The notes beneath the pieces are model-generated. The model searched no databases. It saw only the letters and a list, made by a program, of their open reading frames with translations, and was not told the DNA's origin. The position numbers were made by a program, and so were the translations under genes. From Pseudomonadota bacterium (GTDB taxonomy: Bacteria; Pseudomonadota; Gammaproteobacteria; Burkholderiales; Burkholderiaceae_C), in the NCBI GenBank assembly GCA_030538605.1, contig JAUNTQ010000017.1, positions 1-47,939 of the forward strand: DNA of 47,939 bases. The letters run 5' to 3'. This document shows, one piece after another, positions 1 to 47,939 of this stretch. The first letter of the stretch is position 1, and each line of letters starts with the position of its first letter.

Positions 1-1381
1 CCTGGGCGATGGACTGGCGCAGCGCGGCGTGCCAGGCGGCATCGGGCGCGGCGGGGGTCTTGATGCGCAACTGCACCAGCCGCACGCCGGCTTGCAGCAG
101 CTGGCGCACGCGGGCGGGGCTGTCGACGATGGCGTACAGGGTGGCCAGGCTGCCCGCTCCTTTCCCCTTTGGGGGAAGGCTGGGATGGGGGCTGACCACC
201 TTTGATGCATCCGCCGTGGTTGACGCCCACCCCAACCCTCCCCAAAAGGGGGGGGGAGCCATATCAAAGTTTGCGCCCCACGACATGAAGGGCGTCAGGC
301 CCGGCTCTGTGGCAAAGCCCGCGCGCGCGGCCACCGGCCCTGCGCCCTGCCCTGCTGCGTAGCCGTGGGCGATGGCGTGCGTGGTCGCTTGTTTTGCCAG
401 CACCAGCGCATCGGCGGGCACAAAGCCGCGCGCCAGCGCCGCTGCCGCGCTGGTGGCGAAGGTGCAGCCGGTGCCGTGGGTGTGCGGCGTGTCGATGCGC
501 GGCAGGGCGAGCCAGCCGCTGGCGTGGGGGGTGTCTAGCCAGTCGAGCGACCAGCCCGAGCCCAACGCGCTGTCGCCGCCGGTGATGGCGACGGACTGTG
601 CGCCTGCGGCGCGCAGGGCGTGGGCCAGCGTGGGGGCGTCGGGGGCGGTGTTTGCGGACGTGGCGGCGGATGCGGGGCGGCCCCTCACCCCAGCCCCCTC
701 CCCAGGGGGGAGCGGGGGCAAAACCGGGGCAACGGGCGTGGCAAGGCTTTGGCTCCCTCCCCCCCTGGGGGAGGGCTGGGGTGGGGGCCGCACCGCATCC
801 ATCGCCGCAGCCTCATGCATGTCGACACCCGAACGCCCTCTCCCCTCTGGGGAGAGGGCTGGGGTGAGGGGCAGCCCGCCCTCGCCCACACGCTCGTCCA
901 CCACATCGCGACCTTGCAGCGCCCCCACCAGCCGCACCGCCTCGCCCCCATTGGGCGTGATAAGCGTCGCGCGCGGCAGCAACTCGGTCACGTAGGCGCG
1001 CAGCACCGCCTCATCGGCAAAAGCCGCGCCCGTGCTGGCGCGCAACACCGGATCGACCACCAGCGCCAGCGGGCCGCGCGCGCGCAGCGCATCCACCCAG
1101 CGCGCGACCACGGCGATGTTCTGTGCGCTGCCCAGCAAGCCGGTCTTGATGGCGGCCGGCGACATGTCGGCGGCCAGCGCGGCCAGTTGCGCGTCAAGCA
1201 CGTCGGGCGCAATGGCCTCGATGCGCGCCACGCCTACCGAGTTCTGCGCCGTGACGGCAGCCACCACCGGGCACAGGTGCACGCCACAGGCGTCGGCCGC
1301 GCGCGCATCGGCACTCAGGCCCGCACCGCCGCCCGAGTCGTTGCCGGCGATGGACCAGATGATGGGTCGCGACTTGCCCAT
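1..1381 (-). CDS. thiDE: Bifunctional HMP kinase / thiamine-phosphate synthase (ThiD-ThiE fusion), 3' end outside window
   Basis: The minus frame starting at 1381 stays open to the window edge (460 codons, partial). Residues 1-170 and 235-354 are ThiD: IAGNDSGGGAGLSAD near the N-terminus, ITPNGGE near 160, and the anion-hole motif HGTGCTFATSAA near 300. ThiD phosphorylates hydroxymethylpyrimidine and its phosphate. From about residue 408 a ThiE domain begins (LYAIVDSPARVRQLLQAG), which would join HMP-PP to the thiazole phosphate. Two stretches look alien: about 171-234 inside ThiD and 375-407 between the domains, both encoded by GC-rich inverted repeats that keep the frame. Without the first, ThiD has normal length. 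Start and the upstream gene's stop share one base (TGATG), implying translational coupling. Activity of the interrupted ThiD is inferred, not shown. Confidence 0.88.
   Translation of the reverse strand, partial: MGKSRPIIWSIAGNDSGGGAGLSADARAADACGVHLCPVVAAVTAQNSVGVARIEAIAPDVLDAQLAALAADMSPAAIKTGLLGSAQNIAVVARWVDALRARGPLALVVDPVLRASTGAAFADEAVLRAYVTELLPRATLITPNGGEAVRLVGALQGRDVVDERVGEGGLPLTPALSPEGRGRSGVDMHEAAAMDAVRPPPQPSPRGGGSQSLATPVAPVLPPLPPGEGAGVRGRPASAATSANTAPDAPTLAHALRAAGAQSVAITGGDSALGSGWSLDWLDTPHASGWLALPRIDTPHTHGTGCTFATSAAAALARGFVPADALVLAKQATTHAIAHGYAAGQGAGPVAARAGFATEPGLTPFMSWGANFDMAPPPFWGGLGWASTTADASKVVSPHPSLPPKGKGAGSLATLYAIVDSPARVRQLLQAGVRLVQLRIKTPAAPDAAWHAALRQSIAQ
163..260. repeat. GC-rich inverted repeat inside thiDE (inter-domain copy)
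   Basis: Plus-strand blocks CCTTTGGGGGAAGGCTGGGATGGG and CCCCAACCCTCCCCAAAAGGGG (shortened here to key parts) face each other around a 40-nt spacer. They belong to the dispersed CCCTCACCCCAGCCCTCTCCC type common in Comamonadaceae and relatives. It encodes the linker between ThiD and ThiE, around residues 375-407, without a stop or frameshift. Confidence 0.75.
680..871. repeat. GC-rich inverted repeat cluster inside the ThiD domain
   Basis: Three related units lie at about 680-707, 756-787 and 835-871, each of the form CCCTCACCCCAGCCC...CTCCCC...GGGG in alternating orientation. They span about 192 bp, or 64 codons, in frame within thiD. A related partial unit is seen downstream of dctM near 7405-7435. 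The translated segment is rich in Pro, Gly and Arg and has no counterpart in the ThiD fold, so it is probably a surface insert. Confidence 0.8.
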
Positions 1382-3204
1382 CAGGGGGCCACCGCTTTCT
1401 GCGCTGCCAGCAGCTTGCCGCCAAACGCCTGAACGGTTTCCTCGCTGTCACGCCCAGCCACCGCCTTGCCGGTGGCGCGCTCAATCAGGTCCAGCAAAGC
1501 GGCAGCCCGCGCACGCAAAAAAGCGTCGAAATCATCGGCACGCAGATGTGCCACATCAATGGCGTGCGAGTCCAGAAACCCGTCCAGGTCACCCTGGCCG
1601 ACCTTTTTGTTTTTTTCGATGCGCGCCAGGTAGTGGCTGGGCGCGTCACCGCCGATGAAACGGTTGGTTCCCGCAGCCAGCGGCGTCTTGTTCACCACGC
1701 TGTTCCATTTCTCGCGCAGCAAGGCGGGCTGGCGCGATTCGCACCAGGCGCGCGGGAAGATGTGGTGAATGTCGATGGCGTTGTTGAAATAGGTGTTCAG
1801 ATCGATGGGCGTGCCGCTGATGAAGTCTTCACTGCCGTGCTTCATCAGCAGCGCAGCCAGCCCCTTGTAGGCCGCGGCCTGCCGGCTTTGCAGCGACAGC
1901 AGGCGGCGTGGTGCAAAGCTGGCGTCACGCACGGTGCGCGGCTCTTGTCCGCCTTCAACCCAGCGCACCACGCCGGGCAAGTCCATGCCAAAACGTGTCT
2001 CGTTGGCGCCGCCATACAACTCGCCAAACACACCGCACCAGTACCAGCGCAGCAGCTTCTGCTTGACGCCGTGCTCATCCGCGCGTGATGCCAGCTGGGC
2101 GCATATGGCCGCCAGCGGAATCAGCTGCGTGGCATAGGGCACGCCCTTGCTGTCGAATATCTTTTCCTCGGCCAGCAGCTCAGCGGCTTTCCTGAACCCT
2201 GCCTCAACGCTGGCCTGAAGCGCCTTGAAGTCACTCAACTCCAGCCGCAGCACATCCGCGCGCTTGCACGATATGGGCGCCGCCGCGTTCTGCAGATGAC
2301 GGCGAAAGCTCGCCAACAAGGTCACGGCGGTCAGAAAACCCGTGCCGTCCAGCACGCGCAGCACGCCATGCCTGGCGAAAAGCCGGGTCTGCCTGGCGTC
2401 CCAGTCCTGCCTCAGATTGAACTCGTGCGCGGCGAAAGTCGCCGTCACCAGCTCGAACACCGTCAAGGTGACGCCGCCGGTGTTGACCTTCTCGAAAACC
2501 TGGCACACCGCTTCGCGCGGGGTGTCTTGCGTCAGTTCAATGGCGGGCACCTTGAACTGCTGAAAACGCAGCCATATTTCCTGCTCGAAACGCATCATGA
2601 ACATCATGGCGTCCGCATCGTTGCCCCAGTGCTGGGCGTAGCCCATCTTCCATTGCATGAAGCCCTGCGTGTCGAACATGAGCGCCACCGGAAACAGCTT
2701 GTTCTGAAACTGCAGGGTGGGCGTGCTGGCATCGCTCTGCTGCTCAACTCTGCGCCCGAAGTCCGACGTGACCTGAAGTGATTCAGGCAACGACAACACG
2801 GCTTCTTCACGGTCGGCGGCAGCGTCCAGACACTTTTTCATGTCAAGAAAATACACGCGCCTGATGTCGTCGCCCTTTTCGGTGCGCGTTTTCACCGGCT
2901 GGCCGCTGCGCAAGGCCAGGTACATGGAGGTCAGGCGCTGCTGCCCGTCAAGCACCAGCCACCTGGGCGCGGGCGCAGGCTGCCGTGCCACGCCCTCGAA
3001 CAGGCGCGGCTTGAACGGCACGCCACCGGCCTCCAGCAGCATCACGGCCCCAATCGGGTAGGACAGCGACAGGCTGGCAATCAGCGAACGGATGTGGTTG
3101 TCGTCCCATACCCAGCCGCGCTGAAAATCCGGCAGCTGCGTTTCGCCTTTGGCAATGGAGTCCAGCAAATCTTTCAGGAACGGCTCGGCGGTCTTGAAGC
3201 TCAT
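1381..3204 (-). CDS. DUF262/DUF1524 protein, GmrSD-like putative restriction/defence nuclease
   Basis: 607 aa. The N-terminal DUF262 (ParB-like NTPase fold) is shown by DFQRGWVW at 26-33, IGAV at 51-54, LVLDGQQRLTS at 83-93 and VFEKVNTGG at 237-245. The C-terminal DUF1524 carries an HNH-type core, IHHIFPRAW at 479-487 and NSVVNKTPLA at 501-510. This pairing is that of GmrSD-type type IV restriction enzymes, which cut modified phage DNA, with both halves in one chain. Its target is unknown. It sits between thiG (10 bp upstream) and thiDE (TGATG overlap), so it is probably co-transcribed with thiamine genes. That is an odd home for a defence nuclease, and another DNA-related role is possible. 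The family call is firm; the function is inferred. Confidence 0.85.
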   Translation of the reverse strand: MSFKTAEPFLKDLLDSIAKGETQLPDFQRGWVWDDNHIRSLIASLSLSYPIGAVMLLEAGGVPFKPRLFEGVARQPAPAPRWLVLDGQQRLTSMYLALRSGQPVKTRTEKGDDIRRVYFLDMKKCLDAAADREEAVLSLPESLQVTSDFGRRVEQQSDASTPTLQFQNKLFPVALMFDTQGFMQWKMGYAQHWGNDADAMMFMMRFEQEIWLRFQQFKVPAIELTQDTPREAVCQVFEKVNTGGVTLTVFELVTATFAAHEFNLRQDWDARQTRLFARHGVLRVLDGTGFLTAVTLLASFRRHLQNAAAPISCKRADVLRLELSDFKALQASVEAGFRKAAELLAEEKIFDSKGVPYATQLIPLAAICAQLASRADEHGVKQKLLRWYWCGVFGELYGGANETRFGMDLPGVVRWVEGGQEPRTVRDASFAPRRLLSLQSRQAAAYKGLAALLMKHGSEDFISGTPIDLNTYFNNAIDIHHIFPRAWCESRQPALLREKWNSVVNKTPLAAGTNRFIGGDAPSHYLARIEKNKKVGQGDLDGFLDSHAIDVAHLRADDFDAFLRARAAALLDLIERATGKAVAGRDSEETVQAFGGKLLAAQKAVAP

Positions 3205-3213
3205 CGCATCTCC

Positions 3214-4047
3214 TTAGCCAATCAAAAACGGATTGCCCGTGACCGGCGTGGTCGCCACCGCAAAGTCTTGCCTGGCCATCACGCCGGCCAGGTACGCCGC
3301 GCGGCCTGCTTCAATCGCTTGCCTGAAGGCGCCCGCCATGCGCACGGGGTCGGGCGACTGGCTGACGGCGCTGTTGAGCAGCACGGCATCAAAGCCCATC
3401 TCCATCGCCTGCGCCGCGTGGCTGGGCGCGCCGATGCCGGCGTCGATGACGAGGGGCACGCCCGGCAGGCGCTCGCGCAAAAGCCGCAGTGCAAACGGGT
3501 TGACCAGGCCCTGGCCGGAGCCGATGGGCGCGCCCCAGGGCATGAGCAGCGGGCAGCCCGCGTCGAGCAGGCGCTGGCAGGTGACCAGATCGTCGGTGCA
3601 GTAGGGGAAGACGGTGAAGCCGTCTTTCGACAACTGGCGCGCGGCTTCGACCAGCTCCACCGGGTCGGGTTGCAGCGTGTATTCGTCGCCCACCACTTCC
3701 AGCTTGAGCCAGGGCGTGTCGTACAGCTCGCGCGCCATGTGGGCGAGCTGCACGGCTTCGCGCGCGGTGGTGCAGCCGGCGGTGTTGGGCAAAAGGCGCG
3801 CGCCCTGCGTTTGCATGGCGGCGCGGATGATGGCGATGAAGCCGTTGTCGCCCGCGGCATTGGCGGCGGCCAGCTGGCGCTTCAGCCCCACGGTGACGAC
3901 TTGCGTGCCCGAGGCGGCGATCGCGTCGGCCAGCACCTGCGGCGAGGGGTAGCCGGCGGTGCCGAGCAAAAAGCGGCTGGCCAACGGCACGTCGCCCACG
4001 TGCCAGGCGTCGGCTTGGGGGGCGGGAGAAGCACGAGAAGTGGGCAT
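3214..4047 (-). CDS. thiG: Thiazole synthase
   Basis: 277 aa. ThiG makes the thiazole phosphate moiety of thiamine from deoxyxylulose phosphate, a glycine-derived imine and the ThiS thiocarboxylate. Visible family blocks are LLPNTAGC at 85-92, WLKLEV at 113-118 (Lys115 is the likely Schiff-base lysine), [11 protein letters not shown] at 168-178, VIDAGIG at 200-206 and LLNSAV at 223-228. It is first in the minus-strand run thiG, DUF262 gene, thiDE. The usual thiS and thiO partners are not upstream here; that side holds a palindromic repeat and the divergent TRAP genes. No TPP riboswitch core was found upstream, but a GC-rich hairpin with a T-run lies just before the start. Confidence 0.95.
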
Positions 4048-4062
4048 GCGGCACGTCCAATG

Positions 4063-4085
4063 AAAACGCCCGCCTTGCGCGGGCG
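4063..4085 (-). terminator. Terminator-like hairpin in the thiG leader
   Basis: On the minus strand CGCCCGC, loop GCAAG, GCGGGCG is followed by TTTTCA, about 16 nt before the thiG ATG. It has the form of an intrinsic terminator but lies 5' of a gene. It could be an attenuator, a structure masking the ribosome site, or the leftover terminator of a lost upstream gene such as thiS. Confidence 0.5.
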
Positions 4086-4140
4086 AGGGGAAGTCTATGC
4101 CATGCGTGGGGGTGAAGGTGAGCGAGAGACCAAATAAACC

Positions 4141-4219
4141 ATAGCATCTTGCGCAGCTTATATATTGTTTTCAAATCATTTTCAATTGAAAATGGCTTAT
4201 ATACTACGCAAGCAGCTAC
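4141..4219. repeat. AGCTGCTTGCG palindrome, copy 1 (decayed left arm)
   Basis: Right arm TACGCAAGCAGCTA is intact and followed by a T-run. The left arm is altered (CTTGCGCAGC). The AT-rich middle pairs TTTTCAA with TTGAAAA. It lies between the divergent starts of thiG and dctQ. Confidence 0.8.
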
Positions 4220-4226
4220 TTTTTTA

Positions 4227-4625
4227 TTATCTCTTGTCCATGGTACAGGCAAAAACCAGCCTGTCTGGCCTGCGGGCGCCGCTTGCGGACGTTGGAGAAA
4301 GACTGCGGGCCGACGGGCGAGCGGACCCGGTTGAGCGGCTTTTGGCGCATGGGCGACCTGGGCGTGCGGGCATGTGTCGGGCCTGGCCACACGCACGCCG
4401 TGAGGGTTGAACCGGCGCGGCTCCTGCGCTTGCGCCGGGGGGGCCTGGCCAGGGTCGCCGGGCAAGGCCCCGATGCTAGGGAAATTGCTGTTTTCCGCTC
4501 GCAAACGTCTCATTACAATCGCGCACCGCTTGGCGCCCGGCGGGTGTGACCCACCTGCCGCGGCGCTGTTCTTTCAGGCCGGGCGCAAACCCCATGCCCG
4601 CGCCATCCACTCCACGGAGACACCC
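4227..4625. other. Non-coding leader region before dctQ
   Basis: About 400 bases between the palindrome and dctQ. No convincing gene is seen; the frames open here lack family features or ribosome sites. A possible -10 element TACAAT lies at 4514-4519 without a clear -35 at normal spacing. A GGGTTGAACC string at about 4402-4411 resembles part of a thi-box, but the rest of a TPP aptamer is absent. Confidence 0.5.
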
Positions 4626-5240
4626 ATGCAAGCGCTCTTGAAGATCTCGCGGGCCATTGACTGGCTCAACGCCCAGGCGGGCAAATGGATCATCTGGCTC
4701 ATCTTTGCCGCCACCTTCATCAGCGCCACCAACGCCGTGGTGCGCAAGGCGTTCAACTACAGCTCCAACGCCTTTCTCGAAGTGCAGTGGTATCTCTTCG
4801 CCTGGTCGTTCCTGCTGGCGGCGGGCTACACGCTGCTGCACCGCGAACATGTGCGCATCGACGTGCTCAACAGCCGCCTGCCCATGAAGGCGCGCATCTG
4901 GATCGACATCATCGGCTTTGCGCTGTTTCTCACCCCGCTGTGCCTGCTGGTGCTGTACCTGGGCATTCCGATCGTGATCGACAAGTTCCAGTCGGGCGAG
5001 ATGTCGCCCAACGCGGGCGGGCTGGTGCGCTGGCCGGTGTGGCTGGCCATGCCGCTGGGCTTTGCGCTGCTGATGCTGCAAGGCTTTTCCGAGCTGATCA
5101 AGCGCATCGCCTTTCTGCGCGGCATCGGGCCCGACCCCTTCAGCCGCCTAACCGAGCAGTCCGCCGAGGACGAGCTGGCCGCCGCCCTGCGCAGCGAAAC
5201 CGAAGCCAAGGAAGCCGCCGCTGCCGCGGGCGCGCGCTGA
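4626..5240 (+). CDS. dctQ: TRAP transporter small permease (DctQ family)
   Basis: 204 aa from the ATG at 4626, preceded by GGAGA. Four hydrophobic segments are visible: about 18-38, 54-75, 95-120 and 136-156. The first is preceded by WLNAQAGKW, and the loop LLHREHVRIDVL is typical of DctQ. It forms the membrane complex with the large permease encoded 36 bp downstream and takes ligand from a periplasmic binding protein, using the ion gradient. The cytoplasmic tail is Ala/Glu-rich. The longer open frame upstream to 4407 is rejected because the family begins here and the ribosome site fits. Confidence 0.92.
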   Translation: MQALLKISRAIDWLNAQAGKWIIWLIFAATFISATNAVVRKAFNYSSNAFLEVQWYLFAWSFLLAAGYTLLHREHVRIDVLNSRLPMKARIWIDIIGFALFLTPLCLLVLYLGIPIVIDKFQSGEMSPNAGGLVRWPVWLAMPLGFALLMLQGFSELIKRIAFLRGIGPDPFSRLTEQSAEDELAAALRSETEAKEAAAAAGAR

Positions 5241-5276
5241 CGAACGACGCCGCACGCGCGCACAGGACACACCACC

Positions 5277-7184
5277 ATGGAATTCATCGCCACCAACTAC
5301 GCCCCGATCATGTTCGCGGGGCTGATCTGCTTTCTGATTCTGGGCTTTCCCGTGGCCTTCAGCCTGGGCGCCTGCGGGCTGTTCTTCGGCGTGCTGGGCA
5401 TCGAGCTGGGCATCTTCCCCTCCAGCGTGCTGGCGTGGCTGCCCCAGCGCCTGATCGGCATCATGGCCAACGACACGCTGCTGGCCGTGCCGTTTTTCAC
5501 CTTCATGGGGCTGATCCTGGAGCGCAGCGGCATGGCCGAAGACCTGCTCGACACGGTGGGCCAGGTCTTTGGCCCCATGCGCGGCGGGCTGGCGCTGGCG
5601 GTGATCTTCGTCGGTGCGCTGCTGGCGGCCACCACGGGCGTGGTGGCGGCCTCGGTCATCTCGATGGGCCTGATCTCGCTGCCCATCATGCTGCGCTACG
5701 GCTACGACCGGCGGACGACCTCGGGCGTCATCGCCGCCTCGGGCACGCTGGCGCAGATCATCCCGCCTTCGCTCGTGCTCATCATCATGGCCGACCAGCT
5801 TGGCCGCAGCGTGGGCGACATGTACAAGGGTGCGTTCATCCCCGCGTTCATGCTGGTGGGCATGTACGTGATGTACATCGTGGCGCTGGCCATCTTCAAG
5901 CCCAAGCTGGTGCCCGCGCTGCCCGTCGAAGCGCGCGCCTTTCGCCAGCCTGATGGCAGCAGCGGCTACCCCTCTTTGCTGGTGCTGGCCGTCATCTCGG
6001 CCGTGGTGGCCGTGGTGCTGGCGCGCCACATGCCCGAAGTACACACTTGGTGGCTGGGCAAGCCGGTGGACTCGGTGCCGACCGACGAAAAAATCGTCGT
6101 TGCCGCCTGCGGCGCGGTCGGCCTGGCCTGGCTGATTGCCATCGCCAACAAGCTGCTGCGGCTGAACCTGCTCTCGCGCCTGGCCGAGCGCGTGACCTTC
6201 GTGCTCATCCCGCCACTGCTGCTCATCTTCCTGGTGCTGGGCACCATCTTCCTGGGCGTGGCCACGCCCACCGAAGGCGGCGCAATGGGCGCCATGGGCG
6301 CGCTCATCATGGCGTTGCTGCGCGGGCGCATGAACCTGTCGCTGCTCAAGCAGGCGCTGGCGGCCACCACCAAGCTGGCCTCGTTCGTGATGTTCATCCT
6401 GATCGGTGCCACCGTGTTCGGCCTGGTCTTTCAGGCCGCCGACGGCCCCATCTGGGTCGAGCACCTGATGAGCCAGCTGCCCGGCGGACAGGTGGGCTTT
6501 CTCATCTTTGTGAACGTGCTCATCTTCTTCCTCGCGTTCTTCCTCGACTACTTCGAGCTGTCCTTCATCGTCGTGCCCCTGCTCGCACCCGTGGCCGACA
6601 AGCTGGGGATCGACCTCATCTGGTTCGGCGTGCTGCTGGCGGTGAACATGCAAACCTCGTTCTTGCACCCGCCCTTCGGCTTTGCGCTCTTTTTCCTGCG
6701 CTCGGTCGCGCCCGACAAGCCGTATGTGGACAAGGTCACCAAGAAGGTCATGGAGCCGGTGACCACCATGCAGATCTACAAAGGTGCCCTGCCCTTCCTC
6801 GGCATGCAACTCATCATGGTGGGCGTGCTGATCGCCTTCCCCACGCTGGTCACGGGCAGCCTGGACAAGAAGATCGACTTCGACATGGACGCCATCGGCC
6901 AGCAGATGCGCGACAGCCTGGGCACCGGCGGCAGCTATGGCGACACCGCACCCGCCACCACCGCTCCCGGCTGGGGCGGCGATTCGCTCTGGGGTGATCC
7001 ACCTGCCGGCGGCGCCGCACCCGGCACCAGCGGCACGGACACCCCCGCCGGCGATGCCGGCTGGGGCAACGACTCCATGTGGGGCAACGACGCCGCCGCC
7101 CCCGCCACGCCCGACGCCCCCGCCGAAGGCTACGGCAGCGACGACCCCGCCCAAGCCATGCAGGAGTCGCTGAAGGCGCAGTAA
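5277..7184 (+). CDS. dctM: TRAP transporter large permease (DctM family) with unusual C-terminal tail
   Basis: 635 aa, an integral inner-membrane protein with many hydrophobic helices. Family blocks include FPVAFSLGACGLFFG near 20-40, ALLAATTGVVAASVISMG near 115-132, SGTLAQIIPPSLVLIIMADQ near 160-180, and TPTEGGAMGAMGAL near 330. It carries out the substrate/sodium transport step, probably for an organic acid. Length and the central insertion fit the long DctM subclass of about 600 aa. The last 85 residues are different: low-complexity, soluble, Gly/Ala/Asp/Pro-rich, with two related units GWGGDSLWGD and GWGNDSMWGN. I know of no role for this tail. A hairpin terminator follows at 7217-7249. 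Confidence 0.93.
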   Translation: MEFIATNYAPIMFAGLICFLILGFPVAFSLGACGLFFGVLGIELGIFPSSVLAWLPQRLIGIMANDTLLAVPFFTFMGLILERSGMAEDLLDTVGQVFGPMRGGLALAVIFVGALLAATTGVVAASVISMGLISLPIMLRYGYDRRTTSGVIAASGTLAQIIPPSLVLIIMADQLGRSVGDMYKGAFIPAFMLVGMYVMYIVALAIFKPKLVPALPVEARAFRQPDGSSGYPSLLVLAVISAVVAVVLARHMPEVHTWWLGKPVDSVPTDEKIVVAACGAVGLAWLIAIANKLLRLNLLSRLAERVTFVLIPPLLLIFLVLGTIFLGVATPTEGGAMGAMGALIMALLRGRMNLSLLKQALAATTKLASFVMFILIGATVFGLVFQAADGPIWVEHLMSQLPGGQVGFLIFVNVLIFFLAFFLDYFELSFIVVPLLAPVADKLGIDLIWFGVLLAVNMQTSFLHPPFGFALFFLRSVAPDKPYVDKVTKKVMEPVTTMQIYKGALPFLGMQLIMVGVLIAFPTLVTGSLDKKIDFDMDAIGQQMRDSLGTGGSYGDTAPATTAPGWGGDSLWGDPPAGGAAPGTSGTDTPAGDAGWGNDSMWGNDAAAPATPDAPAEGYGSDDPAQAMQESLKAQ

Positions 7185-7216
7185 CCCACCCGCGCCGGGG
7201 CAGCGCACTGCCCCAA

Positions 7217-7249
7217 ACAAAAGCCGCACCCCACGAGGTGCGGCTTTTT
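7217..7249 (+). terminator. Intrinsic terminator after dctM
   Basis: AAAAGCCGCACC and GGTGCGGCTTTTT pair around CCACGA. A closely related hairpin lies at 7492-7521 serving the opposite strand, and both are followed by similar GCAGGCATCC / CCAGGCATCC text, so they may be diverged duplicates. Confidence 0.85.
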
Positions 7250-7277
7250 GCGTTGCAGGCATCCCTGTCGGGTAGTT

Positions 7278-7353
7278 GCAGGCTGGGTAGAGCGCAGCGA
7301 AACCCAACAAGCCGGCTCGCGAGAACGCTGGGTTTCGCTCTACCCTGCCTGCC
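7278..7353. repeat. GGCTGGGTAGAGC...GCTCTACCC inverted repeat, copy 1
   Basis: Arms GGCTGGGTAGAGCGCAGCGA and GGTTTCGCTCTACCCTGCC are complementary around a GCCGGCTCGCGAGAACG centre. Related copies occur at 44264-44348 and at the right end of the window. Confidence 0.8.
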
Positions 7354-7491
7354 AAGGGGATGGCAGCCATGCCAGCCGCAAGGTGAAGCGAGGGTGGCTT
7401 GCCCTCACCCCTGCCCGCTCCCAGAGGGAGAGGGAGCAAAACCGAGCGCCAGGCGGAAAACACGCCCAACACTCCCATCACACCCCAAAAC
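7354..7491. other. Repeat-rich gap between convergent dctM and dctP
   Basis: Together with the neighbouring hairpins this fills the 415-base gap. It contains a short CCCTCACCCCTGCCCGCTCCC block near 7405, the same family as the inserts in thiDE. I see no gene in it. Confidence 0.6.
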
Positions 7492-7521
7492 AAAAGCCGC
7501 ACCCCGAAGGGCGCGGCTTTT
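7492..7521 (-). terminator. Intrinsic terminator after dctP (works in either direction)
   Basis: AAAAGCCGC and GCGGCTTTT form a 9-bp stem around an 11-nt loop. It lies 79 bp beyond the dctP stop on the minus strand. Confidence 0.75.
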
Positions 7522-7599
7522 GCGCTCCAGGCATCCATGCCCGGGCTTGCACCGGGTATCGGATGCGCCCCCCCGCGACAGCAAGGGGAGGGAGGCGCG

Positions 7600-8682
<1,083 letters not shown>

Positions 8683-8810
8683 ATGCCTTTATCTCCTTGA
8701 CTATTGGGAACGTGTGAGGCCACGCAGTGTAACGGCGCAGGCACACCTTGGGCCTAGGGATTCACCCGCCGCCAGGAGAAAAGCCAGAGGACGAGAAAAC
8801 AACAAAACAA

Positions 8811-8887
8811 TAGCTGCTTGCGCGTGCAATTAAACAATTTTATAAGAAAATCTTATGAAATCTATTAAATACACGCGCAAGCAGCTA
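8811..8887. repeat. AGCTGCTTGCG palindrome, copy 2
   Basis: TAGCTGCTTGCGCGTG pairs with CACGCGCAAGCAGCTA. The AT-rich centre pairs TTTAATTG-type text with CTATTAAA imperfectly. A run of As precedes it and Ts follow. It lies 12 bp beyond the ridA-like stop. Confidence 0.9.
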
Positions 8888-8898
8888 TATTTTTTAAT

Positions 8899-9270
8899 TC
8901 ACGCAAGCGCCGCCGTGGCCACCACTTCAATGCGCCACGCCGGGTCGCCCAGGCGCGCCTGCACCGTGGCACGCGGTGGCGTGTGGCCGGGCACCACCCA
9001 GGCGTCCCACACCTCGTTCATGGCGTGGATGTCGTCGATGTCGGCCAGGTAAATCTGCACGCGCAGCAGGCGGCTTTTGTCGCTGCCGCAAGCCGCCAGA
9101 TGCGTGTCCACCTGCGCCAGCACATCGGCCGTCTGGCCGCGCATGTCGGCGGCACCGCTCTCGGGCACCATGCCGGCCAGATACACCACGCCGTTGAACA
9201 CCGCCGCTTCCGACAGGCGCGGGCCGACGCCGTGGCGGTGCACGGCAGGTGATGGGGTTGGCGTGCTCAT
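8899..9270 (-). CDS. RidA family protein (reactive imine deaminase-like)
   Basis: 123 aa from ATG 9270, which overlaps the plsY stop by four bases (ATGA). The YjgF/YER057c/UK114 fold is indicated by [14 protein letters not shown] near 25-38, [22 protein letters not shown] near 48-70, and a C-terminal [19 protein letters not shown]. The conserved Arg in RATVQA (about 101) is the ligand-binding arginine of active RidA proteins. RidA hydrolyses 2-aminoacrylate and other enamines. Subgroup and substrate cannot be set from sequence alone. It is cytoplasmic and translated with plsY. Confidence 0.88.
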
Positions 9271-9890
9271 GTTTTCTTGCGTCCCAGTTTGGATTCGGTG
9301 CCCGCCAGCAGTCGCTGGATGTTCTCCCGGTGGCGCCAGACGAGCAGCGCCGCCATGGCCAGCATGGCCAACGCTTTCGCGCCGCTGGCCTGCCAGGCCA
9401 CGCCGTCTCCCATCAGGTAATACGCCGGGGCAAACAGCGCCGCCACCATCGATGCCAGCGACACGTAGCGGAAGAAAAACACGATGATGGCGAAGCTCAC
9501 CACCGTGGCCAGCGCCAGCAGCGGCTGCAAGGCCAGCAGCACGCCAACAGCCGTGGCCACGCCCTTGCCGCCCTTGAAGCCGAAGAACACCGGATACAGG
9601 TGCCCCAGAAACGCCGCCAGCCCGGCCAGCGCCTGCGCGCCCTCGCCCAAACCCAGCGGCCCGCCAAACCAGCCAATCAAGGCCACCGGCAGCCAGCCCT
9701 TGGCCGCATCCAGCAGCAAGGTGACCACCGCCGCCGCCTTCGAGCCCGAGCGCAGCACGTTGGTCGCGCCCGGGTTGCCGCTGCCATAGCTGCGCGGATC
9801 GGCCAGCCCGAACGCGCGGCTGACGATGACCGCAAAACTGAGCGACCCGATCAAATACGCCGCCAACGCGGCCAACACGGTTTGCAGCAC
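9267..9890 (-). CDS. plsY: Glycerol-3-phosphate acyltransferase PlsY
   Basis: 207 aa, inner-membrane enzyme that moves the acyl group from acyl-phosphate to glycerol 3-phosphate, the first step of phospholipid synthesis in the PlsX/PlsY route. Motifs are [14 protein letters not shown] at 34-47, the phosphate-binding [10 protein letters not shown] near 104-113, and a third conserved region [13 protein letters not shown] near 187-199. Five or so hydrophobic helices are visible. Its stop overlaps the ridA-like start. The long open frame continuing upstream of 9890 is repeat DNA rather than coding. Confidence 0.96.
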
Positions 9891-9996
9891 CCGCTCCCAC
9901 CTTCTTCACACACGAAAACCGGCATTGTGCCGCGCCCTTGGCTACGCGCCTGAAACGCATCGCAGCTATCCATTGCGCTGACGCGCCGCCCGCACG

Positions 9997-10173
9997 GCAT
10001 GAAACGCCAGCGGTGCGCGATGACGAATGACTGCGTTCTGGCGAGCGCATGACGAATGACTGCGCCTTCGGCGCATGACAAATGACCACACGCACCCACT
10101 GGCACGGCACCTTTGTCATTTGTCATGGCGCGCCAGCGCCGATCATGGAGCGAAGCGAAGTCATGTTTCACTT
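9997..10173. repeat. TTTGTCATTTGTCATGGCGCG element, copy 1
   Basis: An inverted element: left arm GACGAATGACTGCGTTCTGG and GCGCATGACAAATGAC face right arm GTCATTTGTCATGGCGCGCC. It ends ATCATGGAGCGAAGCGAAG-TCATGTTTCACTT. The left half is partly duplicated in this copy. It fills most of the gap upstream of plsY. Copies 2 and 3 are at 11018-11155 and 12644-12782. Confidence 0.85.
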
Positions 10174-10293
10174 AAGGGCCGCGCAGCAGGCCCTTTCCAA
10201 AGGCCGCGGAGCAGGCCAGTCCAGGGCCGCCCGAGCCGGGGTTCCCCCGGCGACCAGCGGCGTCCCCCTCAGGGGGAAGGCGCCGAAGGCGAC
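10174..10293. other. Repeat-derived gap before the TauE-like gene end
   Basis: Contains a GGGCCGCGCAGCAGGCCC hairpin and the start of a CCCCCTCAGGGGGAAGGCGCC repeat. No gene is seen. Confidence 0.5.
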
Positions 10294-10310
10294 TCAGGGG
10301 GGAGTCATGC
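10261..10310. repeat. CCCCCTCAGGGGG / GCGCCGAAGGCG repeat overlapping a gene end
   Basis: The string GTCCCCCTCAGGGGGAAGG, then CGCCGAAGGCGACTCAGG and GGGGAGTC, is a nested palindromic repeat of a type common in Comamonadaceae. Its right end encodes the last codons and stop of the TauE/SafE-like gene. Confidence 0.65.
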
Positions 10311-10974
10311 ACCACGGCGCCTGATCGTGCGCCAGGCCCATCCACAGGCCCCAGCCCGCCGTCAGCAGCAGGGCCAGCCCGGCCAGGCGCATGCCCCATT
10401 GGCCGCGCCCGTTGCTGCCCAGGCGCAGCAGCAGCCACGGGCCGACGAGCAGCGACAGGCCGGAGCCGAGGGCAAAGACGGCCATCACCGCCGCGCCCCC
10501 GGGCACGCTGCCCGCCAGCGCGGCCACCATGACGGCCGAGTACAGCAGCCCGCAGGGCAGCAGCGCCCAGGCCACGCCCAGGCCCAGCGGGGCCATCAGT
10601 CCGGCGCGCTGCGTGGCGCTGCGCACGCGCGCCCACACGCGGCGGGCGCCGTTTTCCAGCCACACGGGCTGGCGCGCCTGAATCAGCAGCATCAGCCCCA
10701 GCACCACCGCCGCCACATGCACCATGCTCCACACCGGGCGCAGCGCAGCCGAATGCACGGTGAGCCAGCCCAGCCCCTGCATGGTGGCTGCCGCCAGCGC
10801 GCCCAGCGCGGCATAGCCGGCCATGCGCCCGGCCTGGAAGATGGCGATGGCCTGCGTGCTGCGCGGCGCCGCCGCCTGCCCGATGCCGGCGCAGGCCGCG
10901 CCGCACATGGCAATGCAGTGCGGGCCGCCGGCCAGGCCCATCACGAAGGCGGTCATCAAGAGAGAGGTTTGCAC
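10294..10974 (-). CDS. Sulfite exporter TauE/SafE family (COG2836-type) membrane protein
   Basis: 226 aa from GTG 10974; ATG 10956 is an alternative, and neither has a strong ribosome site. The open frame further upstream is repeat sequence. Six or so hydrophobic helices are visible. GGPHCIAMCGAACAG at about 16-30 is the HxxxMC-type signature of the membrane family often found beside ccoNOPQ, hemN and fnr. It may move a metal or reductant for cytochrome assembly; the family's function is not well settled. PLGLGVAWALLPCGLLYSAV near 140 is a second conserved block. The last residues, MTPP, are read from a dispersed repeat. Confidence 0.8.
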   Translation of the reverse strand: MQTSLLMTAFVMGLAGGPHCIAMCGAACAGIGQAAAPRSTQAIAIFQAGRMAGYAALGALAAATMQGLGWLTVHSAALRPVWSMVHVAAVVLGLMLLIQARQPVWLENGARRVWARVRSATQRAGLMAPLGLGVAWALLPCGLLYSAVMVAALAGSVPGGAAVMAVFALGSGLSLLVGPWLLLRLGSNGRGQWGMRLAGLALLLTAGWGLWMGLAHDQAPWCMTPP

Positions 10975-11017
10975 GGCTTGGGCTTGCAGGGTGGGTGGGA
11001 AGCATTCACGGCGTTGC

Positions 11018-11155
11018 GCATGAAGCGCATGACGAATGACTGCGCTCTGGCGAGCGCATGACAAATAACCCACGACCCGGCATGCACAGCGCTTTTGTCA
11101 TTTGTCATTTGTCATGGCGCGCCAGCGCCAGTCATTGAGCGCAGCGAAGTCATGT
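11018..11155. repeat. TTTGTCATTTGTCATGGCGCG element, copy 2
   Basis: Left arm AATGACTGCGCTCTGGCGAG and GCGCATGACAAAT; right arm TTTGTCATTTGTCATGGCGC, GCCAGCGCCAGTCATT. One seven-base unit (TTTGTCA) is repeated an extra time. It lies between the TauE-like gene and hemN. Confidence 0.85.
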
Positions 11156-11202
11156 GTGCGCCCTTTGCACAAAAGGACATGCGCCGCAGGCGATTCAACG
11201 GC

Positions 11203-12585
11203 TCATATTATTTTCGAGAAGCGTGCCCGCGTGCGGTCGGCCTGCAAATACCGGTCGAACACCATGGCCACCCCGCGCACGAAAAACCAGCCGGTGTCGG
11301 TCACGCGGACGCCGCTGTCGCTGACCGTGACCAGCCCTTGCGCCTGCATGCCGTGCAGGGTTTGCAGCTCGGCGGCGAAGTACTCGCCAAAGTCGATCAG
11401 GTGCGCCAGCTCGATCGACTCGAACAACACCTCGCCCTGGCACATCAGCGCCATGATGACGGCGCGGCGCGCCAAGTCGTCACGCGTGACGGCCAGGCCG
11501 CGCACCACGGGCAGCTGGCCGTGGTCAAGCATGTCCTGGTATTCGTCCAGCGTCTTGGCGTTCTGGCTGTAGGTGGCGCCCACCTTGCCGATGGCCGACA
11601 CGCCCAGGCCGATCAGGTCGCAATCGGGCTGCGTGCTGTAGCCCTGGAAGTTGCGGTGCAGCCGGCCCTGGCGCTTGGCCACGGCCAGCGCGTCGTTGGG
11701 CAGGGCGAAGTGGTCCATGCCCACGTAGACATAGCCCGCCTGCTCGAACGCCGCCAGCGAGCGCGCCAGCATGGCCACCTTGCTGGCGGCGCCGGGCAGG
11801 TCGATGGCGATGATGCGCCGCTGCGGCTTGAAGCGCTCGGGCAGGTGCGCGTAGGCGTAGAGCGCGATGCGGTCGGGCCGCAGCTCGGCCACTTGCGCCA
11901 GCGTGCGGTCGAAGGATTCGGGCGTCTGCTTCGGCAGGCCGTAGATCAGATCGACGTTGACCGACTCGAAGCCGATGCGCCGCGCGGCATCGACCAGGGC
12001 AAACACGTCTTCGGCGGGCTGGATGCGGTGCACCGCCTTTTGCACCAGCGGGTCGAAGTCCTGCACGCCAAAGCTCAGGCGGTTGAAGCCCAGCCGCGCC
12101 AGGTGTTCGAGCCGCGCCTCGGTGACGGTGCGCGGATCGACCTCGATGGAGTATTCGCCCCCGGCCACCAGGTTGAAGTTGCGCCGCAGCATGGCCATCA
12201 GCTCGCTCAGTTCGGCATCGCTGAAGAAGGTGGGCGTGCCCCCGCCCAGGTGCAACTGGCTCACCGTCTGGCCTGCGCCGATGTGCTGCACGTGCAGATC
12301 GACCTCGCGGCTCAGGTAGCGCAGATAGGGCGCGCTGCGCTCATGGTGCCTGGTGATGATCTTGTTGCAGGCGCAGTAGTAGCACAGCGATTCGCAGAAC
12401 GGCACATGCACGTAAAGCGACAGCGGCAGCGCCATGGCGAAGGGGCCGGTGCGGCGCTGGTCGAGCGCTTGCAGGTATTCGCCCTGGCCAAAGGCTTCGA
12501 CGAAGCGGTCGGCCGTGGGATAAGACGTGTAGCGCGGGCCGGGCACGTCGAAACGGGTCAGCAAATCGGCGGTGATGGCGGGCAT
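11203..12585 (-). CDS. hemN: Oxygen-independent coproporphyrinogen III dehydrogenase
   Basis: 460 aa from ATG 12585, chosen because GAGGA lies seven bases upstream; an in-frame start at 12603 lacks this. It is a radical SAM enzyme: CESLCYYCAC holds the CX3CX2C cluster cysteines (64, 68, 71), preceded by LYVHVPF. HLGGGTPTF near 110 and GVQDFDPLVQKAV near 170 are HemN-specific. It converts coproporphyrinogen III to protoporphyrinogen IX without oxygen, in the cytoplasm. It lies divergent from fnr, with FNR-like boxes in the shared region, fitting anaerobic control. Confidence 0.97.
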   Translation of the reverse strand: MPAITADLLTRFDVPGPRYTSYPTADRFVEAFGQGEYLQALDQRRTGPFAMALPLSLYVHVPFCESLCYYCACNKIITRHHERSAPYLRYLSREVDLHVQHIGAGQTVSQLHLGGGTPTFFSDAELSELMAMLRRNFNLVAGGEYSIEVDPRTVTEARLEHLARLGFNRLSFGVQDFDPLVQKAVHRIQPAEDVFALVDAARRIGFESVNVDLIYGLPKQTPESFDRTLAQVAELRPDRIALYAYAHLPERFKPQRRIIAIDLPGAASKVAMLARSLAAFEQAGYVYVGMDHFALPNDALAVAKRQGRLHRNFQGYSTQPDCDLIGLGVSAIGKVGATYSQNAKTLDEYQDMLDHGQLPVVRGLAVTRDDLARRAVIMALMCQGEVLFESIELAHLIDFGEYFAAELQTLHGMQAQGLVTVSDSGVRVTDTGWFFVRGVAMVFDRYLQADRTRARFSKII

Positions 12586-12643
12586 CGGGCAGTCCTCGGT
12601 CAATTCATTTCAGTTGTCCATGGCGCTACACGCCATCCGCATC

Positions 12644-12782
12644 GCATGAAACGCATGGCGAATGAGCGCGCTCTGGCGAGCACATGACCAATGACGAAGC
12701 ACATCCGCTCGCATGGCTGTTTTGTCATTTGTCATGGCGCGCCAGCGCCGATCATTGAGCGAAGCAAAGTCATCTTTCACTT
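12644..12782. repeat. TTTGTCATTTGTCATGGCGCG element, copy 3, with flanking 10-nt direct repeats
   Basis: Left arm CTCTGGCGAGCACATGACCA, right arm TTTTGTCATTTGTCATGGCG and CGCCAGCGCCGATCATT. The block is bracketed by TTCAGTTGTC at 12609-12618 and 12781-12790, which looks like a target-site duplication. It lies between hemN and fnr. Confidence 0.85.
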
Positions 12783-12877
12783 CAGTTGTCTGCGGCGCTC
12801 GTGCACCACCCGCCGCGCGTGTCACGGTCCATCGGCCCGCAGCTGGTGGACTGTGACGCGCGCGCGGCGCGTTTGCC

Positions 12878-12891
12878 TTGACGCCGATCAA
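12878..12891. promoter_or_regulatory. FNR box upstream of fnr (site 1)
   Basis: TTGACGCCGATCAA matches TTGAT-N4-ATCAA at 9 of 10 positions. It lies 143 bp before the fnr start and 293 bp before the divergent hemN start. It may serve autoregulation of fnr, control of hemN, or both. Confidence 0.6.
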
Positions 12892-12917
12892 TTCGCCCGA
12901 AGCCGCCGCCACCCGGC

Positions 12918-12931
12918 TTGCGCTGGATCAA
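12918..12931. promoter_or_regulatory. FNR-like box upstream of fnr (site 2)
   Basis: TTGCGCTGGATCAA has a perfect ATCAA half and a weak other half (8 of 10). It lies exactly 40 bp from site 1, about four helical turns, and about 28 bp before a TAGAAT -10 element at 12959-12964. Confidence 0.4.
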
Positions 12932-13033
12932 GGCCAGGCCATCTGGCGGGTGCTGGCCTAGAATCATCGGCACGCAGCCACCGTGCTGCGCTTTTCCTGT
13001 TTGCCTTGCGTGCCCGCCACGCCGCCGCCCGCC

Positions 13034-13753
13034 ATGACCCCTCACGCCATCAAAGTCGCCTGCTCCAACTGCAACCTGAGGGAGCTGTGCATGCCCATGG
13101 GCCTGTCGGGCACCGACATGGGCAAGCTCGACGAGCTGGTGGCCACGCGGCGCAAGGTCAAGCGCGGCACGCCGCTGTTTTCCAACGGCGACCGCTTCAA
13201 CGCGCTTTACGCCATCCGCACCGGTTTTTTCAAGACCTGCATCGCCACCGAGGACGGGCGCGACCAGGTCACGGGCTTTCAGATGGCGGGCGAGATCATG
13301 GGGCTGGACGGCATCGTGGGCGACCGCCACACCTGCGACGCCGTGGCGCTGGAAGACGCCGAGGTCTGCGTCATGCCCTACGAGCGCATCGAAGAGCTGT
13401 CGCGCCAGGTGCCCGCGCTGCAAAGCCACGTGCACAAGATCATGAGCCGCGAGATCGTGCGCGAGCACGGCGTGATGCTGCTTCTGGGCAGCATGCGCGC
13501 CGAAGAGCGTCTGGCCGCCTTTCTGCTGAACCTGGTGCAGCGCCTGCACGCGCGGGGCTTTTCGCAAAGCGAGCTGGTGCTGCGCATGACGCGCGAGGAG
13601 ATCGGCAGCTACCTGGGCCTGAAGCTGGAGACGGTGAGCCGCACCTTCTCGAAGTTCGCCGACGACGGCATCGTCGAAGTCAAGCAGCGCCACGTGCGCA
13701 TTGTCGACACCGACGCCCTGCGCGCCATCGTCAACACGCCGGCTTGCCAGTGA
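13034..13753 (+). CDS. fnr: FNR-type oxygen-sensing transcription regulator
   Basis: 239 aa from ATG 13034. A GTG at 12983 would add 17 residues unlike the family. Cys10, Cys13, Cys19 and Cys101 match the four [4Fe-4S] ligands of FNR. A cyclic-nucleotide-binding-like domain follows (GTPLFSNGDRFNALYAIRTG). Near the C-terminus a Crp-type helix-turn-helix contains EEIGSYLGLKLETVSRTFSK, with the E..SR recognition residues. It switches genes when oxygen falls, and its neighbour hemN is a classic target. Divergent orientation and the two boxes suggest autoregulation. Confidence 0.96.
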   Translation: MTPHAIKVACSNCNLRELCMPMGLSGTDMGKLDELVATRRKVKRGTPLFSNGDRFNALYAIRTGFFKTCIATEDGRDQVTGFQMAGEIMGLDGIVGDRHTCDAVALEDAEVCVMPYERIEELSRQVPALQSHVHKIMSREIVREHGVMLLLGSMRAEERLAAFLLNLVQRLHARGFSQSELVLRMTREEIGSYLGLKLETVSRTFSKFADDGIVEVKQRHVRIVDTDALRAIVNTPACQ

Positions 13754-13776
13754 GCGGCTGGCAAAGGCTCAATACC

Positions 13777-13870
13777 TTCACCGCAGAGGGGCGGAGAACG
13801 CAGAGCTTCGCAGAGGAAAACCATGAAACCTCTCTGCGAAGCTCTGCGTTCTCTGCGCCTCTGCGGTGAA
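13777..13870. repeat. CTCTGCGG / CTCTGCG inverted repeat, copy 1
   Basis: Arms of about 41 bases (TTCACCGCAGAGG... and ...CCTCTGCGGTGAA) pair with only a few mismatches around AAAACCATGAAA. It lies in the convergent gap after fnr. Related, more decayed sequence occurs at 46690-46815. Confidence 0.85.
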
Positions 13871-13886
13871 ATGAATCAAAAATACC

Positions 13887-13966
13887 ATAGCTGCTTGCGT
13901 ACGATTTAAAACAAATTCAACATGATTTCATATTGAAAAGGTTTTAAAACGTACGCAAGCAGCTAT
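13887..13966. repeat. AGCTGCTTGCG palindrome, copy 3
   Basis: ATAGCTGCTTGCGTACG and CGTACGCAAGCAGCTAT form a perfect 17-bp stem. TTTAAAAC and GTTTTAAA continue it inward, with a short loop near CATGATTTCATA. It lies in the convergent gap between fnr and the YdcH gene. Confidence 0.95.
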
Positions 13967-13983
13967 GTTTTCAATCAAACAGT

Positions 13984-14021
13984 CCATGAAAAAACCCGCC
14001 ACCAAGCGGGTTTTTTCATGG
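13984..14021. terminator. Two-way intrinsic terminator between fnr and the YdcH-like gene
   Basis: CATGAAAAAACCCGC and GCGGGTTTTTTCATG form an almost perfect palindrome around CACCAA. A-run and T-run on opposite sides make it active on both strands, 17 bp beyond the minus-strand stop at 14039. Confidence 0.9.
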
Positions 14022-14038
14022 CGCGTTGCGTAGCTCGC

Positions 14039-14269
14039 TTATTGGCTCTCGGCGGCTTCGGTGCGCAGGATGGTGTACAGCTCATCCTTGATATGCAGTT
14101 TTTCTTTCTTCAGCGTCTCGATCTCGGCGTGGATGCCGCCTGCGTCGTGGCTTTCCAGGGCTTTGATCTTGTGATCGAGTTCGTTGTGCTTCTCGAACAG
14201 GTTCAGAAAGCGTGCGTGGTTGCCTTCGGTTTTCAGGCGGGTGATCAGGTCGCGGTACTCAGGAAACAT
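14039..14269 (-). CDS. YdcH/DUF465 family small protein
   Basis: 76 aa from ATG 14269, with GAAGGA nine bases upstream. The start MFPEYRDLITRLK and the EKHNELDHKIKALE helix mark DUF465. The rest is a probable coiled coil, KKEKLHIKDELYTILR. The family is widespread in proteobacteria; its role is not established. A two-way terminator follows. Confidence 0.9.
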   Translation of the reverse strand: MFPEYRDLITRLKTEGNHARFLNLFEKHNELDHKIKALESHDAGGIHAEIETLKKEKLHIKDELYTILRTEAAESQ

Positions 14270-14360
14270 CGTTGAGGGTCCTTCTCTCGGGTGGTCAATC
14301 AATCATGTTCAAGTGTAAGCCAAGGGCCCAGGTGCTTTCTCGCTCCTGGGTCAAACTCGG

Positions 14361-16715
14361 TCACCGCGTGCGGGTGCGGCGGCTGCTTTTGGCGGCGTCG
14401 ATGGTGTCTTGCACATCCGTGACCGGCAGCAGGGCGGCAGGGGCGGCGCTGCTGGCCACGCAGTCGGCGTAGTAGCGCACGTGGCCCGCCTCGTCCTTGA
14501 CTTCGACCAGGCCGTGGATGTCGGTCTCGAAGCCGGGGCACAGCAGCGCGAATTCGCGCGCAAATTTCAGGTAGTCGACAATTTTCTTGTTGAACACCTC
14601 GCCGGGGATGAGCAGCGGAATGCCGGGCGGATAGGGCGTGAGCAGGCCCACGGTGATGCGGCCTTCGAGCTGGTCGATCTCCACGCGCTCGACCTGGCGG
14701 CGGGCAATGCAGGCGTAGGCATCTGCCGGGCGCATGGCGGGGGTCAGCTCGCTGAGGTACATCTCGGTGGTCAGGCGCGCGATGTCGTACTTGGCGTAGA
14801 GCTGGTGCACGTGCTGGCACAAGTCGCGCAGGCCCATGCGCTCGTAGCGGCGGTGCTGCTGGCAGAACTCCGGCATGATGCGCCACAGCGGCTGGTTGCG
14901 GTCGTAGTCGTCCTTGAACTGCTGCAAGGCGGTGAGCAGCGTGTTCCACCGGCCCTTGGTGATGCCGATGGTGAACATGATGAAGAAGCTGTAAAGCCCG
15001 GTCTTTTCGACCACCACGCCGTGCTCGGCGAGGAACTTGGTGACGATGGAAGCCGGGATGCCCGTCTTGTCGAACTTGCCGTCCAGGTTCAGCCCGGGGG
15101 TGACGAGGGTGGCCTTGATCGGGTCGAGCATGTTGAAGCCCGGTGCCAGTTTGCCGAAGCCGTGCCAGCTTTTTTTGGCCGTGCCGTTCTTGATGATCCA
15201 GTCATCGGCGCGGCCCACGCCTTCCTCAGCGATTTTCTCCGGCCCCCAGACTTGGAACCACCAGTCGTTCTTGCCGAAGTCTTCTTCCACCTTGCGCATG
15301 GCGCGGCGAAAGTCCAGCGCCTCGGCAATGCTTTCTTCGACCATGGCGGTGCCGCCGGGCGGCTCCATCATGGCGGCGGCCACGTCGCAACTGGCGATGA
15401 TGCTGTATTGCGGCGAGGTAGAGGTGTGCATCAGATACGCCTCGTTGAACAGCGCACGGTCGAGCTGCACGTTCTGCGAGTCCTGCACCAGCACGTGGCT
15501 GGCCTGGCTGATGCCGGCCAGCAGCTTGTGGATGGACTGGGTGGAGTAGACCACCGAGTTCTTCGGCCGCGCGCGCTTTTTGCCCATCGCGTGGTAGGTG
15601 CCGTAAAACGGGTGGAAGGCCGCGTGCGGCAGCCAGGCTTCGTCGAAGTGCAGGTTGTCGATGTAGCCGTCCAGCGTCTGCTTGATGGTCTCGGTGTTGT
15701 AGAGCACGCCGTCATACGTGGACTGCGTGAGCGACATGATGCGCGGGCGCACGGCGTCGGCGTCGACGTGTTTCAGCAGCGGGTTGGCGCGGATCTTGGC
15801 GCGGATCGCTTCTGGCTCGAACTCTGACTTGGGGATCGGCCCGATGATGCCGTAGTGGTTGCGCGTGGGCTTCAGAAACACGGGGATGGCCCCGGTCATG
15901 ATGATGGCGTGCAGATTGCTCTTGTGGCAGTTGCGGTCGACCACCACCACGTCGCCCGGTGCCACGGTGTGGTGCCACACCATCTTGTTGCTGGTGCTGG
16001 TGCCGTTGGTGACGAAGAAGCAGTGATCGGCGTTGAAGATGCGCGCGGCGTTTCGCTCGGACTCGCCAATCGCGCCATCGTGGTCGAGCAGTTGACCGAG
16101 TTCCTCCACCGCGTTGCACACGTCGGCGCGCAGCATGTTCTCGCCGTAGAACTGGTGGTACATCTGGCCGATGGGGCTTTTCAGAAAAGCCACGCCGCCC
16201 GAGTGGCCGGGGCAGTGCCACGAATAGGAGCCGTCTTCGGCGTAATCGAGCAGCGCCTTGAAGAACGGCGGCTGAATGCCCTCCAGATAGCTCTTGGCCT
16301 CGCGCACGATGTGCTTGGCCACGAACTCGGGCGTGTCCTCGAACATGTGGATGAAGCCGTGCAGCTCGCGCAGGATGTCGTTGGGCAGGTGCTGGCTGGT
16401 CTTGGTCTCGCCGTGCAGGTAGATAGGCACGTCGCTGTTCTTGCGCCGCACTTCCTCGATGAAGCTGCGCAGGTTGACCACGGCAGGGTCAAGGTCGGGG
16501 CCTTGCGAGAACTCCTCGTCGTCGATCGACAGGATGAAGGCGCTGGCGCGGCTTTGCTGCTGGGCAAACTGGCTCAAGTCGCCATAGCTGGTGGCCCCCA
16601 CCACCTCGAAGCCCTCTTCCTCGATGGCCTTGGCCAGCGCGCGGATGCCGAAGCCGGACGTGTTCTCGGCGCGGTAGTCTTCGTCGATGATGACGATGGG
16701 AAAGCGAAATTTCAT
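14361..16715 (-). CDS. Orn/Lys/Arg decarboxylase (biosynthetic/AdiA-like, fold type I PLP)
   Basis: 784 aa from ATG 16715. An N-terminal response-regulator-like wing (about 1-130) begins FRFPIVIIDED. The PLP domain follows, with SWHCPGHSGG near 165-174, VTNGTSTSNK near 235-244, HFDEAWLPHA at 356-365 (Asp358 contacts the pyridine nitrogen), and STQSIHKLLAG at 391-401 with Lys397 as the Schiff-base lysine. A C-terminal domain includes LTPYPPGIPLLIPGE. The enzyme removes the carboxyl group of a basic amino acid, giving agmatine, cadaverine or putrescine. Arginine is my first guess, but the substrate cannot be fixed by eye. It appears monocistronic. Confidence 0.93.
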   Translation of the reverse strand: MKFRFPIVIIDEDYRAENTSGFGIRALAKAIEEEGFEVVGATSYGDLSQFAQQQSRASAFILSIDDEEFSQGPDLDPAVVNLRSFIEEVRRKNSDVPIYLHGETKTSQHLPNDILRELHGFIHMFEDTPEFVAKHIVREAKSYLEGIQPPFFKALLDYAEDGSYSWHCPGHSGGVAFLKSPIGQMYHQFYGENMLRADVCNAVEELGQLLDHDGAIGESERNAARIFNADHCFFVTNGTSTSNKMVWHHTVAPGDVVVVDRNCHKSNLHAIIMTGAIPVFLKPTRNHYGIIGPIPKSEFEPEAIRAKIRANPLLKHVDADAVRPRIMSLTQSTYDGVLYNTETIKQTLDGYIDNLHFDEAWLPHAAFHPFYGTYHAMGKKRARPKNSVVYSTQSIHKLLAGISQASHVLVQDSQNVQLDRALFNEAYLMHTSTSPQYSIIASCDVAAAMMEPPGGTAMVEESIAEALDFRRAMRKVEEDFGKNDWWFQVWGPEKIAEEGVGRADDWIIKNGTAKKSWHGFGKLAPGFNMLDPIKATLVTPGLNLDGKFDKTGIPASIVTKFLAEHGVVVEKTGLYSFFIMFTIGITKGRWNTLLTALQQFKDDYDRNQPLWRIMPEFCQQHRRYERMGLRDLCQHVHQLYAKYDIARLTTEMYLSELTPAMRPADAYACIARRQVERVEIDQLEGRITVGLLTPYPPGIPLLIPGEVFNKKIVDYLKFAREFALLCPGFETDIHGLVEVKDEAGHVRYYADCVASSAAPAALLPVTDVQDTIDAAKSSRRTRTR

Positions 16716-16908
16716 GGTGGTCAAGCTCCAGCCGCAAAGCGGCAAGTCAGGCGGCAATGCAGCGGCGGAGTGTACGGAATCGGGGTGACAGTTGGGGGGT
16801 GACAGTTGGGCGTGCGCGCAGCACACCCCGCACGATGGCCGACAATGCCCGTGGCGCGCAGCCCGGCGGCGCGCCGCACCAGCTTCCCACAACCCGAACG
16901 GAGGCCAC

Positions 16909-17334
16909 ATGGCCGACTCAACCCTCTGGTGGATCATCACCGGCGTGCTCGTCGCGCTGGAGCTGTTCACCCTCACCTTCTACATGCTCATGCTGGCCGT
17001 CGGCGGCATGGCCGGTGCGCTGGCGGCGTACGCGGGCGCATCGGTGCCCGTGCAGATCGCCGTGGCCGCCATCGTCAGCAGCGCGGCCGTGCTCGCCTGC
17101 TACCTGGTGCGCCGCCGAAGACCGGGCGACCCCTCGCCGCGCGCTGACCGCAGCGTGAACCTGGACGTGGGCGAAACCATCCACATCGACGGCTGGAACG
17201 CCGACGGCACCGCCACCGTGCGCTACCGCGGCGCACAATGGACCGCCATCGCCCGCCCCGGCACCCTGCCCCACCCCGGCCCGCACCGCGTGACCGAACT
17301 GGTGGGCAGCCGGCTGCTGGTGGAGCCGGTATGA
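16909..17334 (+). CDS. nfeD: NfeD family membrane protein
   Basis: 141 aa from ATG 16909, preceded by GGAGG. The N-terminal half has two or three hydrophobic helices (WWIITGVLVALELFTLTFY and following). The C-terminal half, from about 85, is an OB-fold domain ending VTELVGSRLLVEP. Short NfeD proteins partner with SPFH/stomatin proteins in membrane microdomains, and such a gene follows 132 bp downstream. A palindromic repeat lies between them. Confidence 0.9.
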   Translation: MADSTLWWIITGVLVALELFTLTFYMLMLAVGGMAGALAAYAGASVPVQIAVAAIVSSAAVLACYLVRRRRPGDPSPRADRSVNLDVGETIHIDGWNADGTATVRYRGAQWTAIARPGTLPHPGPHRVTELVGSRLLVEPV

Positions 17335-17347
17335 GCAAAAAATAATC

Positions 17348-17427
17348 ATAGCTGCTTGCGTACGTTATAAAACAAATTCATATACTTTTGTATATAAAAT
17401 CGTTTAAACACGTACGCAAGCAGCTCA
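17348..17427. repeat. AGCTGCTTGCG palindrome, copy 4
   Basis: ATAGCTGCTTGCGTACGT pairs with ACGTACGCAAGCAGCT. The right tip is CTCACTTTTTT, while the left tip is CATAGC, so the two known tip types are mixed in this copy. It sits 14 bp after nfeD and 40 bp before the SPFH gene, inside a probable operon. Confidence 0.93.
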
Positions 17428-17466
17428 CTTTTTTAAATAACCCCTTGTCTTGAAGGAAACGCAACC

Positions 17467-18384
17467 GTGGAAATCGCACTTGTCCTGCTCGTCATCGCCG
17501 TCATCCTCGCCGCCCGCGGCGTCAAGATCGTGCCGCAGCAAAACGCCTGGGTGGTCGAACGCCTGGGCAAATACCACGCCACGCTCTCGCCCGGCCTGAA
17601 CTTCATCATTCCCTTCTTCGACCGCGTGGCCTACCGCCACAACCTGAAAGAGATCCCGCTCGACGTGCCCAGCCAGGTCTGCATCACGCGCGACAACACG
17701 CAGCTGCAGGTCGATGGCATCCTGTACTTCCAGGTCACCGACCCCATGCGCGCCAGCTACGGCTCCAGCAACTACATCATGGCCATCTCGCAACTGGCGC
17801 AAACCACGCTGCGCAGCATCATCGGCCGGCTGGAGCTGGACAAGACCTTTGAAGAGCGCGACATGATCAACGCCAAGGTCGTCGAAGCCATCGACGAAGC
17901 CGCGCTGAACTGGGGCGTGAAAGTGCTGCGCTACGAAATCAAGGACCTGACCCCGCCCAACGAAATCCTGCGCGCCATGCAGGCACAGATCACCGCCGAG
18001 CGCGAAAAGCGCGCCGTCATCGCCACATCCGAAGGCAAGCGCCAGGAGCAGATCAACCTGGCCGAAGGCCAGAAGCAGGCCGCCATCGCCAAGTCCGAAG
18101 GCGAAAAGCAGGCCGCCATCAACAACGCCCAGGGCGAAGCCGCCGCCATCACCGAAGTGGCCAACGCCACCGCCGTGGCCATCGCCCGCGTCGGCACCGC
18201 CATCCGCCAGCCCGGCGGCGAAGACGCCGTGCAACTGAAAGTGGCCGAAAAAGCCGTCGAAGCCTACGCCCAACTGGCGCGAGAGGCCAAAACCACCCTC
18301 GTCGTGCCCAGCAACATGGCCGAAGTCTCGGCCCTCATCTCGTCCGCCATGAAGATGGTGCAGGCGCAAAAGACCAACGCCTGA
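17467..18384 (+). CDS. qmcA: SPFH/Band 7 protein (QmcA/stomatin-like)
   Basis: 305 aa from GTG 17467, with GAAGGAAA upstream. An N-terminal membrane anchor (LVLLVIAVILAARGVKIVP) is followed by a Band 7 domain: VVERLGKYHATLSPGLNF, DVPSQVCITRDN and the REMINAKVVEAID-like segment DMINAKVVEAIDE. From about 175 there is a long Ala/Glu/Lys coiled coil, with QEQINLAEGQKQAAIAKSEG. It probably scaffolds a membrane microdomain together with the NfeD protein. The next feature is tRNA-Ser, 46 bp downstream. Confidence 0.93.
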   Translation: MEIALVLLVIAVILAARGVKIVPQQNAWVVERLGKYHATLSPGLNFIIPFFDRVAYRHNLKEIPLDVPSQVCITRDNTQLQVDGILYFQVTDPMRASYGSSNYIMAISQLAQTTLRSIIGRLELDKTFEERDMINAKVVEAIDEAALNWGVKVLRYEIKDLTPPNEILRAMQAQITAEREKRAVIATSEGKRQEQINLAEGQKQAAIAKSEGEKQAAINNAQGEAAAITEVANATAVAIARVGTAIRQPGGEDAVQLKVAEKAVEAYAQLAREAKTTLVVPSNMAEVSALISSAMKMVQAQKTNA

Positions 18385-18429
18385 AACCAGCGCATCGGGC
18401 CCAGCCGCGCTACAATGCGCGGTTTCCAC

Positions 18430-18521
18430 GGAGCGGTGGATGAGTGGTTTAAGTCGCACGCCTGGAAAGCGTGTGTGGGTTAATAGCCCACCGCGGGTTC
18501 GAATCCCGCCTGCTCCGCCAG
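18430..18521 (+). tRNA. tRNA-Ser (anticodon GGA)
   Basis: 92 nt including an encoded CCA. The acceptor GGAGCGG pairs with CTGCTCC (one G-U). The anticodon arm is ACGCCTGGAAAGCGT with GGA, reading UCC/UCU. A long variable arm (TGTGGGTTAATAGCCCACC) marks a class II serine tRNA. GGGTTCGAATCCC is the T arm. A terminator follows after five bases. Confidence 0.97.
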
Positions 18522-18525
18522 ATGC

Positions 18526-18562
18526 AAACCCAAGTGATTCGTTTCACTTGGGTTTTTTCTTT
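18526..18562 (+). terminator. tRNA-Ser terminator; left member of a 37-nt direct repeat
   Basis: AAACCCAAGTGA and TCACTTGGGTTTTTT form the stem around TTCGTT-type loop text. The whole 37 bases recur exactly at 19509-19545, flanking the toxin-antitoxin pair. Confidence 0.93.
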
Positions 18563-18768
18563 GGCGCTTCACCTTCCCACCCAAAGCCAACCCGGTAGGG
18601 CCTGTACTTGATTGCAACGGGTTCGGGAGGCTTCACGGCGGAACCGTCAAGCGTGGCATGCGCTTTTCGGAGGCAAGGTCAAATGCCGAGCGCTTTCCAA
18701 AGCTCCACCGCTGAATCCCCATACAGCCAGACCACGGCCTCTTGCAACGCACGCGTACAACCGGCGCA

Positions 18769-18797
18769 TTGCACAACATACCCGTATCGGGTACATT
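18769..18797 (+). promoter_or_regulatory. Promoter and operator of the toxin-antitoxin pair
   Basis: TTGCAC (18769-18774), a 17-base spacer and TACATT (18792-18797) make a near-consensus promoter. The palindrome TACCCGTATCGGGTA (18779-18793) lies in the spacer and overlaps the -10, the expected place for repression by the antitoxin. Transcription should begin about 18803-18806, at or next to the toxin ATG. Confidence 0.65.
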
Positions 18798-18805
18798 TTG
18801 ATCAA

Positions 18806-19186
18806 ATGGAAATCCTGAAACGGAAGGACTTCGCGCGATGGCAGACGGCGCAGAAGCTGCCTGACCATGCCTTGTGCAAGGCCGTTCAAGAGATGGAAAG
18901 CGGCCTGATTGATGCCGACCTGGGCGGCTTTCTCTACAAAAAGCGCGTGGCCCGTCCGGGCGCAGGCAAGAGTGGTGGCTACCGGACGCTGCTATCAGCC
19001 CGGATAGGCAGCCGCCATGTGTTCTTGCATGGGTTCCCGAAGAACGACAAGGCGAACATCACGCAGGGCGAGAAGAAGGCACTGCAATTTACTGGCAAGG
19101 TGCTTCTTGAGTTGCCTGCAGCAGCTTTGTCAATAGCCCTGGAATCGGGCGTGTTACTGGAGGTGCATTGTGAGCAAGATCATTGA
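18806..19186 (+). CDS. RelE/ParE-superfamily toxin (COG4737-like) of a type II toxin-antitoxin pair
   Basis: 126 aa from ATG 18806 (MEILKRKDFARWQ). The open frame continues upstream to 18608, but promoter and operator lie there. GGFLYKKRVARPGAGKSGGYRTL near 40-62 (cited in part) and HVFLHGFPKNDKANI near 75-89 are typical of RelE-like mRNA-interferase toxins of this group. The antitoxin gene overlaps its 3' end by 17 bases. No ribosome site is visible, and the message may be leaderless. It is flanked on both sides by identical terminator copies, suggesting arrival as a cassette beside tRNA-Ser. Confidence 0.88.
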   Translation: MEILKRKDFARWQTAQKLPDHALCKAVQEMESGLIDADLGGFLYKKRVARPGAGKSGGYRTLLSARIGSRHVFLHGFPKNDKANITQGEKKALQFTGKVLLELPAAALSIALESGVLLEVHCEQDH

Positions 19187-19472
19187 ATCGCTGCGTGGCG
19201 ACCTGGCCGCGCTTCACGAGGCCGGGGCGATCAGCAAAGTGACGATGCGTCAGTTCGACGCCATCTGCCCACCGCCGGTGCGGGAGTTGGATGCGGCCGA
19301 CATCAAGCATCTGCGCGAAACCTTGAAATTCAGCCAGCCCGTGTTTGCCCTTCACCTGCACACCACTGCCTCGACCGTGCGCAAGTGGGAGCAAGGCGAA
19401 ACGCGCCCCGCAGGCCCGGCGCTCAAACTGCTCAACGTGATTGCCGACAAAGGCTTGCAGGCCATCATCTGA
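19170..19472 (+). CDS. Antitoxin with XRE-type helix-turn-helix (NadS/COG2944-like)
   Basis: 100 aa from GTG 19170, with TGGAGGTG just upstream, overlapping the toxin gene. The C-terminal half is a helix-turn-helix, LRETLKFSQPVFALHLHT then TVRKWEQGETRPAGPALKLL, with the WEQG-RxPxGPA pattern of NadS-type antitoxins. It should neutralise the neighbouring toxin and repress the shared promoter through the palindrome at 18779-18793. Confidence 0.9.
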   Translation: MSKIIESLRGDLAALHEAGAISKVTMRQFDAICPPPVRELDAADIKHLRETLKFSQPVFALHLHTTASTVRKWEQGETRPAGPALKLLNVIADKGLQAII

Positions 19473-19508
19473 TGGCAGATGGAGGCTCAAAGGCCATATT
19501 CGCAAACA

Positions 19509-19545
19509 CAAACCCAAGTGATTCGTTTCACTTGGGTTTTTTCTT
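19509..19545. terminator. Second copy of the tRNA-Ser terminator (right member of the 37-nt direct repeat)
   Basis: Identical over 37 bases to 18526-18562. The stem-loop also reads on the minus strand, where it would follow the GNAT gene. The 983-base spacing of the two copies holds only the toxin-antitoxin pair and its leader. Confidence 0.93.
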
Positions 19546-19564
19546 GGGCTGAAGTTTTTTCGCC

Positions 19565-20038
19565 TCACGGCAGCGCCCGCCGCATGTCGATGTGGGCAAT
19601 ACCCACTTCCTCATATGGCTCGCCCTGCGCGGCGTAGCCCAGGCGCTGGTAGAAGGCTTCGGCGCTGCGCTGGGCGCTGAGGACGATGTGGGTGTCGCCG
19701 CGCTGGTGGGCGGCTTGTTGCAGGGCTTGCACGATGAGGCGGCCCAGGCCACTGCCGCGCAAGGGGCGGGCCACGGCCATGCGGCCGATGCGCGCATGAC
19801 CGCTGCCAGGCAGGCCTTCTTGCAGCAGGCGGCCGGTGGCCACGGGCGTGCCCAGCGGGTTGAAAGCGACCGCGTGCACGGCGCTGGCGTCGGCGTCGTC
19901 CCATTCGTCTTCGCGGGTGATGCCCTGCTCTTCGATGAACACGGCGGTGCGCAGGGCACGGGCGGCTTCGCCCAGGGTGGCCCAGTCGCCGGTGTGCACG
20001 CGGATGACGGGCTGGTCGCTTTCGTCGGTGGGTGGCAT
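19565..20038 (-). CDS. GNAT family N-acetyltransferase
   Basis: 157 aa from ATG 20038. GTG 20086 is an alternative that would overlap the upstream hydrolase stop (GTGA). AVFIEEQGITREDEWDD near 33-49 and the acetyl-CoA loop RPLRGSGLGRLIV near 92-104 are the marks of an ElaA/YjdJ-like GNAT. It transfers an acetyl group to an unknown amine. It is downstream of, and probably coupled to, the hydrolase gene. Its own 3' end is at the duplicated terminator. Confidence 0.85.
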   Translation of the reverse strand: MPPTDESDQPVIRVHTGDWATLGEAARALRTAVFIEEQGITREDEWDDADASAVHAVAFNPLGTPVATGRLLQEGLPGSGHARIGRMAVARPLRGSGLGRLIVQALQQAAHQRGDTHIVLSAQRSAEAFYQRLGYAAQGEPYEEVGIAHIDMRRALP

Positions 20039-20082
20039 GGCGGGCAGTGAAGGTCGTGGGTTGAATCGATCTTGGCACACGC

Positions 20083-21045
20083 TCACAGCCCGAAGGCGGT
20101 GCGCAGTGCGGTTGCTGCATCGCGGTGCAGTTGGCGTGCTTCGGCAATCGCGCGGCCCATGGTGATGAAGCCGTGGACGACGCCGCGGTAGATCTCCAGT
20201 TCAACCGGCACGCCTGCGGCGCGCAACTTGTCGGCGTAAAGCAGGCCTTCGTCGACCAACGGATCGCACTCGGCCAGGCCCACCCAGGCGGGGGTCACGT
20301 CGTCCACTTCGGCGCTTTTCAGGGGGGCGAAGCGCCAGTCGCTGCGGTCCACGCTGTCGATGTACTGGTGGAAGAACCAGTCGATGAGCTGCTTGTCCAG
20401 CACGGGGCCGTGGGCGTAGATCTGGTGCGAAGGGGTGTCTTGGTGGTCGGTGGTGCCGGGGTAGATGAGCAGTTGCAGCGCCAGTTCAAGCCCTTCGTCG
20501 CGCGCGTGGATGGCGTTGACGGCAGCCAGCGTGCCACCTGCGGAATCACCCCCTACGGCGATGCGGCGCGCATCCAGCCCGAGCCGTTTGGCGCCTTTTT
20601 CGGCCAGCCAGGCCAGGGCGTCCCAGGCGTCGTTGACGGCAGTGGGAAAGCGCCACTCGGGCGCCAGCCGGTAGTCCAGCGAGAGCACGGCAGCGCCGCT
20701 TTGCTGGCTGATGGCGCGGCAGAAGGTGTCGTGCGAGGCCACACTGCCGATGGTGAAGCCGCCACCGTGGGTGAACAGCAGCACGGGCAGGCCGGTGTGT
20801 GTGCTGGGGGCGTAAAGGCGCGCAGGCAGCGCAAAGCCGTCGCGCGCGGGGATGTGCAGGTCTTGCACGCGCGCCAGCTCGGGCTTGGGCACGTCGAGCA
20901 CGCCGATGGATTTGGCGTAGGCGGCCTTGGCCTCGGCAGGCGTGAGGGTGTGCAGGGGCGGGTACGGCGCGCGCGCCATGCGCTCGACCAGCAGGCGCAT
21001 GGCGGGCGTGAGGCGGGCGGTGATGTCGGGGCTGGGCGGGGTCAT
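20083..21045 (-). CDS. Alpha/beta hydrolase, hormone-sensitive-lipase family esterase
   Basis: 320 aa from ATG 21045. HGGG at 93-96 forms the oxyanion hole. GDSAGG at 166-171 carries the nucleophile Ser168. AECDPLVDEG near 260 and VVHGF near 290 supply the acid and histidine. The LDYRLAPEWRFP block is typical of this family (bacterial HSL, family IV). It is a cytoplasmic carboxylesterase by type, with unknown substrate. No signal peptide is seen. Confidence 0.92.
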   Translation of the reverse strand: MTPPSPDITARLTPAMRLLVERMARAPYPPLHTLTPAEAKAAYAKSIGVLDVPKPELARVQDLHIPARDGFALPARLYAPSTHTGLPVLLFTHGGGFTIGSVASHDTFCRAISQQSGAAVLSLDYRLAPEWRFPTAVNDAWDALAWLAEKGAKRLGLDARRIAVGGDSAGGTLAAVNAIHARDEGLELALQLLIYPGTTDHQDTPSHQIYAHGPVLDKQLIDWFFHQYIDSVDRSDWRFAPLKSAEVDDVTPAWVGLAECDPLVDEGLLYADKLRAAGVPVELEIYRGVVHGFITMGRAIAEARQLHRDAATALRTAFGL

Positions 21046-21133
21046 GACGAAAAAAAGAAAACGCTGCTGCGCCATGAACGGGCAGCAGCGGGATGACACG
21101 TCGCGCCGCAGAGCGAGCGAGGTCGTTTGGCGG

Positions 21134-21967
21134 TCAGCGCGTGGCGAAGCGCGCGCGGCAGCCGTTGTTGACCCACAGCTGACCACGTGTGTAGCCCCAG
21201 CTCTGGCCTTCGCGGCAATCGGCTTGCGACAGCTGCTCGATCAGGCGCGGGCGGCCCTGGCGGCCGTCCCATTGGCACTGGGTGTAGCGGTTGCCCTCGC
21301 TGGCGCAGGTGGTGGTGTAGCCGCCATAGCCCCAGCCGCCCCTGGCACCCGAGTCCACGGCGTAGCCGCCCGCAGGGGCAAATTCGCCCCGGCAGCCGCC
21401 ACTGACCCAGACCCGGCCATTGCCGCTGCCCCAGGTCTGGCCTTCGATGCAGGCCGTCTGCGACAGCTGGCGCTGCAACACCAGACGCCCTTGCACGGGT
21501 GCGCGGCATTCGCGCGGAGAGCCGCCGTCGCTTTCGCAGCGCAGCACGTAGTTGTTGCCGGGGTTGTGGCCATAGCGGCCTTCTGGCAGCACTCGCCCGC
21601 CGTCATAGCCCCGATCCGAAGCAATCGGAGGGGCAAAGACGACGTTGGGGTCATCGCGCGTGAGGCCTACCCCGGCGCTGCCCTGGCCGCCTGCGTTGCG
21701 GGCATCGGCAAAGCGGCCGCGGCAGCCCTGCGCCACCCACACGGTGCCCGGCCAGCGGCTGCCCCAGCTGCGGCCTTCCACACAGTCGGTCGACGACAGC
21801 TTCTGCACCAGCACGGGGGCGCTGCCAAAGGGGGTGCGGCATTCGTTGAACTGGCCGTCGTGGCTTTCGCACACGATGGTCGATCGCTGGTCGATCTGCG
21901 CCTGTGCCAGCGGCGCGGCAGCGGTCAGCGCCAGCGCGGCCGTCAGGGTCAACATCGGTCTGGACAT
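21134..21967 (-). CDS. Exported protein with three DUF3011 repeats
   Basis: 277 aa with a signal peptide ending AQA (about residue 24). Three tandem units follow, each with a pair of Cys early (CESHDGQFNEC, CESDGGSPREC, CASEGNRYTQC), then LSxxxCxEGxSWG and xVWVxxGCRxxF. Each unit has four cysteines, so disulfides are likely in the periplasm or outside. DUF3011 has no settled function; lectin-like or wall-binding roles are only guesses. It stands alone, with no operon partner. Confidence 0.85.
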   Translation of the reverse strand: MSRPMLTLTAALALTAAAPLAQAQIDQRSTIVCESHDGQFNECRTPFGSAPVLVQKLSSTDCVEGRSWGSRWPGTVWVAQGCRGRFADARNAGGQGSAGVGLTRDDPNVVFAPPIASDRGYDGGRVLPEGRYGHNPGNNYVLRCESDGGSPRECRAPVQGRLVLQRQLSQTACIEGQTWGSGNGRVWVSGGCRGEFAPAGGYAVDSGARGGWGYGGYTTTCASEGNRYTQCQWDGRQGRPRLIEQLSQADCREGQSWGYTRGQLWVNNGCRARFATR

Positions 21968-22159
21968 GGGTTTTCTCCTTCATGAAAAAACAATTTAACG
22001 CACCACCCCACCCGCAGGTTGGCCGGGGAGCCACGGCAGGCGGCCAGCGCCCTTGTGCCGCGCGGGACATGGGCACGCCAAAGCCCCTGCCGTTTGGCTG
22101 AATAATGAACCGTTGCCCATCACCCAGACCAGTCCATCGTAGCGCGGAAGCCCTTGCCC

Positions 22160-23296
22160 ATGGCCCTCATCCAGTACCTCACCCAGATCGAGTTCGACTT
22201 TGGCGCGCTTGAGCGCCTGCCCGCCCATTGCGAGCGCGTGGGCATCACGCGCCCGCTCATCGTCACCGACGCGGGCGTGCGCGCCGCCGGCGTGTTGCAG
22301 CCGGTGCTGGCCAGCCTGGCCGCCCTGCCCCATGCGGTGTTCGACGACGTGCCCTCCAACCCCACCGAAGCCGCCGTGCGCGGCGCGGTGGCGCTGTATC
22401 GCACCCAGGGCTGCGACGGCCTGATCGCCGTGGGCGGTGGCAGCCCCATCGACTGCGCCAAGGGCGTGGCCATTGCCGCCACGCACGAGGGGCCGCTCAA
22501 GACCTACGCCACCATCGAAGGCGGCTCGCCGCGCATCTCGGACGCCGTGGCCCCGCTCATCGCCGTGCCCACCACCGCAGGCACCGGCAGCGAAGTGGCG
22601 CGCGGTGCCATCGTCATCGTGGATGACGGGCGCAAGCTGGGCTTTCACAGCTGGCACCTCATGCCTAAAGCGGCCATTTGCGACCCCGCGCTCACGCTCG
22701 GCCTGCCGCCGCACCTCACAGCCGCCACCGGCATGGACGCCATCGCCCACTGCATGGAAGTGTTCATGGCCCCGGCCTTCAACCCCGTGGCCGACGGCAT
22801 TGCGCTGGAGGGCCTGCGCCGCGGCTGGACGCACATCGAGCGCGCCACGCAAGACGGCAGCGACCGCGACGCGCGGCTGAACATGATGGCCGCCAGCATG
22901 CACGGCGCGCTGGGCTTTCAGAAAGGGCTGGGCTGCGTGCATTCTTTAAGCCACAGCCTGGGCGGGCTGGTGCCCCGCCTGCACCACGGCACGCTCAACG
23001 CCATCTTCCTGCCCGCCGTGATCCGCTTCAACGCCGAAGCCGACAGCGTGCGCAGCCAGGCGCGCATCGCCCGCATGGCGCAGGCCATGGGCCTACCCGA
23101 GGGCGCTGACGTGGCGCAAGCCGTGCACGAGATGACCGCCCGCCTAGGCCTACCCACCGGCCTGCGTGCGCTGGGCGTGCAAGAGGCGCAGTTTGGCGAC
23201 ATCACCCACCACGCGCTGCGCGACCACTGCCACGGCACCAACCCGCGCGTCGCCAGCGCGGACGACTACGCCCGCATGCTGACCGAGTCGATGTAA
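22160..23296 (+). CDS. Iron-containing alcohol dehydrogenase family protein
   Basis: 378 aa from ATG 22160. A Rossmann-like NAD(P) domain has GGGSPIDCAKG near 94-104 and TTAGTGSEVARGAI near 137-150. Metal ligands are expected in DAIAHCMEVF, GCVHSLSHSLGG and LHHGTLNAIF. Group III (iron) alcohol dehydrogenases reduce or oxidise alcohols and aldehydes; maleylacetate reductases are close relatives, so the substrate stays open. It is a single gene divergent from the DUF3011 gene. Confidence 0.92.
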   Translation: MALIQYLTQIEFDFGALERLPAHCERVGITRPLIVTDAGVRAAGVLQPVLASLAALPHAVFDDVPSNPTEAAVRGAVALYRTQGCDGLIAVGGGSPIDCAKGVAIAATHEGPLKTYATIEGGSPRISDAVAPLIAVPTTAGTGSEVARGAIVIVDDGRKLGFHSWHLMPKAAICDPALTLGLPPHLTAATGMDAIAHCMEVFMAPAFNPVADGIALEGLRRGWTHIERATQDGSDRDARLNMMAASMHGALGFQKGLGCVHSLSHSLGGLVPRLHHGTLNAIFLPAVIRFNAEADSVRSQARIARMAQAMGLPEGADVAQAVHEMTARLGLPTGLRALGVQEAQFGDITHHALRDHCHGTNPRVASADDYARMLTESM

Positions 23297-23309
23297 CCCA
23301 CCGTCGCCT

Positions 23310-23879
23310 TCAGCGCTGCACCATCGGCAACCAGTCGCCATCCACTTCTTCACCCGCCACGGACGTCATATCAGGCGTGCCGGGCGTGAGCGCCTTGCCT
23401 TGCAGCGACCAGCGGTGGCGCAGCGCAAAGTCGAAGCCCGGCGCGCTCTGGCGGCAGGCGATGTCTTGCGTGCTGAAGTCCGGGGCCAAGTCGAGACACG
23501 GCAGGCCGGGCGTGCCGGGCGATTCGCTCACGGGCACGGTGGCACGGCCTTCGTGCCAGGGCACGTAAAAGGCGCTGATGCGCCCATCGCTTGCGCGCAA
23601 CACCATCAGCCGCAGGCGCGGCGCATCGGCAGTGCGCATGCCTGGGGGCAGATAGCGCGCGTCGTCCGGCGCACTCGCCCACATGAAGGTGGCGGGCAGC
23701 AGCTTGATCACGCGCACGCTCGGCACGCCTTCCACCGGGCGCGGGCCGGTGGCATAGCGCCAGCCCAGCACCAGCCCCACCAGCACGGCGGCGGCCATCA
23801 TGCCGCGCAGCGCCGCGATGAGGATGCGCTGCTCGCTCCAGGCCTGCGGCTCAGTCAAAGCGCAGCGTCTTGACGCCAC
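23310..23879 (-). CDS. Hypothetical membrane-anchored protein
   Basis: Up to 189 aa from GTG 23879, overlapping the rpiA 3' end by 29 bases. A later start near 23801 (MMAAAVLVG) or a TTG next to the rpiA stop is possible. One hydrophobic helix (about 25-45) is followed by a soluble domain with [21 protein letters not shown] and [17 protein letters not shown] do not recognise the family. Codon use fits a real gene, and it is likely co-transcribed after rpiA. Confidence 0.7.
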
Positions 23880-24525
23880 CGGGCGTGCCCAGCAGGCACA
23901 CCTGCGCGCGCTGGTGCGCGAACACGCCCACCGTCACCACGCCGGGCCACTGGTTCACCTCGCTCTCGAATGCCAGCGGCTCTTCAATGCGCAAGCCGCG
24001 CACGTCCAGAACGTGCTGGCCGTTGTCGGTCACCAGCGGCGCGCCGTCCTTCAGGCGCAGCGTGGCCTCGCCGTTCATCGCCGCAAACTGCCGCGTGATG
24101 CGGGCCGCCGCCATCGGGATGACCTCCACCGGCAGCGGAAAGCGCCCCAGCACGTCCACGCGCTTGCTCTCGTCGGCAATGCACACGAAGCGGCGCGCCT
24201 GCGCGGCCACGATCTTCTCGCGCGTGAGCGCCGCGCCGCCGCCCTTGACCATGTGGCCGCGCGCGTCGATCTCGTCCGCGCCGTCGATGTACACGGCCAA
24301 CTCGCCCACGGCATTGGCCTCGAACACGGCAATGCCCAGGCTTTTCAGCCGCGCGGTAGAGGCTTCTGACGACGACACCGCGCCCGCGATGCGGTCCTTG
24401 ATCTGCGCCAGCGCGTCGATGAAGCAATTCACCGTCGAGCCGGTGCCCACGCCTACGATCTCGCCCGGCACCACATGCTCCAGCGCAGCCAAGCCCACCA
24501 TCCGCTTCAATTCGTCTTGCGTCAT
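23851..24525 (-). CDS. rpiA: Ribose-5-phosphate isomerase A
   Basis: 224 aa from ATG 24525 ([11 protein letters not shown]), the family length. [15 protein letters not shown] near 25-39 binds phosphate. [22 protein letters not shown] and [14 protein letters not shown] are the RpiA signatures, with the catalytic Glu/Lys region after DGADEID. It interconverts ribose 5-phosphate and ribulose 5-phosphate in the cytoplasm. It is divergent from pyrD with only 44 bases between starts, so their promoters must overlap; both feed nucleotide synthesis. Confidence 0.97.
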
Positions 24526-24569
24526 TTGCGACAATTTCCCGTTGCTTTGCACACGACAAGAATTATCCG

Positions 24570-25634
24570 ATGGCACTCATCCCCTACGGCCTGGCGCGCG
24601 CCGCCCTCTTCAGCCTCGACGCCGAAAAGGCGCACGAACTCACCCTGCACACCCTCGCCCGCACACAAGGCACGCCGCTGCAACGCGCCTGGGCGCAAGC
24701 GCGCGTGTACGACCCCGTCACGCTGGCCGGCCTGCCCTTTCCCAACCGCGTGGGCCTGGCCGCCGGGCTGGACAAGAACGCCCGCTGCATCGACGCCTGG
24801 AACGCCATGGGCTTCGGCTTCGTCGAAGTGGGCACCGTCACCCCGCTGGCGCAGCCCGGCAACCCCAAGCCGCGCATGTTCCGCCTGCCGCAGAAAAACG
24901 CCCTCATCAACCGCCTGGGCTTCAACAACGAGGGCCTGCAAGCATTCGTGCGTCACGTAGAAAGCTCTCGTTTCCATAGCGAACAGCGCATGCAGAACCA
25001 GCGCCAGCGCATGGTGCTTGGCCTGAACATCGGCAAGAACGCCGCCACGCCCATCGAGCGCGCCACCGGCGACTACCTCAGCTGCCTGACAGGCGTCTAC
25101 CCGCACGCCGACTACGTGACGGTGAACATCAGCAGCCCCAACACCCAGAACCTGCGCGATCTGCAAAGCGACGCCGCGCTGCACGCGCTGCTCTCGGCCC
25201 TCAAAAGCCGCCAGGGCGAACTGGCCGCCGAGCATGGCCGCCACGTGCCGCTGTTCCTGAAAATCGCGCCCGACCTGGACGACGCCCAAGTGCAGGCCAT
25301 CGCCGATGCGCTGCAAACCCACGGCATCGACGGCGTCGTCGCCACCAACACCACCTTGTCGCGCGAAGCCGTCGCGGGCCTGCCCCATGCAGACGAAGCG
25401 GGCGGCCTGTCAGGTGCGCCCGTGCTTGAAGCCAGCAACCGCGTCATCCGCCAGCTGCGCACCGCGCTCGGCCCCGGCTTTCCCATCATCGGCGTGGGCG
25501 GCGTGCTGAGCGGGGCCGACGCCCTCGGCAAAATCCAGGCAGGCGCAGACGTGGTGCAGATCTACACCGGCCTGATCTACAAGGGGCCGCCGCTGGTGGG
25601 CGAAGTGGCGCGGGCGCTGGCCGCTGGGCGGTGA
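24570..25634 (+). CDS. pyrD: Dihydroorotate dehydrogenase (quinone), class 2
   Basis: 354 aa. The N-terminal membrane-associating helix pair ([20 protein letters not shown]) marks class 2. [37 protein letters not shown] with the catalytic Ser, KIAPDLDD and [12 protein letters not shown] are all present. It oxidises dihydroorotate to orotate and passes electrons to quinone. Between HVE and [10 protein letters not shown], near residue 130-145, there is an extra Arg/Gln-rich stretch of about ten residues relative to the E. coli enzyme. Confidence 0.97.
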
Positions 25635-25707
25635 GCGGCTGGGCAGACCGTGCTCAGATGGCCTGCCAAAGCTGAAACGACACATGCTGGCGCGCCAAGG
25701 CGAAGCG

Positions 25708-25908
25708 TCAAACCTTGCATGACTGGCGTGAGCGCTCGGCCTTGTAGTCGAACGTGTCGTCCCAGTCCAGCTTGCCAAACAGCGCCACCATGCGCTGCTG
25801 TTCACGGCGGGCGATGAACTCCCTCAGCGCGCGGGTCACGGTGGCCTTCTTGGTCGGCTCGCCGCTGATGCCGAAAGCCTTTTCCAGCAGATCAGGGTCA
25901 ATATCCAT
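25708..25908 (-). CDS. Orphan VapB-type antitoxin (pfam09957-like)
   Basis: 66 aa from ATG 25908; GTG 25911 would add one residue. [20 protein letters not shown], then VTRALREFIARREQQ and GKLDWDD match VapB proteins that begin with a ribbon-helix-helix-like DNA-binding part. The start shares a base with the stop of the upstream oxidase gene (TGATG). The normal PIN-domain vapC partner is absent: only 73 bases separate this stop from the convergent pyrD stop. The C-terminus QSCKV looks like read-through after a deletion. It may be a relic or may act on a toxin elsewhere. Confidence 0.8.
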   Translation of the reverse strand: MDIDPDLLEKAFGISGEPTKKATVTRALREFIARREQQRMVALFGKLDWDDTFDYKAERSRQSCKV

Positions 25909-27017
25909 CACGGCGCAGTCCCGTCCAACGCGCCCACCACCTCGTCCGCCAGCGCCAGGCAGCTCGTCAAACCCGGCGACTCGATGCCGAACAGGTTGAC
26001 CAGCCCGGGCACGCCGTGCTCGCGCGGGCCTTGCACACCGAAGTCGGCGGCGGGCTGGCCGGGCCCGCTGATCTTGGGGCGCATGCCGGCGTAGTCGGCT
26101 TGCAGCGCGCCATCGGGCAGGTCGGGCCAGTATTGGCGCACTTCGGCGTAGAAGGCGTCGCCGCGCGCGGGGTCAACAGGCAAGTCATCCGCTGAATCGA
26201 CCCACTGCACGTCGGGGCCGAACCTGGCCTGCCCGCCCATGTCGAGCGTGAGGTGCACGCCCAGCCCGCCCGGCTCGGGCACGGGATACACCAGGCGAGC
26301 AAACGGCGCGCGGCCACTCAATGTGAAGTAGCTGCCTTTGGCAAAAAAGGCGCGCGGCACGTGCTGCGGGGCCAGCCCGTCGATGCGCGCGGCCAGCGCC
26401 ACCGCATGCAGGCCCGCCGCGTTGACGAGCTGGCGGCAGGCCAGCGCAGTGCCGTCGGCCATCGTCAACTCGATCACCGACGATTCGGCCCGCACCCGGT
26501 CAACGCAGGTCTTCAGCACCAGCATGCCGCCCGCGTTTTCCATGTCGCCTAGCAGTGCGAGCATGAGCGCGTGGCTGTCGACGATGCCGGTGGACGGGCT
26601 GAGCAGCGCCGCCTCGCAGGCCAGCGCGGGCTCCAGCGCCAGGGCTTCGGCGCGCGTGAGCAGGCGCAGGTCGTGCACGCCATTGGCCTGGGCGCGCTCG
26701 GCGATGGCGTGCAGCGCATCCACCTGCGCCGCGCGGGTGGCCACGATGAGCTTGCCCAAGCGCTGGTGCGCCACGCCGCGCGCGGCGCAATAGGCATAGA
26801 GCATCTGCCTGCCCTGCACGCACAGGCGGGCCTTGAGCGAGCCTGGCGGGTAGTAAATGCCCGCGTGAATCACCTCGCTGCTGCGCGCGCTGGTCTGCGT
26901 GCCGAAAGCGCCCTCGGCCTCAAGCACCACCACTTCGCGCCCGGCCAGCGCCAGCGCACGCGCCACGGCCAGCCCCACCACACCAGCGCCAACGACCACG
27001 GTATCCAAGGTTTCCAT
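25908..27017 (-). CDS. FAD-dependent oxidoreductase, L-2-hydroxyglutarate oxidase (LhgO)-like
   Basis: 369 aa from ATG 27017. The dinucleotide fold [20 protein letters not shown] near 6-25 binds [21 protein letters not shown] near 46-63 is typical of LhgO and its relatives. [20 protein letters not shown], near the middle, and MRPKISGPG near 315 follow the family. It likely oxidises a 2-hydroxy acid and passes electrons to the respiratory chain. The orphan vapB gene overlaps its stop. A palindromic repeat lies 66 bp upstream of the start. Confidence 0.88.
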
Positions 27018-27082
27018 GTCCTTGACTGTAGCCGGGGGCAGGCGCAGACATGCAGGAGCGATGTGTTCGGTGGATACAAAAA

Positions 27083-27163
27083 GTGAGCTTCTTTCGTACA
27101 ATATAAAACAATTTCATCATACTTTATATGTGAAAACGTTTTATAACGTACGCAAGCAGCTCA
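27083..27163. repeat. AGCTGCTTGCG palindrome, copy 5
   Basis: Right arm CGTACGCAAGCAGCTCA is intact; left arm GTGAGCTTCTTTCGTAC has two changes. Inner TATAAAACAATTTCA pairs with TGAAAACGTTTTATA. It lies between the LhgO-like gene and the binding-protein gene, 27 bp beyond the latter's stop. Confidence 0.9.
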
Positions 27164-27189
27164 TTTTATTGAAACACCCACCTCAAGCA

Positions 27190-28716
27190 TCACTTCTCCC
27201 ACCGCACATCCTGCAAGACGAACGAGGGAATCGGGCTGTTCTCCCACAGCCCCACCAGGCCGCGCCGCACGAAGTTGCGCTCGGGGCGCATGAAGAGGAA
27301 CACGTTCACCGCGTCGTCCGTCAGGCGGCGCTGCGCCTGGCCCAGCAGTTCGTTGATGCGCGCCGGATCGCGCGCGGCCAGCACCTGCTGCCAGATGGCC
27401 TTGAAGGCGGCGTTGTCGTAGTTGAAGTAGTAGTGGTCGCGCGCGTAGATGTTCAGGTCCATCGGTTCCACATGCATGATGAGCGTGAGCTGGTAGTTGG
27501 CCGCGCCGAACACGTCGCGCATCCAGGTGGCCCAGTCCACGGGCTTGATTTCGACGCGCAGGCCCGCCTCTTCCAGATCAGCTGCCACGCGCAGGCCGCC
27601 AAAGCGGCCATAGTCGGTGGGCGGCACCGTGAGCGTGACGGGCGTGCCAGGCAGCACGCCCGCTTCGGCCAGCAGGGCGCGGGCGCGGGCCGGGTCGTGC
27701 GGGTAGCGCTGCACCAGATCGACATAGGCCGGGTGCCAGGGCGCGAAGTGCGAGCCGAGAAGCGCGGGCTGAAGCTGGTCGCCGTACAGCTGGCTGAGCG
27801 CCACGCGGTCTATCGCATGCGCCAGCGCGCGGCGCGCACGCACGTCGTTGAAGGGCGCGCGCGCGTTGTTGATGGCCAGGATCAGCTTGGACTCGACCTT
27901 GCGCGTGACGATGCGGTAGTCGGGCCGGTGAATGAAGTCGCTGGTGCGCTTGGTGACGCTGCCCAGCACGTCCAGCAGGCCTTCGGCCAGCATGTTTTCG
28001 GTCTGCACGCTGCTGCTGAGAAAGATGAACTGGGCGTGTTGCAGCGCGGGTGCCTTGCCCCAGTAGCGCGCAAAGCGCTCCAGTGCCACCGACTGGCCGC
28101 GCCGCCACTGCCTGAACGCAAAGGGGCCGGTGCCCACCGGGTGCTCGCGGTTGCCCAGCGCCGTGTCGGGGTGCACGATGACGGCGGCGGGCAGCGCCAG
28201 GGCAAAGGGTAGCAGGCTGTCGGGCTGGCGCAGGTGCAGCACCAGGGTGTGCCTGCCGGTCACCTCCACGCGCGCGATGCCGTCGAACCACATGCGGTGC
28301 GGGTTGGCCGATTCGGGTGCCAGCAGGCGGCGCAGGCTGGCGGCAGCCACCTCGGCGTCGAAGGGCTTGCCGTCGTGAAAGCGCACGCCGCTGCGCAGGC
28401 TGAAGGTGTAACTCAGGCCGTCGTCCGACACCTTCCACTCGCGCGCCAGACGCGGCACCACCTGGCCCTCGCCGTCGATCAGCGTCAGCCCCTCGAACAC
28501 GTTGCCGTAGGTGACCTCGCCCGCCACCGCTGCGGCGGTGACGGTGGGGTCGAGCACGGGCGGCTCCAGTTGCAGGCCCACGCGCACGGTGTCCCGGCTC
28601 TGCGCCTGCGCCACGCCCAGGCCAAACGCCCAGCAGGCGATGGCCAGCGCCAGCCACCGGCACCACGGGCTGCGCACGTGCCATGCGCGGCTGCCTTGTC
28701 TCATGTCTTTGGTCAT
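27190..28716 (-). CDS. Peptide/nickel-type ABC substrate-binding protein (SBP_bac_5), no permease nearby
   Basis: 508 aa. A signal peptide (about 20-39, ending VAQA) exports it to the periplasm. EPPVLDPTVTAAAVAGEVTYGNVFEGL near 50-76 (quoted in part), YTFSLRSGVRFHDGKPF near 105-121 and VGTGPFAF near 195 are standard for the oligopeptide/dipeptide-binding family. No ABC permease or ATPase genes are adjacent. Its start overlaps the stop of the GGDEF gene upstream (ATGA), so the two are translated together. It could feed a transporter encoded elsewhere or act as a sensor partner for the GGDEF protein. Confidence 0.9.
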   Translation of the reverse strand: MTKDMRQGSRAWHVRSPWCRWLALAIACWAFGLGVAQAQSRDTVRVGLQLEPPVLDPTVTAAAVAGEVTYGNVFEGLTLIDGEGQVVPRLAREWKVSDDGLSYTFSLRSGVRFHDGKPFDAEVAAASLRRLLAPESANPHRMWFDGIARVEVTGRHTLVLHLRQPDSLLPFALALPAAVIVHPDTALGNREHPVGTGPFAFRQWRRGQSVALERFARYWGKAPALQHAQFIFLSSSVQTENMLAEGLLDVLGSVTKRTSDFIHRPDYRIVTRKVESKLILAINNARAPFNDVRARRALAHAIDRVALSQLYGDQLQPALLGSHFAPWHPAYVDLVQRYPHDPARARALLAEAGVLPGTPVTLTVPPTDYGRFGGLRVAADLEEAGLRVEIKPVDWATWMRDVFGAANYQLTLIMHVEPMDLNIYARDHYYFNYDNAAFKAIWQQVLAARDPARINELLGQAQRRLTDDAVNVFLFMRPERNFVRRGLVGLWENSPIPSFVLQDVRWEK

Positions 28717-30152
28717 GTCATGCCCCTTCGTTCACATGCGTTCATGTCAGCCTCTGCCGCGTGCGGCACCTGGCACTCGCGCGCGGGTGCCAGGGCAAGC
28801 CGGTTGCGGCCCGCGTGCTTGGCGGTGTAGAGCGCGCCATCGGCGGCGCTCAGCGCTTCCTTCAGCGCCGCGTGCAGCGTGGCATCGTCCGCCGCGCCTG
28901 CTGCGGGCGGCACGGCCACGCAGGCCAGGCCGAAGCTGATGGTCATGGGCAGCGCGCTGCCGTCTGCCAGCACCAGCGGCGTGCAGGCCAGGTATTCGCG
29001 CATGCGCTCAGCCAGGCGCGCGGCCTCCTGCACCGTGGGCGCGGGCACCAGCACCACGAACTCTTCGCCGCCCATGCGGGCCACCAGCTCGCCCTGGCGC
29101 AGGCCCGCGCGCAGCACGTCGGCCACGTGCATCAGCGCCAGATCGCCCGTGGCGTGGCCGTGCCCGTCGTTGATGCACTTGAAGTGGTCGATGTCGCCAA
29201 CGATGGCGAACACCGGCTGGCGCGTCTCGCGCAGCAGGTGCAGCGAAGCGGCCTCGAAATGCCGCCGGTTGGGCAAGCGCGTGAGCATGTCGTGCTCGGC
29301 CTGAAAGGCCAGCGCCTCGTTGGCGCGCTCCATCTCGCGCTCGTGCGCGCGCAGGCGGCTGATGTAGTCGCCCACCGTGGCCGCCAGGCGCGTGATCTCG
29401 TCGCCCTGGCTGCTGCTGCGCTGGCCCAGCGCGCGTGCGTTCACCTCGCCCGCATCCACCATGCGCTTGAGGCGCAGCACGCGCCGCACCACGCCCAGCT
29501 CCACATACAGCGCCGCGGCCAGCACCACCGCCAGCAGCGCGGCGCTGGCCAGCATCAGCTCGCGCTGGCGCTCGTGTGCCTCGCTCACCAGCGCCTGGCT
29601 TTGCTCGCGCACCTGCCGGCGCATGCTGGCCGACACCAGCCCCATCTGCGCCGACAGGCTGCCCGTGAGCGCGTCGTGGCGCTCCAGCAGCCGCTCGATG
29701 GCCTCATCCAGCACGGCCTGGCCCGGCGCATACAGGCGCTCGCGCACGGCCAGGCCCAGCGCCTGCACCTGGGCATCGAGCTGCTGCAACTGCGTGTCGA
29801 TCGGGTCAAGCAAGGCCGCATCGGCCTGCATCTGGCGCAACTCCATCATCAGCCGCCGCACCCACTCCAGCCGGTCGTTCAGGGCGATCAGGCTCTGCCT
29901 TCGCTCGGCATGCGTCTGGGCCGCCGCCAGCAAGCGCCCCTCGCCCCCCAGCAGCTCGGCCTGCTGCAACAGGCGCGTGGCCGCCATCAGCTGCTCCACC
30001 TCCACGCCGCTGAGGCGCTGCACGCGCTCGCCCTGGCGCTTGAACGACAGATAGGCCGTGCCCATGGCCAGCACCACCAGCAAAGCCACCAGGGCCGACA
30101 CCAGCACGGTGCGCCCCGTCAAGCCCAACCACGGTCGATCGTCCTTCGGCAT
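28713..30152 (-). CDS. Membrane-bound diguanylate cyclase (GGDEF domain)
   Basis: 479 aa. Transmembrane helices lie at about 13-35 and 200-220, bracketing a helical periplasmic sensor of about 165 residues. A HAMP-like stretch precedes the GGDEF domain (about 285-450), which has DMLTRLPNRRHFE, DIDHFKCINDGHGHATGD and the active-site GGEEF at 361-365. It should make cyclic di-GMP from GTP. The inhibitory site has RQGE (352-355) in place of RxxD, so product feedback may be weak. The adjacent coupled gene encodes a periplasmic binding protein that could present a ligand to its sensor part. Confidence 0.92.
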   Translation of the reverse strand: MPKDDRPWLGLTGRTVLVSALVALLVVLAMGTAYLSFKRQGERVQRLSGVEVEQLMAATRLLQQAELLGGEGRLLAAAQTHAERRQSLIALNDRLEWVRRLMMELRQMQADAALLDPIDTQLQQLDAQVQALGLAVRERLYAPGQAVLDEAIERLLERHDALTGSLSAQMGLVSASMRRQVREQSQALVSEAHERQRELMLASAALLAVVLAAALYVELGVVRRVLRLKRMVDAGEVNARALGQRSSSQGDEITRLAATVGDYISRLRAHEREMERANEALAFQAEHDMLTRLPNRRHFEAASLHLLRETRQPVFAIVGDIDHFKCINDGHGHATGDLALMHVADVLRAGLRQGELVARMGGEEFVVLVPAPTVQEAARLAERMREYLACTPLVLADGSALPMTISFGLACVAVPPAAGAADDATLHAALKEALSAADGALYTAKHAGRNRLALAPARECQVPHAAEADMNACERRGMT

Positions 30153-30304
30153 TGCCCCGGCCCGCCTTGTTCACCCAATTGCTCTACAGGGCATTTTAGA
30201 GGCGATATGTGAACGTTCGTAACAACGCATCCCCCCGTCCGTCCCGTGCAAACGCCGCGCCGTTAGGATGGCTTGCATCACGCGCGCCACCCGAGGACTT
30301 GCCC

Positions 30305-31033
30305 ATGCCAGCCACCCCCGCCGCCCTGCCGCCCCGCATCCTGGCCTTTGACGTGTTCGGCACCGTCGTTGACTGGCACGGCAGCATTGCCGCCGAAATG
30401 GCGCGGCTCTACCCGCAGGTCGATGGCGACGCCTTCGCGCTGGCCTGGCGCGAGGGCTACCGGCCCGCGATGGCGCGCGTCATGTCCGGCGAGCTGGGCT
30501 GGACGCGCATCGACGAACTGCACCGCCTGATCCTCGACACCATCCTGCCGCGCTTCGGCCTGCAGGCCATGCCCGAGCACGAACGCCGCGCGCTCAACCG
30601 CGTCTGGCATCGCCTCAACCCCTGGCCCGACACGCGCGAGGGGCTGGCCCGCCTCAAGCGCCGGCATGTCATCTGCACCCTCTCCAACGGCAACATCGGC
30701 CTGCTCACCCACATGGCCCGGCACGCCGGCCTGCCGTGGGACTGCGTGCTCTCCGCCGAAGTGTTCCGCGCCTACAAGCCCGATGCGCGCACCTATCTGG
30801 GCGTGGCCGACGTGTTCGACGCAACCCCCGCCGAAGTCATGCTGGTGGCCGCCCACCAGGACGACCTGGACGCCGCCCGCGCCTGCGGCCTGCAAACCGC
30901 CTACGTCGAACGCCCGCTCGAATTCGGCGCCCGGCACGTGAAAGACGTCTCGCCCCACGCCGCCAACACCCTGCACGCGCGCGACTTCATCGACCTGGCC
31001 ACCCAGCTTGAGTCAGTTGCTGAAGGCACCTGA
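30305..31033 (+). CDS. Haloacid dehalogenase type II / HAD hydrolase
   Basis: 242 aa from ATG 30305; the open frame begins at 30209 but its N-terminus is not family-like. ILAFDVFGTVVDWHGS near 12-27 carries the nucleophile Asp16. TLSNGN near 118 and FRAYKPDARTY near 145-155 match (S)-2-haloacid dehalogenases, followed by MLVAAHQDDLDAARACGL. The natural substrate could be a 2-haloacid or a phosphate ester. It is single and divergent from the GGDEF gene. Confidence 0.88.
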   Translation: MPATPAALPPRILAFDVFGTVVDWHGSIAAEMARLYPQVDGDAFALAWREGYRPAMARVMSGELGWTRIDELHRLILDTILPRFGLQAMPEHERRALNRVWHRLNPWPDTREGLARLKRRHVICTLSNGNIGLLTHMARHAGLPWDCVLSAEVFRAYKPDARTYLGVADVFDATPAEVMLVAAHQDDLDAARACGLQTAYVERPLEFGARHVKDVSPHAANTLHARDFIDLATQLESVAEGT

Positions 31034-31048
31034 ACAACAGACATATTG

Positions 31049-31128
31049 ATAGCTGCTTGCGTATTGTTTAAAACGTTTTTGTTATTCTTTATATCTGAAA
31101 ACGTTTTAAACCATACGCAAGAAGCTAT
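31049..31128. repeat. AGCTGCTTGCG palindrome, copy 6
   Basis: GATAGCTGCTTGCGTAT pairs with ATACGCAAGAAGCTAT; inside, TTTAAAACGTTTTT pairs with GAAAACGTTTTAAA. It starts 16 bp after the dehalogenase stop. Confidence 0.93.
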
Positions 31129-31198
31129 TGTTTTATAAACAACACCTGCCACAAACCACTGCCACAAGCTTTTTCAAGCCATTACAATCCGCCCCACG

Positions 31199-31300
31199 AT
31201 GAACGCCCCGGATCACCCCGATCACCGCACCCCGGCCGCCCGGCCCGGCGTGTCCGCGCGCATCGCCTCCCGCATTCCCACGACCACCACCAAGGGCTGA
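31199..31300 (+). CDS. Possible 33-codon leader peptide before asd
   Basis: An ATG at 31199 opens a 33-codon frame ending IPTTTTKG. It has four Thr codons in a row (ACG ACC ACC ACC), then Lys and Gly. Asd makes a precursor of threonine, lysine and methionine, so a Thr/Lys-rich leader is suggestive of attenuation. No clear ribosome site or U-tract terminator is visible, though CCCGCCCGG and CCGGCGGG downstream can pair. This may be chance. Confidence 0.3.
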   Translation: MNAPDHPDHRTPAARPGVSARIASRIPTTTTKG

Positions 31301-31392
31301 CCCGCCCGGTTCTCGTCGTGCGCGCCGCCCCCGGAGCCAGACGAGCCCGGCGGGGCCAGCCCTTTCACACTGCTTGAAAGGCGCACCTTCCC

Positions 31393-32532
31393 ATGAACAA
31401 GATTGGCAATGTCGTAGGCCTCGTCGGCTGGCGCGGCATGGTGGGCTCCGTGCTCATGGACCGCATGCAGGCCGAGCGCGACTTCGACCTGATCGAGCCC
31501 GTGTTCTTCTCCACCAGCAATGCCGGCGGCGCTGCCCCGGCGATGGCGAAAAACGAGGCCACCCTCAAAGACGCCCACGACATCGACGCACTGAAAAAGT
31601 GCGACATCGTCATCACCTGCCAGGGCGGCGACTACACCAGCGACGTCTTCCCCAAGCTGCGCGCCGCCGGCTGGAAGGGCCACTGGATCGACGCCGCCAG
31701 CACCCTGCGCATGAAGGACGACGCCGTCATCGTGCTCGACCCCGTCAACCTGCCCGTCATCCAGACCGCCCTCTTCAAAGGCGGCCACAACTGGGTCGGC
31801 GGCAACTGCACCGTCAGCTGCATGCTGATGGGCGTGGGCGCGCTCTACAAAGCAGGCCTGGTCGAATGGATGAGCACCCAGACCTACCAGGCCGCCAGCG
31901 GCGGCGGCGCGCAGCACATGCGCGAGCTGCTCACGCAGTTCGGCACGCTCAACGCATCGGTCAAGGCACTGCTGGACGACCCGAAAAGCGCCATTCTGGA
32001 AATCGACCGCCAGGTGCTCGCCACGCAGCGCGGCCTGTCGGGCGACGCGGTGGCCAACTTCGGCGTGCCCCTGGCCGGCTCGCTCATCCCCTGGATCGAC
32101 AAGGATCTGGGCGACGGCTATTCGCGCGAGGAATGGAAGGGCATGGCCGAGACCAACAAGATCATGGGCCTGGGCGCGGGCTTCGGCACCCCCGCCGTCC
32201 CCGTGGACGGCTACTGCGTGCGCGTAGGCACCATGCGCTGCCACAGCCAGGCGCTCACCTTCAAGCTCACGCGCGACGTGCCCCTGGACGAAATCGAAGC
32301 CATGATCGCTGCCGACAACCAGTGGGTGCAAGTGGTGCCCAACAACAAGGAAGCCACGCTCCAGCACCTCACCCCCGTGGCCGTTACCGGCACCATGAAC
32401 ATCCCTGTCGGCCGCCTGCGCAAACTGGCCATGGGCCCCCAATACCTGGGCGCCTTCACCATCGGCGACCAACTGCTGTGGGGCGCCGCCGAGCCGCTGC
32501 GGCGCATGCTGCGCATCCTGCTGGATGCCTGA
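31393..32532 (+). CDS. asd: Aspartate-semialdehyde dehydrogenase
   Basis: 379 aa. [18 protein letters not shown] at 8-25 is the NADP-binding loop of the Gram-negative Asd type. WVGGNCTVS places the catalytic Cys at 139, and later [12 protein letters not shown] holds the active-site His. It reduces aspartyl phosphate to aspartate semialdehyde, the branch point to lysine/peptidoglycan, threonine and methionine. Followed by a perfect 9-bp hairpin (32547-32567, GGCACCGGT / ACCGGTGCC) without a T-run. The fimV gene comes next, as is usual in Burkholderiales. Confidence 0.97.
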
Positions 32533-32732
32533 CCTTGCCTGCCAGCGGCACCGGTCAAACCGGTGCCATGTAGGCCGCCCGTTGTCGCACCACAACATAC
32601 ATGAGAGGGTTTTGGGTCAGTGTGAACTTGTGAATACTGTTAAGCAGTGTCTCAGCTTGTCAGCCTAATTTGTTGATGTTAATGTCGATTTTCATGTTTT
32701 CTCCGGCCAGGCTCGGCCTGCCCCAATCCCCT

Positions 32733-35417
32733 ATGCAGAACAAGACCGCCCCGATCCCGGAGGGATCCTTTGACCGCACCCCGGAGGGATCCTTCGGCAG
32801 CCTCGTCCCCGCTGCGCGTCCCTGGAGAAAAGGCCTGCTGGCCACCGCCGCCACGCTGGCCATGCTGGGCGTCACGCTCGACGCCCAGGCCCTCGCCCTC
32901 GGCGCCGTCACCGTGCGCTCTGCGCTTGGCGAGCCCCTGCGTGCCGAGATCGAAGTGCCGCAAATCTCCTCCGAAGAAGCGGCCAGCTTCCAGGTCAACA
33001 TGGGCTCGCGCCAGGCCTTCCAGGCCGCCGGCGTCGACTACAGTCCCGCCCTCGCCGGCACGCGCGTCACCCTGCACCGCCGCGCCAACGGTCAGGCCTA
33101 CCTGCGCGTGGTGGGCGACCGGCCCGTCAACGAGCCTTTCCTCGGCCTGGTGATCGAGGCCAACTGGAACGGAGGCCGCATCGTGCGCGACTACACCATG
33201 CTGGTCGACCCGCCCGGCCGCGCCGCCCCGCCCCCCGTCACGCTCACCCAGCCCCAGGCCGACGCAGCACCCGCGCCCGTTGCCCCCACCCCCCCTGCCA
33301 CCGTGGCCGAGCAGACCACGCCCGCCGTGCAAAGCCGCCGCGCGCCCGAAGCCAGCCGCGCCACGCCGCGCCGCGCCGCCGCGCCCGCCGGTGACGGTGG
33401 TGGCAACCAGGTGACCGTGCAGCGTGGCGACACCGCCTACGGACTGGCCTCGACATACGCCGCCGACGGCGTCTCGCTCGACCAGATGCTCGTGGCCATG
33501 CTGCGCCACAACCCGCGCGCCTTCATCAACGGCAACGTCAACCTCATGCGTGCCGGCGCAGTCATCCAGATGCCCACCGCCGAGCAGGCCGCCGCCGTGC
33601 CGCGCCAGACCGCGCGCCGCACCGTGGTGGCGCAAACGCGCGACTTCCAGGCCTACCGCCGGGGCGTCGCCACCCGCGCGCAGCCCACGCGCGTGGCCGC
33701 GGCCGACCGCACCGCCACCGGCGGCATTCAGCCGCAAGTGCAGGAAACCCGCCCCGCCGCCCCCGTCGAAGACCGCCTGACCATCTCACGCAGCAGCGAA
33801 CCCACCGGTGCCGAGTCGCAAGTCGCGCAATCGCGCCAGGCGCAGGAAGAAGCCGAGCGCGTCGCCGAACTCAACCGGAACCTCGAAGAGCTCAACAAGC
33901 TGCAAGGCGCCTCCAGCCCCGGCGCAGCCGCTGGCACCACCACACCCGGCATCAACGTGCCCGTCGGTGGCCCCGCCGCCGCCGCGCAAACCGCCGCCAG
34001 CGCAGCCGCCGAATCCGCACAGAACGCAGCCAGCGCAGCCCAGGCCGCCGTGGCCGAAGCGGCATCGGCAGCTGTGGCCGCTTCGGCAGCCGAGCCTGCA
34101 GCCGATGCCGCCGCCCAAGCCGCCAGCGAAGCCGAAGACGCCGCCAGCGCAGCGGTTGCCGCCACCCCTGCGGAAGCGCCTGCTGCACCGCCGCCCCCAC
34201 CGCCGCGTGTCACCCCCCCGCCGCCTCCGCCAGAGCCGTCGTTCCTGGCCGGGCTGATGGAAAACCCCATGCTGCCCATTGCCGGTGCGGGCCTGCTGGC
34301 CCTGCTTGCAGGCTATGGCTTCTACCGCTCGCGCCAGCGCAAAAAGGCTGCAGCCCCGCTCGACAGCTCCTTCATCGAAAGCCGTCTGCAACCCGACTCC
34401 TTCTTCGGCTCCAGCGGCGGCCAGCGCGTCAACACCAAGGACGGCGGCGGCGCGGTAGGCAGCTCGTCCATGGCCTATTCGCCCAGCCAGCTTGACGCGG
34501 CGGGCGACGTGGACCCGGTGGCCGAGGCCGACGTCTACCTGGCCTATGGCCGCGACATGCAGGCCGAGGAAATCCTCAAGGAAGCCCTGCGCACCCAGCC
34601 CGGCCGCGTCTCCATCCACCGCAAGCTGGCCGAGATCTACGCCAAGCGCCGCGATGCCCGTGCACTGGAAGCCATCGCCACCGAGGCCTATGGCATCACC
34701 CAGGGCACAGGCCCCGACTGGCTCGCCATCACCAGCCTGGGCAGCGAACTGGAGCCGGGCAACCAGCTCTATCAGCCCGGTGGTGTCCCGGTGGTGCGCA
34801 CCTCGCCCGTGCCCGTGCGTCCCAGCTTCGGCGCCGACACCGAGCCGCAAACCGCCCAGGTGCTCGACAAGGACGGCCCGGTCAGCTCGGGCAACATCTC
34901 GCTCGACCTGGATCTGGACCTCGACGACGCACCCGTGCGCGCCGCGCCCTCGGTGGCCCCTTCCGTGGCTGCCGGTGCTGCCGCTGGCATGGCTGCTGCT
35001 GCCAGAGCCGCTGCTCCGGTGCCCCCGCCGCCTGCGCCTGCCGTGGTTGCCGCCCCTGCGGCAGATGCCGCACTCGACTTCGGCCTCGACTTCACGCCCC
35101 CGTCGGAGCTGAACGTGCCCGCCCCCGCCACCCCTCGGGCGGCACCGGCGCCTACGGTCAGTGCCGACGCCGGCATGATCGACTTCGACATGGACGCCCT
35201 CTCGCTCGACCCCGACTCCCGCTCCGGCGGCGACCTCAAGACCGAGCAGCCGGACGACATCGACGAGGACCCGCTTGGCACCAAGCTGGCCCTGGCGCAA
35301 GAGTTCCACGCCATCGGCGACACCGAAGGTGCACGCACCATGGTCAAGGAAGTCATCGCCGAATCGACCGGTGCCACGCGCGCCCGCGCCGAGCGCTTCC
35401 TGGCCGAACTCAGCTGA
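32733..35417 (+). CDS. fimV: FimV/HubP-like pole-organising protein
   Basis: 894 aa from ATG 32733; an in-frame ATG at 32670 is possible. A long n-region with a duplicated PEGSF unit leads to a signal helix ending DAQALALG. The FimV N-terminal domain follows (about 55-160), then a LysM domain at about 225-282 (VTVQRGDTAYGLASTY) that binds peptidoglycan. A coiled coil and a long Ala-rich stretch come next, one transmembrane helix near 512-530, then an acidic cytoplasmic part with a TPR-like unit and the conserved FimV C-terminus LALAQEFHAIGDTEGARTMV (about 848-867). FimV supports polar machinery and type IV pili. Confidence 0.93.
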   Translation: MQNKTAPIPEGSFDRTPEGSFGSLVPAARPWRKGLLATAATLAMLGVTLDAQALALGAVTVRSALGEPLRAEIEVPQISSEEAASFQVNMGSRQAFQAAGVDYSPALAGTRVTLHRRANGQAYLRVVGDRPVNEPFLGLVIEANWNGGRIVRDYTMLVDPPGRAAPPPVTLTQPQADAAPAPVAPTPPATVAEQTTPAVQSRRAPEASRATPRRAAAPAGDGGGNQVTVQRGDTAYGLASTYAADGVSLDQMLVAMLRHNPRAFINGNVNLMRAGAVIQMPTAEQAAAVPRQTARRTVVAQTRDFQAYRRGVATRAQPTRVAAADRTATGGIQPQVQETRPAAPVEDRLTISRSSEPTGAESQVAQSRQAQEEAERVAELNRNLEELNKLQGASSPGAAAGTTTPGINVPVGGPAAAAQTAASAAAESAQNAASAAQAAVAEAASAAVAASAAEPAADAAAQAASEAEDAASAAVAATPAEAPAAPPPPPPRVTPPPPPPEPSFLAGLMENPMLPIAGAGLLALLAGYGFYRSRQRKKAAAPLDSSFIESRLQPDSFFGSSGGQRVNTKDGGGAVGSSSMAYSPSQLDAAGDVDPVAEADVYLAYGRDMQAEEILKEALRTQPGRVSIHRKLAEIYAKRRDARALEAIATEAYGITQGTGPDWLAITSLGSELEPGNQLYQPGGVPVVRTSPVPVRPSFGADTEPQTAQVLDKDGPVSSGNISLDLDLDLDDAPVRAAPSVAPSVAAGAAAGMAAAARAAAPVPPPPAPAVVAAPAADAALDFGLDFTPPSELNVPAPATPRAAPAPTVSADAGMIDFDMDALSLDPDSRSGGDLKTEQPDDIDEDPLGTKLALAQEFHAIGDTEGARTMVKEVIAESTGATRARAERFLAELS

Positions 35418-35452
35418 CACCCGCGCGCCGTACGCGCACGACACCAGCCATG

Positions 35453-35481
35453 GACGGCGCCCCCTGCGGGCGCCGTTTTTT
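35453..35481 (+). terminator. Intrinsic terminator after fimV
   Basis: CGGCGCCC and GGGCGCCG pair around CCTGC and are followed by TTTTTTT. It separates fimV from truA and the trp genes. Confidence 0.88.
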
Positions 35482-35552
35482 TGCATGCAGCGTTCGCGCT
35501 CGCCGCCCCCACAAGCCGGCCCACCTGCCGCACGTCGGCGACAATCCCCCGT

Positions 35553-36335
35553 GTGAGAATCGCCCTCGGCATCAGCTACCTCGGCACGCCCTACCAAGGC
35601 TGGCAAAGCCAACCCACCGGCCAGACCGTGCAAGACCGGCTGGAAAAAGCGCTGGCCGCCTTCACCACCACCCCCGTCGCCACCCTGTGCGCTGGCCGCA
35701 CAGATACGGGCGTGCACGGGCTGATGCAGGTCGTGCACTTTGACACCGCGCTTGAGCGAGAGCCTTTCTCCTGGGTGCGCGGCACCAACCGCTTTCTGCC
35801 GCCCGACATCGCCGTGCAATGGGCGTGTGAAGTGCCCGACGCCTTTCACGCCCGCGCCAGCGCCCTCGCCCGCCGCTACGCCTATGTGCTGCTCGAATCG
35901 CCCGTGCGCCCCAGCCTGGATGCGCACCGCGTGGGCTGGAGCTTTCGCCCGCTCGATGGCGATGCCATGCGGCAAGCCGCTGCGCACCTGATCGGCGAGC
36001 ACGACTTCAGCTCGTTTCGCGCCAGCGCCTGCCAGGCGATCTCGCCCGTCAAGGACCTGCGCCGCATCGCCATCACCCGGCGCGGCGCTTACTGGCGCTT
36101 CGACTTCGAGGCCAGCGCCTTCTTGCACCACATGATCCGCAACCTCATGGGCTGTCTCGTCGCCGTCGGCCAGGGCCAGCACCCGCCCGACTGGATGGCC
36201 GACGTGCTCGCCGCGCGCAGCCGCGACGCCGCCGCCCCCACGTTCTCGCCCGACGGGCTGTACTTTCTGGGCCCGCGCTACGCCGCGCACTGGGGCCTGC
36301 CCGAACACACCCCCGCCTTCGACTGGCTGCCATGA
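35553..36335 (+). CDS. truA: tRNA pseudouridine(38-40) synthase
   Basis: 260 aa from GTG 35553. The family begins [18 protein letters not shown], which fixes the start. GRTDTGVH near 48-55 has the catalytic Asp51. [16 protein letters not shown] and [17 protein letters not shown] are further TruA blocks. It modifies uridines 38-40 in the anticodon arm. Its stop overlaps the trpF start by four bases (ATGA), the usual arrangement in this order. Confidence 0.95.
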
Positions 36336-37033
36336 CACCTGCCACCCGCATCAAGATCTGCGGCCTGACCCGCGAGCAGGACGTGGACGCCGCCGTCAGC
36401 GCCGGGGCCGACGCCATCGGCTTCGTGCTCTACCCCAAAAGCCCGCGCTTCGTGCCCCCCGCACGCGCCGCCGAACTGGCCCGCCGCCTGCCCCCGCTGG
36501 TCACGCCCGTGCTGCTGTTCGTCAACGAATCCGCTTCAAATATAGAAGCTGCCAGCGCTTGTGTGCCGGGCGCTGTTCTGCAATTTCATGGCGATGAATC
36601 GCCCGACGCCTGCCGCGCCGCCGCACACGCCGCCAACCGCCCTTTTTGGCGCGCCGCGCGCATGCCCGCCGGGGCGGGCGCATCCTTCGACTTGATAAAA
36701 TTCGCCCAGCATTTCAACGCTGCCCAAGCCCTTTTGCTCGATGCCGACAGCCAGGGCTTTGGCGGCAGCGGAAAGACATTCGATTGGTCACAACTGCCTC
36801 CAAACGTCGCCGCTCACCTCGTCTTGTCTGGTGGGTTGACGCCTGCAAACGTGGGCGATGGCATCGCGGCCTTGCGCGGGCGGGGTTTGTCGCTCGCGGT
36901 TGACGTTTCCTCCGGCGTCGAAGCCAGCGGGCCTGACGGCAAGCCCCTCAAAGGCATCAAGGACGCCGACAAGATTCATGCGTTTGTGCGTGCCGTGCGT
37001 GCGGCAGACGCTCAATTTTCCATAGCAAAATGA
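36332..37033 (+). CDS. trpF: Phosphoribosylanthranilate isomerase
   Basis: 233 aa. [11 protein letters not shown] has the catalytic Cys10; [25 protein letters not shown] and [18 protein letters not shown] complete the TIM-barrel signatures, the last with the catalytic Asp. It performs the third step of tryptophan synthesis. It overlaps truA and trpB by four bases each. Codons 68-75 (TCAAATATAGAAGCTGCCAG) are AT-rich, with a rare ATA, unlike the rest of the gene. Confidence 0.96.
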
Positions 37034-38295
37034 CCGATTACCAACAGCCCGATGCCAGCGGGCACTTTGGCCGCTACGGCGGCAGTTTCGTGAGCGAAAC
37101 ACTCACCTACGCCATCAACGAGCTGCGCGATGCGTATGCGAAGTACCAGCACGACCCCGACTTCCTGGCCGAATTCCACTACGAACTCGCCCACTACGTC
37201 GGCCGCCCCTCCCCCGTCTACCACGCCGCGCGCACCAGCCGCGAATTGGGCGGCGCGCAGATCTACTTGAAGCGCGAAGACCTCAACCACACCGGCGCGC
37301 ACAAGATCAACAACGTCATCGGCCAGGCCATGCTCGCGCGCCGCATGGGCAAGCCGCGCATCATTGCCGAGACCGGTGCGGGCCAGCACGGCGTGGCCAC
37401 GGCCACCATCTGCGCGCGCTACGGGCTGCAATGCGTGGTGTACATGGGCGCGGAAGACGTCAAGCGCCAGTCGCCCAACGTCTACCGCATGAAGCTGCTG
37501 GGCGCCACCGTGGTGCCCGTCGAATCGGGCAGCAAGACGCTGAAAGACGCGCTCAACGAAGCCATGCGCGACTGGGTGGCGAACGTGGACAACACCTTCT
37601 ACATCATCGGCACCGTGGCCGGCCCGCACCCCTACCCCATGATGGTGCGCGACTTCCAAAGCGTGATCGGCCAGGAATGCCTTGGGCAAATGCCCGACAT
37701 GCTGGCCGCGCAAAACATCGCGGCACAGCAGCCCGACGCCGTCATCGCCTGCGTGGGCGGCGGCAGCAACGCCATGGGCATCTTCCACCCCTACATCCCG
37801 TTTGAAAACACGCGCCTGATCGGCGTCGAAGCCGCAGGCGAAGGGCTGGACAGCGGCAAGCACTCCGCCAGCCTGCAGCGCGGCTCCAGCGGCGTGCTGC
37901 ACGGCAACCGCACCTACATCCTGCAAGACGCCCACGGCCAGATCACCGAAACGCACAGCATCAGCGCGGGCCTGGACTACCCCGGCGTCGGCCCCGAGCA
38001 CGCCTGGCTCAAAGACACGGGCCGCGCCGACTACGTGGGCGCCACCGACGCCGAGGCGCTGGCCGCCTTCCACCACCTGTGCCGCACCGAGGGCATCATC
38101 CCCGCGCTCGAATCCAGCCACGCCTTTGCCTACGCGATGAAGCTCGCACCCACCATGCGGCCCGACCAGTCCATCCTCGTCTGCCTCTCGGGCCGGGGCG
38201 ACAAGGACATCGGCACCGTGGCCGACCTCGACGGTGCCGACTTGTACGACCGCCCCTCCATGCGCGGCCACGTGGTGAAAGGGGCCAAGGCATGA
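37030..38295 (+). CDS. trpB: Tryptophan synthase beta subunit
   Basis: 421 aa. [15 protein letters not shown] places the PLP lysine at 92. [26 protein letters not shown] and the C-terminal [14 protein letters not shown] are standard. It joins indole, channelled from TrpA, with serine. It overlaps trpF and trpA by four bases at each end, so the three subunits are tightly coupled. Confidence 0.98.
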
Positions 38296-39113
38296 ACCGC
38301 ATCGCCACCACCTTTGCCGCGCTCCAAGAAAAGAAGCGCCCCGCGCTGATCCCGTATGTCACGGCGGGCTTTCCCTACATCGACATCACCCCCGCGCTGA
38401 TGCACGGCATGGTCACCGCCGGTGCCGACGTGATCGAGCTGGGTGTGCCCTTTTCCGACCCCAGCGCCGACGGCCCCGTCATCCAGAAAGCCGGCGACCG
38501 CGCCCTGGCGCTGGGCGTGGGCCTGACGCAGGTGCTGGGCATGGTGCGCAGCTTCCGCGAAAAAGACCAGAAAACCCCGGTGGTGCTGATGGGCTACGCC
38601 AACCCGGTCGAGTGCTACGACCAGCAGCACGGCCAGAACGGCGATGAAAGCGCCTTCATCCGCGATGCCGCTGCCGCAGGTGTCGACGGCATGCTCATCG
38701 TCGATTACCCGCCCGAGGAATGTGCCGACTTCGCCGCCAAGCTCCGCGCCGCCGGCATCGACCTGATCTTTCTGCTGGCTCCCACCAGCACCGACGAACG
38801 CATGCGCCAGGTCGCCGAAGTTGCCAGCGGCTACGTGTATTACGTCTCGCTCAAGGGCGTCACCGGCTCGGGCGCACTCAACACATCGGAAGTCGAAGCC
38901 GCCCTGCCCCGCATCCGCCAGCATGTGCAGGTGCCCGTGGGCGTGGGCTTCGGCATCCGCGACGCCGCCACCGCCCAGGTCATTGGCCGCGTGGCCGACG
39001 CGGTGATTATCGGCAGCCGCCTGATTCAGCAAATAGAAAACCAGCCGCACGAGCGCGTGGTGGCCGCCGCCATCGACTTTCTGCGGCCCATCCGCGCGGC
39101 GCTGGATGCGTGA
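38292..39113 (+). CDS. trpA: Tryptophan synthase alpha subunit
   Basis: 273 aa from ATG 38292. Catalytic Glu49 and Asp60 lie in [23 protein letters not shown] near 100, LIVDYPPEE and [12 protein letters not shown] (phosphate loop) are present. It splits indole-glycerol phosphate and passes indole to TrpB. Overlaps trpB by four bases (ATGA). Confidence 0.98.
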
Positions 39114-39138
39114 CAGGCTTGCCGATATGCTTGGCCGC

Positions 39139-39357
39139 ATGAACATTGCCGACCTGGACTACCGCAGCCTGCCCGTTGCCCAGCGCCTGCAACTTGTCGG
39201 CGACATCCGGGACAGCATTGCCACTGAAGCGCCCGATGCACTTGAGCCGTCCACCGCCGACAAGGCCGAATGGCACCGTCGGCTGGCAGCGCATGAGGCC
39301 GACCCTGGCAACGCCGTACCTTGGCCTACCTCCCCATCCGAAGGAAACACCCCATGA
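39139..39357 (+). CDS. Orphan addiction-module antitoxin-like small protein
   Basis: 72 aa from ATG 39139. [18 protein letters not shown] near 11-28 and [16 protein letters not shown] near 47-62 match the family of addiction-module components (pfam09720), normally followed by a RelE-type toxin. No toxin is here: the stop overlaps the accD start by four bases (ATGA). It lies 25 bp after trpA in the same run of genes. It may be a relic or a domesticated regulator; its coupling to accD is unusual. Confidence 0.82.
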
Positions 39358-40229
39358 GCTGGCTCGAAAAACTCCTCCCCCCGAAAATCCAACCCTCTGA
39401 AAGCGGCGAGCGCCGCCAGCAGATGCCCGAGGGGCTGTGGATGAAATGTCCGCAGTGCGATGCGGTGCTCTACAAGACCGATCTGGAAGGCAACCAGAAC
39501 GTCTGCCCGCAGTGCGAGCACCACCACCGCATCGGCGCGCGCGAGCGGCTGAACATGTTTCTCGACAACGAGGGCCGCTACGAAATCGGGCAAGAGGTGC
39601 TGCCCGTGGATGCGCTCAAGTTCAAGGACAGCCGCAAATACCCCGAGCGGCTGAAAGAGGCGCTGGAGGCCACGGGCGAGACCGATGCGCTGGTCGTCAT
39701 GGGCGGCGCGGTGCACACCCTGAGCGTGGTGGTGGCGGCGTTCGAGTTCGACTTCATGGGCGGCAGCATGGGCAGCGTGGTGGGCGAGCGCTTCGTGCGC
39801 GGCGTCGAAACCGCCGTCGAGCAGAAAGTACCCTTCATCTGTTTTACCGCCACCGGCGGCGCGCGCATGCAGGAAGGGCTGCTCAGCCTGATGCAGATGG
39901 CCAAGACCAACGCCGCCCTCACCCGGCTGGCGAAAAAAGGGCTGCCCTATATCAGCGTGCTGACCGACCCGACCATGGGCGGCGTGTCGGCCGGCTTTGC
40001 CTTCGTGGGCGACGTGGTCATTGCCGAGCCGAAGGCGCTGATCGGCTTTGCCGGCCCGCGCGTGATCGAGAACACCGTGCGCGTGAAGCTGCCCGAGGGC
40101 TTTCAGCGCGCCGAGTTTCTGCAAACCAAGGGCGCGGTCGATTTCATCTGCGACCGGCGCCAGCTGCGCGAGAAGATCGCCAACGTACTCGCCATGCTGC
40201 AACGCCAGCCCGCCGACGCGGTGCAGTGA
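39354..40229 (+). CDS. accD: Acetyl-CoA carboxylase carboxyltransferase beta subunit
   Basis: 291 aa from ATG 39354, with AAGGAA upstream. Cys32, Cys35, Cys51 and Cys54 make the N-terminal zinc ribbon ([18 protein letters not shown] and VCPQCEHHH). The crotonase-type domain has [20 protein letters not shown] and [16 protein letters not shown]. It forms malonyl-CoA together with AccA. In many relatives folC follows; here a palindromic repeat and a convergent GAF gene do, so synteny breaks at this point. Confidence 0.97.
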
Positions 40230-40310
40230 AACCAGCCCGCGCAGGCCGCCAGGCCTTGCGGTGGCGGATGGGTGCCATGCACTGCATGGTCATGCGTCAA
40301 ACAAAAATAA

Positions 40311-40392
40311 GTGAGCTGCTTGCGCAGGCTATTCAACATTTTCAGATATATATCTATCTGAATTCATTGAATAACCTGCGCAAGCAGCTCAC
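40311..40392. repeat. AGCTGCTTGCG palindrome, copy 7
   Basis: GTGAGCTGCTTGCGCAGG pairs perfectly with CCTGCGCAAGCAGCTCAC. CTATTCAA pairs with TTGAATAA, and CAGATA with TATCTG at the tip. Flanked by AAAAATAA and TTTTC. It lies in the convergent gap between accD and the GAF gene. Confidence 0.96.
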
Positions 40393-40461
40393 TTTTCATT
40401 TTTTCTGGATCACGCCAGTGCCGCCCGTTTTCAGGGCAGCGGCAGGTGCCGCCTTGGTGCA

Positions 40462-41169
40462 TCAGTGCGCCATGGGCGACAACTGCAAGCCGGGGTCGGA
40501 TGATGGGGGCGAGCGCTGTTGCAGCAGTTGCGCGACGTGGCGCGCCAGGGTGCGCAGGGCATGGCGCTGCGCGGGGTTGATGTCGCGCGCGTGGGTGTCG
40601 GCCACGCACACGGTGCCCAGCGCCAGGCCATCGTCCAGCACGATGGGCGCGCCAGCGTAAAAGCGCAGATGCGGGTCGTCCAGCACCAGCGGGCTGCCTG
40701 ACACGCGCGCGTCGGTGAGCGCGTTGTGCACCACCGTCAACTCGCCGGGATGGGCAACGGCGTGCTGGCAGAAGGACACCTCCAGCGGGGTGCAGTCCAG
40801 CGCCATGCCCACGCGCGCCTGAAACCACTGGGTGCCCTCGTCCAGCAGCGAGACCAGCGCAATCGGGGTGTCGCAGACCTGGGCTGCCATGTGGGCGATG
40901 AGTTGATAGGCCTCGTCGCCCTGGTGGCGCAGCGCGTCCAGCCGCGCCAGCGCCAGGGTGCGCAGCAGCGCCTGGTGGTCAGGGGCGGGATCCGGCGCCT
41001 CCAGCGGCTGCGCCTGTGCCTTAGTAGAGGGCGTGCCCGGCAGGGGCATGGACACCTTGGTGGCTGCCGCGCCCAGGCGCAGCACCTGGGCGTCCAGCGC
41101 CTGTTCGCGCGGCACACGGCCAGCACCGCCCCGCTGCCGGGATGTCCATTGACGAAAGAACCAGATCAT
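40462..41169 (-). CDS. GAF domain protein
   Basis: 235 aa from ATG 41169; ATG 41049 is an alternative. No strong ribosome site is seen for either. The region from about 80 to 220 is a GAF domain: ALVSLLDEGTQWFQARVGMAL, VSFCQHAVAHPGELTVV, PHLRFYAGAPIVLDDGLALG. The FCQHAV and FYAGAP blocks are like those of stand-alone GAF and GAF-GGDEF signalling proteins. No output domain is attached. Ligand and partner are unknown. The 170-base upstream region is AT-rich next to the start. Confidence 0.85.
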   Translation of the reverse strand: MIWFFRQWTSRQRGGAGRVPREQALDAQVLRLGAAATKVSMPLPGTPSTKAQAQPLEAPDPAPDHQALLRTLALARLDALRHQGDEAYQLIAHMAAQVCDTPIALVSLLDEGTQWFQARVGMALDCTPLEVSFCQHAVAHPGELTVVHNALTDARVSGSPLVLDDPHLRFYAGAPIVLDDGLALGTVCVADTHARDINPAQRHALRTLARHVAQLLQQRSPPSSDPGLQLSPMAH

Positions 41170-41339
41170 TATTTGAATATTTTTTGCTTAACTTTTTTGA
41201 AAATGAGCACGGAAAATACCACAAATCCCTGACGCGCCCGTAACCCTTGGGTGTATTCAATTTCTTTTGCCGTGCGATAAGCACGCGGCTGGCAAATGGT
41301 CTTGCCATCGCCGTCGGGCCGGGTGCTGGCAGGCGCGGC

Positions 41340-42857
<1,518 letters not shown>

Positions 42858-42926
42858 TTCGGGTACCCACTCCTTTGTTCGTCCGGTTGGCAAAAGACCC
42901 GCCCCCCGGCGCTGCGCGCCCAGGGG

Positions 42927-44000
42927 TCAGGGCAAGGGAATCAGGATACGGAAATCCGTCTTCCCGGGCTGGCTGTGCAGCTCGATCAGGCCGTGGTGCT
43001 GTTGCACGAAGGTTTGCGCCAGCGTCAGCCCCAGGCCGGTGCCGCCGCCACGCCCCGACACGAGCGGGGCGAACACGCGGTCCTTGATCTCGTCGGGCAC
43101 GCCCGGCCCGTTGTCGATGACATGCAATTGCAGTGCCAGGCGGTAGCGCTGCCCGCCGAAGGTGACTTGCCTGAGCACGCGCGTGCGCAGGACGATTTCG
43201 GCGTCGCCCTGGGCGATGCGCGGCTCCAGCGCCTGCGCGGCGTTGTGCGCGATGTTGAGCACGGCCTGGATGAGCTGCTCGCGGTCGCCGCGGAAGTCGG
43301 GCAGCGAGGTGTCGTAGTCGCGCACCACGGCCAGCCCCTTGGGAAACTCGGCCAGGATGAGCGCCCTCACCCGCTCGCAGACTTCGTGGATGTTCATCTC
43401 GGCCACCACCTGCGGGTGGCGGTGCGGCGCCAGCAGGCGATCGACCAGCGCTTGCAGGCGGTCGGCCTCGCGGATGATGACCTGCGTGTACTCGCGCAGC
43501 GAGTCGTCGGCCAGCTCCATTTCGAGCAGCTGCGCCGCGCCGCGGATGCCGCCCAGCGGGTTTTTCACCTCGTGCGCGAGGTTGCGAAACAGCGCCTTGT
43601 TGGCACGCGCCTCGGTGGCGATGCGCTCTTCGCGCGCCTGCCGCGCGTGCTGCGCCAGCGGCAGCAGCTCGACGATGGTCTCGCCGGGCGTGGGCGTTTG
43701 CGCCACGATGGCATGCACCGGCAGCAGCTCGCCGCCGTGGCGCTGCAACTGCGCGTCGTAACGCAGCGCGGCAAAGGCGTTGCCGCGCACGCCCTCCAGC
43801 GCATGCACGAGCGTGGCCGCGTCGGGGAAATAGGTGCGCAGCGGCGTGCCCTCGATGCTGCGCCAGGACAGGCCCACGGCGTCTTCCAGCGCGCCGTTGG
43901 CAAACGTCACCACGCCTTCGTCATCGACCACCGCCACCAGCGTGGGCAGCAGGTCAAACGCCTGAAAGCGCGCGGGATGGGGGCGATGGGCTGAGGGCAT
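42927..44000 (-). CDS. ntrB: Nitrogen sensor kinase NtrB (GlnL)
   Basis: 357 aa from ATG 44000. An N-terminal PAS-like domain (about 10-125) is followed by the phosphorylated His143 in LAHEVKNPLGG, the N box NIAHNAAQAL and the G2 box GGGTGLGLTLAQT. It is a cytoplasmic kinase/phosphatase governed by PII that phosphorylates NtrC. The gene order glnA, one extra gene, ntrB, ntrC is near-classical. A palindromic repeat lies 43 bp upstream of the start. Confidence 0.97.
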   Translation of the reverse strand: MPSAHRPHPARFQAFDLLPTLVAVVDDEGVVTFANGALEDAVGLSWRSIEGTPLRTYFPDAATLVHALEGVRGNAFAALRYDAQLQRHGGELLPVHAIVAQTPTPGETIVELLPLAQHARQAREERIATEARANKALFRNLAHEVKNPLGGIRGAAQLLEMELADDSLREYTQVIIREADRLQALVDRLLAPHRHPQVVAEMNIHEVCERVRALILAEFPKGLAVVRDYDTSLPDFRGDREQLIQAVLNIAHNAAQALEPRIAQGDAEIVLRTRVLRQVTFGGQRYRLALQLHVIDNGPGVPDEIKDRVFAPLVSGRGGGTGLGLTLAQTFVQQHHGLIELHSQPGKTDFRILIPLP

Positions 44001-44042
44001 GGAACAGATGCACTGCACCGTCAAAGGTGCTTTGGTGAAAAA

Positions 44043-44122
44043 TATAGCTGCTTGCGCATGTTAATAGGCATTTTCATAATCAAAACAACATGAAAACGCT
44101 TATAAACGTGCGCAAGCAGCTA
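44043..44122. repeat. AGCTGCTTGCG palindrome, copy 8
   Basis: TATAGCTGCTTGCGCATG faces CGTGCGCAAGCAGCTA; inner GGCATTTTCAT faces ATGAAAACGC. It lies between ntrB and the periplasmic protein gene. Confidence 0.92.
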
Positions 44123-44263
44123 CTGTTTTATTTGGAACGCCATCCACAAACCGACGGAGGTTCAGGCTGCCTGCCCATTCCCCCGCTGGGGGCTTGTGTA
44201 TGCACACATCTCGCTTTGCGTTGCACGAGCGATTTTTCCGACACCCTGAACAGGCCACCGCCT
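44123..44263. other. Repeat-flanked gap, no gene seen
   Basis: Part of the 459-base gap upstream of ntrB. It lies between the palindrome and the next repeat. I see no gene, hairpin with T-run, or clear promoter in it. Confidence 0.5.
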
Positions 44264-44348
44264 CGTAGGCTGGGTAGCGCCGAAGGCGAAACCCAGCGTT
44301 CTCGCGAACCGGGTTGCTGGGTTTCGCTTTCGCTCTACCCAGCCTACG
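44264..44348. repeat. GTAGGCTGGGTAGAGC inverted repeat, copy 2
   Basis: CGTAGGCTGGGTAGCGCCGA and CGCTCTACCCAGCCTACG are complementary, with a second pair AAACCCAGC / GCTGGGTTTCG inside. Same family as 7278-7353 and 47864-47939. Confidence 0.88.
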
Positions 44349-44395
44349 AAGATGTGTGCCTGCACAGGCCGCTGGGTAGGGGAGCAAGAAGCTTC

Positions 44396-44455
44396 TGGTT
44401 TTTCTTTTTCGCGTCCTTCGCGTATCTTTCGCGCCCTTCGCGTCCGCGCAGTTCG
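44396..44455. repeat. Short degenerate repeat CGCGTCCTTCGCG
   Basis: Tandem-like units CGCGTCCTTCGCG, TATCTTTCGCGCCCTTCGCG and TCCGCG just beyond the stop of the periplasmic protein gene. It resembles single arms of the CTCTGCG-type repeats, but the match is loose. Confidence 0.5.
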
Positions 44456-44459
44456 GCCT

Positions 44460-44984
44460 TCAACGCAGCCGGTTGAGCTCGCGCCGGATGCCGTCGATGT
44501 CGGCCTGGTTGCGGTCGATGCTGGCTTTCATCTCGGCCACGCGGTCGAGGTAGCGCTGGTAGTTGCGCTCGTTGCCCTGGCGCTCGGGCTCGCCGTTGTT
44601 GTAGTCCTTGAGCAGCTCGGCCTGGCGGCCTTCGGCGCGTTGCAGCTCTTGCTCCAGGATGGCGCGCGCGTCGGAGTCGCGCGCGCTTTGCTCGGGCGTG
44701 TTCACGCGCGGTGCGGCAGCGGGTGTGCCGGCGGGGCGCGGGGCGGCGGCGCTGCGGTTGGGAGCCGGGGCGGGCGCAGCGGCGGCGGCGGGGGCGGTGC
44801 CGCGCACCACGGTCACGTTGCCGCCTTCGACCAGCTTGCAGTCCTTGCGGCCCTTGATCTGGTTGGTGTATTCGTTGCCGCAGCGGTAGATGCGCTCTTG
44901 CGCGGCGGCGGGCATGGCGGCGCTGGCCAGCAGGCTGGCGGCCAGGGCGAGGCAGGGGGGCAGCAGGCGTGCGGTGGGGGTCAT
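44460..44984 (-). CDS. Periplasmic protein of unknown function with coiled coil, between glnA and ntrB
   Basis: 174 aa from ATG 44984. The signal peptide ends AAAQ (about 29). A short conserved-looking segment RIYRCGNEYTNQIKGRKDC has two cysteines (likely a disulfide), then an Ala/Pro linker, then a charged helical part (about 100-174) that can form a coiled coil. I recognise it only as a small exported protein seen beside glnA in related bacteria. It is likely read with glnA, though a terminator lies between them. Confidence 0.8.
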   Translation of the reverse strand: MTPTARLLPPCLALAASLLASAAMPAAAQERIYRCGNEYTNQIKGRKDCKLVEGGNVTVVRGTAPAAAAAPAPAPNRSAAAPRPAGTPAAAPRVNTPEQSARDSDARAILEQELQRAEGRQAELLKDYNNGEPERQGNERNYQRYLDRVAEMKASIDRNQADIDGIRRELNRLR

Positions 44985-45103
44985 GTGCGGGGTGCTCCAA
45001 GCGCGCGCCGGGGAACGGAAAAACCGGCGCGGGGGTGGGCCAAAACGGCAAGTATCGGCCATGTAGACCGCCCGCACCACCCTGCGTTCCCCGCCCGGTA
45101 TGT

Positions 45104-45129
45104 AAAAAGGCGGCACCGGGCCGCCTTTT
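45104..45129 (-). terminator. Intrinsic terminator after glnA
   Basis: AAAAGGCGGC and GCCGCCTTTT form a 10-bp stem around ACCGG, 40 bases beyond the glnA stop. It probably limits read-through from glnA into the downstream genes. Confidence 0.85.
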
Positions 45130-45168
45130 CGTGCAATCGTTGTGATACTGCCTAATGAAGGCCCTGCA

Positions 45169-46584
<1,416 letters not shown>

Positions 46585-46636
46585 TGCGGGGTTCTCCTAA
46601 GGGGGGGGGTCAAACAAAGCGGGTCGGGGGTGGAAT

Positions 46637-46652
46637 TGCAGCATCCGTGCCA
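46637..46652 (-). promoter_or_regulatory. Sigma-54 promoter of glnA
   Basis: On the minus strand TGGCACGGATGCTGCA fits TGGCAC-N5-TTGCA with one mismatch; the essential GG and GC are ten bases apart. The start of transcription would be near 46626, about 42 bases before the glnA ATG. Confidence 0.82.
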
Positions 46653-46689
46653 GCAAAGGGCGATTGTGCCAATAGCGGGGAGCCAGAGA

Positions 46690-46815
46690 GAACAGTCGGA
46701 CGCAGAGGACGCAGAGGACGCAAAGGTTTCGCAGAGAGCGCAGAAAGCAAACCAGAACAATCTGGGCTGTTCTTTTGCGTTCTCTGCGTGACTTCTGCGT
46801 TTTCTGCGTCCGGTT
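46690..46815. repeat. CTCTGCG-type repeat, copy 2, between glnA promoter and enhancer
   Basis: Left part GGACGCAGAGGACGCAGAGG..., right part GCGTTCTCTGCGTGACTTCT and GCGTTTTCTGCGTCC face each other around CCAGAACAATCTGGGC. Same family as 13777-13870, more decayed. Confidence 0.75.
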
Positions 46816-46828
46816 TTTCGGCTTTTGA

Positions 46829-46845
46829 TGCCCCACTTTGGGGCA
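46829..46845. promoter_or_regulatory. NtrC-like box 1 upstream of glnA
   Basis: TGCCCCACTTTGGGGCA is a perfect palindrome and matches TGCACCA-N3-TGGTGCA in 12 of 14 positions, the changes being symmetrical. Its centre is about 190 bases upstream of the sigma-54 promoter. Confidence 0.6.
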
Positions 46846-46856
46846 TTGCCACCGGT

Positions 46857-46873
46857 CGCACCAAGCTGGTGAA
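46857..46873. promoter_or_regulatory. NtrC-like box 2 upstream of glnA
   Basis: CGCACCAAGCTGGTGAA matches TGCACCA-N3-TGGTGCA in 12 of 14 positions. It lies 28 bases from box 1, centre to centre, and ends one base before the stop of the neighbouring gene. Confidence 0.6.
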
Positions 46874-46874
46874 T

Positions 46875-47696
46875 TCAAGGCCGCACCATCTCGGGGCCAT
46901 AGCGCAGCCCGAAGGGCAGCAGCCAGGCGCGCAGATCGGCATAGGCGGCGGGCACGGCGGCGGGCGCGCCTTTGACGCCCAGCTCGATGTGGGCACCGTG
47001 CACCGGGTGGTCCACGCTGGGCAGGCTGAACACCTTCACGCCGGGGTGGGCCGCTTCCACGCGCTCCATCACGGGGGTCAGCGCCGCTTCCATCGCGCCG
47101 TAGATCACCACCGACTGCTCCACCCAGGCGTTCTGGCCAAAGCAGTGCGCCCAGTCGGTGTCCAGCGCCCAGGCCATCATGGGCCAGGCCATCACCGGAA
47201 AGCCGGGGGTGAAATACACCGTGCCGCCGCCCTCGCCTGCCAGCGCAAAGCCGGGAATCTTGTTGTAGGGGTTGGGCACGATGCGCGCGCCCTGCGGAAA
47301 CACGCCCATGTTCAGCCGGTGCTGGTTGTCGGGGCGATCGGGCTGATACGCCTCGCCTTTTTCGCGCGCCACGTCCTGCATGCGCTCGTCGATCAGGCGC
47401 GCCGCCTCGGGGTGCAGCACCAGCGGCACGCCCAGCGCGGCGGCGGCGCATTGGCGCGTGTGGTCGTCGGGCGTGGCGCCGATGCCGCCGGTGCTGAACA
47501 CCACGTCGCCGCTGGCGAAGGCGCGTTTGAGCGTGGCCGTGATGCGCGCGGGGTCATCGCCCACGTACTCGGCCCAGGCCAGCGACAGGCCGCGCTCGGC
47601 CAGCAGCTCGATGCACTTGGGCAGGTGCTTGTCGGCGCGTTTGCCACTGAGAATTTCGTCGCCGATGACGATGAGGCCGAAGGTGGGTGGGGTCAT
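46875..47696 (-). CDS. CinA-N/MoaB-like molybdopterin-binding domain protein
   Basis: 273 aa from ATG 47696. The N-terminal MoCF-binding fold is shown by FGLIVIGDEILSGKRADKH at 6-24 and STGGIGATPDDHTRQCAAAA near 68-87, then VPNPYNKIPGF and VYFTPGFPVMAW. It resembles the first domain of CinA without the C-terminal amidase. Such proteins have been annotated as competence/damage-inducible protein A; their substrate is uncertain. It lies upstream of glnA on the same strand, and the glnA enhancer begins right at its stop. Confidence 0.9.
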   Translation of the reverse strand: MTPPTFGLIVIGDEILSGKRADKHLPKCIELLAERGLSLAWAEYVGDDPARITATLKRAFASGDVVFSTGGIGATPDDHTRQCAAAALGVPLVLHPEAARLIDERMQDVAREKGEAYQPDRPDNQHRLNMGVFPQGARIVPNPYNKIPGFALAGEGGGTVYFTPGFPVMAWPMMAWALDTDWAHCFGQNAWVEQSVVIYGAMEAALTPVMERVEAAHPGVKVFSLPSVDHPVHGAHIELGVKGAPAAVPAAYADLRAWLLPFGLRYGPEMVRP

Positions 47697-47724
47697 GGTG
47701 GTGGCAATGGTTTCTGAAAAAAGA

Positions 47725-47803
47725 GGAGCTGCTTGTGTATATTTTTAAACAAATTTCTATATGTTTATATATAAAAACCTTTTATAACATACGTAAACAG
47801 CTA
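47725..47803. repeat. AGCTGCTTGCG palindrome, copy 9 (decayed)
   Basis: AGGAGCTGCTTGTGTATAT faces ACATACGTAAACAGCTA; tip TTTCTATATG faces TATATAAAAA. Both arms have mutations. It lies 29 bp upstream of the CinA-N gene start. Confidence 0.85.
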
Positions 47804-47863
47804 TCGTTATTCATATGACTCGTTCCTCTCGCTGCACCTGCAAGGCCCGCAGCCCATGGCCTC

Positions 47864-47939
47864 GTAGGCTGGGTAGAGCCGAAGGCGAAACCCAGCGCTC
47901 TCGCGAGCCGGGTTGCTGGGTTTCGCCTTCGGCTCTACC
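47864..47939. repeat. GTAGGCTGGGTAGAGC inverted repeat, copy 3 (cut by window end)
   Basis: GTAGGCTGGGTAGAGCCGAA and TTCGCCTTCGGCTCTACC face each other. Almost identical to the copy at 44264-44348; the last bases fall outside the window. Confidence 0.88.

Follow-up and report, generated by a model that had tools for sequence, protein, structure and literature searches.

A large family of near-fixed 80-nt intergenic hairpins with terminator-like placement in a Burkholderiales genome

Nine similar palindromes recur between the genes of one 47,939-nt stretch of DNA (the window; contig C106), which raises the question of whether their folded form is maintained and what it might do there. An earlier note had described them as a family of ~80-bp palindromes with shared tips, and all nine were found in the window (Table 1). 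The tip sequence had been read correctly, but it is not exact in every copy: two of the 11 bases of the left tip are changed in copies 1 and 5, while copies 6 and 9 carry one and three tip changes. The bases further in vary between copies and yet pair within each copy (CGTACG, GCGCAGG and GCGTAT), just as described. With 25 to 33 Watson-Crick pairs among 38 mirrored positions, the copies exceed the best 80-nt stretches of 20 single-base shuffles of the window, which reached only 22 to 24 pairs. Since four other window sites (13784, 696, 168 and 7001) also attain at least 25 pairs, pairing alone is insufficient to single out the weakest copies; these are set apart by shared tips at fixed spacing. 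As had been claimed, none of the nine lies inside a predicted gene; hexamer-model gene calls place six of them no more than 50 bp from where a gene starts or ends, the note having described them as often 10-50 bp from a gene end.

Table 1. The nine element copies in the window (positions are those of the window; 80 nt in seven copies, 79 nt in the first two).
Copy	Position	Length (nt)	Gap	Neighbouring genes	Tips and pairing
1	4141..4219	79	divergent	ThiG gene start 93 bp away	left tip 2 mismatches, right tip exact
2	8810..8888	79	same-strand	10 bp past stop of minus-strand gene at 8899 (RidA-like domain)	
3	13887..13966	80	convergent	genes 133 and 72 bp away	33/38 Watson-Crick
4	17348..17427	80		13 bp past NfeD-like gene, ahead of Band_7 gene	
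5	27084..27163	80	same-strand	26 bp past SBP_bac_5 gene stop	
6	31049..31128	80		15 bp past stop of HAD-like gene (ends 31033)	
7	40312..40391	80	convergent	carboxyl transferase-like gene / GAF gene	
8	44044..44123	80	same-strand	43 bp ahead of histidine kinase-like gene start; 336 bp from upstream stop	
9	47725..47804	80	window edge	28 bp from start of minus-strand gene 46875-47696	

The window contains further inverted repeats. One at 13777-13870 (TTCACCGCAGAGG...CTCTGCGGTGAA-like) adjoins copy 3, has looser kin at 46690-46819 and resembles a repeat beside an element copy in contig C122 near 118726. Another palindrome (47872-47939; arms GGTAGAGCCGAAGGCGAAACCCAGC / GCTGGGTTTCGCCTTCGGCTCTACC) has a similar counterpart at 44256-44356, and inverted repeats of the CCCTCACCCCAGCCCCCTCCCC type occupy 675-877, with similar text in a gap of contig C232.

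A covariance model built from the nine copies gave at least 150 matches in the genome (a 3.77-Mb draft in 234 contigs), all with E < 1e-14; copy 7, which belongs to the training set, was the top match among the best 150 scored. An earlier tip rule had made 104 calls, as against 6 in the reversed control; 20 of the 104 fell within genes, and almost all of these 20 had 4 or 5 tip mismatches. We then relied on a symmetric profile built from 68 of the tip-rule copies, which was scanned over 1,522,303 bases in 39 contigs or stretches, some of them picked because they hold copies. This profile revealed 168 matches above 25 bits and 167 above 40 bits, as against 0 in reversed sequence, so the family is not limited to about nine members; nor is it limited to this genome, since relatives carry copies. 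One match below 35 bits was left out of the position counts, which therefore refer to 167 copies. Exact 11-mer tips occur 263 + 243 = 506 times genome-wide, compared with 2 + 2 = 4 for the reversed 11-mer. Extrapolation from the 741 kb of long contigs analysed first, with their 72 copies, gives ~366 copies for the whole genome, and the exact tips give 354 to 393; both are rough estimates.

Each copy has a GC-rich outer stem (AGCTGCTTGCG/CGCAAGCAGCT) whose 11-nt tips stand 54 nt apart, and inward of it a variable stretch, an inner stem with TTTCA/TGAAA (TTTCAG...CTGAAA in most relatives) and a short A- or T-rich loop. The element is 34% GC in this genome. Its flanks are AT-rich to ~14 nt, usually with an A-run before and a T-run after, some sides being reversed. 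At flank positions -3 to -6, T replaces A on ~12 to 18% of sides, which leaves such a side without a U-run for outgoing transcripts. Length varies very little: 137 of the 167 copies have the standard length, 25 are one and 5 are two nucleotides shorter, and 0 are longer. A search of the 1.52 Mb for isolated half-elements, which fragments shorter than half would escape, found none above 25 bits, 2 above 20 and 6 above 15 (control 2), compared with 332 arms in full copies. Copy-to-copy identity among the 137 copies averages 0.70 and is at most 0.90 for nearest neighbours, which argues against a recent burst. The family is thus real and large, and its copies are diverged yet intact. Short hairpins with the tip AGCTGCTTGCGC that close after a few bases were also seen, with 13 pattern matches in 1.52 Mb (control 0), some apparently in genes. 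The pattern matched 6 times in 400 kb of Ottowia beijingensis, where at least one match seems to be a long copy. Such short hairpins may be a sister form of the 80-nt element.

To what extent do the arms of a copy change together? In 130 standard-length copies of assigned gap class, within-copy pairing was 3716/4680 as against 3496 ± 19 for random partners, with a maximum of 3563 in 5000 shuffles, so arms pair better with each other than with arms of other copies. In mutual-information rankings, mirror pairs were 7 of the top 36 column pairs for 68 copies from this genome and 2 of 36, one of them ranked top, for 41 copies from other genera. In 45 cross-genus copies, whose outer stem is invariant because they were picked by exact tips, 76.3% of cells pair (70.4% when shuffled) and two-sided changes occupy 183 cells, as against 108 ± 8 after shuffling and 81-114 when slid. 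The mismatches are less uniform. Near-stop same-strand copies have more G-U than A-C mismatches (117 vs 83 overall, 100 vs 56 in the interior), with the tips showing the opposite, contrary to RNA selection (A-C 17 vs G-U 4). The G-U and A-C counts were 34 vs 33 in same-strand copies far from a stop, 16 vs 12 in divergent copies and 76 vs 56 in convergent copies, the tips of the latter giving 10 vs 4. Covariation, from which it had been argued that the folded form is maintained or that arms are copied from each other, is therefore real, both between copies and among the Comamonas orthologs described below, where it is strong in one set and weak in the other.

Placement relative to genes can give clues to function. 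Genes were called with an in-house hexamer model that was checked against Pfam on 19 window ORFs. None of the 167 copies lies wholly inside a predicted gene, and 11 overlap one by at least one base. They are distributed over same-strand (93), convergent (55) and divergent (11) gaps, with 8 at edges, and the difference between convergent and divergent gaps is significant given the intergenic bases per class (p 3e-9). Same-strand copies lie close behind the upstream gene, as 61 of 93 begin at most 30 bp past its stop (25.2 ± 3.7 expected for uniform placement in the same gaps); the next start is equally near for 14 of the 93. Of the convergent gaps, 55 of 179 have a copy when all stretches are counted, and 20 of 79 when the count is confined to the long contigs analysed first. 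This location after genes and rarity in divergent gaps is that of an intrinsic terminator.

Several further properties point in the same direction. The mean predicted RNA fold of the copies is -37.5 kcal/mol, compared with -11.0 for single-base shuffles, and the outer stem is closed in 146 of 148 predicted folds. As in terminators, the stable hairpin leads directly into a T-run in most copies, namely in 53 of 70 same-strand copies near a stop and in 50 of 55 convergent ones. Among gaps of at least 40 bp once the copy is excised, those with a copy less often contain another canonical terminator, both in convergent (5/48 with vs 26/82 without a copy; p 0.006) and in same-strand gaps (2/81 vs 51/467; p 0.014). 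Where the earlier note had left the choice between two-way terminators and processing sites, this positional evidence favours a terminator-like role.

Other observations speak against it. In near-stop same-strand copies an upstream A-run (60/70) is more frequent than a downstream U-run (53/70; p 0.07); a U-run on the transcribed side is seen in the Comamonas sets A and B but is not favoured in this genome, and the near-stop tip mismatches favour A-C. A copy in Comamonas kerstersii (L052) directly precedes an ordinary terminator, and of the 147 copy-bearing gaps of the same-strand and convergent classes in this genome, 7 also contain such a terminator. At one site in this genome and at one in O. 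beijingensis, an insertion parts genes that overlap in the other of the two species, and copy 4 sits between genes that adjoin closely in 14 relatives. Moreover, termination alone is an insufficient explanation for the near-fixed length.

We further followed individual copies through orthologous gaps of Comamonas. Set B consists of 13 orthologs of one copy (L082), with left flanks 84 to 100% identical, found in 13 of 19 aligned gaps; read by eye, the six gaps without the element show, at the same place, a short GC hairpin with a run of five or six T behind it. Pairing in this set was 356/494 as against 308 ± 9 (maximum of 5000 shuffles 347), with at least two Watson-Crick types in 19 of 38 pairs, G-U mismatches exceeding A-C (46 vs 24; p 0.012), and six T right after the hairpin in 13 of 13. 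In two members (L281 and L285) the tips of both arms are changed. Set A comprises 10 orthologs of another copy (L062), which lies between same-strand genes by the ORF list. Here the signal was weak (pairing 280/380 vs 260 ± 6, shuffle maximum 282; G-U 32 vs A-C 23, p 0.28); all 10 orthologs have a T-rich tail, and 2 of them an upstream A-run. For the outer 14 pairs of both sets, G-U exceeds A-C by 17 to 3 (p 0.003, counted over cells, which are not independent events). For each of the 23 copies in these two sets the best-fitting length was 80 nt, in a fit slightly biased to 80, while the surrounding gaps vary from 159 to 177 nt. A third set (C) has the element in two gaps (80 and 79 nt) and lacks it in one; further searches gave one ortholog pair for L087 and two gaps without a clear copy for L052.

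How far the element extends among relatives was assessed with models and with exact tips. Matches to model R1 were obtained in 13 of 41 genomes, all of the same genus. Model R3 matched at least 26 of 200 family genomes and at least 19 of 141 genera, the matches listed being full length; these counts are lower bounds, as at most 19 best candidates were scored per genome. A model of the outer stem only (R2) contributes to no result. Among the records listed, the exact-tip pair occurs in Comamonas species, O. beijingensis (at least 11 stretches), Acidovorax sp. MR-S7, Paenacidovorax caeni and an Alicycliphilus. Exact tip pairs 50-58 nt apart number 132 here, 1 to 7 in nine genomes and none in 240 of 250 family genomes, a sample that excludes O. 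beijingensis. A search for plasmid copies that used a single O. beijingensis copy gave no match.

Comparison of orthologous gaps, which the note had proposed as a check, revealed that sites differ between this genome and O. beijingensis. Among 36 conserved gene neighbourhoods, a copy is present only here in 7, only there in 3 and in both in 0, so that none of the 10 occupied sites is shared. This comparison set our own stretches against 400 kb of O. beijingensis, whose copies were called by the tip rule, which diverged ones may escape; for two of the 7 here-only sites (C12 49948 and C106 44000) the gene models on the O. beijingensis side are doubtful, and one gap scored as empty (opposite C122 118726) contains a short hairpin with the same tip. 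Copy 4 is absent from the aligned NfeD/Band_7 gap in 14 of 14 relatives, where this gap measures 40 to 114 bp.

What then spreads the element? A link to RAYT (TnpA-REP) genes had been suggested and found no support: this genome has two Y1-transposase-like matches, and a full element copy is present at one of nine Y1/RAYT-like loci, with a single tip (at most one mismatch) at 5 of the other 8. Words of the GGGGTCAGA type, of which 17 occur in 1.52 Mb, lie near 8 of the 9 Y1 loci and on both sides in 5 of the 9. RAYT as the mobiliser is therefore unsupported, as most of the RAYT-like loci have other repeats nearby and the element does not generally flank them as REPs or REPINs would. The GGGGTCAGA / TCTGACCCC words, close to the RAYT-like genes (L173 3137-3874; L174-L181) in 8 of 9 loci, are possibly the cognate repeat of those genes. 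In one genome (G013) there are 20 Y1-transposase matches; several of them score identically, a hint that an IS200/IS605-like element is active there.

Taken from sequence and predicted folds, our main reading is that the copies form one dispersed 80-nt hairpin family that probably acts as two-way intrinsic terminators, or otherwise fixes message 3' ends; we give this a probability of roughly 0.6. In the proposed mechanism, the inner stem would form first and the hairpin would zip outward through the weakly paired stretch to the GC-rich outer stem, which, once closed, would halt polymerase over the following U-run. Since the hairpin is symmetric, genes on both sides could be served. The family would also spread to new gene ends. 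An extended form of this reading, in which a self-dispersing terminator colonises gene ends, replaces ordinary terminators there and is then held at 80 nt by selection, is tentative, and we would wager somewhat against it.

The turnover of sites is what would be expected if the element were a mobile palindrome of the MITE or REPIN kind, non-autonomous, whose insertions merely favour positions behind stop codons and whose hairpin serves DNA mobility and not host RNA. Presence or absence at orthologous sites, as known for MITEs, is indeed observed, both in the O. beijingensis comparison and for copy 4, and copy number differs widely between family genomes. We nevertheless consider this explanation unlikely: 208 tests, which assumed symmetric ends, gave no target-site duplication (best z 2.5), isolated halves above 25 bits are absent from the 1.52 Mb, neighbour identity bears no trace of a recent burst, the Y1/RAYT-like loci mostly have GGGGTCAGA-type words in place of full copies, and orthologous copies stay in place across Comamonas species.

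Two further explanations concern the pairing and the length. DNA template switching could copy one arm onto the other and make pairing an unselected by-product, and covariation alone cannot tell such arm copying from selection; the similar G-U and A-C counts in far same-strand copies and in set A would fit this. The G-U excess in set B and in the outer pairs of sets A and B does not, and the post-stop placement and the scarcity of other terminators would require a separate cause, which makes template switching quite improbable. The element could also be a 3'-UTR stabiliser or processing site and not a terminator, its fixed length being a ruler for a binder of double-stranded RNA, for which RNase III, a ProQ/FinO-type protein or the like are candidates. 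Such a ruler would account for the 80-nt fit of the 23 copies of sets A and B in gaps of varying size, for the 80 and 79 nt of set C, and for the L052 copy upstream of a separate terminator. We give it little credence because gaps holding a copy have fewer other terminators and because T-runs flank most copies.

The note's remark that no named family matches held for what was searched: at gathering score, no Rfam family matched the element in the window, the sole match being a tRNA, and no named family fitted it in a literature search that covered few subscription papers. The words Comamona- and Acidovorax are absent from the main text of PMC3733652 and PMC2267715. The nearest known systems are BRE and the uptake-signal terminators. 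The latter, as described for Neisseria and Pasteurellaceae (Kingsford et al. 2007, PMC1852404), are inverted pairs of a conserved short word that form terminator hairpins, and the element is like them in having a conserved word in inverted pairs and hairpins at many gene ends. Unlike them, it has a conserved inner stem, a near-fixed length, tips 54 nt apart and rare single tips. Exact tips outside tip-rule copies were 13 of 113 in 809 kb, one of which the profile later called a copy. A DNA uptake sequence, for which frequent single words also within genes are expected, is disfavoured since single tips are rare. ERIC resembles the element as a long imperfect intergenic palindrome; its length and hosts differ, and it was set apart by description. 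ERIC is named in PMC3110155 and PMC2267715.

The Beta-proteobacterial repeat element (BRE) is described in PMC3110155 as ~90 bp long and mostly intergenic in Bordetella and Comamonadaceae, and is in these respects similar to ours. According to the same description, the Bordetella BREs have a mean of 69% GC, and some of them are partial copies or form tandem arrays; against the 34% GC of the element, identity with BRE was rejected on composition, without alignment. REP, REPIN and RAYT systems, as presented in PMC3733652, PMC2817692 and PMC8049555, likewise consist of dispersed extragenic palindromes in inverted pairs. They measure 20-40 nt, as against 80 nt for the element, and bear a GTAG or CGTC tag at one end (PMC3733652); the RAYT-like gene here adjoins another repeat. 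Like ordinary intrinsic terminators, which occupy the corresponding position in six relatives, the element has a GC-rich stem with a T-run behind it, and it differs from them as a near-fixed 80-nt hairpin with conserved outer and inner stems.

The general kind of dispersed hairpin is thus already known. New are a design that hardly departs from 80 nt, the absence of half copies and, at one gene, an exchange with ordinary terminators. The 80-nt span may exceed what common terminator predictors allow. If the terminator reading is true, a good share of the 3' ends in some Comamonadaceae would rest on one hairpin family, and if the terminator is also self-dispersing, some lineages of one bacterial family would have rebuilt many of their 3' ends from it. 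A near-fixed length without half copies, combined with site turnover, makes both terminator spread and length measuring testable.
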